This document shows, piece by piece, positions 1 to 64,000 of a stretch of 64,000 nt of DNA. Below the pieces are notes generated by a model. The model worked only from the letters and a program-made list of their open reading frames with translations. It was not told the origin of the DNA and did not search any database. This DNA is from Penicillium oxalicum (taxonomy: Eukaryota > Ascomycota > Eurotiomycetes > Eurotiales > Aspergillaceae). The position numbers were made by a program, and so were the translations under genes. The stretch's first letter is position 1, and every line of letters starts with the position of its first letter. The stretch lies in assembly GCF_001723175.1 (NCBI RefSeq), contig NC_064654.1, positions 62,001 to 126,000 of the forward strand. Direction: 5' to 3'.

Positions 1-10
1 GTGGTTCCAC
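1..10. promoter_or_regulatory. GTGGNNCCAC palindrome, NRPS promoter copy 1
   Basis: The sequence is GTGGTTCCAC, the first ten bases of the window. It lies 328 nt upstream of the inferred NRPS start codon. It has the same half-sites and spacing as five other copies placed upstream of cluster genes. A role as binding site for the bHLH regulator at 35551-36648 is inference. Confidence 0.5.
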
Positions 11-65
11 TTCTGGGTGTAGGTACCTTGCCTACCTACCGAGGTCTCCACACCTTGTAGTTACA

Positions 66-75
66 GTGGTACCAC
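66..75. promoter_or_regulatory. GTGGNNCCAC palindrome, NRPS promoter copy 2
   Basis: The sequence is GTGGTACCAC, a perfect 10-bp palindrome. It is the second copy in the NRPS promoter, about 263 nt upstream of the inferred ATG. The two copies are 65 bp apart, measured start to start. Confidence 0.5.
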
Positions 76-337
76 GCTCCACGACCAGAGCCTCGAGCCA
101 TGTTTTCCTTCGGGCTCAAAGACAGAAGGCTAAACATCCCTAAGGCTCAAGACAGATCCACAAAAGATACCATATTCTGGCAACATTTCGTGCAAGATAC
201 TCCCACTGTGCACATGCAAGACTGTGAAGGCCAAGTGTATCAAACATTGTGAACATTAGGTTCCCTTCAAGGTGAGTAGCCAACCCGCGTGGAAACCAAT
301 TGAGTTTAACTGAGTGAAACTCTTCTCAAAGTCGAAA

Positions 338-3300
338 ATGACTCTATCGAATGGTGCCGCTCCTCCTCCAAAGGAAAACCCGAATCCGGATGTTGTTTTG
401 AGCGGTGAAAGAGCGGGGACGAACGATCATCGATCCGAGGTAAGAGGCTTCCCTCATAATCAGTTGCACAGGTCAGCTTAGCAGAATCATAGAGCGCGCT
501 AAGACTTGAGGGCTCTCACTGGGCCAATATCGATCATGCCGCAGTGGAGCTCTTCGACCACGCCCTTACTAGTAGTAGCGATGGGTTGGTCTCGCTGGCA
601 GACTACGTTCACTACTTCAAAATCCCCGGAGTAAACCACTCTGCTCACCAAGCGTCGATTATCAGCGCAGCATGGGCAATTGTGATGAGCGAATATACCA
701 ACTCGAATGATGTGCTGTTTGGACAGCTGAAAGGGGGTAAAAACTCGCCACTCCGAGTGCTCCTGAAGCAAGATGATACCATTGAGAGCTTATTGCGTCG
801 GGTTGAGGAGAGTCGGACGATAACCCAGGTCACTGTAGCCGCGTCGCGGCGCAAGGTACAATGTGTCCTTGCATTCTATGGGCATGAGGAAATGGAGGCG
901 GGGCCATATCCTGGTCCGCTGAAGGACGAAGTGTTGCAGGTCAGCTTCATTCTTCATGCGAGCCTCGTCAACATCAAGGTGCTCTACAATGAGCTGTCTG
1001 TAGAGAGATCGAAGATCGAAAGGCTATTTCAGCAGCTAGGACATGTTCTCACCCAATTATACGAAAACCCGACGGAGACTGCCCTGGGGAAAGTGAGCAG
1101 CGTCACTGCAAAGGACATCAACGACATGAAGGAATGGAACATGCGTTCTCACAAATCCTATGTTCTGGATTCCATCAATGCGACTTTTGAACGGCAGGTG
1201 ATGGCTTCGCCTGATTCATGGGCTATCAATGCGTGGGACGGGAGTCTGACGTACGCTCAACTCTACAATCAGGCCAAATTACTGGCCAACTCCCTCTATG
1301 AGGCTGGAGTGCGGCCACACGATCTCGTACCTCTCGCATTCGACAAATCAGTATGGTTCACTATATCTGTTTTGGCAGTACTGAAGGTTGGAGCGGCTAT
1401 AGTCCCACTTGATCCTGACTGGCCAAGGGAGCGTCGGATGTACATCGTGGAGGATGCTGGAAGTCGCTTGGCTCTCACAAATGTGGCCAGATTCAAAGAG
1501 GAGCATCCGGGGCTTACGGTAATTGATGTCAGCAAGATGATATGGGCTCCGCAGACGGAGCCAAAAATCAACTTCGCGCACATTGTCACTCCCGCGCACG
1601 CCGCTTATGCTTTTTTTACTTCAGGTACAACTGGGCGGCCCAAGGGATGTATCATTGAACATGGCGCATTCGTGGCCTCGGCTTTAGAGCGGGCAAAGGT
1701 CCTCGTTCGTGATGAAAGCTCTCGTGTGCTTCAAGTGGCAACTCATACTTTTGATCCTGCAATGGAGGACATCCTGACCACACTCCTCGTTGGGGGCTGT
1801 GTCTGCGTTCCCAATAAGCAAGAATATTTGAACGACCTGAGGGGATCAATCTGCAAGTGCAATGCCAACACCTTGAACATTGCACCCAGCCTTATCCGGT
1901 CTCTGCGCCCGGAGCAGGTGCCCTCATTGAAAACTTTGATCCTGGGAGGCGAAAAGATGAGCGACCGGGTCTTGGAAACTTGGACAGGGGCAGTCTCGCT
2001 GTTTAACGCATACGGTCCTACGGAATGTTGCATCAAGAGCACAATCAACATTATGAGTGCCGGTGCAGATCCACGAAACATTGGCTATCCAGCCGGTTGC
2101 TCCATCTGGCTGACCCGGCCTTATGATCAAGATACACTGGCAGCTATCGGTACGGTCGGCGAGATTTTGATACAGGGCCCGAATCTTGCCCGTGAATATC
2201 TCAACCGACCGGAGCTAACCGCACAGTCGTTCCCCCGGAATCTGCGCTGGGCATCCCAAGCCGGACTGGGTAGCGACACACGATTCTACAAGACAGGGGA
2301 CCTGGCACGCTTCAATCCGGATGGCTCAATTTGTCTCCTTGGCAGAAGAGACAGCCAAGTCAAGATTCATGGACAACGTATCGAGCTGGGAGAAATTGAC
2401 CACCATCTGCGCCAGAGTTTCCCTGCTGAGACCGAAGCGATTGCCGGTGTGGTAACTTTCAAAGACCGCGAAACCTCATGTCTTGTGGCTTTTGTACAAA
2501 TGATGGACCAGCGCTCATCTCAGGCCAACCCAGGCAGTGATCTGGCACTTCTCGATGATCCTTCTCAGGTGCAGCAGCTGCAAACAAGTGCAATCGAACG
2601 ACTATCGAAAGTTCTGCCAGCTTACATGATCCCATTGGTGTTTTTGCCCGTCCAAAACTTCCTCTACTTCTCCAATGGCAAGACAAATCGAAAAGGCATG
2701 TGCGAACAAGCCGCTGATATGTCTTTGGGCACCATTTTAAAGAAGTTCGGGCGCGTCGGCCATGAGACCCATGACGATTCCTCGTGGTCTGCGGATGCGC
2801 TGGCTCTCCGCCAACTTTGGGCGACAGCACTTTGCCTAGATGCGAAGATGATCGCAGTCGACGACACCTTCTCTTCCTTGGGAGGCGATTCCTTGGCGGC
2901 TATTGAGCTAGCGCGCTTATGTCGAGCCCACAACGTCGATCTAACTGTTGACGACATCTTGCAATGCCCAACTATTCTTACTCAGTTGGAGAACAAGCAG
3001 GTCCGCCAAGTGAATAACGGGACTAATCAAATAGCCCCATTCGCGCTGTTGGAGATGGGTACAGATATAGGCAAGCTGCGCGAAGAGGTCTCGAAGCCGT
3101 GTCAAGTTGACGCTGCGACTATCGAGGACATCTACCCAGTCAGCCCAATGCAAGAGTCTCTAATGGCTCTTTCAATGGACATCAGTCCCTATATCTCGCA
3201 GTTTGTCTTTCGAATTGACAGAAATGTGAAATTGAACGATCTTCGAGCAGCATGGAAGATTGCTGCCCAGGACATTCCCATCTTGCGCACCAGAATTGTT

Positions 3301-6300
3301 CATACATCGGAACACGGAACCGTTCAGGTCGTGATTAACGAGGAGATTGAGTGGAGCAACCTGGAGAATATCGAAATAGCACATTTTTTGCTCAAAGACA
3401 AGGGGGATTCGATGCATCTGGGAGATCGTCTCAATCGTTTCACCGTCGTTCGGGAAGAAGAAGGACCCTCTTTCTTGGTCTGGACATGCCATCACGCTTG
3501 TCATGATGGCAGGACAGTCGATCAAGTTCTCGAATATGTCAACAGTCTGCGTTCTGGAGGTTCTATGCGGTCTTTCGCTCCCTTCAAGCAATTCATAGAG
3601 TTTCAGAAGAACCTCTCTCTGAGTGACTGGGAGACTTACTGGAAAAGAAGGCTGGCAGACGCTCCTGTATCATCCTTCCCGGGTGGTGATAGTGGAGTGC
3701 GACAGCCTCTCACCGATTCGTTGTATCGTCACTATTTTAAGTTGCCTCGGCGCAACGTTAAAGACTCTCTGACGTCTAGCTCTTCCAGTGCCACCGTTAT
3801 ACGCGCAGCTTGGGCGTTACTCGTTGCTCGATACGAAGGGTCGAACTGTGCAACCTTTGGCACTATCGTGGGAGGGAGCAGCTCACTTGTACCGAATTCG
3901 GACGCCATAGTTGGTCCCACCAACAACACAATTCCCATGAATATCTCAGTCCCTGAAGAATGGAGTGTCCAGAAATTCTTATCGCATGTTCGGGAGCATT
4001 TCGAATCATCTCCGTTCCAACATGTTGGACTGGCACAGCTGGGAGAGCTTTCGCCTAGTATCCGCGACATCACGCGGGTCAGGAACCTCCTGGTCTTGCA
4101 GAGGCCCTATGGTCATAGCGGTGATCAACTTGGCCTGGAGAGAATTCAAGTGTCCGCGCATGCAAATTTCAAATATCCCCTGGTGGTGGAATGCACCCTG
4201 GAAGTGGAGAATGGGCTTTCCGTTGCTTTCATGTTCGACTCGCACATCCTCGACGAAGTTCAGGTCTCGCGCTTAGCTGTACAGTTTGAGCGGCTTATCC
4301 AAGCCCTAAACACTGACTTCAAGATACCCCTGACGAATATCGACGTCCTCGGTCCTTCCGACATGGCTCAGATTCAGAAATGGCAGATAGAAGTCCCCCC
4401 CAGTGGATCTTTCAGTCTACCGCATTATATTCTAGAGAACGCCTTGGAGCGGCCGGACGCCCCTGCTCTGTGTTCCTGGGATGGGAATCTCACGTATGCC
4501 CAGCTTCAAAATCTTTCCTCTCGGCTGTCGTCCCATCTCATTCAAGCGGGCGTGCGAAGAGGAGACAATGTGCTGTGCCACTTCGAAAAGTCTGCCTGCG
4601 CCATAGTATGCATGCTAGCCGTACTGAAATGCGGTGCCGCGTCTATACCACTGGGACTCTCTTGGCCGCGGACCCGGTTGGAGGCAGTCTCATCGGTCGT
4701 CAAAGCCAAATTCGTCTTGTCGTCGCCCAAACCCTCCGGAGGCACAGTTGGCTTGGCCATGCATCATTTGGAGATCACAATGTCACTCATCCAGAGACTA
4801 CCAGATATTCGGGACTACGGGGTAGATGCGAGTCTACCATCCGATACCGCATTCATCATGTTCACCAGTGGAAGTACTGGGTCTCCAAAGGGTATTCCGC
4901 TCTGCCACGAGCAACTTGTGGCCAACTTGAACACGATCGTGCAGCACATGCGGTACACGCCGCAGTCCAGAACCTATCAGTTTTCCGACTTTGTTTTTGA
5001 CCTCTCGCTCAGCGATATCTTCGGTACATTCATGGCAGGGGGTTGCCTCTGTATGCCATCCGAGCAGGAGAGGCAACAAAGCCTGGCTGACTCAATGAAC
5101 CGTATGAGAATAAATGTAGTCGGCCTTACTCCTACGGTTGCCAAGCTCTTGACGCTATCCGATGTACCGACGCTGCGTTTCATGCTACTTGGGGGAGAAG
5201 GTCTATCAAAGGACGACCTCGAGAGATGGGCAGGTCACGTAGATGTGATCAATGCGTACGGTATGACGGAGAGCTGTATTGTTTCTACCAGCACAGATGT
5301 GCGTCGACCTGATAGCGACCCAAGAAACATTGGTCGAGCGATCAACTGTCTAGCTTGGATAACGGACGCAAATCATCCTCATCGTCTGGCACCCATCGGA
5401 ACTGTCGGCGAGCTCGTGGTACAGGGTCCTGGAGTTGCGTCTGGATATCTCAACAGGCCAGACGAATCAAAGCGCGTTTTTCTGGACACTCTTCCATGGA
5501 GCTTTGACAGAAACCGTGCTTACAGAACGGGAGATCTTGTAAAGTACGACGCGGATGGATCCATCATCTACATAGGCCGAAAGGATGCTCAGTTGAAAGT
5601 GCGCGGGCAACGTTTCGAAGCGGGAGAGGTCGAGGCTCAACTGAAAGATTGCGGTCTCCCCGGAGGTTTTTGCGTTGACATCGTCAAAGTTGTGTCGCCT
5701 GATGATCCGGAGGTTTCTGTTCCGATACTGGCCCTGTTTATCAGCCTCGAAGATGGATCGGCTGTGATGGCCTCTTCAGAGCCAGCAATCGCACGCCACG
5801 CGTACCAAGACACATCAACGGCCACAAATGTCTTGCAGACACTGCAGAAGTTGAAATCCCGCTTGCCGGACTACATGCACCCACAGGCCGTGGTTCCTAT
5901 CTCCCAAATGCCGGTTTCTGGAACAGGTAAGCTCGACCGCAAGGTGCTGAGAGCTCTGGTGGCGGATGTGTCGTACGCGGAGCTGCTTGGGTTTTCACCT
6001 CAGCCAGATAAAGGGGCAGCCTCGGAACGAAAAACTCTAGACAGTGAGGCTCAAAGAACGATTGCTATGCTCTGGTCTCAAGTCCTTCCAGTCGGGGAGT
6101 CCCATGTCTTTCATGGCGGTGACGACTTTTTTCAACTTGGCGGACATTCCATCACACTGATGCGTCTCACGTCCCTTGCAAAGAAACATGGCGTCTTGAT
6201 CAACTTCGCTGAAGCCTTCTTGCGTCCCACGCTTGCCGCTATGGCCGAGTGTGCTCACTCGGGATGGAGTCAGGACAAGATAGTGCATCCTAAAATACCG

Positions 6301-9300
6301 CCATTCTCAATGACAGGGAGTCAGACAGAGAGCATTTTACAGGAAGCCGCTATCACTTGTCGTCTCGATCCAGCAGAGATCGTGGACATATATCCGAGCA
6401 CACCTCTGCAGGAGGGTTTGATGACCCTCTCGCTATCGAAGCCGGGCCTTTACACAGCACAGTTTGCATGGTCTCTCCCAGAATCCTTGGACCTGAATCT
6501 CTTTGAGGCTGCCTGGGAATCTTTGGCCAAACTAAACGCCTTGCTCAGGACTCGACTGATTTATTCAACTGGATACTGGCAGGTAGTCAGCAAGAATATG
6601 AGACCTTGGACCACCGCCCAGTCAAGCCTGCATTCTTACATTGAACATGAGAAAGCACATTCAATGGGCCTGGGGGAGCCGCTCAGTCGAATGGCCATCG
6701 TGCGTGATACTGTCTCAGCCACTACGTACTTCGTGTGGACATGCCATCACAGCCTATACGATGGTCATTCCATGCAAGCTATCCAAGAATGGATCAGTGC
6801 GTTCTACCTCAAGGCTAGAGAATTGCCAATCGTGCCATTCAAAATCTTTGTGGATCACATTTCCAAGAATACGCAGTCTGAAGCCAGTCTGAACTTCTGG
6901 AAGGAAACATTGAACGACTGTCCCAAACCATCCTTCCCGGCTCTACCCTCCAATGACTACCAACAATCGGCTGGCGTAATCCTGAAAGTTGAGGCCAGCC
7001 TTCCTCAAGAGCAGCGTCGAGATGTGACCTTAGCATCAGCAATACAAGCTGCGTGGGCGATACTGCTTGCAAAGTACGAGGGCTCAGAGGACGTTCTATT
7101 CGGAATGACGCTTGGGGGTCGAAGCACAGACATGCCAGAGATTGAGAAGGTCATGGGACCGACGCTTTGCACCGTTCCTGTGCGGCTGAGGCCAAGCCCA
7201 GACCGAGATGTGACTTCCTTCCTGAAAGCCGTCCAGGAGTTGTATTTGCACTCGGCACTCCATGGTCAGACTGGGCTGGCCAGAATTAGCAAACTCAGTG
7301 CGGACGCAGACAGCGTCTTGAAGATTCGAAGCTTGCTCATCATCCACGAACCACTCTCCACCGAGCTGCAAGGGCTTGAAAAACTTGGGTGCATCAGGGT
7401 GAAAACCGATGTCAAGGACTTTGTATCTTATGCGCTCGTCATCGAGTGCATTCCGGTTCCCGCAAGCAATCGACTTAAATTAAAGATCAGCTACGACAAA
7501 GGTGTATTGAGAGATACGGATGCTCACCATCTGGCACTGCAGATCGAGTTTGTCCTGCAACAACTGTTGGGCGAGGCCTGCAACAAGTTGAAGGATATCT
7601 GCACTGTGAGCCCGATTGACATGCAAACCCTGGCAAATTGGAACAGAGAACTGCCCAAACCTGTAGAAAGCACTATTCAGGACTTGTTTGCAAACCAGGC
7701 TGCTCGACAACCAGACTCTCCCGCCATCTGCTCCTGGGACGGAGAAATGACATATAAAGAATTAGACAGCCACACCACCCGGCTTGCACGCCAAATTGTC
7801 TCATGTGGTGTTGGAGAAGGGGATCTGGTCCCCATATGTTTCAGGAAGAGCATGTGGACAGTGGTCGCCATGTTGGCCGTTTTGAAGGCAGGAGGTGGTT
7901 GCGTCTGCCTTGATCCTAATCATCCTTCTGACTATCATCAGGGGATTCTCAGTCGGATTGGGGCAAAACTGATCATTATTGGCTCTGGGCAACTGTCTAT
8001 GTTCAAACAGATCCCGACCATCGGGGTAGATGCAGTTTCGGTAAACAACATGGCTGACTCTTCAGCAAAACTTCCGCCCGTGAAGCCTAGCCAGGTGGCT
8101 TTCGTGGTATTCACCAGCGGAACGACTGGACAACCCAAAGGAATCTTATTGGAGCATCTCGCGTTGTGCACGAGCATCCTGGCGCATGGCCGGTTCATGA
8201 GATTTGGACCTCGCTCCCGTGTGCTGCAATTCGCGTCGTACACATTCGACGTGAGTATTGCCGACATATTCACCACTCTCGTCTTTGGTGGTTGTGTTTG
8301 CGTTCCCTCAGATCATGACAGGATGAACAACCTTTCCGGGGCAATGAATGCTTTGAAGGTGAACCATGCCTACCTAACGTCATCTGTCGCGGCAATGCTT
8401 GACCCGGATGGGCTCCAGAACCCACTGAACGTATTGGCTGTTGGTGGGGAGCAGGTAGGACACGACGTTCTCCAAACATGGGCCACTCGTACGAACCTTA
8501 TCAACATGTACGGACCGGCCGAGACAACCATCTGGTGTGGAGGCAAGGATAGCGTGGGATTCAGCGACAGTCCGCTCGATATCGGACGGGGTGTGGGCGC
8601 CAGAATGTGGCTGACGGACCCCAACGACCCCCAACAGCTGGCCCCTATTGGTGCCGTGGGGGAAATTTTAGTGGAAGGGCCGCTGTTGGCGCGTGGATAC
8701 CTGGATGACCCGTCTCGCACATCCGCCGCCTTCGCCGACATGCCGAGGTGGGCGAAATCACTGAACAGCATTGATGGCTTTGAGTCTATCACTGGGCGAC
8801 TATATCGCAGCGGTGATCTGGGCAAGTACCAGCCGGATGGTAGCATTCTCATCTTTGGTCGGCGCGATACGCAACTCAAAATTCGAGGTCAACGCGTCGA
8901 GTTGTCCGAAATTGAGAACCAGCTGCACTCCATCATTCAGGACCACCGATGCGTGGTCGATGTGTACACAACGCCAGATGGACAACCTAGTCTTGTTGCC
9001 TTTATTGGACTCGGTTCAAACGTTCAAGATGGCGAGAAGGCCAAAAGCATGGCTTGCATTGCCTCCGATTGCGAGATTCCCACGGGATTGGCGAATCTGG
9101 TCGATGGCCTCCAGTCACGGCTAGCCAAGGTTCTGCCCCCATACATGGTGCCAGCACAGTACTTGGTCCTGAGAGAAATGCCATTACTCGTATCTGGTAA
9201 AACTGATCGCAAGACTCTGCGACGTCTCGCCTCGAGCCACTTCAGAGAAGCCCCGAAGCAAGCCGCACCAATGGCAGCCCAGCAGAAGCAGATTCCTGTG

Positions 9301-12300
9301 ACCGATATGGAGTGGAACTTGTTCAGCTTGTGGACCCAAGTTTTGGGTATCAGCAATCTTGGTTCTTTGGGAACAGACGACAACTTCTTCAGATGTGGTG
9401 GTGATTCCTTGAAAGCCATGCGGATGGTCTCCTTGGCCGCTCAACGAGGTGTTCAAGTGAAGGTGGCCGATGTTTTCAAACACCCAGTAATGGCAGATCT
9501 TGCCAAGGCTCTGACTAAGGATGCTTGCACAAACGAAGAACCCGCTAGAACCTCAGTGCTTGACGCTCTCGAACCGTTTGCCATGCTGGACGAATCGGCG
9601 AGAGACGAGATCACAGAGCAAGCATCAAAAGACTGTGACATTCCCGTGACGCGCATTGAGGACATATACCCCTGCACTCAGCTTCAGAATGGACTTTTTG
9701 CCCTGTCACAAAAGCAACCGGGAACTTACGTTGCTCAATTTGGCTTCCTAGTGGGGAAGTCGCTCAGTATCCCTCGCCTTCGCGAGGCATGGGATACAGT
9801 GTGCCGTCAAACTCCGGTGTTGCGAAGTAGACTTTGGTCAACACCGTCCGGGCTCTTGCAGGTTGTTCTCGACGAGGATTTTACATGGTTCGATCGGTCT
9901 GACGTTGACACGACAGCCGAACTGTCTCAGGACAAAGCTGCAGTCGGTGGATCGGGGCGTCCCTTCCAGCGTTTCCGCGTCTGTCATGACGCTACGACGG
10001 GTGACACGAAGCTTTTCTGGACCATTCATCATTCCGCCTACGACGGCTGGTCTCTCCAGCGTGTGCTTGAATATGTTCAATTGGCGTACCGAGATCAGCT
10101 CAAGCCATTAGCTTCTACATCTTTCAGCCGTTTCGTCCAGTATGCGAACAGCATCGTTGAGAGCGACGAAGCGAGGGGGTTTTGGAAAAGACGACTGGCC
10201 AACGCCCCGTCACCGACCTTCCCAGCTCTTCCAGAAACAAATTATCGCCCAGTTGCCGATTCCATTGTCAGCATGGAAGTTGGGAATGTGAAAACTCCTG
10301 CGTTTGTGACCCTTGCGACACTTCTCCGAGCGGCATGGGCCATGGTTGTCGGCGCGTACGAGACTTCATATGACGTAGTGTTCATGAGCACTGTTTCCGG
10401 GCGAAGTGCTCCTCTTAAAGGCATCGAAACTGTGATGGGCCCGACCATTGCCACAATTCCCGTTCGAGTGGATTTCAGCGATCGGAAAAAGAACGTCGCT
10501 GAACTTCTGCAAGTCTTACAGGACGCTGCCGCAGAGGAGATTGCTTTTCAGCAGGTTGGACTGCAGTCTATCCGCAGGATTAGCGGAGACTGTGAGAAAT
10601 CTTGCAATGCTCGCAACCTATTGGTCATACAGACCGACGATGTTTCGCAGAAGGGCGTGACTCTAGAAGATTTTGAGAAGCTTCCCGAGAACTCCAGGGA
10701 CTTCTCGACCTTCCCCTTCACGCTTGAGTGTTCGATTAAGGAGAAGAATCAAGTTTTCGTGGAGGCAACTTTCGATTCACGGGTGATAAACTTCACCCAG
10801 GTACATCGAATCCTCAGGCTATTCCAGCACGTTACGCTCCAGCTTTGTCAGACCGACGCAGCGCTTTGCGACATCGAAGTCATCAGCCCATCGGATCTGA
10901 ATGAAATTCGCTCCTGGAATCCGACAATGCCAGCCGCCAAAGAGGCGTGCATCCATCACGAACTCGAACGCCTGGCAAGGCTGCATCCTGATAGGGAAGC
11001 CATTTGCTCTTGGGATGGCAGTCTGACATTCCGGGAACTCGATTCGCTTAGTGAACGTTATGCTGGGTACCTTCAGTCGCAGGGTGTGAAAGTCGAGAGC
11101 TTTGTTCCGATCTGCTTCGATAAATCCAAGTGGGCTATTGTAGCCATGGTGGCGATTATGAAGGCAGGTGGTGCTTGGGCTCCTATCGACCCCAGACATC
11201 CACAAGAACGACGTGACGGTGTTTTTTCTGCGCTGAGTTCATCGCTTGTTGTCACTTCAGCGATGCATGCCCAACTCTTCAGCATACACACGTCCCTGGC
11301 ATTATCCGTGCACATTTTAGACGAGACAGCGCTTGAAAAAATCCCCCGATCGCTTTCCCTCAACAAACCAGTCGTTCTGCCGAGCAATGCAGTGTTCCTC
11401 GTTTTCACCAGTGGCAGCACAGGCGTCCCTAAAGCAATAGTGGATGAACACCGGGGTATTTGCACAGGTGCACACGCACTCGGTGGTCTCATAGGGTTTG
11501 GGCCGAAAACACGGTTCTGGCAGTTCGCTGCCTATACATTCGACCAGAGCTTTGGCGATATCTTCCACGTTCTTTTGCGCGGCGGATGTGTTTGCATTCC
11601 CTCCGAATCAGATCGACAGAACGACTTGGCCGGCTCTATCTGCAGGTTGCGAGCAAACACGACCATCTTGACTCCCACGGTAGCATGTTCCATCAACCCT
11701 GCTGACCTTGGGTCACATAGAATGGAATCGATGGTTCTGGGAGGCGAGCCCATGACGGTTGAGACTATTCGGACCTGGGCACCGAACTCTCAAATGTACC
11801 ACACGTATGGACCGACAGAGTGTAGTGTGATTTCTATTGGACGGACCTTTGGCATGCAGAACATCAGCCTGCCGGGAAACATTGGACAAGGGCTCGGGGC
11901 CTTGATCTGGCTGACGGATCCAAGTGATCCTGACCGCTTGGCCCCTATCGGTGCCGTGGGCGAGATTCTTATCGAGGGACCTTTGCTTAGTCGAGGATAT
12001 CTCAACAACCCCGAGTTGACCAACGCTGCATACATCAGAGACCCCAAGTGGTCCCGCAGTCTCCACGTGCCTGGCGCCACAGGCTCTCGCCGCTTCTACC
12101 GAACGGGGGACTTGGGACAATACGATACCGATGGCACCATCATTTGCCTTGGCAGACGAGATGGCCAGGTCAAGTTGCGTGGTCAGAGAGTTGAGCTTGG
12201 CGAAATCGAGCACCACATTTCCATCTACGCCAAGTCTCAAGTTACGGTCGCGGCGGATGTTCACACCTGGCCCGGTGGTGCATCCATGTTAGTGGCCTGC

Positions 12301-15300
12301 ATCAGCCTCGACAGTATCAAGGATAGGGATGGCGATTGTCGGCTGGTGAAGAAAGTTGATCACTTAGAAAAATTCGTTTCAGCCCTCTCCGGCGTCGACG
12401 AATACCTCTCGCGGGTCTTGCCATCTCACATGGTTCCCACTCTCTTCATCCCCTGTACCCAGATTCCACGCACAATCTCTGGCAAGAAGGATCGTAAGAC
12501 GTTACGCGGGAAGCTGGATTCATTAGCTTCCGGGTACCTCGCAGATCTTGGCAACATCTGGGACGGTGGCGAGTCAGGTAATGACCGACCCATGAATGAC
12601 CGCGAAGAGCGTCTATGCAGGTTGTGGCTCCAGGTCCTCAAATTGGACCTGGAGAGCAATCAAATCAAGCAAAGCAACAATTTCTTTTCCAGCGGTGGTG
12701 ACTCCGTGCGGGCAATGTCTTTGGTGGCTGCGGCAAGGCGAGAGGGCATCCATCTCACTGTTGCTGATATTTTCAACCACCCTAAGCTGTACGATATGGC
12801 GGCTGCAATGGATCTCTCGTCCCCCAAGGCTAAGCCTGTCAATGTCGCGTCTTTCAGTTTGCTTCCACCCGGTGCAGCGGAAAAAGCTGTAAGCGAAGCA
12901 TCCACGGCGTGTCAGATCGAGCTGTCTCAGATCGAGGATATATATCCGGCTACGCCACTGCAACAAGGTCTTGTAATGCTCTCGATCCGGGATTCCGGGG
13001 CATACGTGTCACGATTTGTGTTCCGGCTTCCGGACGACATTGATCTCGATCGACTACAGCGTGCTTGGGAGCAGGTATACCTGGAAAGTCCTGCCCTCAG
13101 GACGCGAATCATCGACAGTTCGCTACCATCGCAACTACTGCAGGTAGTAATTTCTCAAAATGTTAAGTGGCACTACGCAGAAAATATGGAAACTTATGTC
13201 GGGAACAAGGGCCTGAGCGATTTCGGCTTGGGGGATAGCCTGATGGAGGTGTGCATCATTCAACAGGCCCACGGGGCCAAGAGCTTTGCTCTGACCCTTC
13301 ACCATGCCATTTACGATGGCTGGTCGCTGCAGCGCTTGTTGGCAGCCACTGAGCAAATATATTTCGGCAAGTCCGCTCTGCCCTTTGCTCCTTTCAAAAA
13401 CTTCGTTCACCATCTTTCGCAAGCGGACACGGCGGCTGCCTCTGGATTTTGGCGCTCCTACTTGTCTGGCGCCCCAGTGACTTCGCTTTTCATCGAGCAG
13501 GGGGCATCGTTCAAGCCCTTCGCCGACAAAGTGATATCTCACACCCTCAAGATAGGCACAAGGCGCAGATCCCAGCCTGGAGAGACACTCAGCTCGGTGC
13601 TCCGGGCCGCCTGGGCGCTGATCCTATCTTCCTACAAGGGTGATACAGCTCTTGACGTGGTTTTTGGGGTTGTCGTCGGGGGACGATCAATCGACTTGGC
13701 AGATATTGAGAATATCGATGGGCCGACTATTGCCACGATCCCTTTCCGCGTGAAGTACGACGAGCAGACTGCCGTTACTAGTCTCGTTCAGCACGTACAG
13801 AACATATCATCTCAGCTTATCGAGCATGAGCATCTGGGTCTTCAGAGCATCAAGAAACTGTCTGATTCTGCTCGTAACGCGTGTGATTTCCAAACGGTGC
13901 TTGTTGTCCAGAACCCTCTCGACTCTAGCGCGGAAACTGGTTTCCTCGACCTCAAAAATACTGAGACGCGTCCTGACATGCCTCCAACAATTCCTCTCGT
14001 GGTTGAGTGCATTATATCCGATGGAAACATCGAAATCCTCTTTCATTTCGATGATCGGCTTCTGGACGGCTTCCAGGCCGAGAGGATGATCAAGCAACTT
14101 GCTCATGTGGTCGAGCAGCTGATCAATGGCGATGCAAATCAAACCATAGCGGCCATACAGATAGCCAGCCCATCTGATATTTTGGACATCAAGCGCTGGA
14201 ACAGCTTTGTTCCACCAAGAGTTGATAGCTGTCTACATGACCTCGTGCTACAGAAAGCGAGAGACACCCCTGATCAGATCGCTATACACTCTTCCGATGC
14301 TGTCCTTGACTACCGGACCCTTGATCGTCTATCGGGCTTCTTAGCTCATCATCTGCAAACCCATCAGGTGGGACCAGAAGTCAAAGTGCCTTTTTGCATG
14401 GAAAAGTCTGCTTCCGCTATCGTCTCAATTCTAGCCGTCCTTCGAAGCGGGGGTGCTTCTGTCCCTCTCGACATGACGGCACCCAAGGCTCGAAATCGTG
14501 AGATCATTAGCCGAGTCAACTCCGGTCTCGTGCTGGTGACCCCCAGTACGCGGTCTCTGTTCGACGGCGTTGGCTATACGCTCCTCGAGGTAACAATGTC
14601 CATGCTTGGGGAGCTAGCCATGTCTTCTAGTCCCGAAAACGCCCCTTCCACCGTGTCCCCTACCGACGCTGCATACGTCTTGTTCACCTCGGGCTCCACT
14701 GGACTGCCCAAAGGTGTTGTTGTCGAACATCGCGCTATCGCCACGAGTGTCTCATCTTTTGCTTCCTACCTGGGAGTCACCCCTGATACGCGCCTTCTTC
14801 AGTTTGCGCCATATGTCTTCGATGTATCCATTGGTGAGATGTTCGCCAGCCTGGTTTCTGGCGCCTGTCTTTGCATTGCTTCGGAGGCACAGATGATAAA
14901 CGACCTTGGCCACTGTATCAGAGAGATGAAAGTCGACTTTGCGGTTCTCACTCCCACTTTTGCAGAGACGATTACGCCGGAAGCTGTTCCGGGCTTGCAG
15001 ACACTTGTCCTTGGAGGCGAGCCAGTCCGAAAGCAGAACGTGGAGACATGGGGTAGTGCTGTCAAGCTCATCAATGGATATGGTCCAACCGAAGCGAGCG
15101 TTTTATCACTCGCCCACCGAATCCCGGATGCACAGTCACCTGTGGGCTTGATTGGCCGCCCTGTGGGCTGCAGAGGCTGGATAGCCAGTCAGACCGACCC
15201 TAACGCGCTCTGTCCAGTCGGAGTGGTTGGTGAGCTCCTAATCGAGGGCCACACCTTGGCTCGCGGGTATCTCGATACGCCATCCGCCAACGAAGCCTTT

Positions 15301-18300
15301 ATTGCAGAACCGGCTTTCCTTGCTTCACTTGCTCCCCAGAAGTCGGCTACTCGAGTCTACCGAACAGGTGATCTAGTGCGGTACACGGCCAACGGTATAA
15401 TCCAGTTTATCGGGCGTAAAGACACGCAGATCAAGTTCCATGGCCGGCGCATAGAAGTCAGCGAGATAGAGCACGCTGCCATCAAAGTGATGCAAGATGT
15501 AAGGCACCTGGCGGTAGAGTTGGTCCACCCCGGCGGCACTCAGCAACAAGCCCTAGCATTGTTCTTCCAGCCTCCAGATGTGAATGGAACGGAGGAACAA
15601 GCACTGATTTTAGCTGTCGGTGATGAAGCTCGTGAGAATATGTTGCAGCTCAAGTCGCAACTTGCGGAGATGCTTCCTCCTTATATGGTTCCCAGTCTTT
15701 TCGTCCCGCTTACGTCCTGGCCTCGTACCGCGAACGGCAAGCTTCACAGACGGCTCATCCGTGAAGCGGTGGCAGGGCTATGTCCCGAGGATATAGCACG
15801 CCATTCACTCCATATCATTGAAACAGCCCTCCCAGCGACCGATCGGGAGAAGCAGCTGGCTGCGACATGGGCCGCAACGTTGCACGTTGACCAACAGACC
15901 ATCAATCGCAACGACAGCTTCCTGCAACACGGCGGAGACTCTGTCGCGGCCGTTAGATTGGTGACTTTGGCCAGGAAGAATGGTTTCAACCTTTCGGTTG
16001 AGACTGTGTTATCTGCACCTATTCTTCGGGAGATGGCCTTGCGAATGGAATACGTTGAAACGATCACTGAACTTGCCGTTGAGCCCTTCAGCCTGATAGC
16101 AAATCCTGAAGAAGAAATCATCCAAGCAAGTGTACAGTGCGGTGTGGACCCAGCCGCTGTGGAAGACATTTATCCTTGCTCCTCGATGCAGAGCAGTCTT
16201 ATAGCGCTCACGGCGAAGAATTCCACGGCATACATCTCCCAATTTGTGCTGGCGATTCCAGAAAACAGGGATATTCAAACAGTGCAGAATGCATGGAACA
16301 CTGTTGTCAAGGACACTCCTGTACTGCGGACGCGTTTCTTCCATCCATCTGCCAACAACAGCATTCAGAATCCGATACTGCAAGCGGTGATTCGAGTCGA
16401 GCCCATATGGACCACGGCAACACAGCTGCATCTATTCCTCCAAAAGGACAAACAGACGCCTATGACGATTGGAACTCCATATACGCGATTCGCTATCGTC
16501 GATGATCAAGTCAAGCTTGTGCGGTATCTCGTCTTCAGTGCTCACCATGCTGTCTACGACGGTTGGTCCTTGGGTTTGACGATAGAGCGGGTAGCTCAAG
16601 CGCTAGATGGTACCCCTATATCCCCAGCTGCTGGGTACAACACTTTCATTCAGCACATCCAGTCGCACAACTGGGAGAACACGAAGGCATTCTGGATCGC
16701 GAATTTGGACGGGGCATCTCCCACAACATTTCCTCCCTTGCCATCACATGCTTACGAGCCTGTCACCGATGATCATCTCACTCATCGGTTCAACAGTCCG
16801 GCACGTTCCAGCCGGTATTCCAACGTCACGACGGCCACAGTGCTCCGATCAGCGTGGAGTATGTTAGTCAGCCGGTACTGTGATTCGCAAGACGTTGTCT
16901 TTGGAGTCACGGTCAACGGAAGAATGGCACCCATTCCGGGCATTGAAAGAGTTCAGGGACCGACTCTCACCACCATCCCTTTCCGCGCGATCATCGACCC
17001 TGCTCAGTCCGCCATATCCTTCCTCGAACAAGTGCAAGCACGGAGCTTACAGTCAATTCCACATGAGCAGTACGGGCTTCAAAACATCAAGAGCCTCAGT
17101 GATCTTCTGTCGGAGCTTTGCAAATTTCAAAGCTTGCTAGTCATTCAGAGTCCACGCGAAACTACCTCTGATCATCATGGCACTAGGATGAGCATGGCCC
17201 CCGGGGAGGATCTCGGCTCAGCGGGCATCCGGGGATTCCATAATCTTGCTCTCGTCGTCGAGTGCACCACTTATCCAAACTTTGTCGAAGTCAACGTGAG
17301 TTTTGATTCGAATATTTTGCCTCGGCCCCAGGTACAGCGCCTCGCTCAGCATTTGCAACACCTCTATCTGCAACTCCAAGCGACCGCGGACGATCCGTCA
17401 GTCAGACTGGCCGACATCAGCCATGTTAGTCCCAGCGACTTGGCTGAAATGTTGGAATGGAACAAGTCGGTCCCAGAGAGCTACCAAGCCTGTGTCCATG
17501 AGCTGTTCGAGAAGCGGGCCCGCATGCAGCCCGATGCACCAGCAATCTGTGCCCGTGATGGCGAACTCACTTACAGCGAACTGGACCAAAAAGCCACCAT
17601 ATTAGCTACTTATTTACGACAACAAGGTCTCTCTCCTGGTGTTCTGGTTCCTTTGCTTTTCGAGAAGAGCTGCTGGACTATCGTGACTATGCTCGCTGTC
17701 CTCAAGTCCGGCGCTGCCAATGTTGCCTTGAATCCGGAGCATCCCCAGGCTCGACTTCAAGGCTTGATTGACGTCACAGAGAGCCATAATATTCTCTGCA
17801 GTCGTAAGAATTTTGAAATAGCCATCGAGTTTGACAGACAGGTCATCGTGGTGGATGAGGAACTGTTCTCGTCGCTTGGAATTCTCGAAGAACCATCCAC
17901 TTCGCTGTCACCGAAAATCCACACTGCATGCCCCGATGACCCTGCTTTCATTCTCTTTACCTCTGGCACTACTGGAAAGCCCAAGGGAATAGTTATCAAC
18001 CATGCGGCATTCTGCAGCAGCATCAGAGGTCATTCTTCCACCCTGCGCTTCTCCACTGGGCCTGGTTCTCGCAATTTCCAATTTACTGCTTACACTTCCG
18101 ATGTTAGCATTGGCGAGATCTTCACCTCGCTCGCGGTGGGATCGTGTGTGTGCGTGCCATCCGATTACGATCGCGTCAACAATCTTGCTGGCTCTATACG
18201 TGACTTAGGTGTCAACTGGGCATTCCTTACGCCAAGTGTAGCCGCGCTCCTTACACCTAAAGAAGTGCCCGGACTGCGGACCTTGCTATTTGGAGGTGAA

Positions 18301-21300
18301 ACGGCGACAACAGAGAATATATGCACTTGGGCAGACTCGCTCTATCTCATCAATTCGGCCGGTCCCGCCGAATGCTCAATTTGGACACACTGCAATCCTG
18401 GCATTTCGACTGCAGATATTGGGAGCAATTGGGGATACAATCTGGGCTGCGCCACTTGGATCACCAATCCAAACAATCCTGGGGAATTGATGCCCATCGG
18501 AGTTGTGGGTGAGATGCTTATTGAGGGGCCGAACCTCGCCCAGGGGTATCTCAAAGACCCTGAACGTAGCGAGAAGACGTTCGCCAACGTCTACCTTGCC
18601 GGCAAAAAGCGACGATTATATAGAACCGGTGACTTAGCTCGATTCATGGCAGATGGAAAGACTCAATTCCTAGGGCGGAAGGACACCCAGGTCAAGCTTC
18701 GAGGTCAACGGGTCGAGATCGGCGAGATTGAGAACCAAATCCGTCGCCATGTTCCCGAGTCCATTCTGGTCGCAGTTGAGATGGTACGAATCTCAAAAGG
18801 GAAGTCGGCTCCTTTGCTCGCTGCATTCATCTCTCGGAAGGACTCCCTGGCTGCGGATGTTGTTGCTCTGGCTGTGAAAGAATCTGGCAGCATCAACAAG
18901 ATGCTTGCCAACATCGATCAAAAGTTGGGTGAATTCCTTCCGAGGCATATGGTTCCAACCGTCTTTATTCCCCTCTCGCGCATGCCACTTACAGCATCTG
19001 CCAAAACTGATCGGAATGTTCTTGCAGCCGTGGCGGCGACCATTTCCGCCGAACAGCTGAGTAATTACGCCTTAGGCGCCGCGGACAAGCAGCCCCCTTC
19101 GACGGCGGCCGAGCACCAGATGGTTCAATTATGGAAGAAGGCGTTGAGTATCGACATGGAGCTCGGCATCCACGACAGCTTTTTCAGGATCGGTGGAGAC
19201 TCCATCGGCGCCATGCGGCTGGTGTCTATTGCCCGCTCAGCTGGTGTTTTCCTTACGGTCGAGCAGATCTTCAGAAACCCGACACTTCAACAGATGGCCA
19301 GTATCATGACGACCACGACACAACTTCCAAAAGTTACCAATGTCAAACCTTTCTCCTTGATCTCCTCGTCAACCTCAGTCGACACTGTGCGTGCTGAAGC
19401 TCAGGAGCAATGTCAAGTTGGGCCGCAGCAGATCCAAGACGTTTACCCTTGTTCGGCATTGCAGGAAGGACTGTTTGCGCTGAGCCTGAAGACATCAGGG
19501 AGCTATCTTGCACAAATGGTATTTTCGCTACCGGATGGGTTTCACGACGATAAATTCAAGGAGGCATGGACGCAGGCGGCCAGGGAAGCTGCTCCGACCC
19601 TCCGCACGCGCTTCTTCGAATCTCCATCTCATAACCACAGGATGATGCAAACCGTCGTTGATGCACCTCTCTCGTGGGCATCTTCAGAAAGCCTGGACGG
19701 CTATCTTGCTGCGGATGCTGCCAGCATTGTTCAGCTCGGCGCGCCAACCTCACGCTTTGCTTTCGTGACTGATGCTCAGAAAGGGCGGTTCTTTATTTTC
19801 ACTGCCCACCATGCGATTTATGACGGCGCCTCACTTCCGCCGTTGTTCGACGCCGTACGTAAGGCGTTCGATGGAGATGCAATTCCTAGAACCAGCAGTT
19901 ACAACGTTTTTATACAGTATCTCCTGGGCATGGACCAGGAAAGGTCCAGGGACTTCTGGCGAACTTCCTTGGAGGGATCCCCAGCGCCGACCTTCCCAAG
20001 ATTGCCTTCTATGGGTTACCGCGCGCAGACGAATGACTCACTCAAGCATAGCGTGTCTCTCCCCATACGCCACGACACGGAATTCACGGCTTCGTCGATG
20101 ATTCGGGCCGCCTGGAGCCTTGTGACTGCCGCGCACTCTGACAGCGATGATGTCGTATTTGCATCAACCATTAGCGGACGGACTCTTCCAATCGCCTCCA
20201 TCGAGAGCATCATCGGGCCAACACTCGCGACGGTCCCTGTGCGGGCAACTGTAGACCGATCCATGTCTGTCATCGACTTCCTCACTGCTTTGCAGGAGCA
20301 AGCGACGGAGATGCTTCCACACGAGCAGTACGGGATGCAGAATATCCGTCGCATCAGTCCATCAATTTCAGCATCGTGCGACTTGCACAACTTGCTAGTC
20401 ATCAATGCTTCGACGTCGGAGGCTTCTAATTCCGGCGGCTTAGGCTTGACGCAGGTCAACCTTGGCCACTTGGACGGCTTCCACAATTTTGCGCTGAGCC
20501 TCGAATGTGCTATGCACGACGGCATGGCGTCGCTCACTGTCAGCTTCGACAATCACGTCATTGATCCGAGACAAATGCGGCGACTGGTCCTTCAGTTCGA
20601 AAACATACTAGGTCAGCTATCCACCTGCGGTGCACACACCAAGATCGAGGATCTGGTTTTGGTCAGCCCCGAGGAATCGGCAGAGATCAACCACTGGAAC
20701 GACTCGGTGCCGCCGCCTCAGTATACCTGTGTGCATACCGTTGTTGAGCATCGCGTTCAGTCTCAGCCCCACGCGCCAGCAGTGTGTTCATGGGAGGGCC
20801 AGCTGACTTATGAAGAGCTTGACGAGTTATCTTCCGCACTGGCGAATCAACTCATTCACAACTGGGACGTCACCCCCGGCACTCTTGTGCCACTTATGTT
20901 TGAAAAGAGTATCTGGACAATTGTCACAATGTTTGCAGTGCTCAAGGCAGGTGGTGCAAATGTGCCGCTAGACCCTGAGCAGCCCGTCGCCAGATTGAGT
21001 GAGCTTGTGGCGGATGTCGGAGCTACTTTTGCCCTTTCCAGCGTCAAATACCAAGAAAAGGCTGTGCATATCGCGCAGAGGGCGTTGGTAGTGGATCCCA
21101 ATGAGATAAGAATGATGAGAACTGGCCCAGTCACCCACAAAGCCACCGGACCATGTCCCACCGACCCAGCATTTATTCTCTTCACCTCTGGCAGCACAGG
21201 AAAGCCGAAAGGTATTGTCATCGACCACATGGCCTTCAGCAGCAGTATGAAAGGCCACGGAGAGGTCTTGCGGTATGAAAAGGGGCGTCGCAACCTTCAA

Positions 21301-24024
21301 TTCACGGCGTACACGTCAGATGTTAGTATTGGGGAGATCTTTACATCACTCTCTGCCGGCGCATGCGTCTGCGTTCCTTCTGACTTTGAGCGCATGAATG
21401 ACTTGGCGGGAGCTATAGACCGGATGCAGGTGGATTGGGCTTTCTTGACCCCTAGCATGGCATCTCTTCTAGACGCAGATAAAGTGCCGACGCTTAAGAC
21501 TCTTCTGTTTGGCGGCGAGACTGCAACTCCTGAGAACATAGCAACATGGGCCTCTCGACTGTTCTTGATCAACAGCTTTGGGCCGGCCGAGTGCTCTATC
21601 TGGACCCACGCCGACCCCGGCGTGAGTGAGAAACACAATGGCTCCCACATCGGCTACGCAATCGGGTGTGCAACCTGGATTGTCGACCCCAGCGACTATA
21701 GAAAATTGGTGCCTATTGGCAGCGTTGGAGAGCTTGTCGTCGAGGGCCCTAATGTGGCCCGTGGGTATTTGAACAACGAGGAGAAGACCAAGGCGGCGTT
21801 CCTGGAAACCGCACCGTGGTTACCGGCGGGACGCAAGAATCGACTTTACAAAATGGGAGATCTGGTTCGTTACCTGCCTGACGGGAAGATCCAGTTCCTC
21901 GGCAGGAAGGATGGTCAGGTCAAGCTTCACGGGCAGAGGATCGAGATTGGTGAGATCGAGCACCAGGTACGGGTGGTGCTGGGTAACGTTGAGATTTCGG
22001 TGGCTGTCGAGATGGTATCTTTGGGTTCCGAGTCTTCGCAGCCCTTCTTGGCTATCTTCTTAGACTATGAAAACCAGAAGTCGGATGATGTGGCCGCTGC
22101 TTTGTCCACAGGAGATGAATCAAAACAGTGGGTGCGCGAGACCATCAACACTATCGTGGGCCACCTGAGGGACACACTACCGCGGCATATGGTCCCGACC
22201 GTGGTCTTCCCACTAACTCGGATGCCATTGAATGCGTCGGCAAAGACAGACCGCAAGGCACTCAAGCAAATAGCCTCTGGTGTTGACGTGACGCAGCTCC
22301 CTCTCTACGCTCTAGCGTCCACGGAGAGCGCCAGCATCACCCCGCCGAGCACACAAAACGAGCAGATTCTCCATCGCATCTGGGCCGATACCCTGTCTGT
22401 GCCAGCCGACCGCTTTGGGACTGAAGCCAACTTCATGGCTTTGGGCGGCGATTCTATAGCCGCTATGAAGGTGATACCGCTCGCACGCGCTGCTGGCCTG
22501 GTCATCTCCGTCGCGGACATTTTGTCACACCCTGTGCTGCGCGACATGGCACAAATCTCACGATCCAGCAATTCCGAGTCAGACTATGTTGCTCCCTTCT
22601 CTCTCCTCGCGTACGATATCGACCGCAATGAAATCCTTGCGCAGTCAACTCTTTACAGTGGACTTCAGCCGGAGGCCATTGAGGACATTTATCCATGCAC
22701 ACCGGTGCAGAAGGAGTTTATAACAACCACACAGTCTCAGCCTGGGGCATACACACTGCAAGACGTTTACAAGCTTCCATCAACTGTGGATTTGACCCGG
22801 CTTCAACGCGCGTGTGGAGATACGGTTGCGGCTCACGCAGTGCTGCGGACTCGTATTTTCCCCTACCATGCCCAGATGGAACATTTGCAGGTAGTGCAGA
22901 AGGCTTCCCCAGACTTTGAATTAACTCGAGGAGGTGACTTGCAGAGGTATCTGAAGGAGGACAAGGCTAATGGGATGGGCTATGGCGAGCCCCTCGCTCG
23001 ATTTGCGCTGGTATCAGAAGGTGAAGACGCCTACATGGTTTTTACGTACCATCATTCCATCTACGACGCTGCCTCGCTCCAGATAATCATGAACGACTTG
23101 CAAGCTTTCTACATGGACGAATCTTACCAAGTTGGCGAGCCACCATATAATATTTTTGTCCGGCACCTCCTCCAGCTCTCCAGCCAGGACGCACCTTCCC
23201 AATTTTGGACGGAGCACCTCGCAGGCAATGGGCAAAGTATCACGCCCCTGCTTGGGCCCAAATCCGGGGAACAATGGACTCCCCGTGTGGACACCCTTGT
23301 CCACCATTTCATCGACTTCCCCATGCCTTATCGCCATTCGCGACTCAGCCTGACCACGGCTGCCCTGACGTATGCCGCTCTGTCCCTTGTGGTCGCACGT
23401 CTGACCAACTCAACGTCTGCGGTCTTTGAGCTGACCCTACTGGGCCGAAACGAGCCTGTGCCCGGGATCGAACGCATGGTCGGGACGACGACTACGTCTG
23501 CACCGCTCCGCATCGATATTACCGGAGATAATGAGAAGGGTGCTGACAGGGCATGGACCCTGACGCTGGCCGACTACCTGAGCTATGTGCAGCAGCGCGT
23601 CAACGGCATCACCCGCTACGAGCACACCGGCATGGCCACAATCCGCACTCTGTGCTCTGACGCGCAGCCGATCCTCGAGGCGGCCCTCCCGATTGTGGTA
23701 CACCCCTCCAACCCACATAAAGAGGCTTTGGGCAGCGGGATCGGGCTGGAGCGCCGCGAGATTCGTTCCATGGGCCAGAGCACCTCCGCTTTCTACATGG
23801 ACGTCTCCGCCGTTGAGGGCGAGGCGCTTGAGATCAACCTGCCGTTTGACAGCCGCGTCGTCGGCCGAGAGAAGGTGGGCAGGATGCTCGGTCTCTTGGA
23901 GATGGTCGTAGTGGAGATCATGACGCTATCTGCGCGGGGTCAGCTCGGTAATGTGTCGCTCAGTCAGTTGGACTGGGATTCCGCGTGTTTGAGTGAGCCC
24001 GAGATGCAGGACTATTACGGTTGA
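338..24024 (+). CDS. Seven-module non-ribosomal peptide synthetase
   Basis: This gene encodes a multimodular NRPS of about 7877 aa. A short first exon (338-439, 34 codons) joins across a 53-nt GT-AG intron (440-492) to one long exon (493-24024). The ATG at 338 is preferred because the long frame alone would begin at a GTG (544). Domain order is truncated C, then (A-T-C) seven times. The N-terminal C piece lacks the HHxxxDG motif. Core A motifs FTSG[TS]TG lie near residues 409, 1491, 2575, 3672, 4765, 5856 and 6931. Carrier serines lie near 834, 1920 (GGHS rather than GGDS), 3006, 4105, 5184, 6271 and 7355. C-domain HH motifs lie near 1034, 2118, 3212, 4304, 5385, 6473 and 7554. The last C domain reads HHSIYDA and sits at the C-terminus, like fungal CT cyclising domains. 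No E, N-MT, TE or R domain was seen. Inference: a cyclic peptide of seven residues, one possibly a FAS-derived fatty amino acid. Confidence 0.95.
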
Positions 24025-24568
24025 TTTTTCCCCCTTTGTTATGGTTTGATTAAATTATGGGTTTCGTTGGGCATGCGCCATGAATTTCCGTTCATTTTTA
24101 TTTTTCTTTTTTTGTACATAGTCTGATAACTGTGCACGGGTTGACTGAGATTTTTCATTTTTGCGTCCTGGGCTACGTTGGCTTATCCGAGCAATGACGG
24201 GATGTCCTTCGTTTTTTTCTTGTCCGTACCTATTTGTCAGGCAGTCGGCTTTCTGCATTTTGGTCTCGCCTTGCCTTGTTGCGATCCGTCACTAGATGTA
24301 TGTCTGTCGATAGGTATCATAGCGCCAAATTGGAAGATAGCACGCTTACATCCTGGTACCTCGGTAGTAGCCGAGAAATATATTTGAGTCGGTACTACCG
24401 ACTCGGTGGGTAGTCGCGTGATGTAGACACCTTCCAGTGTTAATGTTGTCATTGTCTAGCAAATCCTCCACTTCCCTCACAGGTTATAGTCTCAAGGTAC
24501 CAAAGGTTCGTTTCATCTTGATACACTACGTCCAGCCCCCCAAAGTAAGGCCATACACCAATTGCCAT
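24025..24568. other. Intergenic region, NRPS and hydrolase 3' sides
   Basis: This stretch lies between the stop codons of two convergent genes. It is T-rich just after the NRPS stop, fitting a 3' UTR. It contains a perfect palindrome (24386-24404) and a smaller inverted repeat (24360-24375: CTCGG, 6-nt loop, CCGAG). I saw no coding region. Confidence 0.5.
24386..24404. repeat. 19-bp palindrome between convergent genes
   Basis: The sequence GAGTCGGTACTACCGACTC has 9-bp arms around a single central C. It lies 362 nt past the NRPS stop and could form a hairpin in either transcript. A similar smaller inverted repeat sits 11 nt to its left. Function is unknown: it could be a 3'-end signal, a protein-binding site or a repeat remnant. 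Confidence 0.5.
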
Positions 24569-25607
24569 TCAACGGCCTTCGTCCCGGTTGACCAAGGACA
24601 TCACCCGACTGACCTCCCGAGCAATCAACTCCGGCTCTGTCGCTTCTATGTGATGACCGCTCTTTTTTGCCTGTACAAACCGGGCGGTGTGGGATAACTG
24701 CAGGATCTCCAGCTGCAGCTTCTTGTCGGTAGCTGCGAAGCGCGCGAGGTGCGCCTCGGTCTCCTCCCTCCCCTGGGCGGTCGAAAGGACCGACGTCAGC
24801 GCCACCTCGTAGATCCGGCACAGATCACGTGCTGCGTCCCCCCGGATGACCGTCACCGGGTTCACGCCGAGGAGGGAGCCCGGAGTTGGGCGCGGTCGGC
24901 GAGGGCTCGTCCACAGGCTCGCATGTTGGCCATCTCGGAATCGGCCGCCGACGCGGTGCCGGTGGCCTCCTGTGCACCCGCGTGAGTGCTGTACGTGCCC
25001 TTCCCGGACTCTCGCGCATGATGGCCTCCAGTTCTTCCTGGCTGTATCGGTGACCCTCGTCGAGTCCGATGATGACGAGGGGACTAAGCTTGCCGATTGC
25101 GTTCTGAATGTGGCTGGGTGTAAAGAGCAGGTCATGCGTCTTTTCCTGGTTCGCATCCACAAACACCCTGCCCCGAACCGCCTGGGCAGGCTGGGCCAGA
25201 CGTGCGAGGTATTCCCGCGCAACAATGGCGCCGTAGGAATGCGCGACCAGGACCAAGGGCGGCGTCACCTCGACCGTCGCCAGGAGCGTGGCCAGTTCCG
25301 ATGCCATGGTGCGTGCTGTCCGGGGAAACACCAGGGCTGGCCCACTGCGGCCCAGCCCAGCCCGGTCGTAACAGTAGACGCGGACGTGTCGGGACAGGAG
25401 CCGCTGGACGACCACCCACCATCGGCTGGTGGCCCCGCGTCCACATTCGATGAGGACGACGGGCTGGTTGGCGTGTGTTCGGGGAGGCCCACGGACCGAC
25501 AGGAAGAGCTGCTGAGGTTCGGACGCACCAACGTCGATGGAGACCAGCTCTTCCCGAATCAGGTCCACCTCCCATGGGTTCCGCGGTGCCAGATCGGCAA
25601 TCGTCAT
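24569..25607 (-). pseudogene. Alpha/beta-hydrolase gene with two apparent frameshifts
   Basis: The N-terminal part, from the ATG at 25607, is a clear alpha/beta-hydrolase fold: an oxyanion-side loop (CGRGA), the strand CYDRAGLG and a nucleophile elbow AHSYGA with Ser at about residue 124. Near 25000-25010 hydrolase-like coding shifts by one base into a second frame. That frame stays protein-like until about 24875, where a further shift of the same sense leads to the C-terminal part, which carries the probable catalytic histidine (GHHIEATEP) and ends at 24569. Each shift is explained by one missing base. Neither gap fits a normal GT-AG intron. Either the gene is newly broken or the assembly has two errors. 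Its start faces the GliT-like gene across 221 bp holding one GTGGNNCCAC site. If intact it might hydrolyse or release a pathway intermediate, but the substrate is unknown. Confidence 0.6.
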
Positions 25608-25751
25608 GTTCTTCTTGCGTTGACTGACGGGCCCTGGACGGGAGAATTCCAGTGGGAGCGGTCACTAAGTCAATTTCCCCCCAGGGCAATGTGTCCGTTT
25701 GGTGGTGGGGGTTGACACTCCCCATCCTGAGAGGGTGTGCAGGGACACGGG

Positions 25752-25761
25752 GTGGTGCCAC
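25752..25761. promoter_or_regulatory. GTGGNNCCAC palindrome in divergent promoter
   Basis: The sequence is GTGGTGCCAC. It lies 145 nt upstream of the hydrolase ATG (minus strand) and 68 nt upstream of the GliT-like ATG (plus strand), so one site could serve both genes. It is the only copy in this 221-bp divergent promoter. Confidence 0.55.
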
Positions 25762-25828
25762 CCGTCCAGCTCGAACCACTCTGCCGTGATACCGAGAAAC
25801 GAGAAGCAATATTACTCACCAATGGGTG

Positions 25829-26918
25829 ATGCAAATCGCCAATTCTGATCCATACGAGGCAGGCAAGATGCAGGAAATCACGGATGCTTTCATCGTGGGC
25901 GGCGGACCAGCTGGCCTCGGGGCCGCTTTGGGACTCTGTCGCCAGAACCACAGCGTCGTCCTGTTCGACAGCGCCTCCTACCGCAACAGTAGCAGCAATG
26001 TGTCTGACCTGCGGATGCACATGGTGCTCACGTGGGACCATCAGCGCCCGGACGATTTCCGGGCGGCAGCACGATCCGAGCTGCAGCGGTACGAACGGTT
26101 CCAATATGTGCCGGCCGAAGTGCGGTCTGTCCAGCAGACGATGCGCACCGTCAGCGGTGGACGGTCGGAATTGGTGTTCGTGGCGGTGTTGGCGGATGGG
26201 AAGGAATGGATAGCGCGTAAAGTCATCCTGGCCACCGGGGTCAAGGATATCTTCCCGAAGATTGAGGGTTTCGCCGAGTCTTGGGCCAGGGGGATGTAAG
26301 TCATGGATCCATACCCTGCAAAGGATTCTGAAACCGACGTTTCACAGTGAACTGACGCCATCCTCCAGTTTCCATTGTCTTTTCTGCCATGGGTTCGAAG
26401 AGCGGAATGCCGAGTCCGTCGGCGTCCTAGCGGTGGATGAGTGCGCCGATATGCCCACAGCTCTACGGATCGCCCGCGCGGCCCATCAGTTTTCAGAGTC
26501 GGTCACCATCTACACCAATGGGAACGCACAGCTCGGCGCCAGGCTTGCCCAGAAGGTCGCAAAGGACAAATGGTGTAGGGTCAACAAACTCAGCATCAAG
26601 CGACTTGTCGCGCTGGAGACGACAGCTTCTTCCCCGGCTGCGATGGAACTTGAGTTTACGGATGGGACAGTACAGAAGGAGCATTTCATTGTTCATAAAC
26701 CTCGAACGCAGCAAGCGAGCGCGATCCCGGCACAGCTCGGCCTGGAAATGACACCGGATGCGGACATCAAAGTCGTCGGTATGATGTTCGAGACGTCTAT
26801 GCATGGTGTGTTTGCGGTTGGTGACTGCGCCTCTCCGCACAAGTTCGTGAGTTATGCGACCATTGCGGGAGGGTTCGCCGCTGCGGGAGCTGCCACTCAG
26901 TTGCAGGCAGGGTATTAG
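25829..26918 (+). CDS. GliT-like FAD-dependent dithiol oxidoreductase
   Basis: This is a thioredoxin-reductase-like flavoprotein of about 338 aa, the size of the gliotoxin oxidase GliT. Exon 1 is 25829-26295 and exon 2 is 26369-26918, split by a 73-nt GT-AG intron with matching phase. Near the N-terminus is the FAD-binding motif GGGPAG, followed by a YRN segment typical of the family. The redox pair CLFC (about residues 159-162) follows directly after the splice site. GDCASPHKFV, near residue 304, is the second FAD motif. A second possible start lies at 25868, just before the FAD motif. Family members form or reduce disulfides in metabolites, but some clusters without sulfur chemistry also have one. 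No glutathione transferase or other sulfur-handling gene is visible here, so the substrate is open. Confidence 0.88.
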
Positions 26919-27191
26919 TTCATGTATTTTTGGTATTCTTCTTTTCCGGGCTCTAGGGAACACAAAAATCCTGACTAGCAATGGGAGATCTCTTGAAATC
27001 TTATTATGTATTTACTGTATGGTCGAGTGTGTATGATCGCGGGGTGACATGACGGTCAGAGTACCTAAGATCCAGGGGCTGGCGACATGACCAGATGGTA
27101 TTTGACTCAACTCTAGTGTTCCGATTCTTCCGAAATGACCATCTGAAATACCTAGTCACTTGAGCGTTGAAATGAACAAGAGAACCATAAT

Positions 27192-28336
27192 CTATGCTTG
27201 AGTATGATTGTACTGATGGAGCAACCGAGACTGGTTATAGTCCCCAGCAGTAATGTGCGGATACAAACATGGCCGCTCATCGCTGAGGAATGCAGGGAAG
27301 GGAGACAGAGATGCATCCCGGTTGGGCTTCCCAAAGAAGGCAATAGAGTACCGGGCAGGGAGAATCGCCTCGTCATCATCCGATTGCCTCATTGGTTTGA
27401 CAACCCGATGCACGACAGCCTTGAGACTGGCATTGGTCCACCTCTGGAGCGAGTCACCAATGTTGACAATCATGGTTGGAGATGCATCAAGGATCGGGAT
27501 GAACTCCGGACCAGTCGTCTGGTTTTGGACCTCCAGTCCTCCAATCGTGTCCTGAAAGAGCAGTGTGATGGTTCCGTAGTCAGTGTGCTCTGCAATTCGA
27601 AGCTTCTTCCCGTTCTCGATGAGTTTGGCTGGCACGGCGACATAATGCGTCAAACGGAGCTCGTGGGCCTTGGCGCTGTGAAGAGCGACAATGTCTTCTG
27701 TGCTAATGCCCATCACCTGCATCAACATGACCATGATTTCAGTCATGGTCTCGTGGCAGGTTTCGAAGAATTGTTCCATTGTATTGCGGAATCCGGGCAG
27801 ATCCTCTTCTCGCGGCCATCGATTTGCGTTGGAACAGTCGGTGGGAGTGCCTATATCGAATGACTCCTGTCGGGAATATTCAGTGACTTCATCTTCATTA
27901 AAACAACGTAAGCGGGCTAGAACACCAACTTTGTGGTCATCCACACGGGTTGTGAGATCATCCGTGCCATTCTTCAGCCCATAGGTTCTCTCCAACCCAA
28001 GGCGTGCATAACCCCGGTGCGGATTGGCACCTTCTGGGTGTTTCGCCACAGCCTTGGCCTCGGGGCTAAGACCATAGAATCTCTTACTCTGCTCACGGTC
28101 ATCAATATGAATCTTCCTGCTGAATCAACGAGAAGGGGACCTGCCATATTGAAAGCTTCGGTGATCATGGCTTCGGGGATACCATGATTAACGATCTTGG
28201 CAACCCCATACGAGCTGAGGCTATTGAGGAGTTCCTGCGCAAGTTGACGCCTAGCTTGGGTATCGGACAAGCCATTCTGTTTTGCCTCATACAGGAGCGA
28301 AAAGTCTAACCGAGGAATTTCGGGAAGACCAGCCAT
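27192..28336 (-). CDS. 2-oxoglutarate/Fe(II) dioxygenase (isopenicillin N synthase-like)
   Basis: This gene encodes a non-heme iron oxygenase of about 346 aa. The inferred exons on the minus strand are 28336-28130, 28088-27930 and 27866-27192. The N-terminal exon has the DIOX_N pattern, with SSYGVAKIVNHGIPE. The metal ligands are H216 and D218 (EHTDYG) and H275 (VVHRVV). The 2-oxoglutarate-binding Arg/Ser pair is at about 294 and 296 (RYSIAFF). The 63-nt intron is well supported: without it an extra 21 residues interrupt the family's HKESFDIG region. The first intron (41 nt) is short and its exact borders are less certain. Family members hydroxylate, desaturate or cyclise; here a hydroxylation of an amino acid or acyl chain is plausible but unproved. 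Two GTGGNNCCAC sites sit 129 and 176 nt upstream. Confidence 0.87.
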
Positions 28337-28464
28337 TGTTATCGATGAATGCGTTGATGCAGAACTGCCTTAACTCAAGAGCACACAAATTCCGTGCAAA
28401 GGCGACGATTTTGTGCATTTCTTCAATTCATGTAAGCAGATAGAAGTGAGTAGTGTCGGTCTGT

Positions 28465-28474
28465 GTGGTGCCAC
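28465..28474. promoter_or_regulatory. GTGGNNCCAC palindrome, dioxygenase promoter copy 1
   Basis: The sequence is GTGGTGCCAC, identical to the copy in the hydrolase/oxidoreductase promoter. It is 129 nt upstream of the dioxygenase ATG. Confidence 0.55.
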
Positions 28475-28511
28475 TGACCTGAAATCCTACAGATATAATA
28501 ACCACCTAACA

Positions 28512-28521
28512 GTGGCGCCAC
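28512..28521. promoter_or_regulatory. GTGGNNCCAC palindrome, dioxygenase promoter copy 2
   Basis: The sequence is GTGGCGCCAC, identical to the copy upstream of FAS beta. It is 176 nt upstream of the dioxygenase ATG and 47 nt from copy 1. Confidence 0.55.
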
Positions 28522-29458
28522 CCTAGGGCACTCCTGAAAGACGGACAAAACTAGAACAGCCACAAGCTACCTATCTTGATTATGATACAAGTACCTATGG
28601 ATTGCAAAAAGTGACGTCCAATTAAACATACACCACCCTGATAGGAGCTCATATGCACTCGGACCTATCACTAATTACTCCGATGTCTACCATCTAGTTT
28701 TTTTTTTTACTTCCTACGTAAAATACCCCTATAACCCTATCCAGTCGAGATATAATTTGATGTAGACCGTAGGCTACAGCCCAAAATATTAGCTAACTAG
28801 CGCGCTCCTGGTATTTGTGCCCTAGAGAAGAGGCTTCCTACCTGTGCTAGCCACGGGCGTCGGTACTGATATAATACTATGGCTAGTGCCTATGGTGTAA
28901 CGAGATCTACTTTAGCAAGGTACATGTAGAGACTTGTTAGTCAGGTAAGAAGAAGGTACCCCAATGGTACGATTTGGAATTTCAGATAGAGTCTAATTTT
29001 TCATTACCTCGAGTCTTCTCTTTGCGGGTTTGCTATTTAAAATTCTTAGGAGCTCTCCTTTTATCGTTCTAAAAGAATCGGCTATTTCTCTTGACTACAG
29101 TGTAATATATCGATCAGATCTATCAGTCACGGAAAGCGTTTTGGGCGACCACTGACCAACCAGACCATAAAGATCACTAATATACCGCCGCAGTTGCAGA
29201 CATTGCCTAGAGTCCAGTAATATACTATGTGTGGTACGCATCAATTAAGTCGCAGGGCCGCATCTCGCGCCTACGACATAACGATTAAACCAATAAGCAA
29301 CGGCACGGTGGATTTCAAGCCTAGCCTACGATTTCCGCCAAATGACATTCCGACTAGGGCTTTAGGGCAAATATAAGAAGGGAAAAAAACCAGAGGGTGA
29401 TTGTTGGGGTGACGATGGGTAAGGCCGGTTGCACACAAACCTTTTCTAGGGTGATGTA

Positions 29459-32400
29459 TCATAACCTCGCGAGGGGATCTAACATAATTGCCGATTCATT
29501 CCTTTCTCCCCATGGCGGCAAATCCTTGACATCGCAGATTGTCTGCATTGCCACAGCCTTTGCCCATGCTTGCGAGGCTCTCTTTTGTCTCTCTCTAACC
29601 CGGATACAATAATTCTGGTATTCCTCTTCAGTCGCCGCCGCAAACATATATCGCGGATGCACCCCCAAAGCCTGGGCTCCCTTCTGCCCAAACCCAAACG
29701 CGGTAACTGAGAATGCCTTCAGTCCGCGCTTGTATAGAGTCCGGCTGGGATAAAACAACGATTTTCGGTTCCGCAGTCGCTCGTCAATGTTATCCGCGTT
29801 GCGCTGGCCTGGAATCAGACCCGAGTTGAGGGTCTGCAGACAGCCATTGAGCATCCAGGCGGCTGCCGCTCCCTTGGAATGCCCGGTGAGGTATTTTTGG
29901 AAGATACAGTAGAGCAAGTGTCCTTCCTCGCGACCCAGATGGGCCAGCTGTTTCTGAATCACGTCCGTCTCATTCAAGTCGTTGCGCACAGTCGATGTGC
30001 CATGGAAGGAAGCAAAGTCTAGGTCGTTGATTGTCAGTCCCCACACAGCGAGTGATCCCCGGATGGGAGAAATGCTCGACTCGCCGTGCCAGAACTGGTG
30101 GCCGAAGGTGGCAAGAGCCTCTTTGTGCTGCCGTGTGGCCTCGCTAGCGATCCAGTGTCGCCGTTCATCGGCCAGAAGTTTTCGTTCGACGTTGTCTCCT
30201 GTGGCTTCGTCTTGCTGGCAGGCATCGTTTTCGGAGTCTTCCCAGTCGCGGATCTGCCGCAGCCGCTGCTCAAGCCGGCGCCGTCGGTATGAAATGTTTA
30301 GCAGTGGCGTTTGCACCGCACCATGACTGGTCTCACGCGCTTGGGTCAGGAGACCTTGCCCTGGTGCAGGAATGGAACGGCCCGCCTTGTCGCTGGCTGT
30401 ACTTGCCCATGCAATGACGCCGTGTACCGGCAGGCCCATATCAAGGGCAAGCCGGGCAGTGGTGAGGATCTGGACACCGGCACCATGTGCTTCGACAAAA
30501 CCATCACGAGTTGAGCTAGTGGGGCGTGATGCTTCTGCAGGTGTGCGGGCCTGTGCCTGTTCCTTGGCCGGATTCGAGGTCGCGCCCATGTTGGCAAACT
30601 CGACAGCAATATCGTGTTCCAGGTCGTCAACGCCTCCAACCAGACATACCTTGGCTTTACCCGTGGAGATCAGCTCATAACCGGATTCAAGTGACTCCAG
30701 GGATGTGGCACAGGCACCGACAGGGGTACGCAGAGGTCCCGAACTCGACATCAGCAGCATATTGACCCAGGCGGGAGCCGTGTTCAGGAAGGTCTCCTGG
30801 AGTACGTCCGAGGCAACGGGAAGGTCATGGTGACGCGTGCGGAAGACCCGTTTAATGGCGTTCAGAGGTCCCTCGCCGGACCCGATGCAGTTACCTAGCT
30901 CCGAAACATGGATGTAGCGGTAGAGCTCGTATGCGTCAGTCAGGCCGCTGGAAAATAGGGCTTCCGCGACACAGACAAGCGTGAACAGTGTGACTCGATC
31001 GACCAGCGAGATGATCTCATCTGATAAACCGTACGTCTTTGGATTCCAGCCTGTTGGGATCTGCCCGGCGACGGCGTGGGCAGCTGGTAAACCCTTGGGA
31101 ATCAGGATGGTGGCCCCTTTCTTGAGACGGATACGCACATCCTCCTCCTCGTCTCCACGATTCTTGGTGTTGGCAGGGTAGAAGATGTCAGCGTGATCAC
31201 CATGCTCGGCCTGGAAATGCTGCGCAAGCTCTTTTGACATCGTAATGAGAGGCATATCCTCTGTCAAGATCACCTCCTGTAGCAGCCGGCGGCGCGTGGG
31301 GTCAGATCCCCAGCCAATGTCCAGCTCCGGCTCCACAAGACGAATTCCCGTATGCGCCAGGATGCGCTGCTCGTAGCGACTTTTGACCTCAATGTCAGCC
31401 ACAGGTTCGCCCGTGATTGCGTCTGTCCATCCATTGTAGTATTTCCCGTCCACATCGCCTGCAGTGTGCCGGATCATCCCCATTAGCCACGCCATTTCGA
31501 TGCAGCCTTCCAGACTGAACCGCCCTTCTGCCTCCATCTCCCATCGTGTCCGCGCACTGCCATATGGTCCCAGTTCTGCAATACCAGTAACCACCACGAT
31601 GCGGTCGAGATCAACCATCCCACGCAGATTGGCCGCAAGTGGACGAATCTCCGTCTCATAGTCTGGGAGTTCGGGGAACTGCAGCTGCAGGTTGGCTAGA
31701 GGTGGCGGCACAGGACCTCGGTCGTTATCAACTGCGGTATTCACACCATCATCCAGCCTTTGATCCTCCAGAACAGCCTTCCGAGCGGCACTCGCCTGCT
31801 GCATTTCCTCTCTTAGCGCCACCAGTTTATCCTGGAGACTGGGTTGCTGATCCAGCCCCCCAGTTAAATCTGCGTACACCACAGCAGTCTCACATCGCTC
31901 TGCAACCGGTGCGGCCATGAGCAACAGCAGGCGTAGTGCCATCTCCTTGACTCCGAATGTGCGAATCCCCATCTTCTCTATCCCCTCAGCGACGAGATCG
32001 TTGACCTTCATTAAGCCTGTGCCCCGTGTCCATCCGATCGACGCCCCACAAATAGAGAGATACGCCCCCCAGCTTTCAGACGACCATTTTGTGAATAGGG
32101 GCTCCAATCCAATCTTTGACTCTGCGTATAGACCATCACCACCAAAGACGCCGTGGTTCGGTGACAAAGGCAGGAGAACCTGAGTGATGTTCGCGCTGAA
32201 TCCGCGCTTCCGCTTCTGCTGCGCGACCTGGCCAAGCAGCCGAAGCACGTTGACCAGCATCATGCGATGCGCTAGTTCAGCACGAGCGTCAATACCATCG
32301 ACCTCACGGCCCGCTACAGACATGGCGGCAAATGGGATGATGTGATCGAGATCCAGCCCGAGCGTGTCATAGACCCAGTCCACAAGAGCATGCACATCCT

Positions 32401-34304
32401 GCTGGCTAGCCTGATTAAATGAGACGACATGCAGCTGAGCCCCGCGCGCGCCGTGTGAAACATACAAGTCACGGAAAAAGGAAATCGTCTCCGGGATGAA
32501 GCGGTTAGTCGTGACGATAACGTGGGCGCCACCGACCAGAAGGCCGGGCAGGATCTCGGACCCAATTGAGCCGCGGCTGGCCCCAATTAGGAGGACGACC
32601 TTGGAGGCAAATGAAGGAGTTTCAGCAGTGCTATTGCTTGCATCCTCGAGATTCTGTGCAAAATTGGCAGTGAGATGCTCGTCAACAACCCAGCCCTGGC
32701 CGTGTTTCACGCTGAGCGTGATGCGGTGATCTCCGCTGTTCGCCGTGCGAAGGACCTCGCGGTATTCAATATCCCCGTTAAGTTTGACGATGGTGCGAGG
32801 CGCTGTTAACCGCTCACACACATGGAGCGCAAAGGGCTGAATTGTTGGAGGACATTCCAAGTCAGAGCTGGAGGTCATCAACGCTTTCAGAAACGCCGCT
32901 GCGGCATCGACGTTTCCCTCAAATACTCCGTCGAGAACCTGGCGATGCAGGTACTCTACGACACTGAATAGCCGGGGGCAGGCACGATTGACGATGAGCC
33001 GCGCCTGATAGCATGTCCATGGATCGTCGATCCCAGCTCTGCCCTGGAAGATTTTACCCAAAGTGTCATGGAGATCCTGGATACTCCAATTCCAGTACGA
33101 GTCGTAGTGGCGGACGTGGGATGCCGACCACTGTGGCTGCACGCCTGCGATCAGCTCGTCGCCCAACTCGGCCACGATCGAATCGATTTCTCCCTGTAGG
33201 GTGGCGATGCGCTTATCACGTTCGAGGTCGGCATCAGTGTTTGAAAAGAGCTCAATCGCCGACAAGTGTTGAGGCTCTGGCTCCTGCTGCTGGAGCGCCT
33301 GGGTACCTGGGGATGCAGCAACCGCAGGAGGTGGATCAATGGCCCGAGTGGAGGCAGTCAGCCCCTTTTTATCAAGATATGGCTGCACAATTCCATCCAA
33401 AAGTGACTGGGCCTCACCCGGCGTGGTCAATCGTTGCGCTGGTAGCTTGCTGCTTGCTAAAAGGAGGATCGCGTCCTGGCGCCCAGGGCCAAGCCCCCAG
33501 CGGCGCTCCAGGTATGCGCGAATCTGGGCCGTGCGGAAGCTTGAAGGCATTTTCAGCGAAACCATCTTGGAGACCATGGCCGCCGATGTACGGCGCAGCT
33601 GTCCCGAAAATACCGGCGAAACCTGCAGCCTGTCGCAGAGGGTTTGAACCTGAATTCCTTCCGAGTCCTCAGGCAGACTTCCAAACTCACGCTCCAAGTC
33701 GCCAATGATTTCGTTCTGCATGGTCGACCGGCCGCCGCAGAGCTGCTTGACAGATTTGCACAGGTCGTCGGGCACGAGCATACGGTCAAGCTTGTGTGAG
33801 ATAATTGCGAGGACAATTTCTTGGGCAGAAGTGGAAGCATCTGGGATGCTCGCTAGAATGGGAGCCTCCGCATCTGTCGCAGGAGGGGAAGAAGGCAGCA
33901 GAGGCGCCACTCGAGGTGAGAGAGACTGTGGCGCCTCAACGGTCTCTATCTTGAGATCTGTTGTGAGAGTGAGTCCGCGATGTATGTCGGCTGCATGATC
34001 GCGGTAGCTGAGCAGCTTTCTCCGTACACCCAACGCACTGTCGTGGATCACGTAGTCCTCATTCTTCAGAGTGCGCCTCAGCATGTTGATCAGTGTGCTA
34101 ACCGGGCCCACCTCGAGCAGGTTCTGGATTTTGAGGTCCTTGAGCAAAACATCCTGCGTCTGGATCCATTTCACCGGCGACGCGAACTGGTATCTACAGA
34201 GATTGCTTAGTTATGGTAATGCAACGTATAATATCACAGACCACCTACGCCAGTAGCTCGATGAGCAGCAAATAGGTGAGTTCTCGTTCAATGTCGGGGT
34301 GCAT
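29459..34304 (-). CDS. Secondary-metabolism fatty acid synthase, alpha subunit
   Basis: This is a fungal type I FAS alpha subunit of about 1596 aa. Exon 1 (34304-34249) encodes 18 residues plus two bases. A 55-nt intron (34248-34194) follows, then exon 2 (34193-29459). The splice restores the family's ELLAYQFASPVKW sequence. Regions in order: the N-terminal MPT-completing segment; ACP with phosphopantetheine Ser at about 175 (GGRSTMQNEI); ketoreductase with LIGASRGSIG near 551; ketosynthase with Cys near 1178 (GACATS) and His in HGTST (about 1416) and TGHSKG (about 1456). The protein ends about 140 residues after that last motif. The roughly 250-aa C-terminal phosphopantetheinyl transferase of primary-metabolism FAS alpha (usually about 1850 aa) is therefore absent. 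The partner is the FAS beta gene at 38785. Together they probably make a short acyl chain for the NRPS product. Confidence 0.95.
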
Positions 34305-34832
34305 AGTGACTGGTTCTATGCTCTGCTTGGGGCTGGATTTCTCCAGCTATTTCGAAGTTTCGCTAAACAGTGTACAGCCGTCACCAAGCTCCAAATCCAC
34401 CATCATAGAAATGACCCACTGGCCGGGTTTGTCGATCTTCCCTCCCGCCGGTGGAACGTTATGTGTGGTACGATGATCCCAAAAGAGGAAAGGATGGGGC
34501 CCATAGAGCCTGAGGGGGAGGAGAGGGAAGGAAGAGGAACATGTCCTCGACTAACAACAAATTTGAACAATTTATTTGGCTCTCGTCACAATTGCTCAGC
34601 CCCCACTGCTCTCTTTTTTTCATTTCTCAAGCAGCCTTGGTTGCTGATCGAATCCTTCGTCCGCACGACCGCACCGGATCTTGCTTACGTTCCCCCAAAA
34701 ACTCTATTCTTTGTGACGACCTGGCCAACAACGTCGTCAATATTTGTCACAAACCTCTCTACTCTACTGTATCTGGTTATCTACCACTTTTACTGGTGGT
34801 TTATTTATTCATTCTTCTGTCTTTAGTTGCTT

Positions 34833-34846
34833 GGTGGTTAGCCACC
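34833..34846. promoter_or_regulatory. GGTGG-N4-CCACC inverted repeat
   Basis: The sequence GGTGGTTAGCCACC has the half-sites of the cluster palindrome, with four bases between GTGG and CCAC instead of two. It is about 530 nt upstream of the FAS alpha ATG. It is weaker as a candidate site because of the different spacing. Confidence 0.25.
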
Positions 34847-35184
34847 TAGTTAGTTAATAACATTTGAGGTTATCTAGATTAGACCGGGTGTCTCACATCT
34901 TTATCAAAGCTACTATATTTTCCATCGCGTTACAGTTGCCTCTTCGACGCTGTCATAGCATAGCCCAAGTGAAGTGAGGAATATATGTTATACCAACTAG
35001 ATCTGAACGGCTCGTCCGATTGGCGAGGCTTATATGAATCAAGCCTCGGATGCCAAGCACCTAGCCAACTCTCTTGGCCTACCTTAGGCGTGCTCGGCCC
35101 ATCTCACCCTATCTCGTCTGGCAGCTTGGAAAACTTCCCCGGCATCAATTGACTAAAATGGCGCACGCCCCAGATGACTTGGTC

Positions 35185-35195
35185 GGTGGCCCACC
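35185..35195. promoter_or_regulatory. GGTGG-C-CCACC inverted repeat
   Basis: The sequence GGTGGCCCACC has one base between GTGG and CCAC. It lies between the bHLH gene's 3' end and the FAS alpha promoter. It could be a variant site or chance. Confidence 0.2.
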
Positions 35196-35550
35196 AGATT
35201 CCCGCAATTCTACGCTATTGACCGACCACATATCAACGACGCGACTGTCAACCACTGGTTGGCGATGTCAAAACCTAGGCAAACCCAGCCTATGGGTTGA
35301 AATCTCGACCTTTGACCCAAACCTAATTGCACGCTACCATCTAGCCACGTCTTCTCAAGCACAGTACCTTAGACTGGATCTTCAACGTGGCCAGTGGTGG
35401 GGGACGGTAAAAATCTTGGCTCGACGAATATAAGCATTTAAATAAAAACGGCCCTCAAGAGGCGAGGTGGGGGTATTATTGTGGCTTTCAAGGAGAGATC
35501 TATCAACTTCTGCCATGTATTTACATTAAGCCAAAGTTCTTACACGCCCT

Positions 35551-36648
35551 CTAGCCCTGCTGCAATGCCTGTTTGGTCGCTCGAAATCGCCGAATCAGCA
35601 GCTTCATATGTTCCATCACAACCTCGTTCTCCTCCTGTAGTAGCTTGATATAGGCCACTGCTTCGCACAGCACCTCCGACTTGTTGAGTCGTGTTGCGCC
35701 ACGGCTCGCATCTTTGCTGGTCCAATCCGTGGTTGTGTCTAGCGAGAGGGGTAAACTGGACTGCTGTTGTCCTTTTTGTAGCTGGTCGTGCTTCCAGCTC
35801 TCCACACAGTCTCGTAAGGCTTCAAACCGCTCATGAAGCCCTGCCCGGTACCTTTTCTCAATTACATAGTGTGCACGCTGGTGCTTTAACGGCCGTGGTC
35901 GAGAGTTCTTCACTGGCGACTGTCGCTCGACGGCCGAGGGGAGTTGTGAGGGTGATTGCATCGAGGTCTCTTCAATAGGTGGCAGGGCCACGGGGCTCGT
36001 CAGGGGAGTTTGTGCGATAATATCGACGCTGCTGTTTCCGACGCTGCTGTTTCCGACGCTGCTGTTTCCGACGCTGCTGTTACTAATGCTCATACTGGTG
36101 CTGGTACCGGCACTACTGCTGGGGTCGACCTCCACTGAATTCAGCATGATGTCCCAATCGTTGGAGATCCATGCAAATTCTGCAACAGGCTCACGTCAGT
36201 ATGAGTTTGGATCAGACAATAGTGCAGTCTCATACCTGCTGTACTTACCTGATGTGGAATCGTAGCTCATTGGGTCCGCTTGAAGGCTGTTAGACGGGCT
36301 AGGGCGAGAATAGACATCGCCAATCCAGCTCTGCACGGGGTTGGCAGGGGGTTTCCCGCTCTCCAAAGGAAAGGGGGACTCAGTACATAGGGCAGGGTCG
36401 ATAGGCGTCTCATTGATGCCTGAGGGAAGGTCGTTTAGCGCATAAGCTGGTTGATACGTGGCTTGCGGTGTGGAAGTCTGAGTGTTTTCAATGTCGACGG
36501 CAGTCATCCACTGGGTGCCTGCCCGTAAGATTTCCGGATCGATATGATCATTGGCCATTAGAATGCGCAGGGCAGACGCCATGCGATCTCGTCGCGTCGG
36601 CTGAGATGCAGACGGAGATGAAGGGTTGGTAGTGTAGGACATGGACAT
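35551..36648 (-). CDS. SREBP-type bHLH transcription factor
   Basis: This is a basic helix-loop-helix regulator of about 342 aa. Exons are 36648-36249 and 36179-35551, split by a 69-nt intron (36180-36248) with a good gtaag donor and cag acceptor. The basic region RAHYVIEKRYR (about 235-245) has the H/E/R E-box contacts. Position 244 is tyrosine, the SREBP-type residue that widens recognition to NCCAC half-sites. Helix 1 and a second helix (NKSEVL..AVAYIKLL) follow, separated by a long polar loop. A leucine-rich coiled tail ends the protein. The N-terminal half is low-complexity (Ser/Pro/Thr) and includes a GNSSV repeat encoded by a 15-bp tandem repeat. There is no membrane segment, unlike true SREBPs. 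It sits between the two FAS genes and is the likely pathway-specific activator. Confidence 0.9.
36025..36084. repeat. 15-bp tandem repeat in the bHLH gene
   Basis: Three exact copies of GACGCTGCTGTTTCC are followed by a fourth with a diverged end (36070-36084). They encode repeated Gly-Asn-Ser-Ser-Val units in the low-complexity part of the regulator, on the minus strand. Copy number may vary between strains. Confidence 0.85.
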
Positions 36649-37813
36649 GGTGCTGAGGATCTTGGTGGCTAGTTTTGATAGAGGTTATCCTCATGGCAAC
36701 AGACTTGTCTGTCACCTAGAAGATATATATTGATATCGACTCACAGCAGGCATTTGGCTGTCGACAGGTGCAAGGTTACATCTTGGGTCGGCTACAGAAG
36801 CAAGATCCTTCGTAAGCAACCGAAGTGTGGGATGTGCACATCTGCAGGAATTGGCTCCGGACTAGTTGCAGCTAGGGCAGTTTTAAATGGACCCACGTTT
36901 GGATAATTGGACCGCCTCCTCTCTCTAATAGGGTTTAGACTTTATCACCGCACATATTGAAGAGGGGTAAGTGCGCAGGGCAGCCCAATCACATCAGGGA
37001 ATTCGAGGCATAAGGAATCAGACAACCCCCACAGAGAGCGTCCTCGCCGGTCAGCCGGAAGTGTAGGACCGCGCGGTCGCAGCAGACGTTTCACCTCATA
37101 AACACAATGACTCAAGAGAACTTAAAAAGAAAAAAGATCGATAGAGGAGATGTGGAGAATGCATTTGTTAATTGACATGATGAAGAAATAGTCCAATGGA
37201 TAACCACAGCAGGAATAACAATCATGGTCACTGAAAAACAACATTGGGAAATGCATAAATGATCATAGATCCTTTAAAATTGGCCTTCTGCCGTCTCTTC
37301 TCCATACCCACCCCTGCTAGACCATCCTCCTACATGCAACCGGATCTGCTATTAGAATATGTAAATTCGGGTATTATCTAATATAGGATAACAAAACTCC
37401 ACATTCATGTTCTGGGTCCGCCTTTGAATACCAATTGATAGGTGGTGTGAAGGCCTGCGAGGTTCTGTGAGGCGAGGAGTCAGAGTGAAAGGATTGGTAG
37501 AGTACAGTATGAGTACATTCCAAAAATAATCGCTGAAGCTTCCAAGTCCGTCTCTCCTGTCCCTCCCTTACCTGTTGTGGGTCACGGGACCATCCTGTGT
37601 AGGCTTGCCTAGGTAGTTTTCCAGGAGTGTCTTGTAACACGTAGGGTCCAGCGAAGGTAGTTACACAATGAACTCCAGCTTACAAGGATAAAAATTTGTC
37701 TCTAGATTTACTGCAAGTAGCATTCACAGATCGACTTCATGGATCAGCAGCCTACGTAAACATACTACGACTTACCACCATCGATGTAGGTAGGCTACAC
37801 CCACAGGCCCCTT

Positions 37814-37821
37814 ATCACGTG
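37814..37821. promoter_or_regulatory. E-box ATCACGTG
   Basis: ATCACGTG contains the CACGTG E-box core, with the AT flank favoured by SREBP-type bHLH proteins. It is about 970 nt upstream of FAS beta and 1.2 kb upstream of the bHLH gene. It might let the regulator act on its own promoter. A single hexamer core is weak evidence. Confidence 0.25.
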
Positions 37822-37987
37822 GATACCTTATTTTCTATGAATCTAGTCCAATCTGTTCAAATTGAGATCACAACGCAGTCCAACTAGCATATATCCTCGA
37901 AATGTATAAACTTCGAATAGCTATAATGACAGAGCCTAGTGCCAGGACTGATGACTGCCCGTCCTGCTGGAGGGATTCGAATCTAGA

Positions 37988-38156
37988 CCTTGCAATTAAT
38001 CGTGGCGGGTCGGCTTTTTGGACCCGACGCGCGAGCCGGAGGCTCGCGAGTATTCGACCCGTACGGTATTGTAAGATCTGGCCGATACTCTATTCATCCA
38101 TATAGCCAGCCGGTTCGCGAGTCCGCGGGCCGAAAAACCGGCGAGTAATTGCGAGG
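37988..38156. mobile_element. MITE-like inverted-repeat element
   Basis: A 169-bp segment is bounded by CCTTGCAATTAATCG at the left and CGAGTAATTGCGAGG at the right. As inverted repeats these match at 13 of 15 positions. The interior has further GC-rich inverted stretches and no coding frame. No clear target-site duplication was found. A non-autonomous DNA transposon remnant is the simplest reading. Confidence 0.4.
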
Positions 38157-38633
38157 CCTAGCCCAGGGCTTTAAAAAACACGTTGGGCGTATTAGGTGCA
38201 TTCTGAGTGTTGAAAATGATGAGGCTATTCCCAAGCGCGCAATACATTAGAATATTCGTAAGAAGACCTAATAATCGCGCAAAACGGGGCTCATAGTCTG
38301 TAAGGAGTAGCCTAAGTGGTAGGTGAAAAGAAATAACGAGAGATGATGATAGTTAGATTGATTGGGATCGAGACATATGATGCTATCTATTCTTGTGGAT
38401 CATGTGACTACATAGCAGGCATGATATTGTCTGGCAAACATTGGTAAGCCGGTCTCCCAAGGTAGACCTCTGCAAAAGAAGTAGGCACCCAAACTGACTC
38501 CCATCCCATCGCTAAATGGGATGGGTTTGGGCATAAAAAATATGCTCATAGGTAGGCGAGTATGCTGTCATTGAAAAAATTTTTATACCCGTGGGTATTT
38601 GATTGAACCTCCAACATTTCTTGGTCAACAGGA

Positions 38634-38643
38634 GTGGCGCCAC
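38634..38643. promoter_or_regulatory. GTGGNNCCAC palindrome, FAS beta promoter
   Basis: The sequence is GTGGCGCCAC, the same as the second dioxygenase site. It is 142 nt upstream of the FAS beta ATG, a distance similar to that of the sites before the dioxygenase. Confidence 0.55.
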
Positions 38644-38784
38644 CATGTTGAGCCCACGAGCTGTGGGTGCGACAAAGAGCCCTGCAGAGGGCCAAGCACA
38701 GAGTAGACTAATAGTGCTATATGGAGTATTATTTCGGTAATCCTCCTCGGGAATTCACTCAAAATTCATGTCCAGAGCGCAATC

Positions 38785-41700
38785 ATGTCCAAAACAACCA
38801 CAGAGGAGTATACGACCCCAGACACGCTGCTCTCAGGCGCCTCATCTACCACCTCTCTCAACAACGACGACGCAGTCGAGTACTACGAATCAAAATCGCG
38901 TCCGCAAGCGCATGCTTCCTCGCCGCCGGCTCTACTGCATGCAGCGAAAAATGGAAGTGCGATGGTGTATGCCATCTTTGGCGGCCAGGGAGTGTTAAGC
39001 CCCCTGCGCGAGCTCAAAAACCTGTACACACAGAACCCTAGGATCGTGAAAGGACTCATTGAACGGGCATCTGCGCATCTTCAGCGTCTTCTTGACAAAA
39101 ATGCTTCTTTCTCCGTTTATTACCCTGCCGGACTCAATATCATGTCTTGGATCCTCGATCCAGAGCAAGAACCGCTGCCGCATACGCTCAGCAAAGCCCC
39201 CATCAGTCTCTTGCTGATCGGGTTGCTGCAGATTGCCAATTATCATGTCTTGGTTCATTCACTTGACATGTATCCTGGCGATATGGGGACTTTCTTTTGC
39301 GGCATTGGCGGCCATTCTCAGGGGGTGGTGCCAGCGGTTATGGCGTCTGCCGCCCGCGACTGGGAATCCCTCGACAGGCTGTCGCTCACTGCACTTACAA
39401 TTCTCTTCTACATAGGCTGCCGGGCACAGTCGCTTTTTGGTCCTGCGCCAATGGATCGGGACGTGTTGCAAGATTGCGAAACCCACGGCGAAGGCGTCCC
39501 CTCGTGCATGCTGCGGGTACATGGCCTCTCACTCGACGTCCTCACTAAAGTCATGGACAAGGTCAATCATCACCTTCCTGAGTGCAGCAAAGCAGAACTT
39601 GCTCTTATCAATGGGCCCCACAGCTTTGTTTTAGGTGGCACCCCCAAAACGCTGTCCGCGGTCTCCCGATGCCTGCGTCGCAATACGGCCTCGCCTGGCG
39701 TATCGCAAGCACGCGTCCCGTACAGCCAACGCAGACCAGAAGTAACGATCAGATTCTTGCCCATCAGCGTTCCATTTCATACTTCGCACCTCTCTACGGC
39801 CTGTACGCTGGTGCTTCACGACCTCCGCGAGATGTATCTGGCCCGCGCGGAATTGAAAACTTCCGTCTACGACACCAGCGACGGATCAGACCTGAAAGAC
39901 GGCACAGGAAGAGACGTCATCCCAGACTTGGTGCGCATGATCATGACCCGGCGACTAAACTGGCCATCCACTGCCCATTTTGCTGGAGCTACGCACATAG
40001 TCGATCTTGGACCGGGCATCCATGAAGATGGGATAGGTGCGTTAACAAATCGGCTCAAGCAAGGGACTGGTGTGCGCACCATCATTTTCGGTCTTAGCAA
40101 CGCATCCTCGGCCCCATCGCCACAAGAATTTGGTGATCGAGAGGAGTTGCTCAATGGATCTACTGTGATCCCTGGCCGCGACTGGCGAAAGGAGTACCGG
40201 CCGCTTCTCGTTCTCTCCGCCGCTGCGCCGACCATTAAAAACAAAATGACCACACTCCTAGGCCTCCCCCCGCTTATGGTGGCTGGCATGACCCCTACAA
40301 CCTCTTCCTGGGAGTTCGTCGCCGCGACCATGAATGCAGGGTATCACATCGAACTTGCGGCTGGCGGCTTCCATGACGCTGCAAGCTTCGAGGCTGCAAT
40401 TCGCGCCGTCGTCGCCCACACTCCGGCCGGCCGTGGAGTTTCTTGTAACGTCATCTATGCCAATCCCCGCGCTCTCAGCTGGCAGCTCGCCACCATCCAG
40501 AAGCTGCAGGCGAAGCGCCTGCCCATTGAAGGTCTGACTATTGGGGCAGGCATTCCTTCACCTGACACCGTCGATGGATACATCCGCGACATGCCGCTCC
40601 TCAAGCACATCTCCTTCAAGCCGGGCTCGCTGCAGGCAATAAGCGAGGTCATCGCCATCGCAAAGATGCACCCGCACTTTCCCATCATCCTGCAGTGGAC
40701 TGGTGGCCGTGGGGGCGGGCATCACTCGTTCGAAGATTTCCACGAGCCCATTCTTCAGAGCTATCATCGCATCCGTGCCTGTGGGAATATTGTGCTAGTT
40801 GCGGGGAGTGGGTTCGGTGATGCGGGAGACTCGTATCCATATCTCTCAGGCGAGTGGTCCGTTAAGCTAGGGTCCTCGCCAATGCCATTTGACGGCATTT
40901 TGCTTGGCAGCAGGGTGATGGTTGCACGGGAGACACGTACCAGCGATGCTGCCAAGGAACTTATTGTGGCCACACCAGGCGTCGCAGATGGCGATTGGGA
41001 AGGAACCTATAGTCAGCCGACCGGTGGTGTCCTGACGGTGATCTCAGAAATGGGCGAGCCGATCCATATGATCGCGACACGGGCAGTGAAACTGTGGTCG
41101 GAGTTAGATCGCAAGTTCTTTTCCGTCGAGGACAAGGCTATCAGACTGCAGATGTTGCTCAAAGAGAAGCCACAGATCATTGAACGTCTCAATCGGGACT
41201 TTGCAAAGGTCTGGTTTGGTCGCACAGAGTCGGGGACTGTCGTACAACCCGCGGAGATGACCTACGCGGAGGTGACAGCGCGACTAATTGACTTAACATA
41301 CCTGCGGCCGCGGACAAGATGGATCGATCCTTCGTACTGCGATCTAGCCTACGAATTCATCACTCATGTGGAAAGTCGCTTTGCACCGCGTACGGAAGGG
41401 TTTAGGGTTATCAAATCCATCCAAGAGATCAGGGAAGACCCGTACGAAGCTCTTGAGCGCTTCAAACTCCAGTACTCCCGACTCGAATGTCAGCTGCTCA
41501 GCCACCAGGACGAAGCTATCCTCACGAAAATGTGTCGGAGAAGAGGCCGCAAGCCTGTTCCTTTCATCATGGCGTTCGACGACGAATTCGAGTATTACTT
41601 CAAGAAGGATTCTTTGTGGCAGTCCGAGGACATCGACGCAGTGCAGGGTGGGGATATTCAGCGAACCTGCGTTCTTCATGGCCCTGTTGCAGCGCGTTAC

Positions 41701-44700
41701 ACACAACGGTCAGATCAAACGATCAAAGAACTCCTGGATGAGGTTTACCACGGGTATGTCAGCTTCCTGGAACAATCTGGACCAGTCTGTCTGCATACCA
41801 GCTTGGAAGAGACCGGTGCTTGCGGCAAAGAAAAGCCCAAGCATGAACAACTTGAAGTCGACGATGACTGCCTTGCCGAAGAACAAGTGTGGTATCAGAG
41901 ACTGGCTGCCGGAAGATCCTCTTGTTTTCAAGTAGCGGTGCTCTCCCAGACAGTCATGCGAGACCGCCAGGTATTGACTAACCCAATTCAGGCGGTTCTC
42001 AAGCCACGAGCAGACATAAGGATCGATGTTGATGGCTTACCTGACCAAAGTGAAGTAATCTCCATCTGGGAGCGTCGCAATACCGAGGATGAACGAAAAG
42101 TAGCTAATATCAGAGTGAGCTCAGCCGGATTGATCGACCTTGAGCTGATAAATTATGTGACGGTGACTGGAGAACCAGCTGTGCTCGCGCTACAGTTTGG
42201 GCTGGGAAGCACTCAGCATCCACTGCGAGATCTCACTGCCAACCTCAACGAGACAGTTCAAAAGCTGTACCACAGAATCTGGCTTGGTGACGAGCCATTG
42301 CCCTCTCCCTCAGTGTCGATTTTCTCAGAATTCGATGGAGGAGAGTTCGTCGTGACATCGGCAAGCCTACAGCTATTCTCAGAGAGCATTGGAAGCCGCA
42401 AACACTGCCAGCATTATCACGATCCGAGGATAGCGCCACTGGACTATGCTGTCGTGGTGGCATGGAAAGCTCTCGTCAAGCCTCTGTTTGTGCTCGAGAT
42501 GAACCTACTCTGTCTGGTTCATCTCCGGAATTCGTTTGAATGGATAAGCCTCATTCACGATAATGATATACTGGCAACAAAGTCCCGTGTTTCTTCCCTA
42601 GTTGTGCAAGAGTCTGGCACCGTTGTGGAGGTGAAGGCTACTATATTCAGATCTGGCCGGCCAATTGTGATTATAACCAGCCATTTTATGCTGCGTGATG
42701 CAAAAAGCATTCCTCCCAGGATCATCCCTTTCAGGACCGTCGAAGATCAGCCCTACAAAGTAACTCTTGGCAGCGCCAGTGCCGTCGCAGTACTCGAGTC
42801 TAAGCCATGGTTTCAGCAGCAAGATCGATCCACTGAGTTGCTTGGGGCAACACTGCTCTTTCGCCCACAATCACGCTATCTCTATGATGTCAAGGGTAAA
42901 GTGACAGAGGTGGAAGTGACCGGTACTGTCCAATTTGAAAGCAATGTCCGGCGGGGCCTGGTTCAGATCGGCGTTATTCATTGGCACTCCATGACACCAA
43001 ACAACATTGTCACAGGGTATCTTACTCGACATGGCCGTCCTTCACCCTCCCGAGTGCTATTTGACAGTCCTCTTGAGCTTGCCCTCACACCAGATACCCT
43101 TTTTGCCCCGACGGATAACTTGATGTATGCCTATGCTTCCAAAGACCTCAATCCCATTCATCTGTCAACGGCAATGGCGGCGTATGCCGAGCTACCAGGA
43201 ACTATAACCCACGGCATGAATATAAGTGCCCGAGTTCGAGCCCATCTTTGTGTACATTTGTGTGTTGGCGATGAGTCTCTCTTTCACCGGTTTACTATCT
43301 CCTTCACCGACATGGTGCTTCCAGATGAGCAGCTGCAGTTGAGCGCCCAGCACATTGGGATGGTGGACGGAACTCGGATCATCGAATTCACAGTGCGAGA
43401 CCAGGCTGGGCGAAAAGTAGTAGCCAAGGGAGAAGCTGAGATACGTAACGCCTCCACGGCTATTCTTTTCACTGGCCAGGGTAGTCAGCGCAAGGGCATG
43501 GGCATGGAACTGCGCCAGTCCAGTGCCGTGGCCCGCAAAGTATGGGATCGCGCAGATGCCTATTTTCTCAACACATATGGTAGGAGGCATCTACTGCATC
43601 TTGACTTCTTGATGAGCTACTGACATCGACTGATCTGCAGGATTTCGCATCTCGGATATTGTCATCAACAACCCGAAGAAGCTCACCATTCGCTTTGGCG
43701 GTCCGCTGGGACGCAAGATACGAGACAATTATCGGGCCCTTCGATACCTGGTCCCCGATGGCGATACCTTTAAACCGACCCAGATTTTCCCGGAGCTGGA
43801 TCACAACACCACCTCATACACTTTTTTCTATGATGCTGGCTTGCTGTTTGCGACTCAATTCACCCAACCCGCCCTGACACTGACCGAAGTCGCCATCTAC
43901 GAAGATCTGAAGTCGCGTGGCCTTGTCCCCCCGACGACCACGTTTGCCGGCCACTCACTCGGCGAGTACGCTGCAATTGCAGCATGCGGCGGAGTGGTAC
44001 CTCTGGAAACACTCATGGCGATTACTTTCTATCGCGGAAATTCCATGCAAGTCGCTGTGCAGCGCGACTCAGCCGGACGATCGGCGTTTGCCATGTGCGC
44101 GCTGAATCCATCCAGGCTTTCTCAAGGTTCGTTTCTCTCGCAGCTGTATTTGGAATATTCTGACAAACTTTCTGCGTTCAGAAATGACCGCGGATCAGGT
44201 GGGCCAGATTGTGAAGACAGTCTCTCAGATGACAGGCCTGCTGATCGAAATTGTCAATTACAATATCCATGGGGAGCAGTACGTCTGTGCTGGTGATGTG
44301 AGAACTACCCCGCCGCCCTCCATTCATATCTTGTGTCTAGCGTGCATCTCTGATATTCTCAGGTCCGCGCTCTTCTATGCCTGACTCGTCTCCTCGACTC
44401 CCAGCACCAGTTTCACCCCGACAACAACACATCCCTCGGCGAGGCCATCACGCAGATCGTGCGCTCTATCCCACAAGCCCCTTTGAGCGTAGAGGACCTG
44501 CCCCGTGGCAGGGCAATGACGCCTCTTTCCGGAATAGACGTCCCGTTTCATTCGAGTTTCATGAAGGACGGGATCCCTGCATACCGTCAATTCCTCTACG
44601 ACTATATTCAGTGTCAGCACGTCGACCCCCAACGACTGATTAAGCGATATGTGCCCAACCTGACGGCACGGCTGTTTGATATAGACAGAGCCTATTTTGA

Positions 44701-44892
44701 GGTGACCGAGTCTTTGACTGGGTCGCCAGTGTTAAGGAAGGTTCTGGACCAGGTATGTGCTTGGTAACCCCTCCAGTGCTTGATATGTTTCCCGCGGTTA
44801 ACATAGCGCAGTGGGATGAAATTCATACGGAGACAAATAATGCGACAAGTATCGTCCAGATGCTGAAGACGTTTCAGGGGAAGAGTATGTGA
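38785..44892 (+). CDS. Secondary-metabolism fatty acid synthase, beta subunit
   Basis: This is a fungal type I FAS beta subunit of about 1955 aa. Five exons are inferred: 38785-43579, 43641-44126, 44182-44297, 44363-44752 and 44812-44892. All four introns (55-65 nt) keep the phase and rejoin family motifs. Domains in order: acetyltransferase with GGHSQG (Ser about 178); FMN-dependent enoylreductase with MVAGMTPTTSSWEF near 498 and GGRGGGHHS beyond; a hot-dog dehydratase with DLNPIHL and THGM near 1476; malonyl/palmitoyl transferase with GQGSQRKGMG near 1564, GHSLGEYAA (Ser about 1704) and DVPFHSSFM. The size is close to other secondary-metabolite FAS beta proteins. It pairs with the alpha gene at 29459-34304. 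All catalytic motifs look intact. Confidence 0.95.
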
Positions 44893-46357
44893 TCTTTTAG
44901 GAAGACGCAGACGAAAGATGCAGAGCTGGCTCCGATTTTTTTTGTCAGTTGTTGCCACGGTATATGACCGCATTATGGCCCCTCTCGCATGTGGTCGACC
45001 CACTGTGATTACAACCTTATGTTGATTCTTGCCCCTATTCGTAACTCCTTAAAGCTAAACTCCTCATCAAAAAGTATCCAGAGTCGCCACCATAGACCTT
45101 CTTTCTATCCCGCAACACACTACTAAAATGAGGTTTTTTGGAACCGAAAGTAGTGCCAATCGAAGGTTACAGGCTGAGCTATCTAAAAAAACCGCGTACT
45201 GAGACCCTTACGGCGCGAGAAGATAGCTAATCTGTTACCAAAATCGCCGAGAGATTTCTCTGTATCCGTTAGACAGTATCTTATATACGCGATATTTGGC
45301 GACAATGCTAAACTATTAATTCAAGAGCGAGGCCTAGTAGCCCCCGAGAATTCAACGATATAGCCAGGCATTATATCTATCAGTTAGTCCGAAAGTACTC
45401 TCGTTAGAGCTATAAGGCCCTAATCAGTGATACCTATTAACTAATATCTCAATCTTTAATTTAACAAACTTTCCTCGACTATGATGTTCGCAAGTGGCAG
45501 TCTAAGAAGCGAATTTATGATACGACTGAGCATACAACGACTTTCATCTATCCGCTGATACGCTAATTGTGATTTTCAGAAAGATATTGTCTTTTCCGAT
45601 AAATATTCGGCTCAACGCAGGTGAAGTTTAACGGTTTGATTCCTCTTTCGATTCTAATTCGAAGCCTACCGGTGCGATCTAGTTAGTTAGTGTAGAAGCT
45701 TACAGGCTGGATATCTCGCGGATAGTATTCGCCATAACAATTTCCGTGTCACAGGCGCGAGATGCGACCTTGCAACTTAATGATGCGTGCCACACATAGT
45801 ATATATACCGGACTTTGGGTAATATTCGCGACTGCGGATGTTAATGATCTTCCATGGTCTTGTTAGTTAGTGTCCGCTCAGAACGCTTCCCGTGACATTC
45901 AGCGGCTCCTCCGGAGATTCGGAGACATGTATACTTTAATGCTAGGTGAGCGAGACCAGGAAGATCTCAAGAATGCGAGCCCTAGAGAAGATTCAAAAGA
46001 TAATGCGAAAAATGATTCTATTATTGCTAAGACATGAATTTTTTCCATGCTCAGACTAGTATAATCGATAACTCCTAAGATCAAAAGGAAAAATAGTGTA
46101 GCCATACCACCAGTCAGGAGTAATCGTTAGCGTAACTAAGGTTTCTTACGCATAAGCAACCGAATGGAATGGTCTCTTCTCTGGTGCACATTATGGAATG
46201 TCCATGATCAACGGCTTGGCAAGCTCCTACCACATGCCCGTGTGGACTCAGATCTTCGAAAGATTCCATTAGGCCGGCAACATCGGCGAGAACTTTGAGC
46301 CTTAATGCCCCCCTCGCCCCCCCCCCCCCCCCCCCCCCCCCCAACACAGATATTGGC
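44893..46357. other. Gene-poor, stop-rich stretch, probably a decayed repeat
   Basis: About 1.4 kb between FAS beta and the desaturase has no open frame with a recognisable domain. From about 45100 to 46100 it is rich in TA, with stops in every frame. Short conceptual segments look as if they once coded. GTTAGTTAGTGT occurs twice, near 45680 and 45860. This fits a transposon degraded by mutation (RIP is possible), but I could not assign a family. A 26-base C tract lies at its right end. Confidence 0.45.
46317..46342. repeat. Homopolymer of 26 C
   Basis: An uninterrupted run of 26 cytosines starts 15 nt beyond the desaturase stop codon on its 3' side, with another C-rich patch just to the left. 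The length is unusual for coding-proximal fungal DNA and is prone to slippage or assembly error. Confidence 0.9.
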
Positions 46358-47328
46358 CTACGTATCCTTGGCATGAACAGCTATTGGCCGTACCTGGTTT
46401 CGAACTTTCCGAAATCGCTTCACATCCCAAACTAATCCGACCATTTCCCATGTGCATATCCACCACTTGGTCGGGTCAAAATCACATTTGCGAGGCCCAT
46501 TTCGATAATCCCACGGATAAGCATGATGGTAGTTGTGATAACCCTCACCCAAAGTCAAGAACGCCAAGGCAATGTGATTTCGTGACGTATTGCTCGCCGA
46601 GTACGGTTGATCTCCCACCCAGTGCGCCAGCGAATTGATGCAATAGGATGCATGCCACACAAGAACCACTCTTAAACACCCCGCATACAGGAAGCCGCCC
46701 ATCCAATCACCCCATAGAAGTCCCGCAACACATGCTGGGAAGATGAAAGCCATGAGCCCAGCCAAGGGGTAATATAGACGACGCTGCCAAACAACGACAG
46801 GGTCAGAATCTAGATCTCCTAGATCAACCCCATCGCCGCCGTGACCGAAACGGGTTGAATCATAGGTCAAAATCCAGCCAATGTGAGAGTAAAAAAGACC
46901 GCGTCGGCTATTGTACGGATCACGATCACTATCAGTGAATCGATGGTGTGCACGGTGGTCAGCCACCCACATACGGATGGGCAGTTGTAAAGCTCCGGCT
47001 CCAACGGCGGCCAGAAGGATGCGAAGCGGTAGACATGCCTTATACGATTGATGACCCCAAAGACGATGATAGCCTGTAGCATTTAGTCAGCTTGGATAAT
47101 TTTTGTGGAAGATGATTGAGTAACTTTGACCATGAAAAGCATTTTAATGAACTTACCTGCAGTGATGCTGAGGCCTGTCGCAAGGCTGTAAGCCACCGTC
47201 CAAGAGCCAGTCCTCCACAAACAAGGAACTGTAGAACAAAAATACAACACAAAAAGGGGGAGACCAATGTTAGCCGCTGTGTAGCGGAGATGGACACGTT
47301 TCCACCAGGCACGGTGAGGGTTGTCCAT
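46358..47328 (-). CDS. Acyl-CoA delta-9-type desaturase, no cytochrome b5 domain
   Basis: This gene encodes a membrane fatty-acyl desaturase of about 295 aa. Exon 1 is 47328-47157, the intron is 47156-47074 (83 nt) and exon 2 is 47073-46358. The three histidine boxes are present: HRLWGH (completed across the splice), HRAHH and HNYHH. Hydrophobic segments lie before the first box and in the middle of exon 2. The usual fungal OLE1 enzyme carries a C-terminal cytochrome b5 domain. Here the protein ends soon after the last box, and no b5 motif was seen downstream. The start at 47328 is the first in-frame ATG; an upstream exon cannot be excluded. It is divergent from the fatty-acid-hydroxylase gene and may act with it on an acyl or polyketide chain. 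Confidence 0.88.
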
Positions 47329-47936
47329 GATTCCTTCGTGCAAGCACGTTAGGCCTTCTGTGGTGAAAGATCCTAATGATGATAGAGAAATTAAAACACA
47401 GTCAGCATTGGGATCTCTATGACTCGAATATTTAGTCGACGAATAGTCGATGATCGAAGCCTTCTTAGTTAATACACCCCTTCCGAGTCAAGGTTGTTCG
47501 ACTAGAAAGAGGTAATCGATAGATCGATTCTTCCCTGACTTCAAATGCAAGGGGAACACCTAGGGACCCGTCCGTATTTGCCCCACATTCTCATCTCTTA
47601 CACTCCAAGTGTTCGATTAAAGTTGTCACATACCCGGTAGGTCCACAATAGGAGGTAGATATATCTTGGTACTTGCTCGTTGGCTGATAAAGTGCTATCG
47701 ATCAGAGTACGTATTGATGACTACAAAATCAGTTTGCCCGAAGCTTAATAAGGGACTATTTCCTCCATTGTGTATTGACTTGTCTGGGTTCATCTATATC
47801 CCAATTTGAGTACACATATTTCCAAGCACGAGTACTTGCACTCAGGGTTGATTGTGGTCTTTTTTTGACTCGTTTCCACCACTTCCTCAATTGAAACGCT
47901 CGCTGTCCCGCCATCATTCATATTAGGGTGATCGGT
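47329..47936. promoter_or_regulatory. Divergent promoter of desaturase and hydroxylase
   Basis: About 608 bp of AT-rich DNA separate the two start codons. I found no GTGGNNCCAC palindrome here, unlike the left-hand cluster promoters. CTTTTTTTGACTCG and pyrimidine-rich DNA precede the hydroxylase start. No further elements could be assigned. Confidence 0.5.
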
Positions 47937-48722
47937 ATGGAATACAATCTTGTGGACCTTCCAAAATCATGGTCATTACTTGTACAAGAACATCCAAAGC
48001 CCCTGATTGAAATTGGTGGCATGCTTGGCACTCAATTGATGACCTTCTGGGTCCCAGCTGCCCTTTTCACAATATGTGATCTGCTCGCATGGCCATCTTT
48101 ACGACGATACAAGATCCAACCAGCAAGCAAACAGCTTGATTCAATCAACATGATTAGGGACGCCTTTCTTGGATCGGTTTCCAATCAACTACTGACAACT
48201 ACCCTGCACTGTCTGCAGTTGTTTCTATTCCACGTTGTTCTTCGTCGACCGGAACTTGGCTACAGCGTCGCCCAGAAATTGCCTCCTCTTGATCAATTTG
48301 TGAAAGACTTTGTTCTCTGCATGGTAGCACGGGAGATCATCTACTACTATTCTCATCGGCTCCTACATCACCCATTTTTCTACACGCGATTTCACCGGCA
48401 GCATCATCGATTCCGCGTCCCGGTAGCTATGGCGACTTTGTATGCGCACCCTGTTGAGCATATTGTCACCAACATTCTCCCAATCGCTTGGCCTGCACGT
48501 CTCTTCAACGTTCATATTGTGACACTGTGGGCTTTTGTTGGAGCTGTGGGTCTCAAGGCCGCCCTCGCCCATAGCGGATACCGGCTATGGGAGACACCTG
48601 ATGGGTGGAAGCCCGAGGTACATGACTTGCATCACGAGTTGATGACTGTGAACTATGGGTTGATTGGCTTGATGGATCGAGTTCATGGAACCCGTGCAAC
48701 TGAGAAGCCAAAAAGACGCTAG
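47937..48722 (+). CDS. Fatty acid hydroxylase / sterol desaturase family protein
   Basis: This is an intronless gene for a 261-aa integral membrane di-iron enzyme. The open frame extends nine bases upstream to a GTG, but the ATG at 47937 is the natural start. Histidine clusters HRLLHH, HRQHHR and HDLHHE match the ERG25/C-5 desaturase/fatty acid hydroxylase superfamily. Hydrophobic helices precede the first box and lie between the second and third. Family members hydroxylate or desaturate sterols and long acyl chains. The shared promoter with a desaturase suggests joint action, perhaps on the product of the nearby PKS, but the substrate is unknown. Confidence 0.88.
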   Translation: MEYNLVDLPKSWSLLVQEHPKPLIEIGGMLGTQLMTFWVPAALFTICDLLAWPSLRRYKIQPASKQLDSINMIRDAFLGSVSNQLLTTTLHCLQLFLFHVVLRRPELGYSVAQKLPPLDQFVKDFVLCMVAREIIYYYSHRLLHHPFFYTRFHRQHHRFRVPVAMATLYAHPVEHIVTNILPIAWPARLFNVHIVTLWAFVGAVGLKAALAHSGYRLWETPDGWKPEVHDLHHELMTVNYGLIGLMDRVHGTRATEKPKRR

Positions 48723-49700
48723 ATAAAGTTCTTATTACTACCTGGTGCTCTAGCGCTTGATTCATTCGTCTTTGATTAGCACGTGGGAATTACTAATTAC
48801 ATGGAGGACGATGGTTCATTCAATTTTTCCACAAAGTATGCATTATCTATGCCCATCAGTAAGCTCTGACAATTAAGAGTACCAACAGAGCACTGCTCAG
48901 AAGGAGACAACCGCGAGTCAGACTGTATGGGAATCGTCGCTTCCCCATTACATATCACCCTATAAAGTTTTATCCTTGCATTCTCGCGTGACTACATTGG
49001 CATTACTGTCGTCCTTGATTACAGGCTCCTGGTCCTCATGCTCGGTTGCAGGGGTTGAGGTAGGGAATTATTGAAAACGTCAGTTTAGACCGCTCGTTCT
49101 TTGTCGCTCGATATTAAGATACCCAGAAAATGTTTGCATATTTTTATCACACCAAAAAGCATCTCCTCTAATTAGCCAAGAGTGGAAGTTGCCGACTTAG
49201 AAACGGATTTCACTAATTAGTCTGATTCCGTGGCCAGACAGGGTCAGTAGTCCTTCCCCCAAAGATCATAGTATCAAAGCGTCAGTGATGCCGTCTGACT
49301 ATGTCACTGTGTCATTGATGTCTCATTGGAATGGGCGCAAGGGATTGGGACAAGAGCGACACAAGGCTAAAGGTGAAGAAATGAAGGCAAAGCATGTCCG
49401 CAGCATGTCTGGTTGCCCCACTCTCCTACGGACCTTGCTTCATCGCTAGTTTGGCATGCGGAAATCAGTGAGCTCCTCATTTGTGGACAACGATGGAAGC
49501 TTGAATCGTATTCAGGGGAAACAAAAAAAAATTACTGGTCAATTCTTTCCTTATTACGCCATAGATTGCCCGACCAAAATGCGTCTCTCACACAGTCCTG
49601 CTTGTTTGACCCTCAGCGCAACCAGCTTCCCCAACTTATCTTACCTTGACATCTGCCTCCTACACCCGTGCACGAAAGTGCGGAAACGACAGGAAACAGA
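48723..49700. other. Intergenic region
   Basis: Just under 1 kb lies between the hydroxylase stop and the HsbA-like start. The right part is the promoter of the HsbA-like gene. I saw no gene, repeat or cluster palindrome in it. Confidence 0.5.
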
Positions 49701-50313
49701 ATGAGAATCGCAAGTTCTTACTCATTGGTCAGCATGCTGAGCTGCACCTCTGTGTGGGTTGGCGGTGCTGCAGGCAAGGACATGCCTACCGTGATTGCTG
49801 GGATGGATACTCTTCGACAGCACGTTGATGCGACTCAAGCGCTCTTCGACTCCTACAATGGCGGTTTGCTCTCATCTCTGGAGTTGGGGCGTTCGATCTG
49901 GAATGTGTACTCTTCAACGAAGTCGGCTCGAAGTCACTGGGACGCGGCGTCCCCGTTTGAAGGCGAAGATGTTGCTGATATCCTGGTCTCCTATCATGCT
50001 ATGAGGCGCTCGATTGCATCTGCTGTGGATTCTGCAAGCAGTAAGGTAAGAACTCCTTAATTGTGGAATGTGGGGCACCATTGCGCCGAAGTTATCATGC
50101 GTACTAACTCTGATTTTCACGAAGGGATCGATCTACGACAAAAGCGGTGTACGAATGATGGCTGTCGGCATGTTGCAGCTTTTCGAGAATGAGCGGAGCG
50201 ACTTTCAGCAGGCAGCCCGGGCAAAGATCCCCGAATCTTTTCATGATAGCATCGCCGGTCCTGTGGCAAGCCTGGAGAAAGAATTTCAGAGTGCGATGAA
50301 GGCGTTGGCATAA
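49701..50313 (+). CDS. HsbA-like secreted hydrophobic surface-binding protein
   Basis: This is a small secreted protein of about 177 aa. Exon 1 is 49701-50045, the intron is 50046-50124 (79 nt) and exon 2 is 50125-50313. The N-terminus has a basic start and a hydrophobic run typical of a signal peptide, ending near the AAG site at about residues 23-25. The rest is helical and alanine/serine-rich, with the HsbA-type arrangement: an early LRQHVDAT helix, then a C-terminal FHDSIAGPVASLEKEF helix. HsbA proteins bind hydrophobic surfaces and can recruit lipolytic enzymes; some relatives are cell-wall galactomannoproteins. It has no evident role in the neighbouring metabolite pathway. Confidence 0.72.
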
Positions 50314-50923
50314 GATGTTCAAGGCAACAGAGACCGAGAAACGACATATCACGGAGAGAGGGGATCGGGTCAGGCACAACAATACGTCCGTGCGACCGGA
50401 TTCTTGGCTGCGTGTACTCCATTTCCTGCCCGCTATGCAGTCAACTGACTACTCAGCTTCCAAAATCTCACTGTGGCCCCGCTACAAATTAGACTTCTTA
50501 CCCGAATCCCTATCATCTTCTCTGACCGCACCCAATTGCTTCGTTGTCGCATGTGACATGTATGTTACCGATGCATCTCCCATATGACTCTCGGTCTCGA
50601 TTTTCCCTGCGACTTCCCTTTTCAATTTCATTTTCGTTTCGTACCATGCTTTACCATGCCACCATTTTGGAATTTTGGTTCAAAAATAATGTAGTCCGAG
50701 ATTGGACCTCCACGAAATGTGGAAAAGATTCGCATATGTGGGCTTTGAGTGTCAGGTGCTGCAGCCTGCGGCAGAGAACACATGTGTTGACATTAGCTGT
50801 TCCATCTTGAAGGATAGAAAATTGAACAACGATCTTGCTCTTCTCTTTTCCAACACTGAGCCAAACTCTTACTGCTGTTGTGTATCTATGTGCCGTGCAC
50901 AATCACTTTCAGCCGCTCTAAGT
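50314..50923 (+). promoter_or_regulatory. PKS upstream region
   Basis: This is the region between the HsbA-like stop and the chosen PKS start. An open frame continues upstream to 50702, and an in-frame ATG at 50888 is an alternative PKS start, but that sequence shows no PKS similarity. TCCACGAAATGTGGA (50709-50723) is an inverted repeat with half-sites in the opposite order to the left-cluster palindrome. Confidence 0.45.
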
Positions 50924-53900
50924 ATGCCGTCAAAATCACTCTGTCATGACTCCCACGTCCTAGAATATTCCGGACCAGAACCATTGGCGATCGTTGGGAT
51001 GGCCATGCGGCTCCCCGGAGGTATCAACTGTGCTGAGAAGTTCTGGGAGTTTTTAGTTGAGCAAAAGGACGGGCACGGCAAAGTTCCAAAATCGAGATAT
51101 AACGTCGATGCCTTTCATCATCCCGCTCGAGCTGGTTCGGTGCGAACGCAACATGGGTATTTTCTGCAAGAGGATCCCACATACTTTGATCATCAATTTT
51201 TCTCAATTACCCCTTATGAAGCAGCCCGTCTTGATCCACAGCAACGGCTATTGCTTGAAGTCATCTACGAATGTATGGAGACTGGTGGACAAGTAGGCTG
51301 GCGAGGAAAGGGAAGAAACATCGGATGTTTTGTCGGAGTGTTTGGCGAGGATTGGTATGACTTGCAGTCTAAGGATACGCAAAGAATCGATCGGTATCAT
51401 GTTCTGGGAACGGGATACTTTGCTCTCTCCAACCGAGTCTCATATGAATTCGACTTTACAGGCCCGAGGTATCAGTTCACTAAGCTGCTCACTGACACCA
51501 TTGTTTCGGCGACATTGTTCATGCCAGCAGCTGACCAAGATATCAAACCACAGCATGACGTTGGCGACGGGATGCTCCGCATCAATGGTTGGTCTCCATG
51601 AGGCATGCCAAGCAGTACTTGCGGGGGATTGCGAGTCAGCTGTAGTGGCAGGCACTAATTTGATTCTTACTCCCACTATGACAACAACCATGTCTGACAA
51701 TCTGGTACTTTCGCCCACTGGAGTCTGTCGAACTTTCGATGCCAAAGCAGACGGGTATGGTCGTGGAGAGGGCGTCAACGCTGTTTACATCAAGCGACTC
51801 GCAGATGCCATACGAGATGGTGACCCTGTGCGTGGGGTGATTCGTGCTACTGCAACTAATTGTGACGGAAAGACGCCGGGAATCACAACTCCCGGATCGG
51901 CAACACAGATGCAGCTGATTCGCAAAGCATATCAGCGTGCTCAAATCGAAGATATCACAAAAACAGCATTTTTTGAATGTCATGGCACAGGGACTGTGGC
52001 AGGAGATACTGCTGAAACCTCGGTAGTGGCAGAGCTGTTTCGTGAGACAGGTGTACTTATCGGATCGGTGAGTTCTCCAAACCAGCATCATGATAACTAA
52101 AGAATTTGAACTAATTAAGCTATTTTTGCAGGTCAAACCAAATGTGGGGCATTCTGAGGGTGCTTCTGGAATCACAAGTATCATCAAAACGGTTCTGGCA
52201 CTCGAGAGACGAGTCATTCCGCCTAATATCTTTTTCAAAACACCAAACCCTAGCAGTAGGTTTTGCTCTGAATTTCAGCAACACAAATACTGCTAATAAT
52301 CAATCCAGTTCCCTTCGAGGAATGCAAACTTGTGGTACCAGTAGAAGCGATGCCATGGCCTGACCACAAAGATCTGCGGGCGAGCGTTAACTGTTTCGGC
52401 ATCGGCGGTGCCAACGCCCATGTACGCCCATTGTTCCCACTTTTTGCACAGTCGTTAACCTGAAATGACGAGGTGAACAGGTAATCTTGGAGCCCGCTCC
52501 AGAGCTTGAGCTAAAGTCAGATAACCTTCCTGCCGGTTTGTCTAGGAAGTTACTTCTCGTCTCCGCAGGTAGAAAAGAGGCCCTCCTGAAGCGATCGGAA
52601 GACCTTGTGAGATTCGCGGATGAGAAAACACATTCTCTTGACGACATTGCATACACTTTAGGTGAGAGAAGGGAGCACCTGAAACATCGGACTTTTGCCA
52701 CGGCCTCTTCTTCAAATACCATCCGCTTCGATGAGGTACAATTTGAGACTGCCGCTGTCCCCGAGGTCACTTTCGTTTACACGGGCCAAGGAGCCCAATG
52801 GACGGGAATGGCGCGGGAGCTGATGACAGGATGTCAAATTTTCAAAAACCAAATATACCAGATTGATCACATCCTTCAATCTGCGATTCCTCCACCATCT
52901 TGGTCCATAAGAGGTAGGTGGTTCACAAATCAACGAGCTAAAAACTTCAAACGTTAACGTCCAACGTAAAAGCTGTTTTGATGGCTCCTGAAGCTGAATC
53001 AAGGATCAACGAGCCTGAGATTGCCCAACCCGTATGTACTGCCGTTCAAATTGCCCTCACGAGTATCTTGAGGAGGTGGGGAATCAAGATATCAAGTGTG
53101 GTTGGACATTCTAGTGGAGAGATTGCGGCGGCTCATACCTCTGGGGCCATTTCGCTTCGAAGTGCAATGATGATTGCTTATCATCGTGGTCGTCTCACTA
53201 AACTTGTTGTGAACGGATCAATGGCTGCGATTGGTCTCAGCCGTGTCGAAATTGAGCCGTGGTTGGCCAAGAATGCAGTCATTGCATGCGAGAATAGCCC
53301 ACTCAGCACCACCATATCAGGGGAGTCATTTGCTGTGACAAAGACAGTCGATGCAATCGAGGCTGCCTATCCGGATGCTTTCTGCCGTTTGTTAAGGGTG
53401 AATAAGGCCTATCACTCCCGTGCGTATTAGTCCTTGATGCCTTTCGATTCCAACTTGCTAATATTTTGAGAAGCACAAATGACGCCCATGGCTGGAGAAT
53501 ACGTTTCCGCAATTGCCTCTGAGATTGAGCATTCTGAGTACCTCTTGCCAATGTATTCAACAGTGACTGGCGAGAAGATCAACCTTCCGAGTGAGCTGAA
53601 TGCTGCCTATTGGAGCCAGAATTTGACTTCCACTGTGGAATTCAACAAAACCGTGCGAAAATTGCTCCAGGATAACTCACATCGTGACATTGTGTTTATC
53701 GAGATTGGGCCTCACAAAGCTCTCCAAGGTCCTTTACGTCAGATCATTGACTTGGTTCACCCCAAGAGTCAGACATGGTACATTCCAACTCTTTTACGGT
53801 GTCAAGACGCAGAGGAAACAGTTCTTCGAGCGGCTGGTATGGCTTGGGTTCGTGGAATCCATATTGAGCCAGCCGCAATCAACGGCTCCGGTAGAACAGT

Positions 53901-56900
53901 CCATTGCCTCCCACGATATCCTTGGTATCACAGTGAGCGACACTGGAGCGAGAGTCGCATCAGTGAAAATTGGCGGCTTCGAAAATTTCCACATCATGAG
54001 CTCCTCGGATCTAGGGTCTTGGAGACAAGCAGTCTCTACCCCCATTGGCGTAATCTGCTCCAAATACACGACTCTGCTTGGTTGAGTCATCACAAACTTT
54101 TCAAAGATATTGTTTTCCCTTGTGCTGGATATGTGGCGATGATAGGAGAAGCAATCCGACAACATTGTGGGTGCGATGGCTATGAAATCAAAAATCTGGT
54201 CTTGAAAAAGCCGTTGTTTCTACAAGAAACCACTGCTACCGAGATACTCACATCTTTGATCCCCGAGAGATTGAGTGACATTGCTGACTCTGAGTGGTTT
54301 GAGTTCACGATACTTGCATTGGATGGGCCAGAATGGAGCAAATACTGCCACGGATATGTTCGCTCAGCAGACCCCAACAAGTCTCCAACAGTCGTCAAGC
54401 AGCCACCCTGGGCACGCAAAGTTATTCCAAAGAATTGGTATCAGCTGATGAACCAGTTGGGATTGAAGTACGGACCTAGCTTTCAACGCATGCAGAGCAT
54501 AACCGTGGACCCTGTCGAGCATGTTGCTAATGCAACGGTGCAAAGTGTTCAAGCAGATGTGGATGGTCAGTATTTTGTGCACCCCACACTTATTGATCAA
54601 TGTCTACAACTTTTATCGGTCGCTGCGGTTAATGGATTACAGCGGCACGCCACATCACTCGCTATTCCAGCCTCTATTGACTTGATTCGCGTGACTGCTA
54701 CTAGCGGAAATGCTTGGCTTCAAGCAGAAACAGACTCCAGTACTTCCTCTACGAGACTATCCGGACATGTGAGCATGCTCAGTGACTCAGGGTCTACCCT
54801 TGTGATGACGGGAGCGACTTTCATGTCTTTGGCAAACGATGATGGAGATGACGAAAATCCGGTTCCACTTCTCTCTCAAATAGATTGGGCACCCTGTTTA
54901 GACTTGGACTCACCGCAAGCCTGGCTGCCTTTTGAAGACAAAGACAGAGGTGTCTCGTTAGTGGCAGAGCTCACTTGCTGCTACATGCTTGAGGCAGCCT
55001 CCCAGGTTCAACATGCGGCGGGCGCAACAGATCATCTTAAAAAGTATCAGAGATGGCTCACAAAAGTGAACTCCCAACTCAAATCAGGGACAACACAGCG
55101 CTTCCTTCACATCCCCTGGAATATGATGACCAAAGAAGAGAGAATGAATCAAGCGGCCGAGCTTCGCAGACAACTCAGTCTCTACGGAGCTGAAGTACAG
55201 AAGGTGGAGGAATTATTGAGACTCGTCGCACAGAACTGCCACGAAATTGTGACAGGAGAATTGTCGGCGCTGGAAATATTGAGTATAGAGCGCCTCCGTG
55301 CACTGTACGAGTTTGGAAGCTCACTCACAGATTTGAGTCCGTTTTTGAGAAGTTTCGCCCACTGGAATCCTCGAGCAAGAATTCTGGAGATTGGCGCAGG
55401 TACCGGTGCCACATGTGCTCAGGTAATCGGTGCTATGAAGCCCAGAGATGGAAAATCAACATTTCAAACGTACACGTTCACAGACATTTCTCCGATCTTT
55501 TTGTCTGCCGCAGCTGAGAGGTGGGGCCAGGAAGAGAGGATCGAGTTTAAGAAGCTCGATATCACCCGAGACCCCGAGGAACAGGGTTTCTTGCTGGAGT
55601 CTTACGACCTCGTCATCGCATCAAATGTAGGCTGGAGAGACAACCCGCCTCCACTGTGCAGCTCATTCAATGTTCGAAATCCCGACTAATTGATGACCAC
55701 AGGTTTTACACAGCACAAGTTCACTCTCAGAGTCATTAATTAATGTGAAAAAGCTCCTTGTCCCGGGTGGATTTCTAGTCTTGCAGGAGCTATGTCCCGG
55801 TAAGAACTGCCAGATGCGCATGCCGCGGATCGAAATTGATCTCTCATATCTCTGATATTGAATTCCAGAAATCTTGTACACAGACTTTATCATGGGTCTT
55901 CTACCAGACTGGTGGAATGGAAGCGACGATGGAAGACATGAGCGTCCTTATGTCAAGCCAGAACGCTGGCACGGCGAGCTTCTTGAAACCGGCTTTCTAG
56001 GCGCGATGTGCGTCACTCTGGACTACGAATATCCTTTTCAACAGAACGCCAATATTATTACTCGAAAGCCCATGGATTGTACGCCGGGACAAAAGATATC
56101 ACTCCTCTCGAGTCGGGTTTCTGGGGCGTGCGAGTGGGAAAGAATGCTGGAAGCATCGCTGCAAAACCATGGATACAGTGTGAATTGGTTCACAATGGAA
56201 TCTTTGCCGGCAGAAACGGATTGTATCATTTCGCTCATCGATTTATCATATCCTTCGCTCTACGACCTGGATGATGTTCGATTTGAGAAGATGAAGGCGC
56301 TCTTCGCGCTGAGTTCTAATTGCCCAATAATTCACCTGACTCGGAGCTTACAGATGAGCTGCCAAGATCCTCGTTTTGCTCTCGTTCTAGGTCTTTCCAG
56401 AACATTGCGTAGGGAAATAGTGGGAAGTATCACCACAGTTGAGCTTGATTGCCTGGATGGTGCAAGTGTTGATACGGTTGTCAGGTTATACAATCGGTCA
56501 AGACAGGTCGAAAAAAGCGGAAAACTCCGAGATGATGAATATATGATTCAGTCCGGACAGATTTTTGTCAGTCGAGTCAATTGGCGACCACTTCGCAAAC
56601 TATTGGAGCAGAAACCGTCGCTTGATTCACCACGGGAACTATTCGTTCAACGATACGGACTTCTTGACAGTTTATCCTGGGAAACAAAAAAAGCCAGAGA
56701 AAATCTGCTGGAGCCCATGCAACTGGAGGTCGACATCCAATTTGTGGGCCTGAACTTCAGAGTACGTCCACTAAAAACACGGATTGAACTTGCCCTTTCG
56801 CCGAGCTAAAACTGGAACCAAATAGGATCTTATGGTTGCACTGGGCGTGATGGGAGAGTCAAACGAGCTTGGTATCGAAGCAAGTGCGGTAGTACGCACG

Positions 56901-59137
56901 GTCGGTGCTGGTGTCGCCCGATTCAAACCCGGAGATCGCGTGCTCATTTGTGGCAAAGGCCTATTCCGGTCGCGAACTGTCGTCGATCAAACTCAGTGCA
57001 TTGGGATCCCTCCGAAACTACTATCAGAAGAAGCGGCCACGATTCCTGCAGTATATGCAACGGCATTCTATTCTTTGGTGACAATTGGTCAATTAGAGGC
57101 TGGCAAAGTAAGCAAATGAAAAAGACCTTGCTTTTGAAGACCGGACTACAAGTACTGACCTCTCGCGCAGAGTGTTCTAATCCATTGCGCGACCGGTGGC
57201 GTGGGGTTGGCCGCCATTCAGATTTGTCAGGAACTGAATGTGACAGTATGATTCAACCACGGCTTTTCCTGCTCAACAGATGAGTTGTGGCTGACCACCT
57301 TTGCAGATCTACGCCTCTGCTGGCTCACCCGAGAAGCAGGCTTACTTACAAGAAGAATATGGAATTCCGGCGACAAACATCTTCAACTCCAGAGATGATT
57401 CTTTCCTGCATGGCATAATGAATCGAACAGGTGGCGTGGGCGTTGATCTAGTCCTGAACTCCCTTGCTGGCAATTTGCTTCATGCGTCCTGGCGCTGCGT
57501 CGCCAAATTTGGCAAGATGGTCGAGTTGGGCAAGCGCGATTTCCTCGCCCATGGTAGCTTAGAGATGGATCTGTTCTATGGAAACAGATCTTTCTTTGGG
57601 GTTGATTTGCTGAGTATCATGGAAGAGCAGCCGCAAGTTTCACAGCGGTGGGTCTTGATCCGTTAACGCGATGTCCAAGAGGTCTGACTGACTGAAACTT
57701 GGCAGATTGATGAGTCAATTCGTGAACTGGTATACGGATGCAAAAATCCAGCCCATCAAACCCATGAGAATATTTGCCGCAAATGAGGTGGCAGAGGCTT
57801 TCAAATATATGCAAAGTGGAAAGCACATGGGCAAAATTGTGATAAGAATGCCCCGAGCCGACGAGCATGTCTCTGCCGAGCCTATCAAATTGCCCATGAC
57901 ACTTGATCCCACAAAGGCATATATTGTAGTGGGAGGCTTGGGCGGAATAGGACGTGCTTTAGGCAACTGGTTGGTGGAAAGGGGAGCTCGACACTTGATC
58001 ATCCTCTCTAGATCGGCTGGTTCCAGTGAAATTTCTCATCTATTCTCTTCAGAGCTCGAAAGGCAAGGCTGTGCGGTTCATATGGTGGCTGGAGATGTTT
58101 CTCGGAGTGAGGACGTCACGAAAGCCTTTTCCAGAGCTGCCGGTAAGGTCATTGGAGGCGTAATCCAGATGTCAATGGTACTTCAGGTATGCCAATACTG
58201 TCCTCTACATGTGTCTACTGCTTATTTTCAAGGGGCCCTAGCTAACTTGCGAGATCAGGATGAGAGTCTGGCAAAAATGACGCATGCTCAATGGTTGCAA
58301 ACAACCCAACCGAAAGTGAATGGTACTTATAATCTGCATCTTGCACTGAAAGAACACGAAAGGGGGCTGGATTTCTTTGTCCTCTTTAGTTCTATGTCAG
58401 GCATTGTCGGTACAGTTGGGCAGTCTAATTATGCTGCAGCAAACTCTTTCCTTGATGCGTTCGTCACATATCGTCGTCAAAAAGGGCTTCTTGCGTCTGT
58501 GCTCAACCTAGGCGTTGTTGAAGACATTGGCTGCGTTCATGAGGACTCAGCCACACTCAAGCGAGTGAAGGCCACTGGTGCTCGGACAATTCGGGAGGCC
58601 AACGTGGTCGAAGCGCTACATGCGGCAATATTGTCATCGAAATCGTCACCTTGCCGCGATGACCACACCTCCAGCGTGATGATGATAGGCGTGAGCTCGA
58701 CAAAATCTCTTTCTGCTCCGGGTGTGACACCTTTGTGGGGCCTTGACCTTAGGTTCTCTACGTTTGAGAACCTCTGGAGCAAAACCGGACAGGAATCAGA
58801 AGCAGAACGAACTGATCTCAAAGAGTTTCTCGGAGAGATTGAGAACAACCCGGATTTGCTTGACGATCCTTTAACAGAGATAAGAATCATGACAGAACTC
58901 TGCAAGCTGATCAATGCTCACATGGCTCGAGATGAAAGTGAAAATGAAGACATGGCGAGCATCCCCATTGATTCTTTAATGTCGATTGAGATTCGAAATT
59001 GGTTCCGAAGACAATTGGCAATGGACATTAGTCTGACGGAAATCTCCAAGGCCGGAACCGTTGGAGGGCTCAGTCGGATCTGCGTGAGTACACTAAAGGA
59101 GAGGTACGCCACGTCTGAAAAGGGCCCGCAAAGGTGA
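50924..59137 (+). CDS. Highly reducing polyketide synthase (KS-AT-DH-MT-ER-KR-ACP)
   Basis: This gene encodes an iterative type I PKS of about 2458 aa in 14 inferred exons. Exons end at 51468, 52067, 52255, 52421, 52913, 53419, 55626, 55799, 56761, 57107, 57245, 57647, 58186 and 59137. All 13 introns (53-85 nt) keep the phase. Motifs: KS Cys near 189 (TGCSAS), CHGTGT and [17 protein letters not shown] (Ser about 623) with HSPQM rebuilt across a splice; [14 protein letters not shown] near 931, where the usual Gly of HxxxGxxxxP is Lys; a methyltransferase SAM motif [10 protein letters not shown] near 1364; [10 protein letters not shown] near 1874; KR GGLGGIG near 2082; and a single ACP with IDSLMSIE (Ser about 2404). 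No release domain follows, so offloading needs a partner. The product should be a largely reduced, possibly alpha-methylated chain. The adjacent monooxygenase is the likely tailoring enzyme. Confidence 0.95.
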
Positions 59138-59884
59138 CGGGACTACCAGTGAACTATGTTTGAAACCCTAGAGAGATTGAAATGAAGCCTGGACTTCAAC
59201 TGTGGGGTGGATATCCGGCAGAAAGCTGGCTGCAAAAAATGAATTTGGTCCTCCATGTATTTAATACCTGGGTAATAATGTGCCATAAATACAGTCCCCT
59301 CCCACTTCTTCACCTTCCACATTGGGTCTGAAAGAACTGAGCTTCTTCACGCAAATAATGCCTAAAAAGTCTCCATGATAATGGCTTGCGTATCGAAGGA
59401 TCTCTTTATTAAGTGCAATCCGCCATTGATCTGGCAGTTCAGAGTGCTCCCACGTCAATCGTGAAGGCCGCCAGCCATTGCATGGAAGTGATCTTACGAT
59501 GAGACAATCGAGCCCGAATCAGGCGGTCATCGATTCTCACTTGGTCTCCAACCCGGCAGTAATGCAAGACTCCTTGAAAGCGAGTCGCTGCGAACTTTTC
59601 ACCCTCTCAAAAAAATCGCACTGACAATGCCCGTTGATCAATCCCAAACAGTCGAAGTATTTCATATTCCAAATCGAAAATTCCTGTGCCGCTATGCCTG
59701 AGATATGACTTGCAATTCAGTAGGTGCACCCTTTCTCAGGGGAAAAGAGTATTCGGTGAACTAGAGCACCCCTTGCTTCCGACGTGGGAACATCTCTAAT
59801 CAAATGCGCCTAAAGGCAGGCCTTTCAACGTTAATCATCCTCCAAGTCTTCCTCCGGAATATTTTTACCTCGGGCACTTTAGGC
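59138..59884. other. Intergenic, PKS 3' side and monooxygenase promoter
   Basis: About 750 bp hold no convincing gene. The right part is the promoter of the monooxygenase. An in-frame ATG at 59804 would add 27 residues to that protein. No cluster palindrome was found. Confidence 0.45.
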
Positions 59885-61510
59885 ATGAGCAAATCTCAGA
59901 CGAATCCTGACTTCCAGGTCATCATTGTTGGTGCAGGCATTTCTGGCATTGGATTTGCCTGCCAGCTGCAGCGAAGACTAGGCTGCACTCAATTCATGAT
60001 CTACGAAAGCCAGGATGGAATAGGGGTAAACCCTTCTCCCCCGCAGCCTTTTCATCCCGCATCTTATCTCTCGAAGTTGAAACTGATTGCCTGACAAGGG
60101 AGTTTGGTGGAGTCACCGTTATCCGGGTGTAGCCACAGACTCGTAAGTCATTAGGGCCACAATTGCCCTACCTGCAAATTTCCTCATTTGAGTGACTGAC
60201 GTACTAACCGTAGGCCGTCGCCATTGTACTCCTTTACCTTCGCCAATATGCCAAAGACATCTCGTCCGCAAGCCACGGGTGATGAGATGCGTGAGTACCT
60301 GTTCTCGGTGTGCGCCTGCAATGGAATCCTAGATAGGATTCAGCTCAACACAGTCGTCACTAGGGTGACCTGGGAACCCATCAACGAAATTTGGAATGTT
60401 ACTATTACCTCAAATGGAAAAGAGTCAACGGTTAGCGCTAAAGTGGTCATCAGCGCTGTGGGTAAGTTTGGAGCTCCTGATACGTCAATATTACAATCGA
60501 TTTCGGGGGTCAATTCCTTCACCGGACCAATTATTCACACTGCACTCTGGGATGAAACCGTGCAACTTCGAGGGAAAGATGTGATAGTCATAGGTGCGGG
60601 CTGCAGTGCTGCACAACTATTGCCTCAGCTCCTTGCAAGCAATGTGCAAGTGAGGTCTGTGACCCAGATCATGAGGTCTCCTCATTGGGTTACGCGCAAC
60701 CCTTATGTCGGCCACGCCGTTGATTTTTGGAATCTTGTTGTGTCGCCAATGTTGGGGTTCTCGTGGGGTGCTCTGGCAGTGAGGCTGGTCTTATTCCTCT
60801 TGTACGAAATATTCTATTTCGTCTTTTACCGGGATTTCATTTTCAGGAACATGGCACAAACATGGCTGAAACAACGGCTGCTGCAATATCTTGAGTCGGA
60901 AGCACCAAAAGAAAGCAATGCAGCCCTCAAGCCGAGGTACTGGTTTGGGTGTAAACGGGTGATCGTCGACCCCGGTTGGTATGCTGCGCTCAAGGATCCA
61001 AGGTCGCGCCTTGTCCTGTCTCGAAGTACCTTACACCTTCAGGACAATTTTTTGACTGTCGGCGGCACGGACAGTAAAGAGAGATTTCACGCAGATGTCA
61101 TCATTCTGGCCACAGGCTACAACCCCTCCGCAAGTTTGCTCTCGTCGATTCAAGTTTGCGGCCGAAACGGAGCTGACTTGCAAAAAACGTGGACGACGCG
61201 GGGTGGTCCACAAGCATATTTGGGGCTCGCAGTGGATCAGTTCCCCAACTTCTACATGTTGTTTGGTCCCAATTCGTCTGTCAGTCACGGGAGCGTCATG
61301 GCGATCATCGAAAATTCCATTGATTATGTTCTGCAGCTTTTACGCCCGGTATTAGCAGGTGAGATTTCAACGGTGGAAATCAAGATGGGGCCATGTTCTG
61401 CTTGGACAGAGAGAATTCAAAACGCCACCAAGGAGTCGGTCTGGGTACGAGGAGGCTGCAACAATTGGTACATCGATGAGAACGGATGGAACTCTATGAT
61501 CTACCCGTAA
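59885..61510 (+). CDS. Baeyer-Villiger-type flavin monooxygenase
   Basis: This is a class B FAD/NADPH monooxygenase of about 493 aa. Exons are 59885-60025, 60099-60142 and 60214-61510, with 73- and 71-nt introns in phase. The first Rossmann motif GAGISGIG binds FAD. The splice rebuilds the GVWWSHRYPGV region. FTGPIIHTALWD matches the FxGxxxHxxxW fingerprint of Baeyer-Villiger enzymes. The second Rossmann motif is GAGCSAAQ, and ATGYNP closes the core. A hydrophobic stretch around the middle (WGALAVRLVLFLLYEIFYF) is typical of this fungal subfamily. The 59885 ATG is favoured over 59804 because the FAD motif follows soon after. A late GTAAGT at the stop codon leaves open a further small 3' exon. 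It probably oxidises the PKS product next door. Confidence 0.9.
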
Positions 61511-62543
61511 GTAACATTTATCAACCCGAGAACGGTCTTCTTGCTAGTAATCGATCTCACCGCCGGCGGTTGTGAGACTAATGCACCAGACATTGTCGTA
61601 GATTCTCACAAACTTATCATCTCTACACCTGTTTCCGTCCAGACTGGAGTCATTGGAGTGTCGATGCAGAGTCCAACACACAGAAAGAAAGGTCAACCGG
61701 TCCAGTCAAAGACATATCTTCAACCGATTTAGCTAGATGCTACAGATAGATGGAACGATCCCAACACTCTTCTCGATGAAGATCATCGTGTCTGACTTGA
61801 AATGAATGTGCAGTACGACTGGCATGGTCACTTGCAACTTAGAATCTTTGTACATGTGAATGCTTAAAATCGGATTGAGACTTTCGCTGTAAGGTAAAAA
61901 ATACATGATTAATGAATTTTTCAAAATTCGGACTGTTTAATCTTATCAACCACGCCGAACTTAAGGGCGCTCGACCGTAGATGCTGGTGGTTGTGTGTGA
62001 GGTAATGAGAACGTCTGATGATACAAATCAGGAATCTTGACCAGCTTCCGCAGCCTGAAGGAGCCGAGAAATTATCTCAGGTGTCACCAAGTTCAATTTC
62101 GATTAGCTCATGACCAAACATGAGACATGTTTACGGAGATTGGCGAAAATGAAAATCAAAGTGAGGTCAGTATGAGCGATGGATGGCATCGTGGTACGAC
62201 TGTATTGGAGGGCCGTCCGAGACGTTCAAGATGCCAGAATGATTGCTGATATTTACTTATTACTACCTGGTTCTTCGTTGTCTCGGACTCCACTATCATC
62301 CTGTTAAGACTGCATACATCGTATAGATATTCAACCCGTCCATAGAGCTTATATCACCCGGTAATACAAGAAACCCCCAGTGAACTATAAGCACGCTTCA
62401 TGACACCATGTCCATAGCGGTTTCATTAGAGCTAGGTTGTTTGTCGAATATGCTCCGCGTGCTGACCTTCTCCTCCCCCCCCTTTCTTCAAGCCGATCGG
62501 ATCTTTCACGCAGCGCTGCGGGATAAGCCGATCCCTTGTGACT
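61511..62543. other. Intergenic region
   Basis: About 1 kb of AT-rich DNA lies between the monooxygenase and the hemerythrin-like gene. I saw no gene with recognisable motifs and no cluster palindrome. A C-rich patch lies about 62468-62486, shortly before the next start codon. Confidence 0.45.
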
Positions 62544-63175
62544 ATGGCACCTCGAATTATCAATGCAGTTACGGCAGATCATAGACAGATTGAGGATTGT
62601 TACAGCAAAGTTTTAAGCTCTCCCCATAATGATGAGAAGACTTGGTGGCAGAATCTCTTTACCTGGGAGTTGGCTCGTCACTCGATTGACGAGGAATTGG
62701 TCATCTGTCCCCGGTTCGAAAAGAAGGTTCCAGAGGGCCGGGCTATGGCAGAGGAGCATCGACGAGAACACCAATCTGCATGTCTCTAATACCAGTCTCG
62801 CATCTGCGGATGAGCTAAAACGTTGACAAAGGTCAAAGAGCAACTAAGGCAATTCCAGGATATGATTCCCACGAACCCACAGTTTGAGCCCACCCACAAG
62901 GCACTGGTGCAGGACCCTTTGCAGCATATCCATGAAGAGAAGAATGACGACCTGCCGAAGCTCGAAGGAAGTCTTTCCCCAGAAGACAGCGAAAGTCTCG
63001 CCAAGTCGTTGGGTAGGACCAAGATGTTCGTCCCCTCGCGTTCTCACCCCAGCGCCCCGATAGGCCCCCCGTGAAGACAGCGATCGGGCTTCTGACAGCT
63101 CCGATTGACCATCTGGGAGATCTTTTTCGGAGGTGGCCCCATACGTCTGGTGTGCCCAACCCATCGGCCAAGTGA
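62544..63175 (+). CDS. Hemerythrin-like (HHE) domain protein, apparent frameshift
   Basis: This is a small HHE cation-binding protein. Exon 1 (62544-62777) starts MAPRIINAV and contains the iron-ligand pattern DHRQIEDCY, then RHSIDEE and EEHRREH. The best join to exon 2 (from 62832) uses a GC donor (TCT|GCATGT) and an AAAG acceptor, a 54-nt GC-AG intron that yields HQSVKEQL. The open frame stops at 63074 after a run of six C (63065-63070). One extra C would continue into another frame with family-like sequence (GLLTAPIDHLGDLF) and end at 63175. So the annotated frame is about 158 aa and the likely ancestral protein is longer. It is either a recent frameshift or a homopolymer sequencing error. 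The role is unknown; relatives bind oxygen or iron. Confidence 0.65.
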
Positions 63176-64000
63176 AATGTTTCCAAGGGTTTCGTGGTGA
63201 GATCGATTGGTGCACGCATTCGTTAATAGTTCTGAAATGTGTTCGAAGATTGTCATCTGAAAGGCTAGTGAAACTTGGATATTTCATTGCTTTGAGTCTG
63301 AACGAGGAAAAACCCTTGTGCTATACGTCTCTTGCTACCGACGCCAAAACATAGATATGCACGAGTAGACTGGTCCATGTTACAGTTAGCTGAGACATTC
63401 ATACCTATTGTCCTTTGTCAAAGTGGGTAGAGCATGAGAGAATGCAGCGGCGATCTGGCTACCGTTAAGAAGAGGCTATCAAGATACGTACACTCAATTT
63501 CTACAAACTTGATGTGACCACAAGTATGTCGATGGGATAAGCTTCCCCCACAAAAATTGCTGCAGCGGAAGCCACTTCAATATTGAAATATGACGGGGCC
63601 AATAATCACGGACTGGAGATTTGAGAGCTGTGACGGGAGCAGTGCAGTGGTAGCGTCAGTGGCTCGGCCACGGCGCGAAGCCTTTGGTGGGTTCACAAGA
63701 CACAGTTCGCTCCAGTCGGCCAGGGACAGAAATTTCGAAACCAAGTACAAATCATCCGCGGGAATTGAGACAATCCCACTTGGCCATATCGGGTTTCGCC
63801 ATCTGCAGTGTCCTGCAAAAGACTCCGCATGCTGGTCGCGCATGGATTCACTACACTGGGAGATGGACTTCGCAATGCCTTTTCGAATTTGGAACGTGAA
63901 CGAGTCCCCAAACTTTCAACCCGCCTTGAAGGTGACCGTGTAGCAATCAAACGAAAGCCAAATTTTCCTTGACCGTTGTCTCAACTAAAGGGGTTTTCAA
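63176..64000. other. Right edge, no confident gene
   Basis: Overlapping short open frames exist on both strands at 63577-63950, none with a firm domain. The minus-strand frame at 63577-63843 contains a SLADWSELCLVN segment faintly like an F-box helix. A gene running off the right edge is possible but unsupported. Confidence 0.3.

Follow-up and report, generated by a model that had tools for sequence, protein, structure and literature searches.

The window analysed here, 64,000 nucleotides of Penicillium oxalicum (contig NC_064654.1, positions 62,001 to 126,000, termed C5 when contig numbering is used), carries the genes of a gramillin-like lipopeptide cluster:

338 to 24024, plus strand: seven-module NRPS, GRA1 homologue (Pfam: 7 AMP-binding, 7 Condensation and 7 PP-binding stretches, in two pieces)
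24825 to 25607, minus strand: alpha/beta hydrolase (Abhydrolase_6, 3.9e-16; start codon 25607, 3' end unmodelled)
25868 to 26918, plus strand: thioredoxin-reductase-like FAD oxidoreductase with one intron (Pyr_redox_2)
27192 to 28336, minus strand: 2-oxoglutarate/Fe(II) dioxygenase (2OG-FeII_Oxy, 1.2e-17; exons unmodelled)
29459 to 34304, minus strand: FAS alpha subunit (Fas_alpha_ACP, 5.3e-51; first exon begins at ATG 34304)
35551 to 36648, minus strand: SREBP-type bHLH regulator, GRA2 homologue, with one intron (HLH, 1.5e-8; ATG 36648)
38785 to 44296, plus strand: FAS beta subunit (Fas1-AflB-like_hel, 2.2e-139, with SAT, MaoC and Acyl_transf_1; 3' end unmodelled)

Residues 2001-3500 of the NRPS shared 52-55% identity with four Fusarium proteins, of which one carries the name gra1 in its source. 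A query with the second exon of the oxidoreductase gave 53-61% identity to Fusarium proteins, and among the first nine of these, two bear the name thioredoxin reductase. An HR-PKS gene group adjoins the cluster. The original prediction placed six perfect copies of the 10-bp palindrome GTGGNNCCAC in this window, and a window scan located all six, listed here with one imperfect copy:

1 to 10: GTGGTTCCAC, distal member of the tandem pair in the NRPS promoter, 328 bp before ATG 338
66 to 75: GTGGTACCAC, proximal member in the NRPS promoter, 263 bp before the NRPS ATG
25752 to 25761: GTGGTGCCAC, divergent hydrolase/oxidoreductase promoter, 145 and 107 bp from the respective starts
28465 to 28474: GTGGTGCCAC, dioxygenase promoter, proximal member of the pair, 129 bp upstream
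28512 to 28521: GTGGCGCCAC, dioxygenase promoter, distal member of the pair, 176 bp upstream
38634 to 38643: GTGGCGCCAC, FAS beta promoter, 142 bp upstream of ATG 38785
36887 to 36896: ATGGACCCAC, one-mismatch copy in the bHLH promoter, 239 bp upstream of ATG 36648

By our own gene models, whose start codons were each checked for an ATG and were used for all distances, the six perfect copies are intergenic, as had been proposed. A further copy, the seventh, is found at C5:60303 (window position -1697), 1.7 kb beyond the window and 217 bp upstream of an ABC transporter gene. The predicted promoters (NRPS, hydrolase/oxidoreductase, dioxygenase and FAS beta) were thus correct but incomplete, and five promoter regions carry copies, that of the ABC transporter and these four, the hydrolase and oxidoreductase sharing one. 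The distances to start codons for all seven copies were 107-328 bp, in agreement with the roughly 70-330 nt forecast; the shortest would fall to about 67 bp if the in-frame upstream ATG 25829 of the oxidoreductase is used. All seven are contained in the upstream regions, taken up to 400 bp, of eight cluster starts, which together span 2,940 bp, and all seven perfect copies present in C5:1-175000 fall inside C5:60303-100643 (40.3 kb). From window position 38644 to C5:175000 there were none, which bears out the claim that the PKS-side genes lack the palindrome. Scans of the FAS alpha and bHLH promoters likewise found no perfect copy. One-mismatch copies were scattered, many of them within NRPS coding DNA, and were given no weight; since they are so common, ATGGACCCAC is a weak candidate for self-regulation of the bHLH gene.

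The expectation of about one chance match per 64 kb was accurate: in 100 dinucleotide-shuffled versions of the window the mean was 1.00 copies and the maximum 4, none reaching six, and the genomic rate was 0.76 per 64 kb. A genome-wide count, proposed along with the original prediction, gave 367 copies in 30.77 Mb, fewer than the 569 of a reversed, non-palindromic control pattern; the grouping in the cluster stands, but 360 copies lie elsewhere. For the 40.3 kb stretch, 0.48 copies were expected versus the seven present (Poisson P of at least seven, 7.8e-7), a probability that a rough correction for scanning the whole genome raises to about 0.004; the limits of the stretch were set by the sites it contains. 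Places were listed for 172 of the 367 copies, namely the four centre classes present in the cluster; among these, the densest 40-kb stretch was the cluster with seven copies, and the runner-up had three (C3:3617695, 3620264 and 3631218). The neighbors of that group encode proteasome, actin, lysine-decarboxylase-like, Sld7 and purine-synthesis domains (in two stretches with 2 kb between them unread), and its first copy is close to the 5' end of the lysine-decarboxylase-like open frame; we provisionally take this group to be background. Another three-copy group occurs at C1:1381076-1385265.

When GTGG and CCAC were counted in inverted arrangement with spacers of 0-10, grouping in the cluster was seen only for the 2-base spacer, with seven copies in the 41 kb cluster versus none in the other 134 kb, while the other ten spacers (0-1 and 3-10) totaled 13 versus 15. 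Among the 33 arrangement classes counted, direct repeats showed a mild excess at spacer 3 (six in the cluster versus five in the other 134 kb; uncorrected P 0.025) and at spacer 10 (six versus six; uncorrected P 0.041). A promoter motif test in the form of a blind 4+4 dyad search of seven promoter regions ranked GTGG..CCAC first, with occurrences in five of the seven regions and none in 128 kb of background. Two tandem arrangements were each the sole case in the genome: the dioxygenase pair at 28465 and 28512 for gaps of 20-50 (reversed control, 0) and the NRPS pair at 1-10 and 66-75 for gaps of 50-80 (reversed control, 2 pairs), with the gap ranges picked post hoc, 0.27 pairs expected and a P of 0.03. 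A pyrimidine-purine centre, also noticed post hoc, was present in 6 of 7 cluster copies versus 107 of 360 others (P 0.004).

The same element is already known from Fusarium. The palindrome GTGGtgCCAC was published for cluster C02 of Fusarium graminearum (PMC4198257, crediting Gardiner et al. 2009), which is the gramillin cluster (PMC10512235); the motif was assigned to 12 genes there, occurs in 4% of promoters genome-wide (P 6.8e-13), and was published alongside co-expression of the cluster genes (PMC4198257). We compared the two clusters using the published table (PMC4198257, Table 4). Both repeat an identical GTGG-NN-CCAC 10-bp palindrome in their promoters, and each has a GRA2-type bHLH regulator and a homologous seven-module GRA1-like NRPS, GRA1 being described in PMC10967133 as having seven A and C domains. 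In Fusarium, the palindrome stands in the FAS beta promoter and in those of a flavonol-synthase-like gene and a multidrug-resistance-type transporter (PMC4198257); in P. oxalicum, FAS alpha, FAS beta, transporter and dioxygenase genes are present as judged by Pfam domain rather than by orthology. The clusters also differ. The NRPS promoter has two copies in P. oxalicum whereas none is listed for FGSG_15673 (Table 4), the FAS alpha copy of Fusarium is absent in P. oxalicum, and in P. oxalicum the HR-PKS group lies beside the cluster. The centres are TG/CA in three copies, CG in two, TA in one and TT in one in P. oxalicum, versus TG in ten and TA in one in the Fusarium table. No branched-chain aminotransferase or P450 gene of the Fusarium list was seen among the open reading frames scanned, a partial set taken exon by exon.

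The bHLH protein shared 35% identity with the F. graminearum protein Transcription factor gra2 at 94% query coverage, and by sequence its closest solved structures included TYE7 (1.4e-4), HMS1 (3.4e-4) and SREBP-1A (4.6e-4); a fold comparison using its structural model (mean pLDDT 58.5) returned zero matches. A hallmark of SREBP-type bHLH proteins, as given in PMC6329520, is a basic region in which Tyr replaces Arg; that of the P. oxalicum protein, HYVIEKRYR, has this Tyr. The pattern His-Tyr-x-x-Glu-Lys-[Arg/Lys]-Tyr-Arg was found in 21 of 21 aligned relatives (out of 23 matches, P0010 and P0015 being left unaligned), whereas the five SREBPs compared have His-Asn where these GRA2 relatives, including the P. 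oxalicum protein, have His-Tyr. The same source gives the SREBP half-site pairs as TCA-NN-TGA (E-box) or TCA-NN-CCA (sterol element) and mentions that transmembrane domains are absent from some fungal SREBPs (PMC6329520). The P. oxalicum system resembles SREBP-1a, SrbA, Hms1, Tye7 and Cph2 in its basic-region Tyr, its HLH domain and a CCA half-site at a 2-base centre, but the SREBP sites in that source take the forms TCANNTGA or TCANNCCA, versus TGGNNCCA in the P. oxalicum cluster. CCAC, GTGG and TGGNN do not appear in the main text of PMC6329520, so binding to the TGG-NN-CCA form is not reported there. Few TCANNCCA and E-box forms were present in 800 bp of 13 promoters.

Based on its SREBP-type basic region, the bHLH protein is a plausible reader of the palindrome. 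A bHLH homodimer would bind GTGGNNCCAC, with TGG-NN-CCA acting as two SREBP CCA half-sites that face each other in the same register and around the same 2-base centre, the remaining combination beside TCA-NN-TGA and TCA-NN-CCA. When bound, the bHLH protein would switch on both the lipopeptide genes and the ABC exporter linked to them; where two sites precede a gene, as for the NRPS and the dioxygenase, activation may be stronger. The palindrome outside the window that marks the ABC transporter supports this model, and the Fusarium list likewise includes a multidrug-resistance-type gene with the motif (PMC4198257). We conclude that GTGGNNCCAC is probably the cis-element through which the GRA2-type bHLH of this cluster activates the gramillin-like lipopeptide genes and the ABC exporter. 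The proposal that the palindrome is the operator of this cluster is supported by clustering, promoter position, spacer and the Fusarium publication, but "defines" is too strong because neither the FAS alpha nor the bHLH promoter contains a perfect copy, and it is further opposed by the 360 copies elsewhere, which mean that specificity is not given by sequence alone, and by a second GRA2-like gene that lacks a palindrome group. That gene, at C6:2513603, adjoins transposon genes; further out lie P450 and MFS genes and a PKS-NRPS gene, the P450 and PKS-NRPS genes starting 10-16 kb away (the PKS-NRPS gene at about 16 kb). The 50 kb of C6:2493001-2543000 contained one perfect palindrome, at 2500351, inside an open frame. 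If this GRA2-like gene controls its neighbor group, it does not do so via this palindrome, and the locus gives the model no support and counts mildly against it.

We considered whether the copies could instead be a product of chance or base composition. The genomic total is below that of the reversed control and about one copy is expected in any such window, but the tight clustering, promoter position and spacer, together with the agreement with an independent Fusarium report that already contradicts this explanation (PMC4198257), make it extremely improbable. It is only slightly less remote that general P. oxalicum SREBPs bind the sites and so make oxygen or sterol state bear on the cluster. 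The two Tyr-type bHLH genes, at C2:4137876 and C7:2310294, both have the Tyr basic region, and the SrbA motif of Aspergillus fumigatus ends in CCAC(T/C); that ChIP motif, (A/G)TCA(T/C/G)(C/G)CCAC(T/C), is nonetheless asymmetric, and both genes encode His-Asn where the 21 aligned GRA2 relatives have His-Tyr.

A more serious, although still unlikely, alternative is that the palindrome is a real operator with another reader, such as a zinc-finger protein of the C2H2 type whose core is GTGG/CCAC, or a broad multi-cluster regulator, the bHLH protein acting elsewhere or as a partner. CCAC is the Met31 core. The tetranucleotide is used by other yeast factors, and library oligonucleotides designated Cbf1_n_Met31 in PMC1488866 carry it. 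In Fusarium, genes with the C02 motif have lower expression in an FGP1 mutant, and C02 includes FGSG_11654, whose description relates it to a nitrate assimilation regulatory protein (PMC4198257). The missing perfect copy in the bHLH promoter and the C6 gene without a palindrome group also favor such a reader. Against it, a GRA2-type gene is inside the cluster and Gra2 is stated to be the regulator of gramillin synthesis; in addition, the register and 2-base centre fit the SREBP half-site rules in PMC6329520. A scan of C5:1-175000 for the Zn2Cys6 pattern, which intron-split motifs would escape, gave zero matches, and a partial scan of open reading frames turned up no further regulator near the cluster.

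With the cluster's own bHLH protein as the preferred reader, what is new here is the presence of the element in Penicillium and the bHLH binding model. More tentatively, with a likelihood just short of even, the GRA2 family may be a third DNA-reading class of SREBP-type bHLH proteins, in which both monomers bind in the CCA mode on a symmetric TGG-NN-CCA site, the shared His-Tyr is a candidate cause, and factor, site and lipopeptide cluster have been kept together between Penicillium and Fusarium. An operator known from a Fusarium cluster also marks the homologue of that cluster in a distant fungus, and half-site reasoning supplies the palindrome with a concrete candidate reader. The cluster is extended by the ABC transporter outside the window and leaves out the neighboring PKS group, and counting palindromes near GRA2 homologues would provide a simple test to find and bound such clusters elsewhere.

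The GTGG-NN-CCAC palindrome (GTGGNNCCAC) was confirmed to have six perfect copies in the window, at the coordinates given in the original prediction, which estimated about one chance match per 64 kb. Dinucleotide shuffles of the window (n = 100) averaged 1.00 copies, with no shuffle containing six. A seventh copy was found just outside the window (C5:62001-126000), at C5:60303. The palindrome was not in itself rare: 367 copies occurred in the 30.77-Mb genome, in which a reversed, non-palindromic control pattern was commoner (569). Its grouping in the gramillin-like NRPS/FAS cluster, however, was unusual. Each of the seven copies in C5:1-175000 fell within 60303-100643, where 0.48 were expected (Poisson, 7.8e-7; approximately 0.004 after a rough scan correction). 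Complete place lists were compiled for the four classes of two-base centre found in the cluster (CG, 26; TG/CA, 62; TA, 25; TT/AA, 59), or 172 of the 367 copies. Among those 172, the cluster stretch held seven and the next best 40.3-kb stretch three; the latter was on C3, surrounded by genes with housekeeping-type domains. The only tandem pair in the genome with a gap of 20 to 50 bases was in the cluster (control pattern, 0), as was the only pair with a gap of 50 to 80 bases (control pattern, 2).

Placement near start codons also held for all seven copies, which lay 107 to 328 bp upstream of a start in gene models made in this analysis and then checked.

Distance from palindrome to start codon
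ABC transporter: 217 bp
NRPS: 328 and 263 bp (two copies)
Hydrolase, 145 bp, and oxidoreductase, 107 bp: one site common to both
Dioxygenase: 129 and 176 bp (two copies)
FAS beta: 142 bp

Among spacers of the GTGG-N-CCAC form, grouping was confined to a spacer of two, which had 7 copies in the 41-kb cluster and none in the remaining 134 kb; totals for the ten alternative spacers were 13 and 15, respectively. Direct repeats with spacers of 3 and 10 showed a mild excess in the cluster that was lost given the number of classes counted. When seven promoter regions were searched blindly for 4+4 dyads, GTGG..CCAC ranked first, occurring in five of the seven and 0 times in 128 kb of background. The promoter scan found no perfect copy upstream of FAS alpha or the bHLH gene, the latter having one copy with a mismatch. 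Within the FAS alpha coding sequence (window 33901-33937), two copies with one mismatch each stand in mirror order (GAGGCGCCAC, GTGGCGCCTC) 27 bp apart, possibly by chance. Upstream of the NRPS, the first palindrome copy has bases in common with a canonical E-box, CACGTG (CACGTGGTTCCAC; window -2 to 10, C5:61998-62010), so that two bHLH-type sites overlap there. As stated in the original prediction, the PKS-side genes that follow the cluster lacked a perfect palindrome; this separate-looking group (window 46358-61510: desaturase, fatty-acid hydroxylase, HR-PKS with a methyltransferase domain, and flavin monooxygenase) may be another cluster.

The cluster bHLH shared 98% identity with PDE_02136 of P. 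oxalicum 114-2 and 35% with gra2 of F. graminearum (94% query coverage). GRA2 is presumably FGSG_11657 or FGSG_11658. The NRPS, with seven adenylation, seven condensation, and seven carrier domains, was 100% identical to POX_e06164 in the part searched. Over its residues 2001-3500, identity was 83% to an Aspergillus turcosus protein and 52 to 55% to four proteins from Fusarium (one of them gra1 by name, another an unnamed F. graminearum protein), with the next relatives below 40%; this patchiness (proteins P0025 to P0030) possibly reflects horizontal transfer or repeated loss. FAS alpha, FAS beta, a dioxygenase, a hydrolase, and an ABC transporter are further members, as is a thioredoxin-reductase-like enzyme with closest relatives from P. 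oxalicum 114-2, A. turcosus, and Fusarium. The interval separating the ABC transporter from the NRPS contains an alpha/beta hydrolase ORF that looks partial (C5:61179-61577).

The palindrome is the known element of Fusarium cluster C02, here in a Penicillium. GTGGtgCCAC was reported for F. graminearum C02, which is linked to NPS8 and gramillins (PMC10512235), in 12 genes according to the text of PMC4198257, with 11 motif rows in its Table 4 (ten TG and one TA) and none given for FGSG_11657 or FGSG_11658. That paper, which credits the palindrome to Gardiner et al. 2009, finds it in 4% of promoters across the genome (P, 6.8e-13) and reports that agmatine induced 11 of the 12 motif genes and that all 12 were expressed less in an FGP1 mutant; no binding factor is named in its abstract, section 8/Table 4, or section 16. 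Literature text containing GTGGNNCCAC, GTGGTGCCAC plus Fusarium, or TGGNNCCA in these spellings, mostly from non-subscription papers, yielded no palindrome-factor link, the matches besides PMC4198257 being oligos, primers, or a genotype string.

A candidate reader is the cluster bHLH, whose sequence matches among solved structures were TYE7, HMS1, and SREBP-1A. In SREBPs, Tyr replaces Arg in the first helix, and fungal SREBPs bind TCANNTGA or TCANNCCA forms (PMC6329520); the SrbA motif is (A/G)TCA(T/C/G)(C/G)CCAC(T/C) (PMC4223079). This Tyr was present in the cluster bHLH and in all 21 aligned relatives (of 23 matches, proteins P0010 and P0015 being excluded). Of 11 HLH loci found in the genome, a regular expression assigned four to the Tyr form and two to the Arg form, leaving five unassigned. 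TGG-NN-CCA would comprise two CCA half-sites around the same two-base centre as SREBP sites. The 21 relatives have His-Tyr, whereas five compared SREBPs (two from this genome, three solved) have His-Asn, a difference that is a candidate cause of the proposed change in DNA reading. An N-terminal helical segment (cluster bHLH residues 11-50; block mean pLDDT, 78 to 89 in the predicted model) is common to GRA2-family proteins; the N-terminal part is encoded at window 36241-36648, and the only Pfam match in the protein is the HLH domain.

A second GRA2-like gene (C6:2513522-2514136), matching POX_f08117 and 67% identical to the cluster bHLH, is adjoined by Helitron and Pol-type transposon genes, with P450, MFS, and PKS-NRPS genes within approximately 10 to 20 kb. 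The 50 kb around it held no palindrome group and one perfect copy, inside an open frame; this locus lends the model no support, and if the gene controls the P450/MFS/PKS-NRPS group, it does so by some means other than the palindrome.

Taken together, the results show a real element that very probably has a function and that is already known from Fusarium. What is new is its conservation in Penicillium, the addition of the ABC transporter to the cluster with exclusion of the PKS group, and a half-site model for the proposed palindrome reader.
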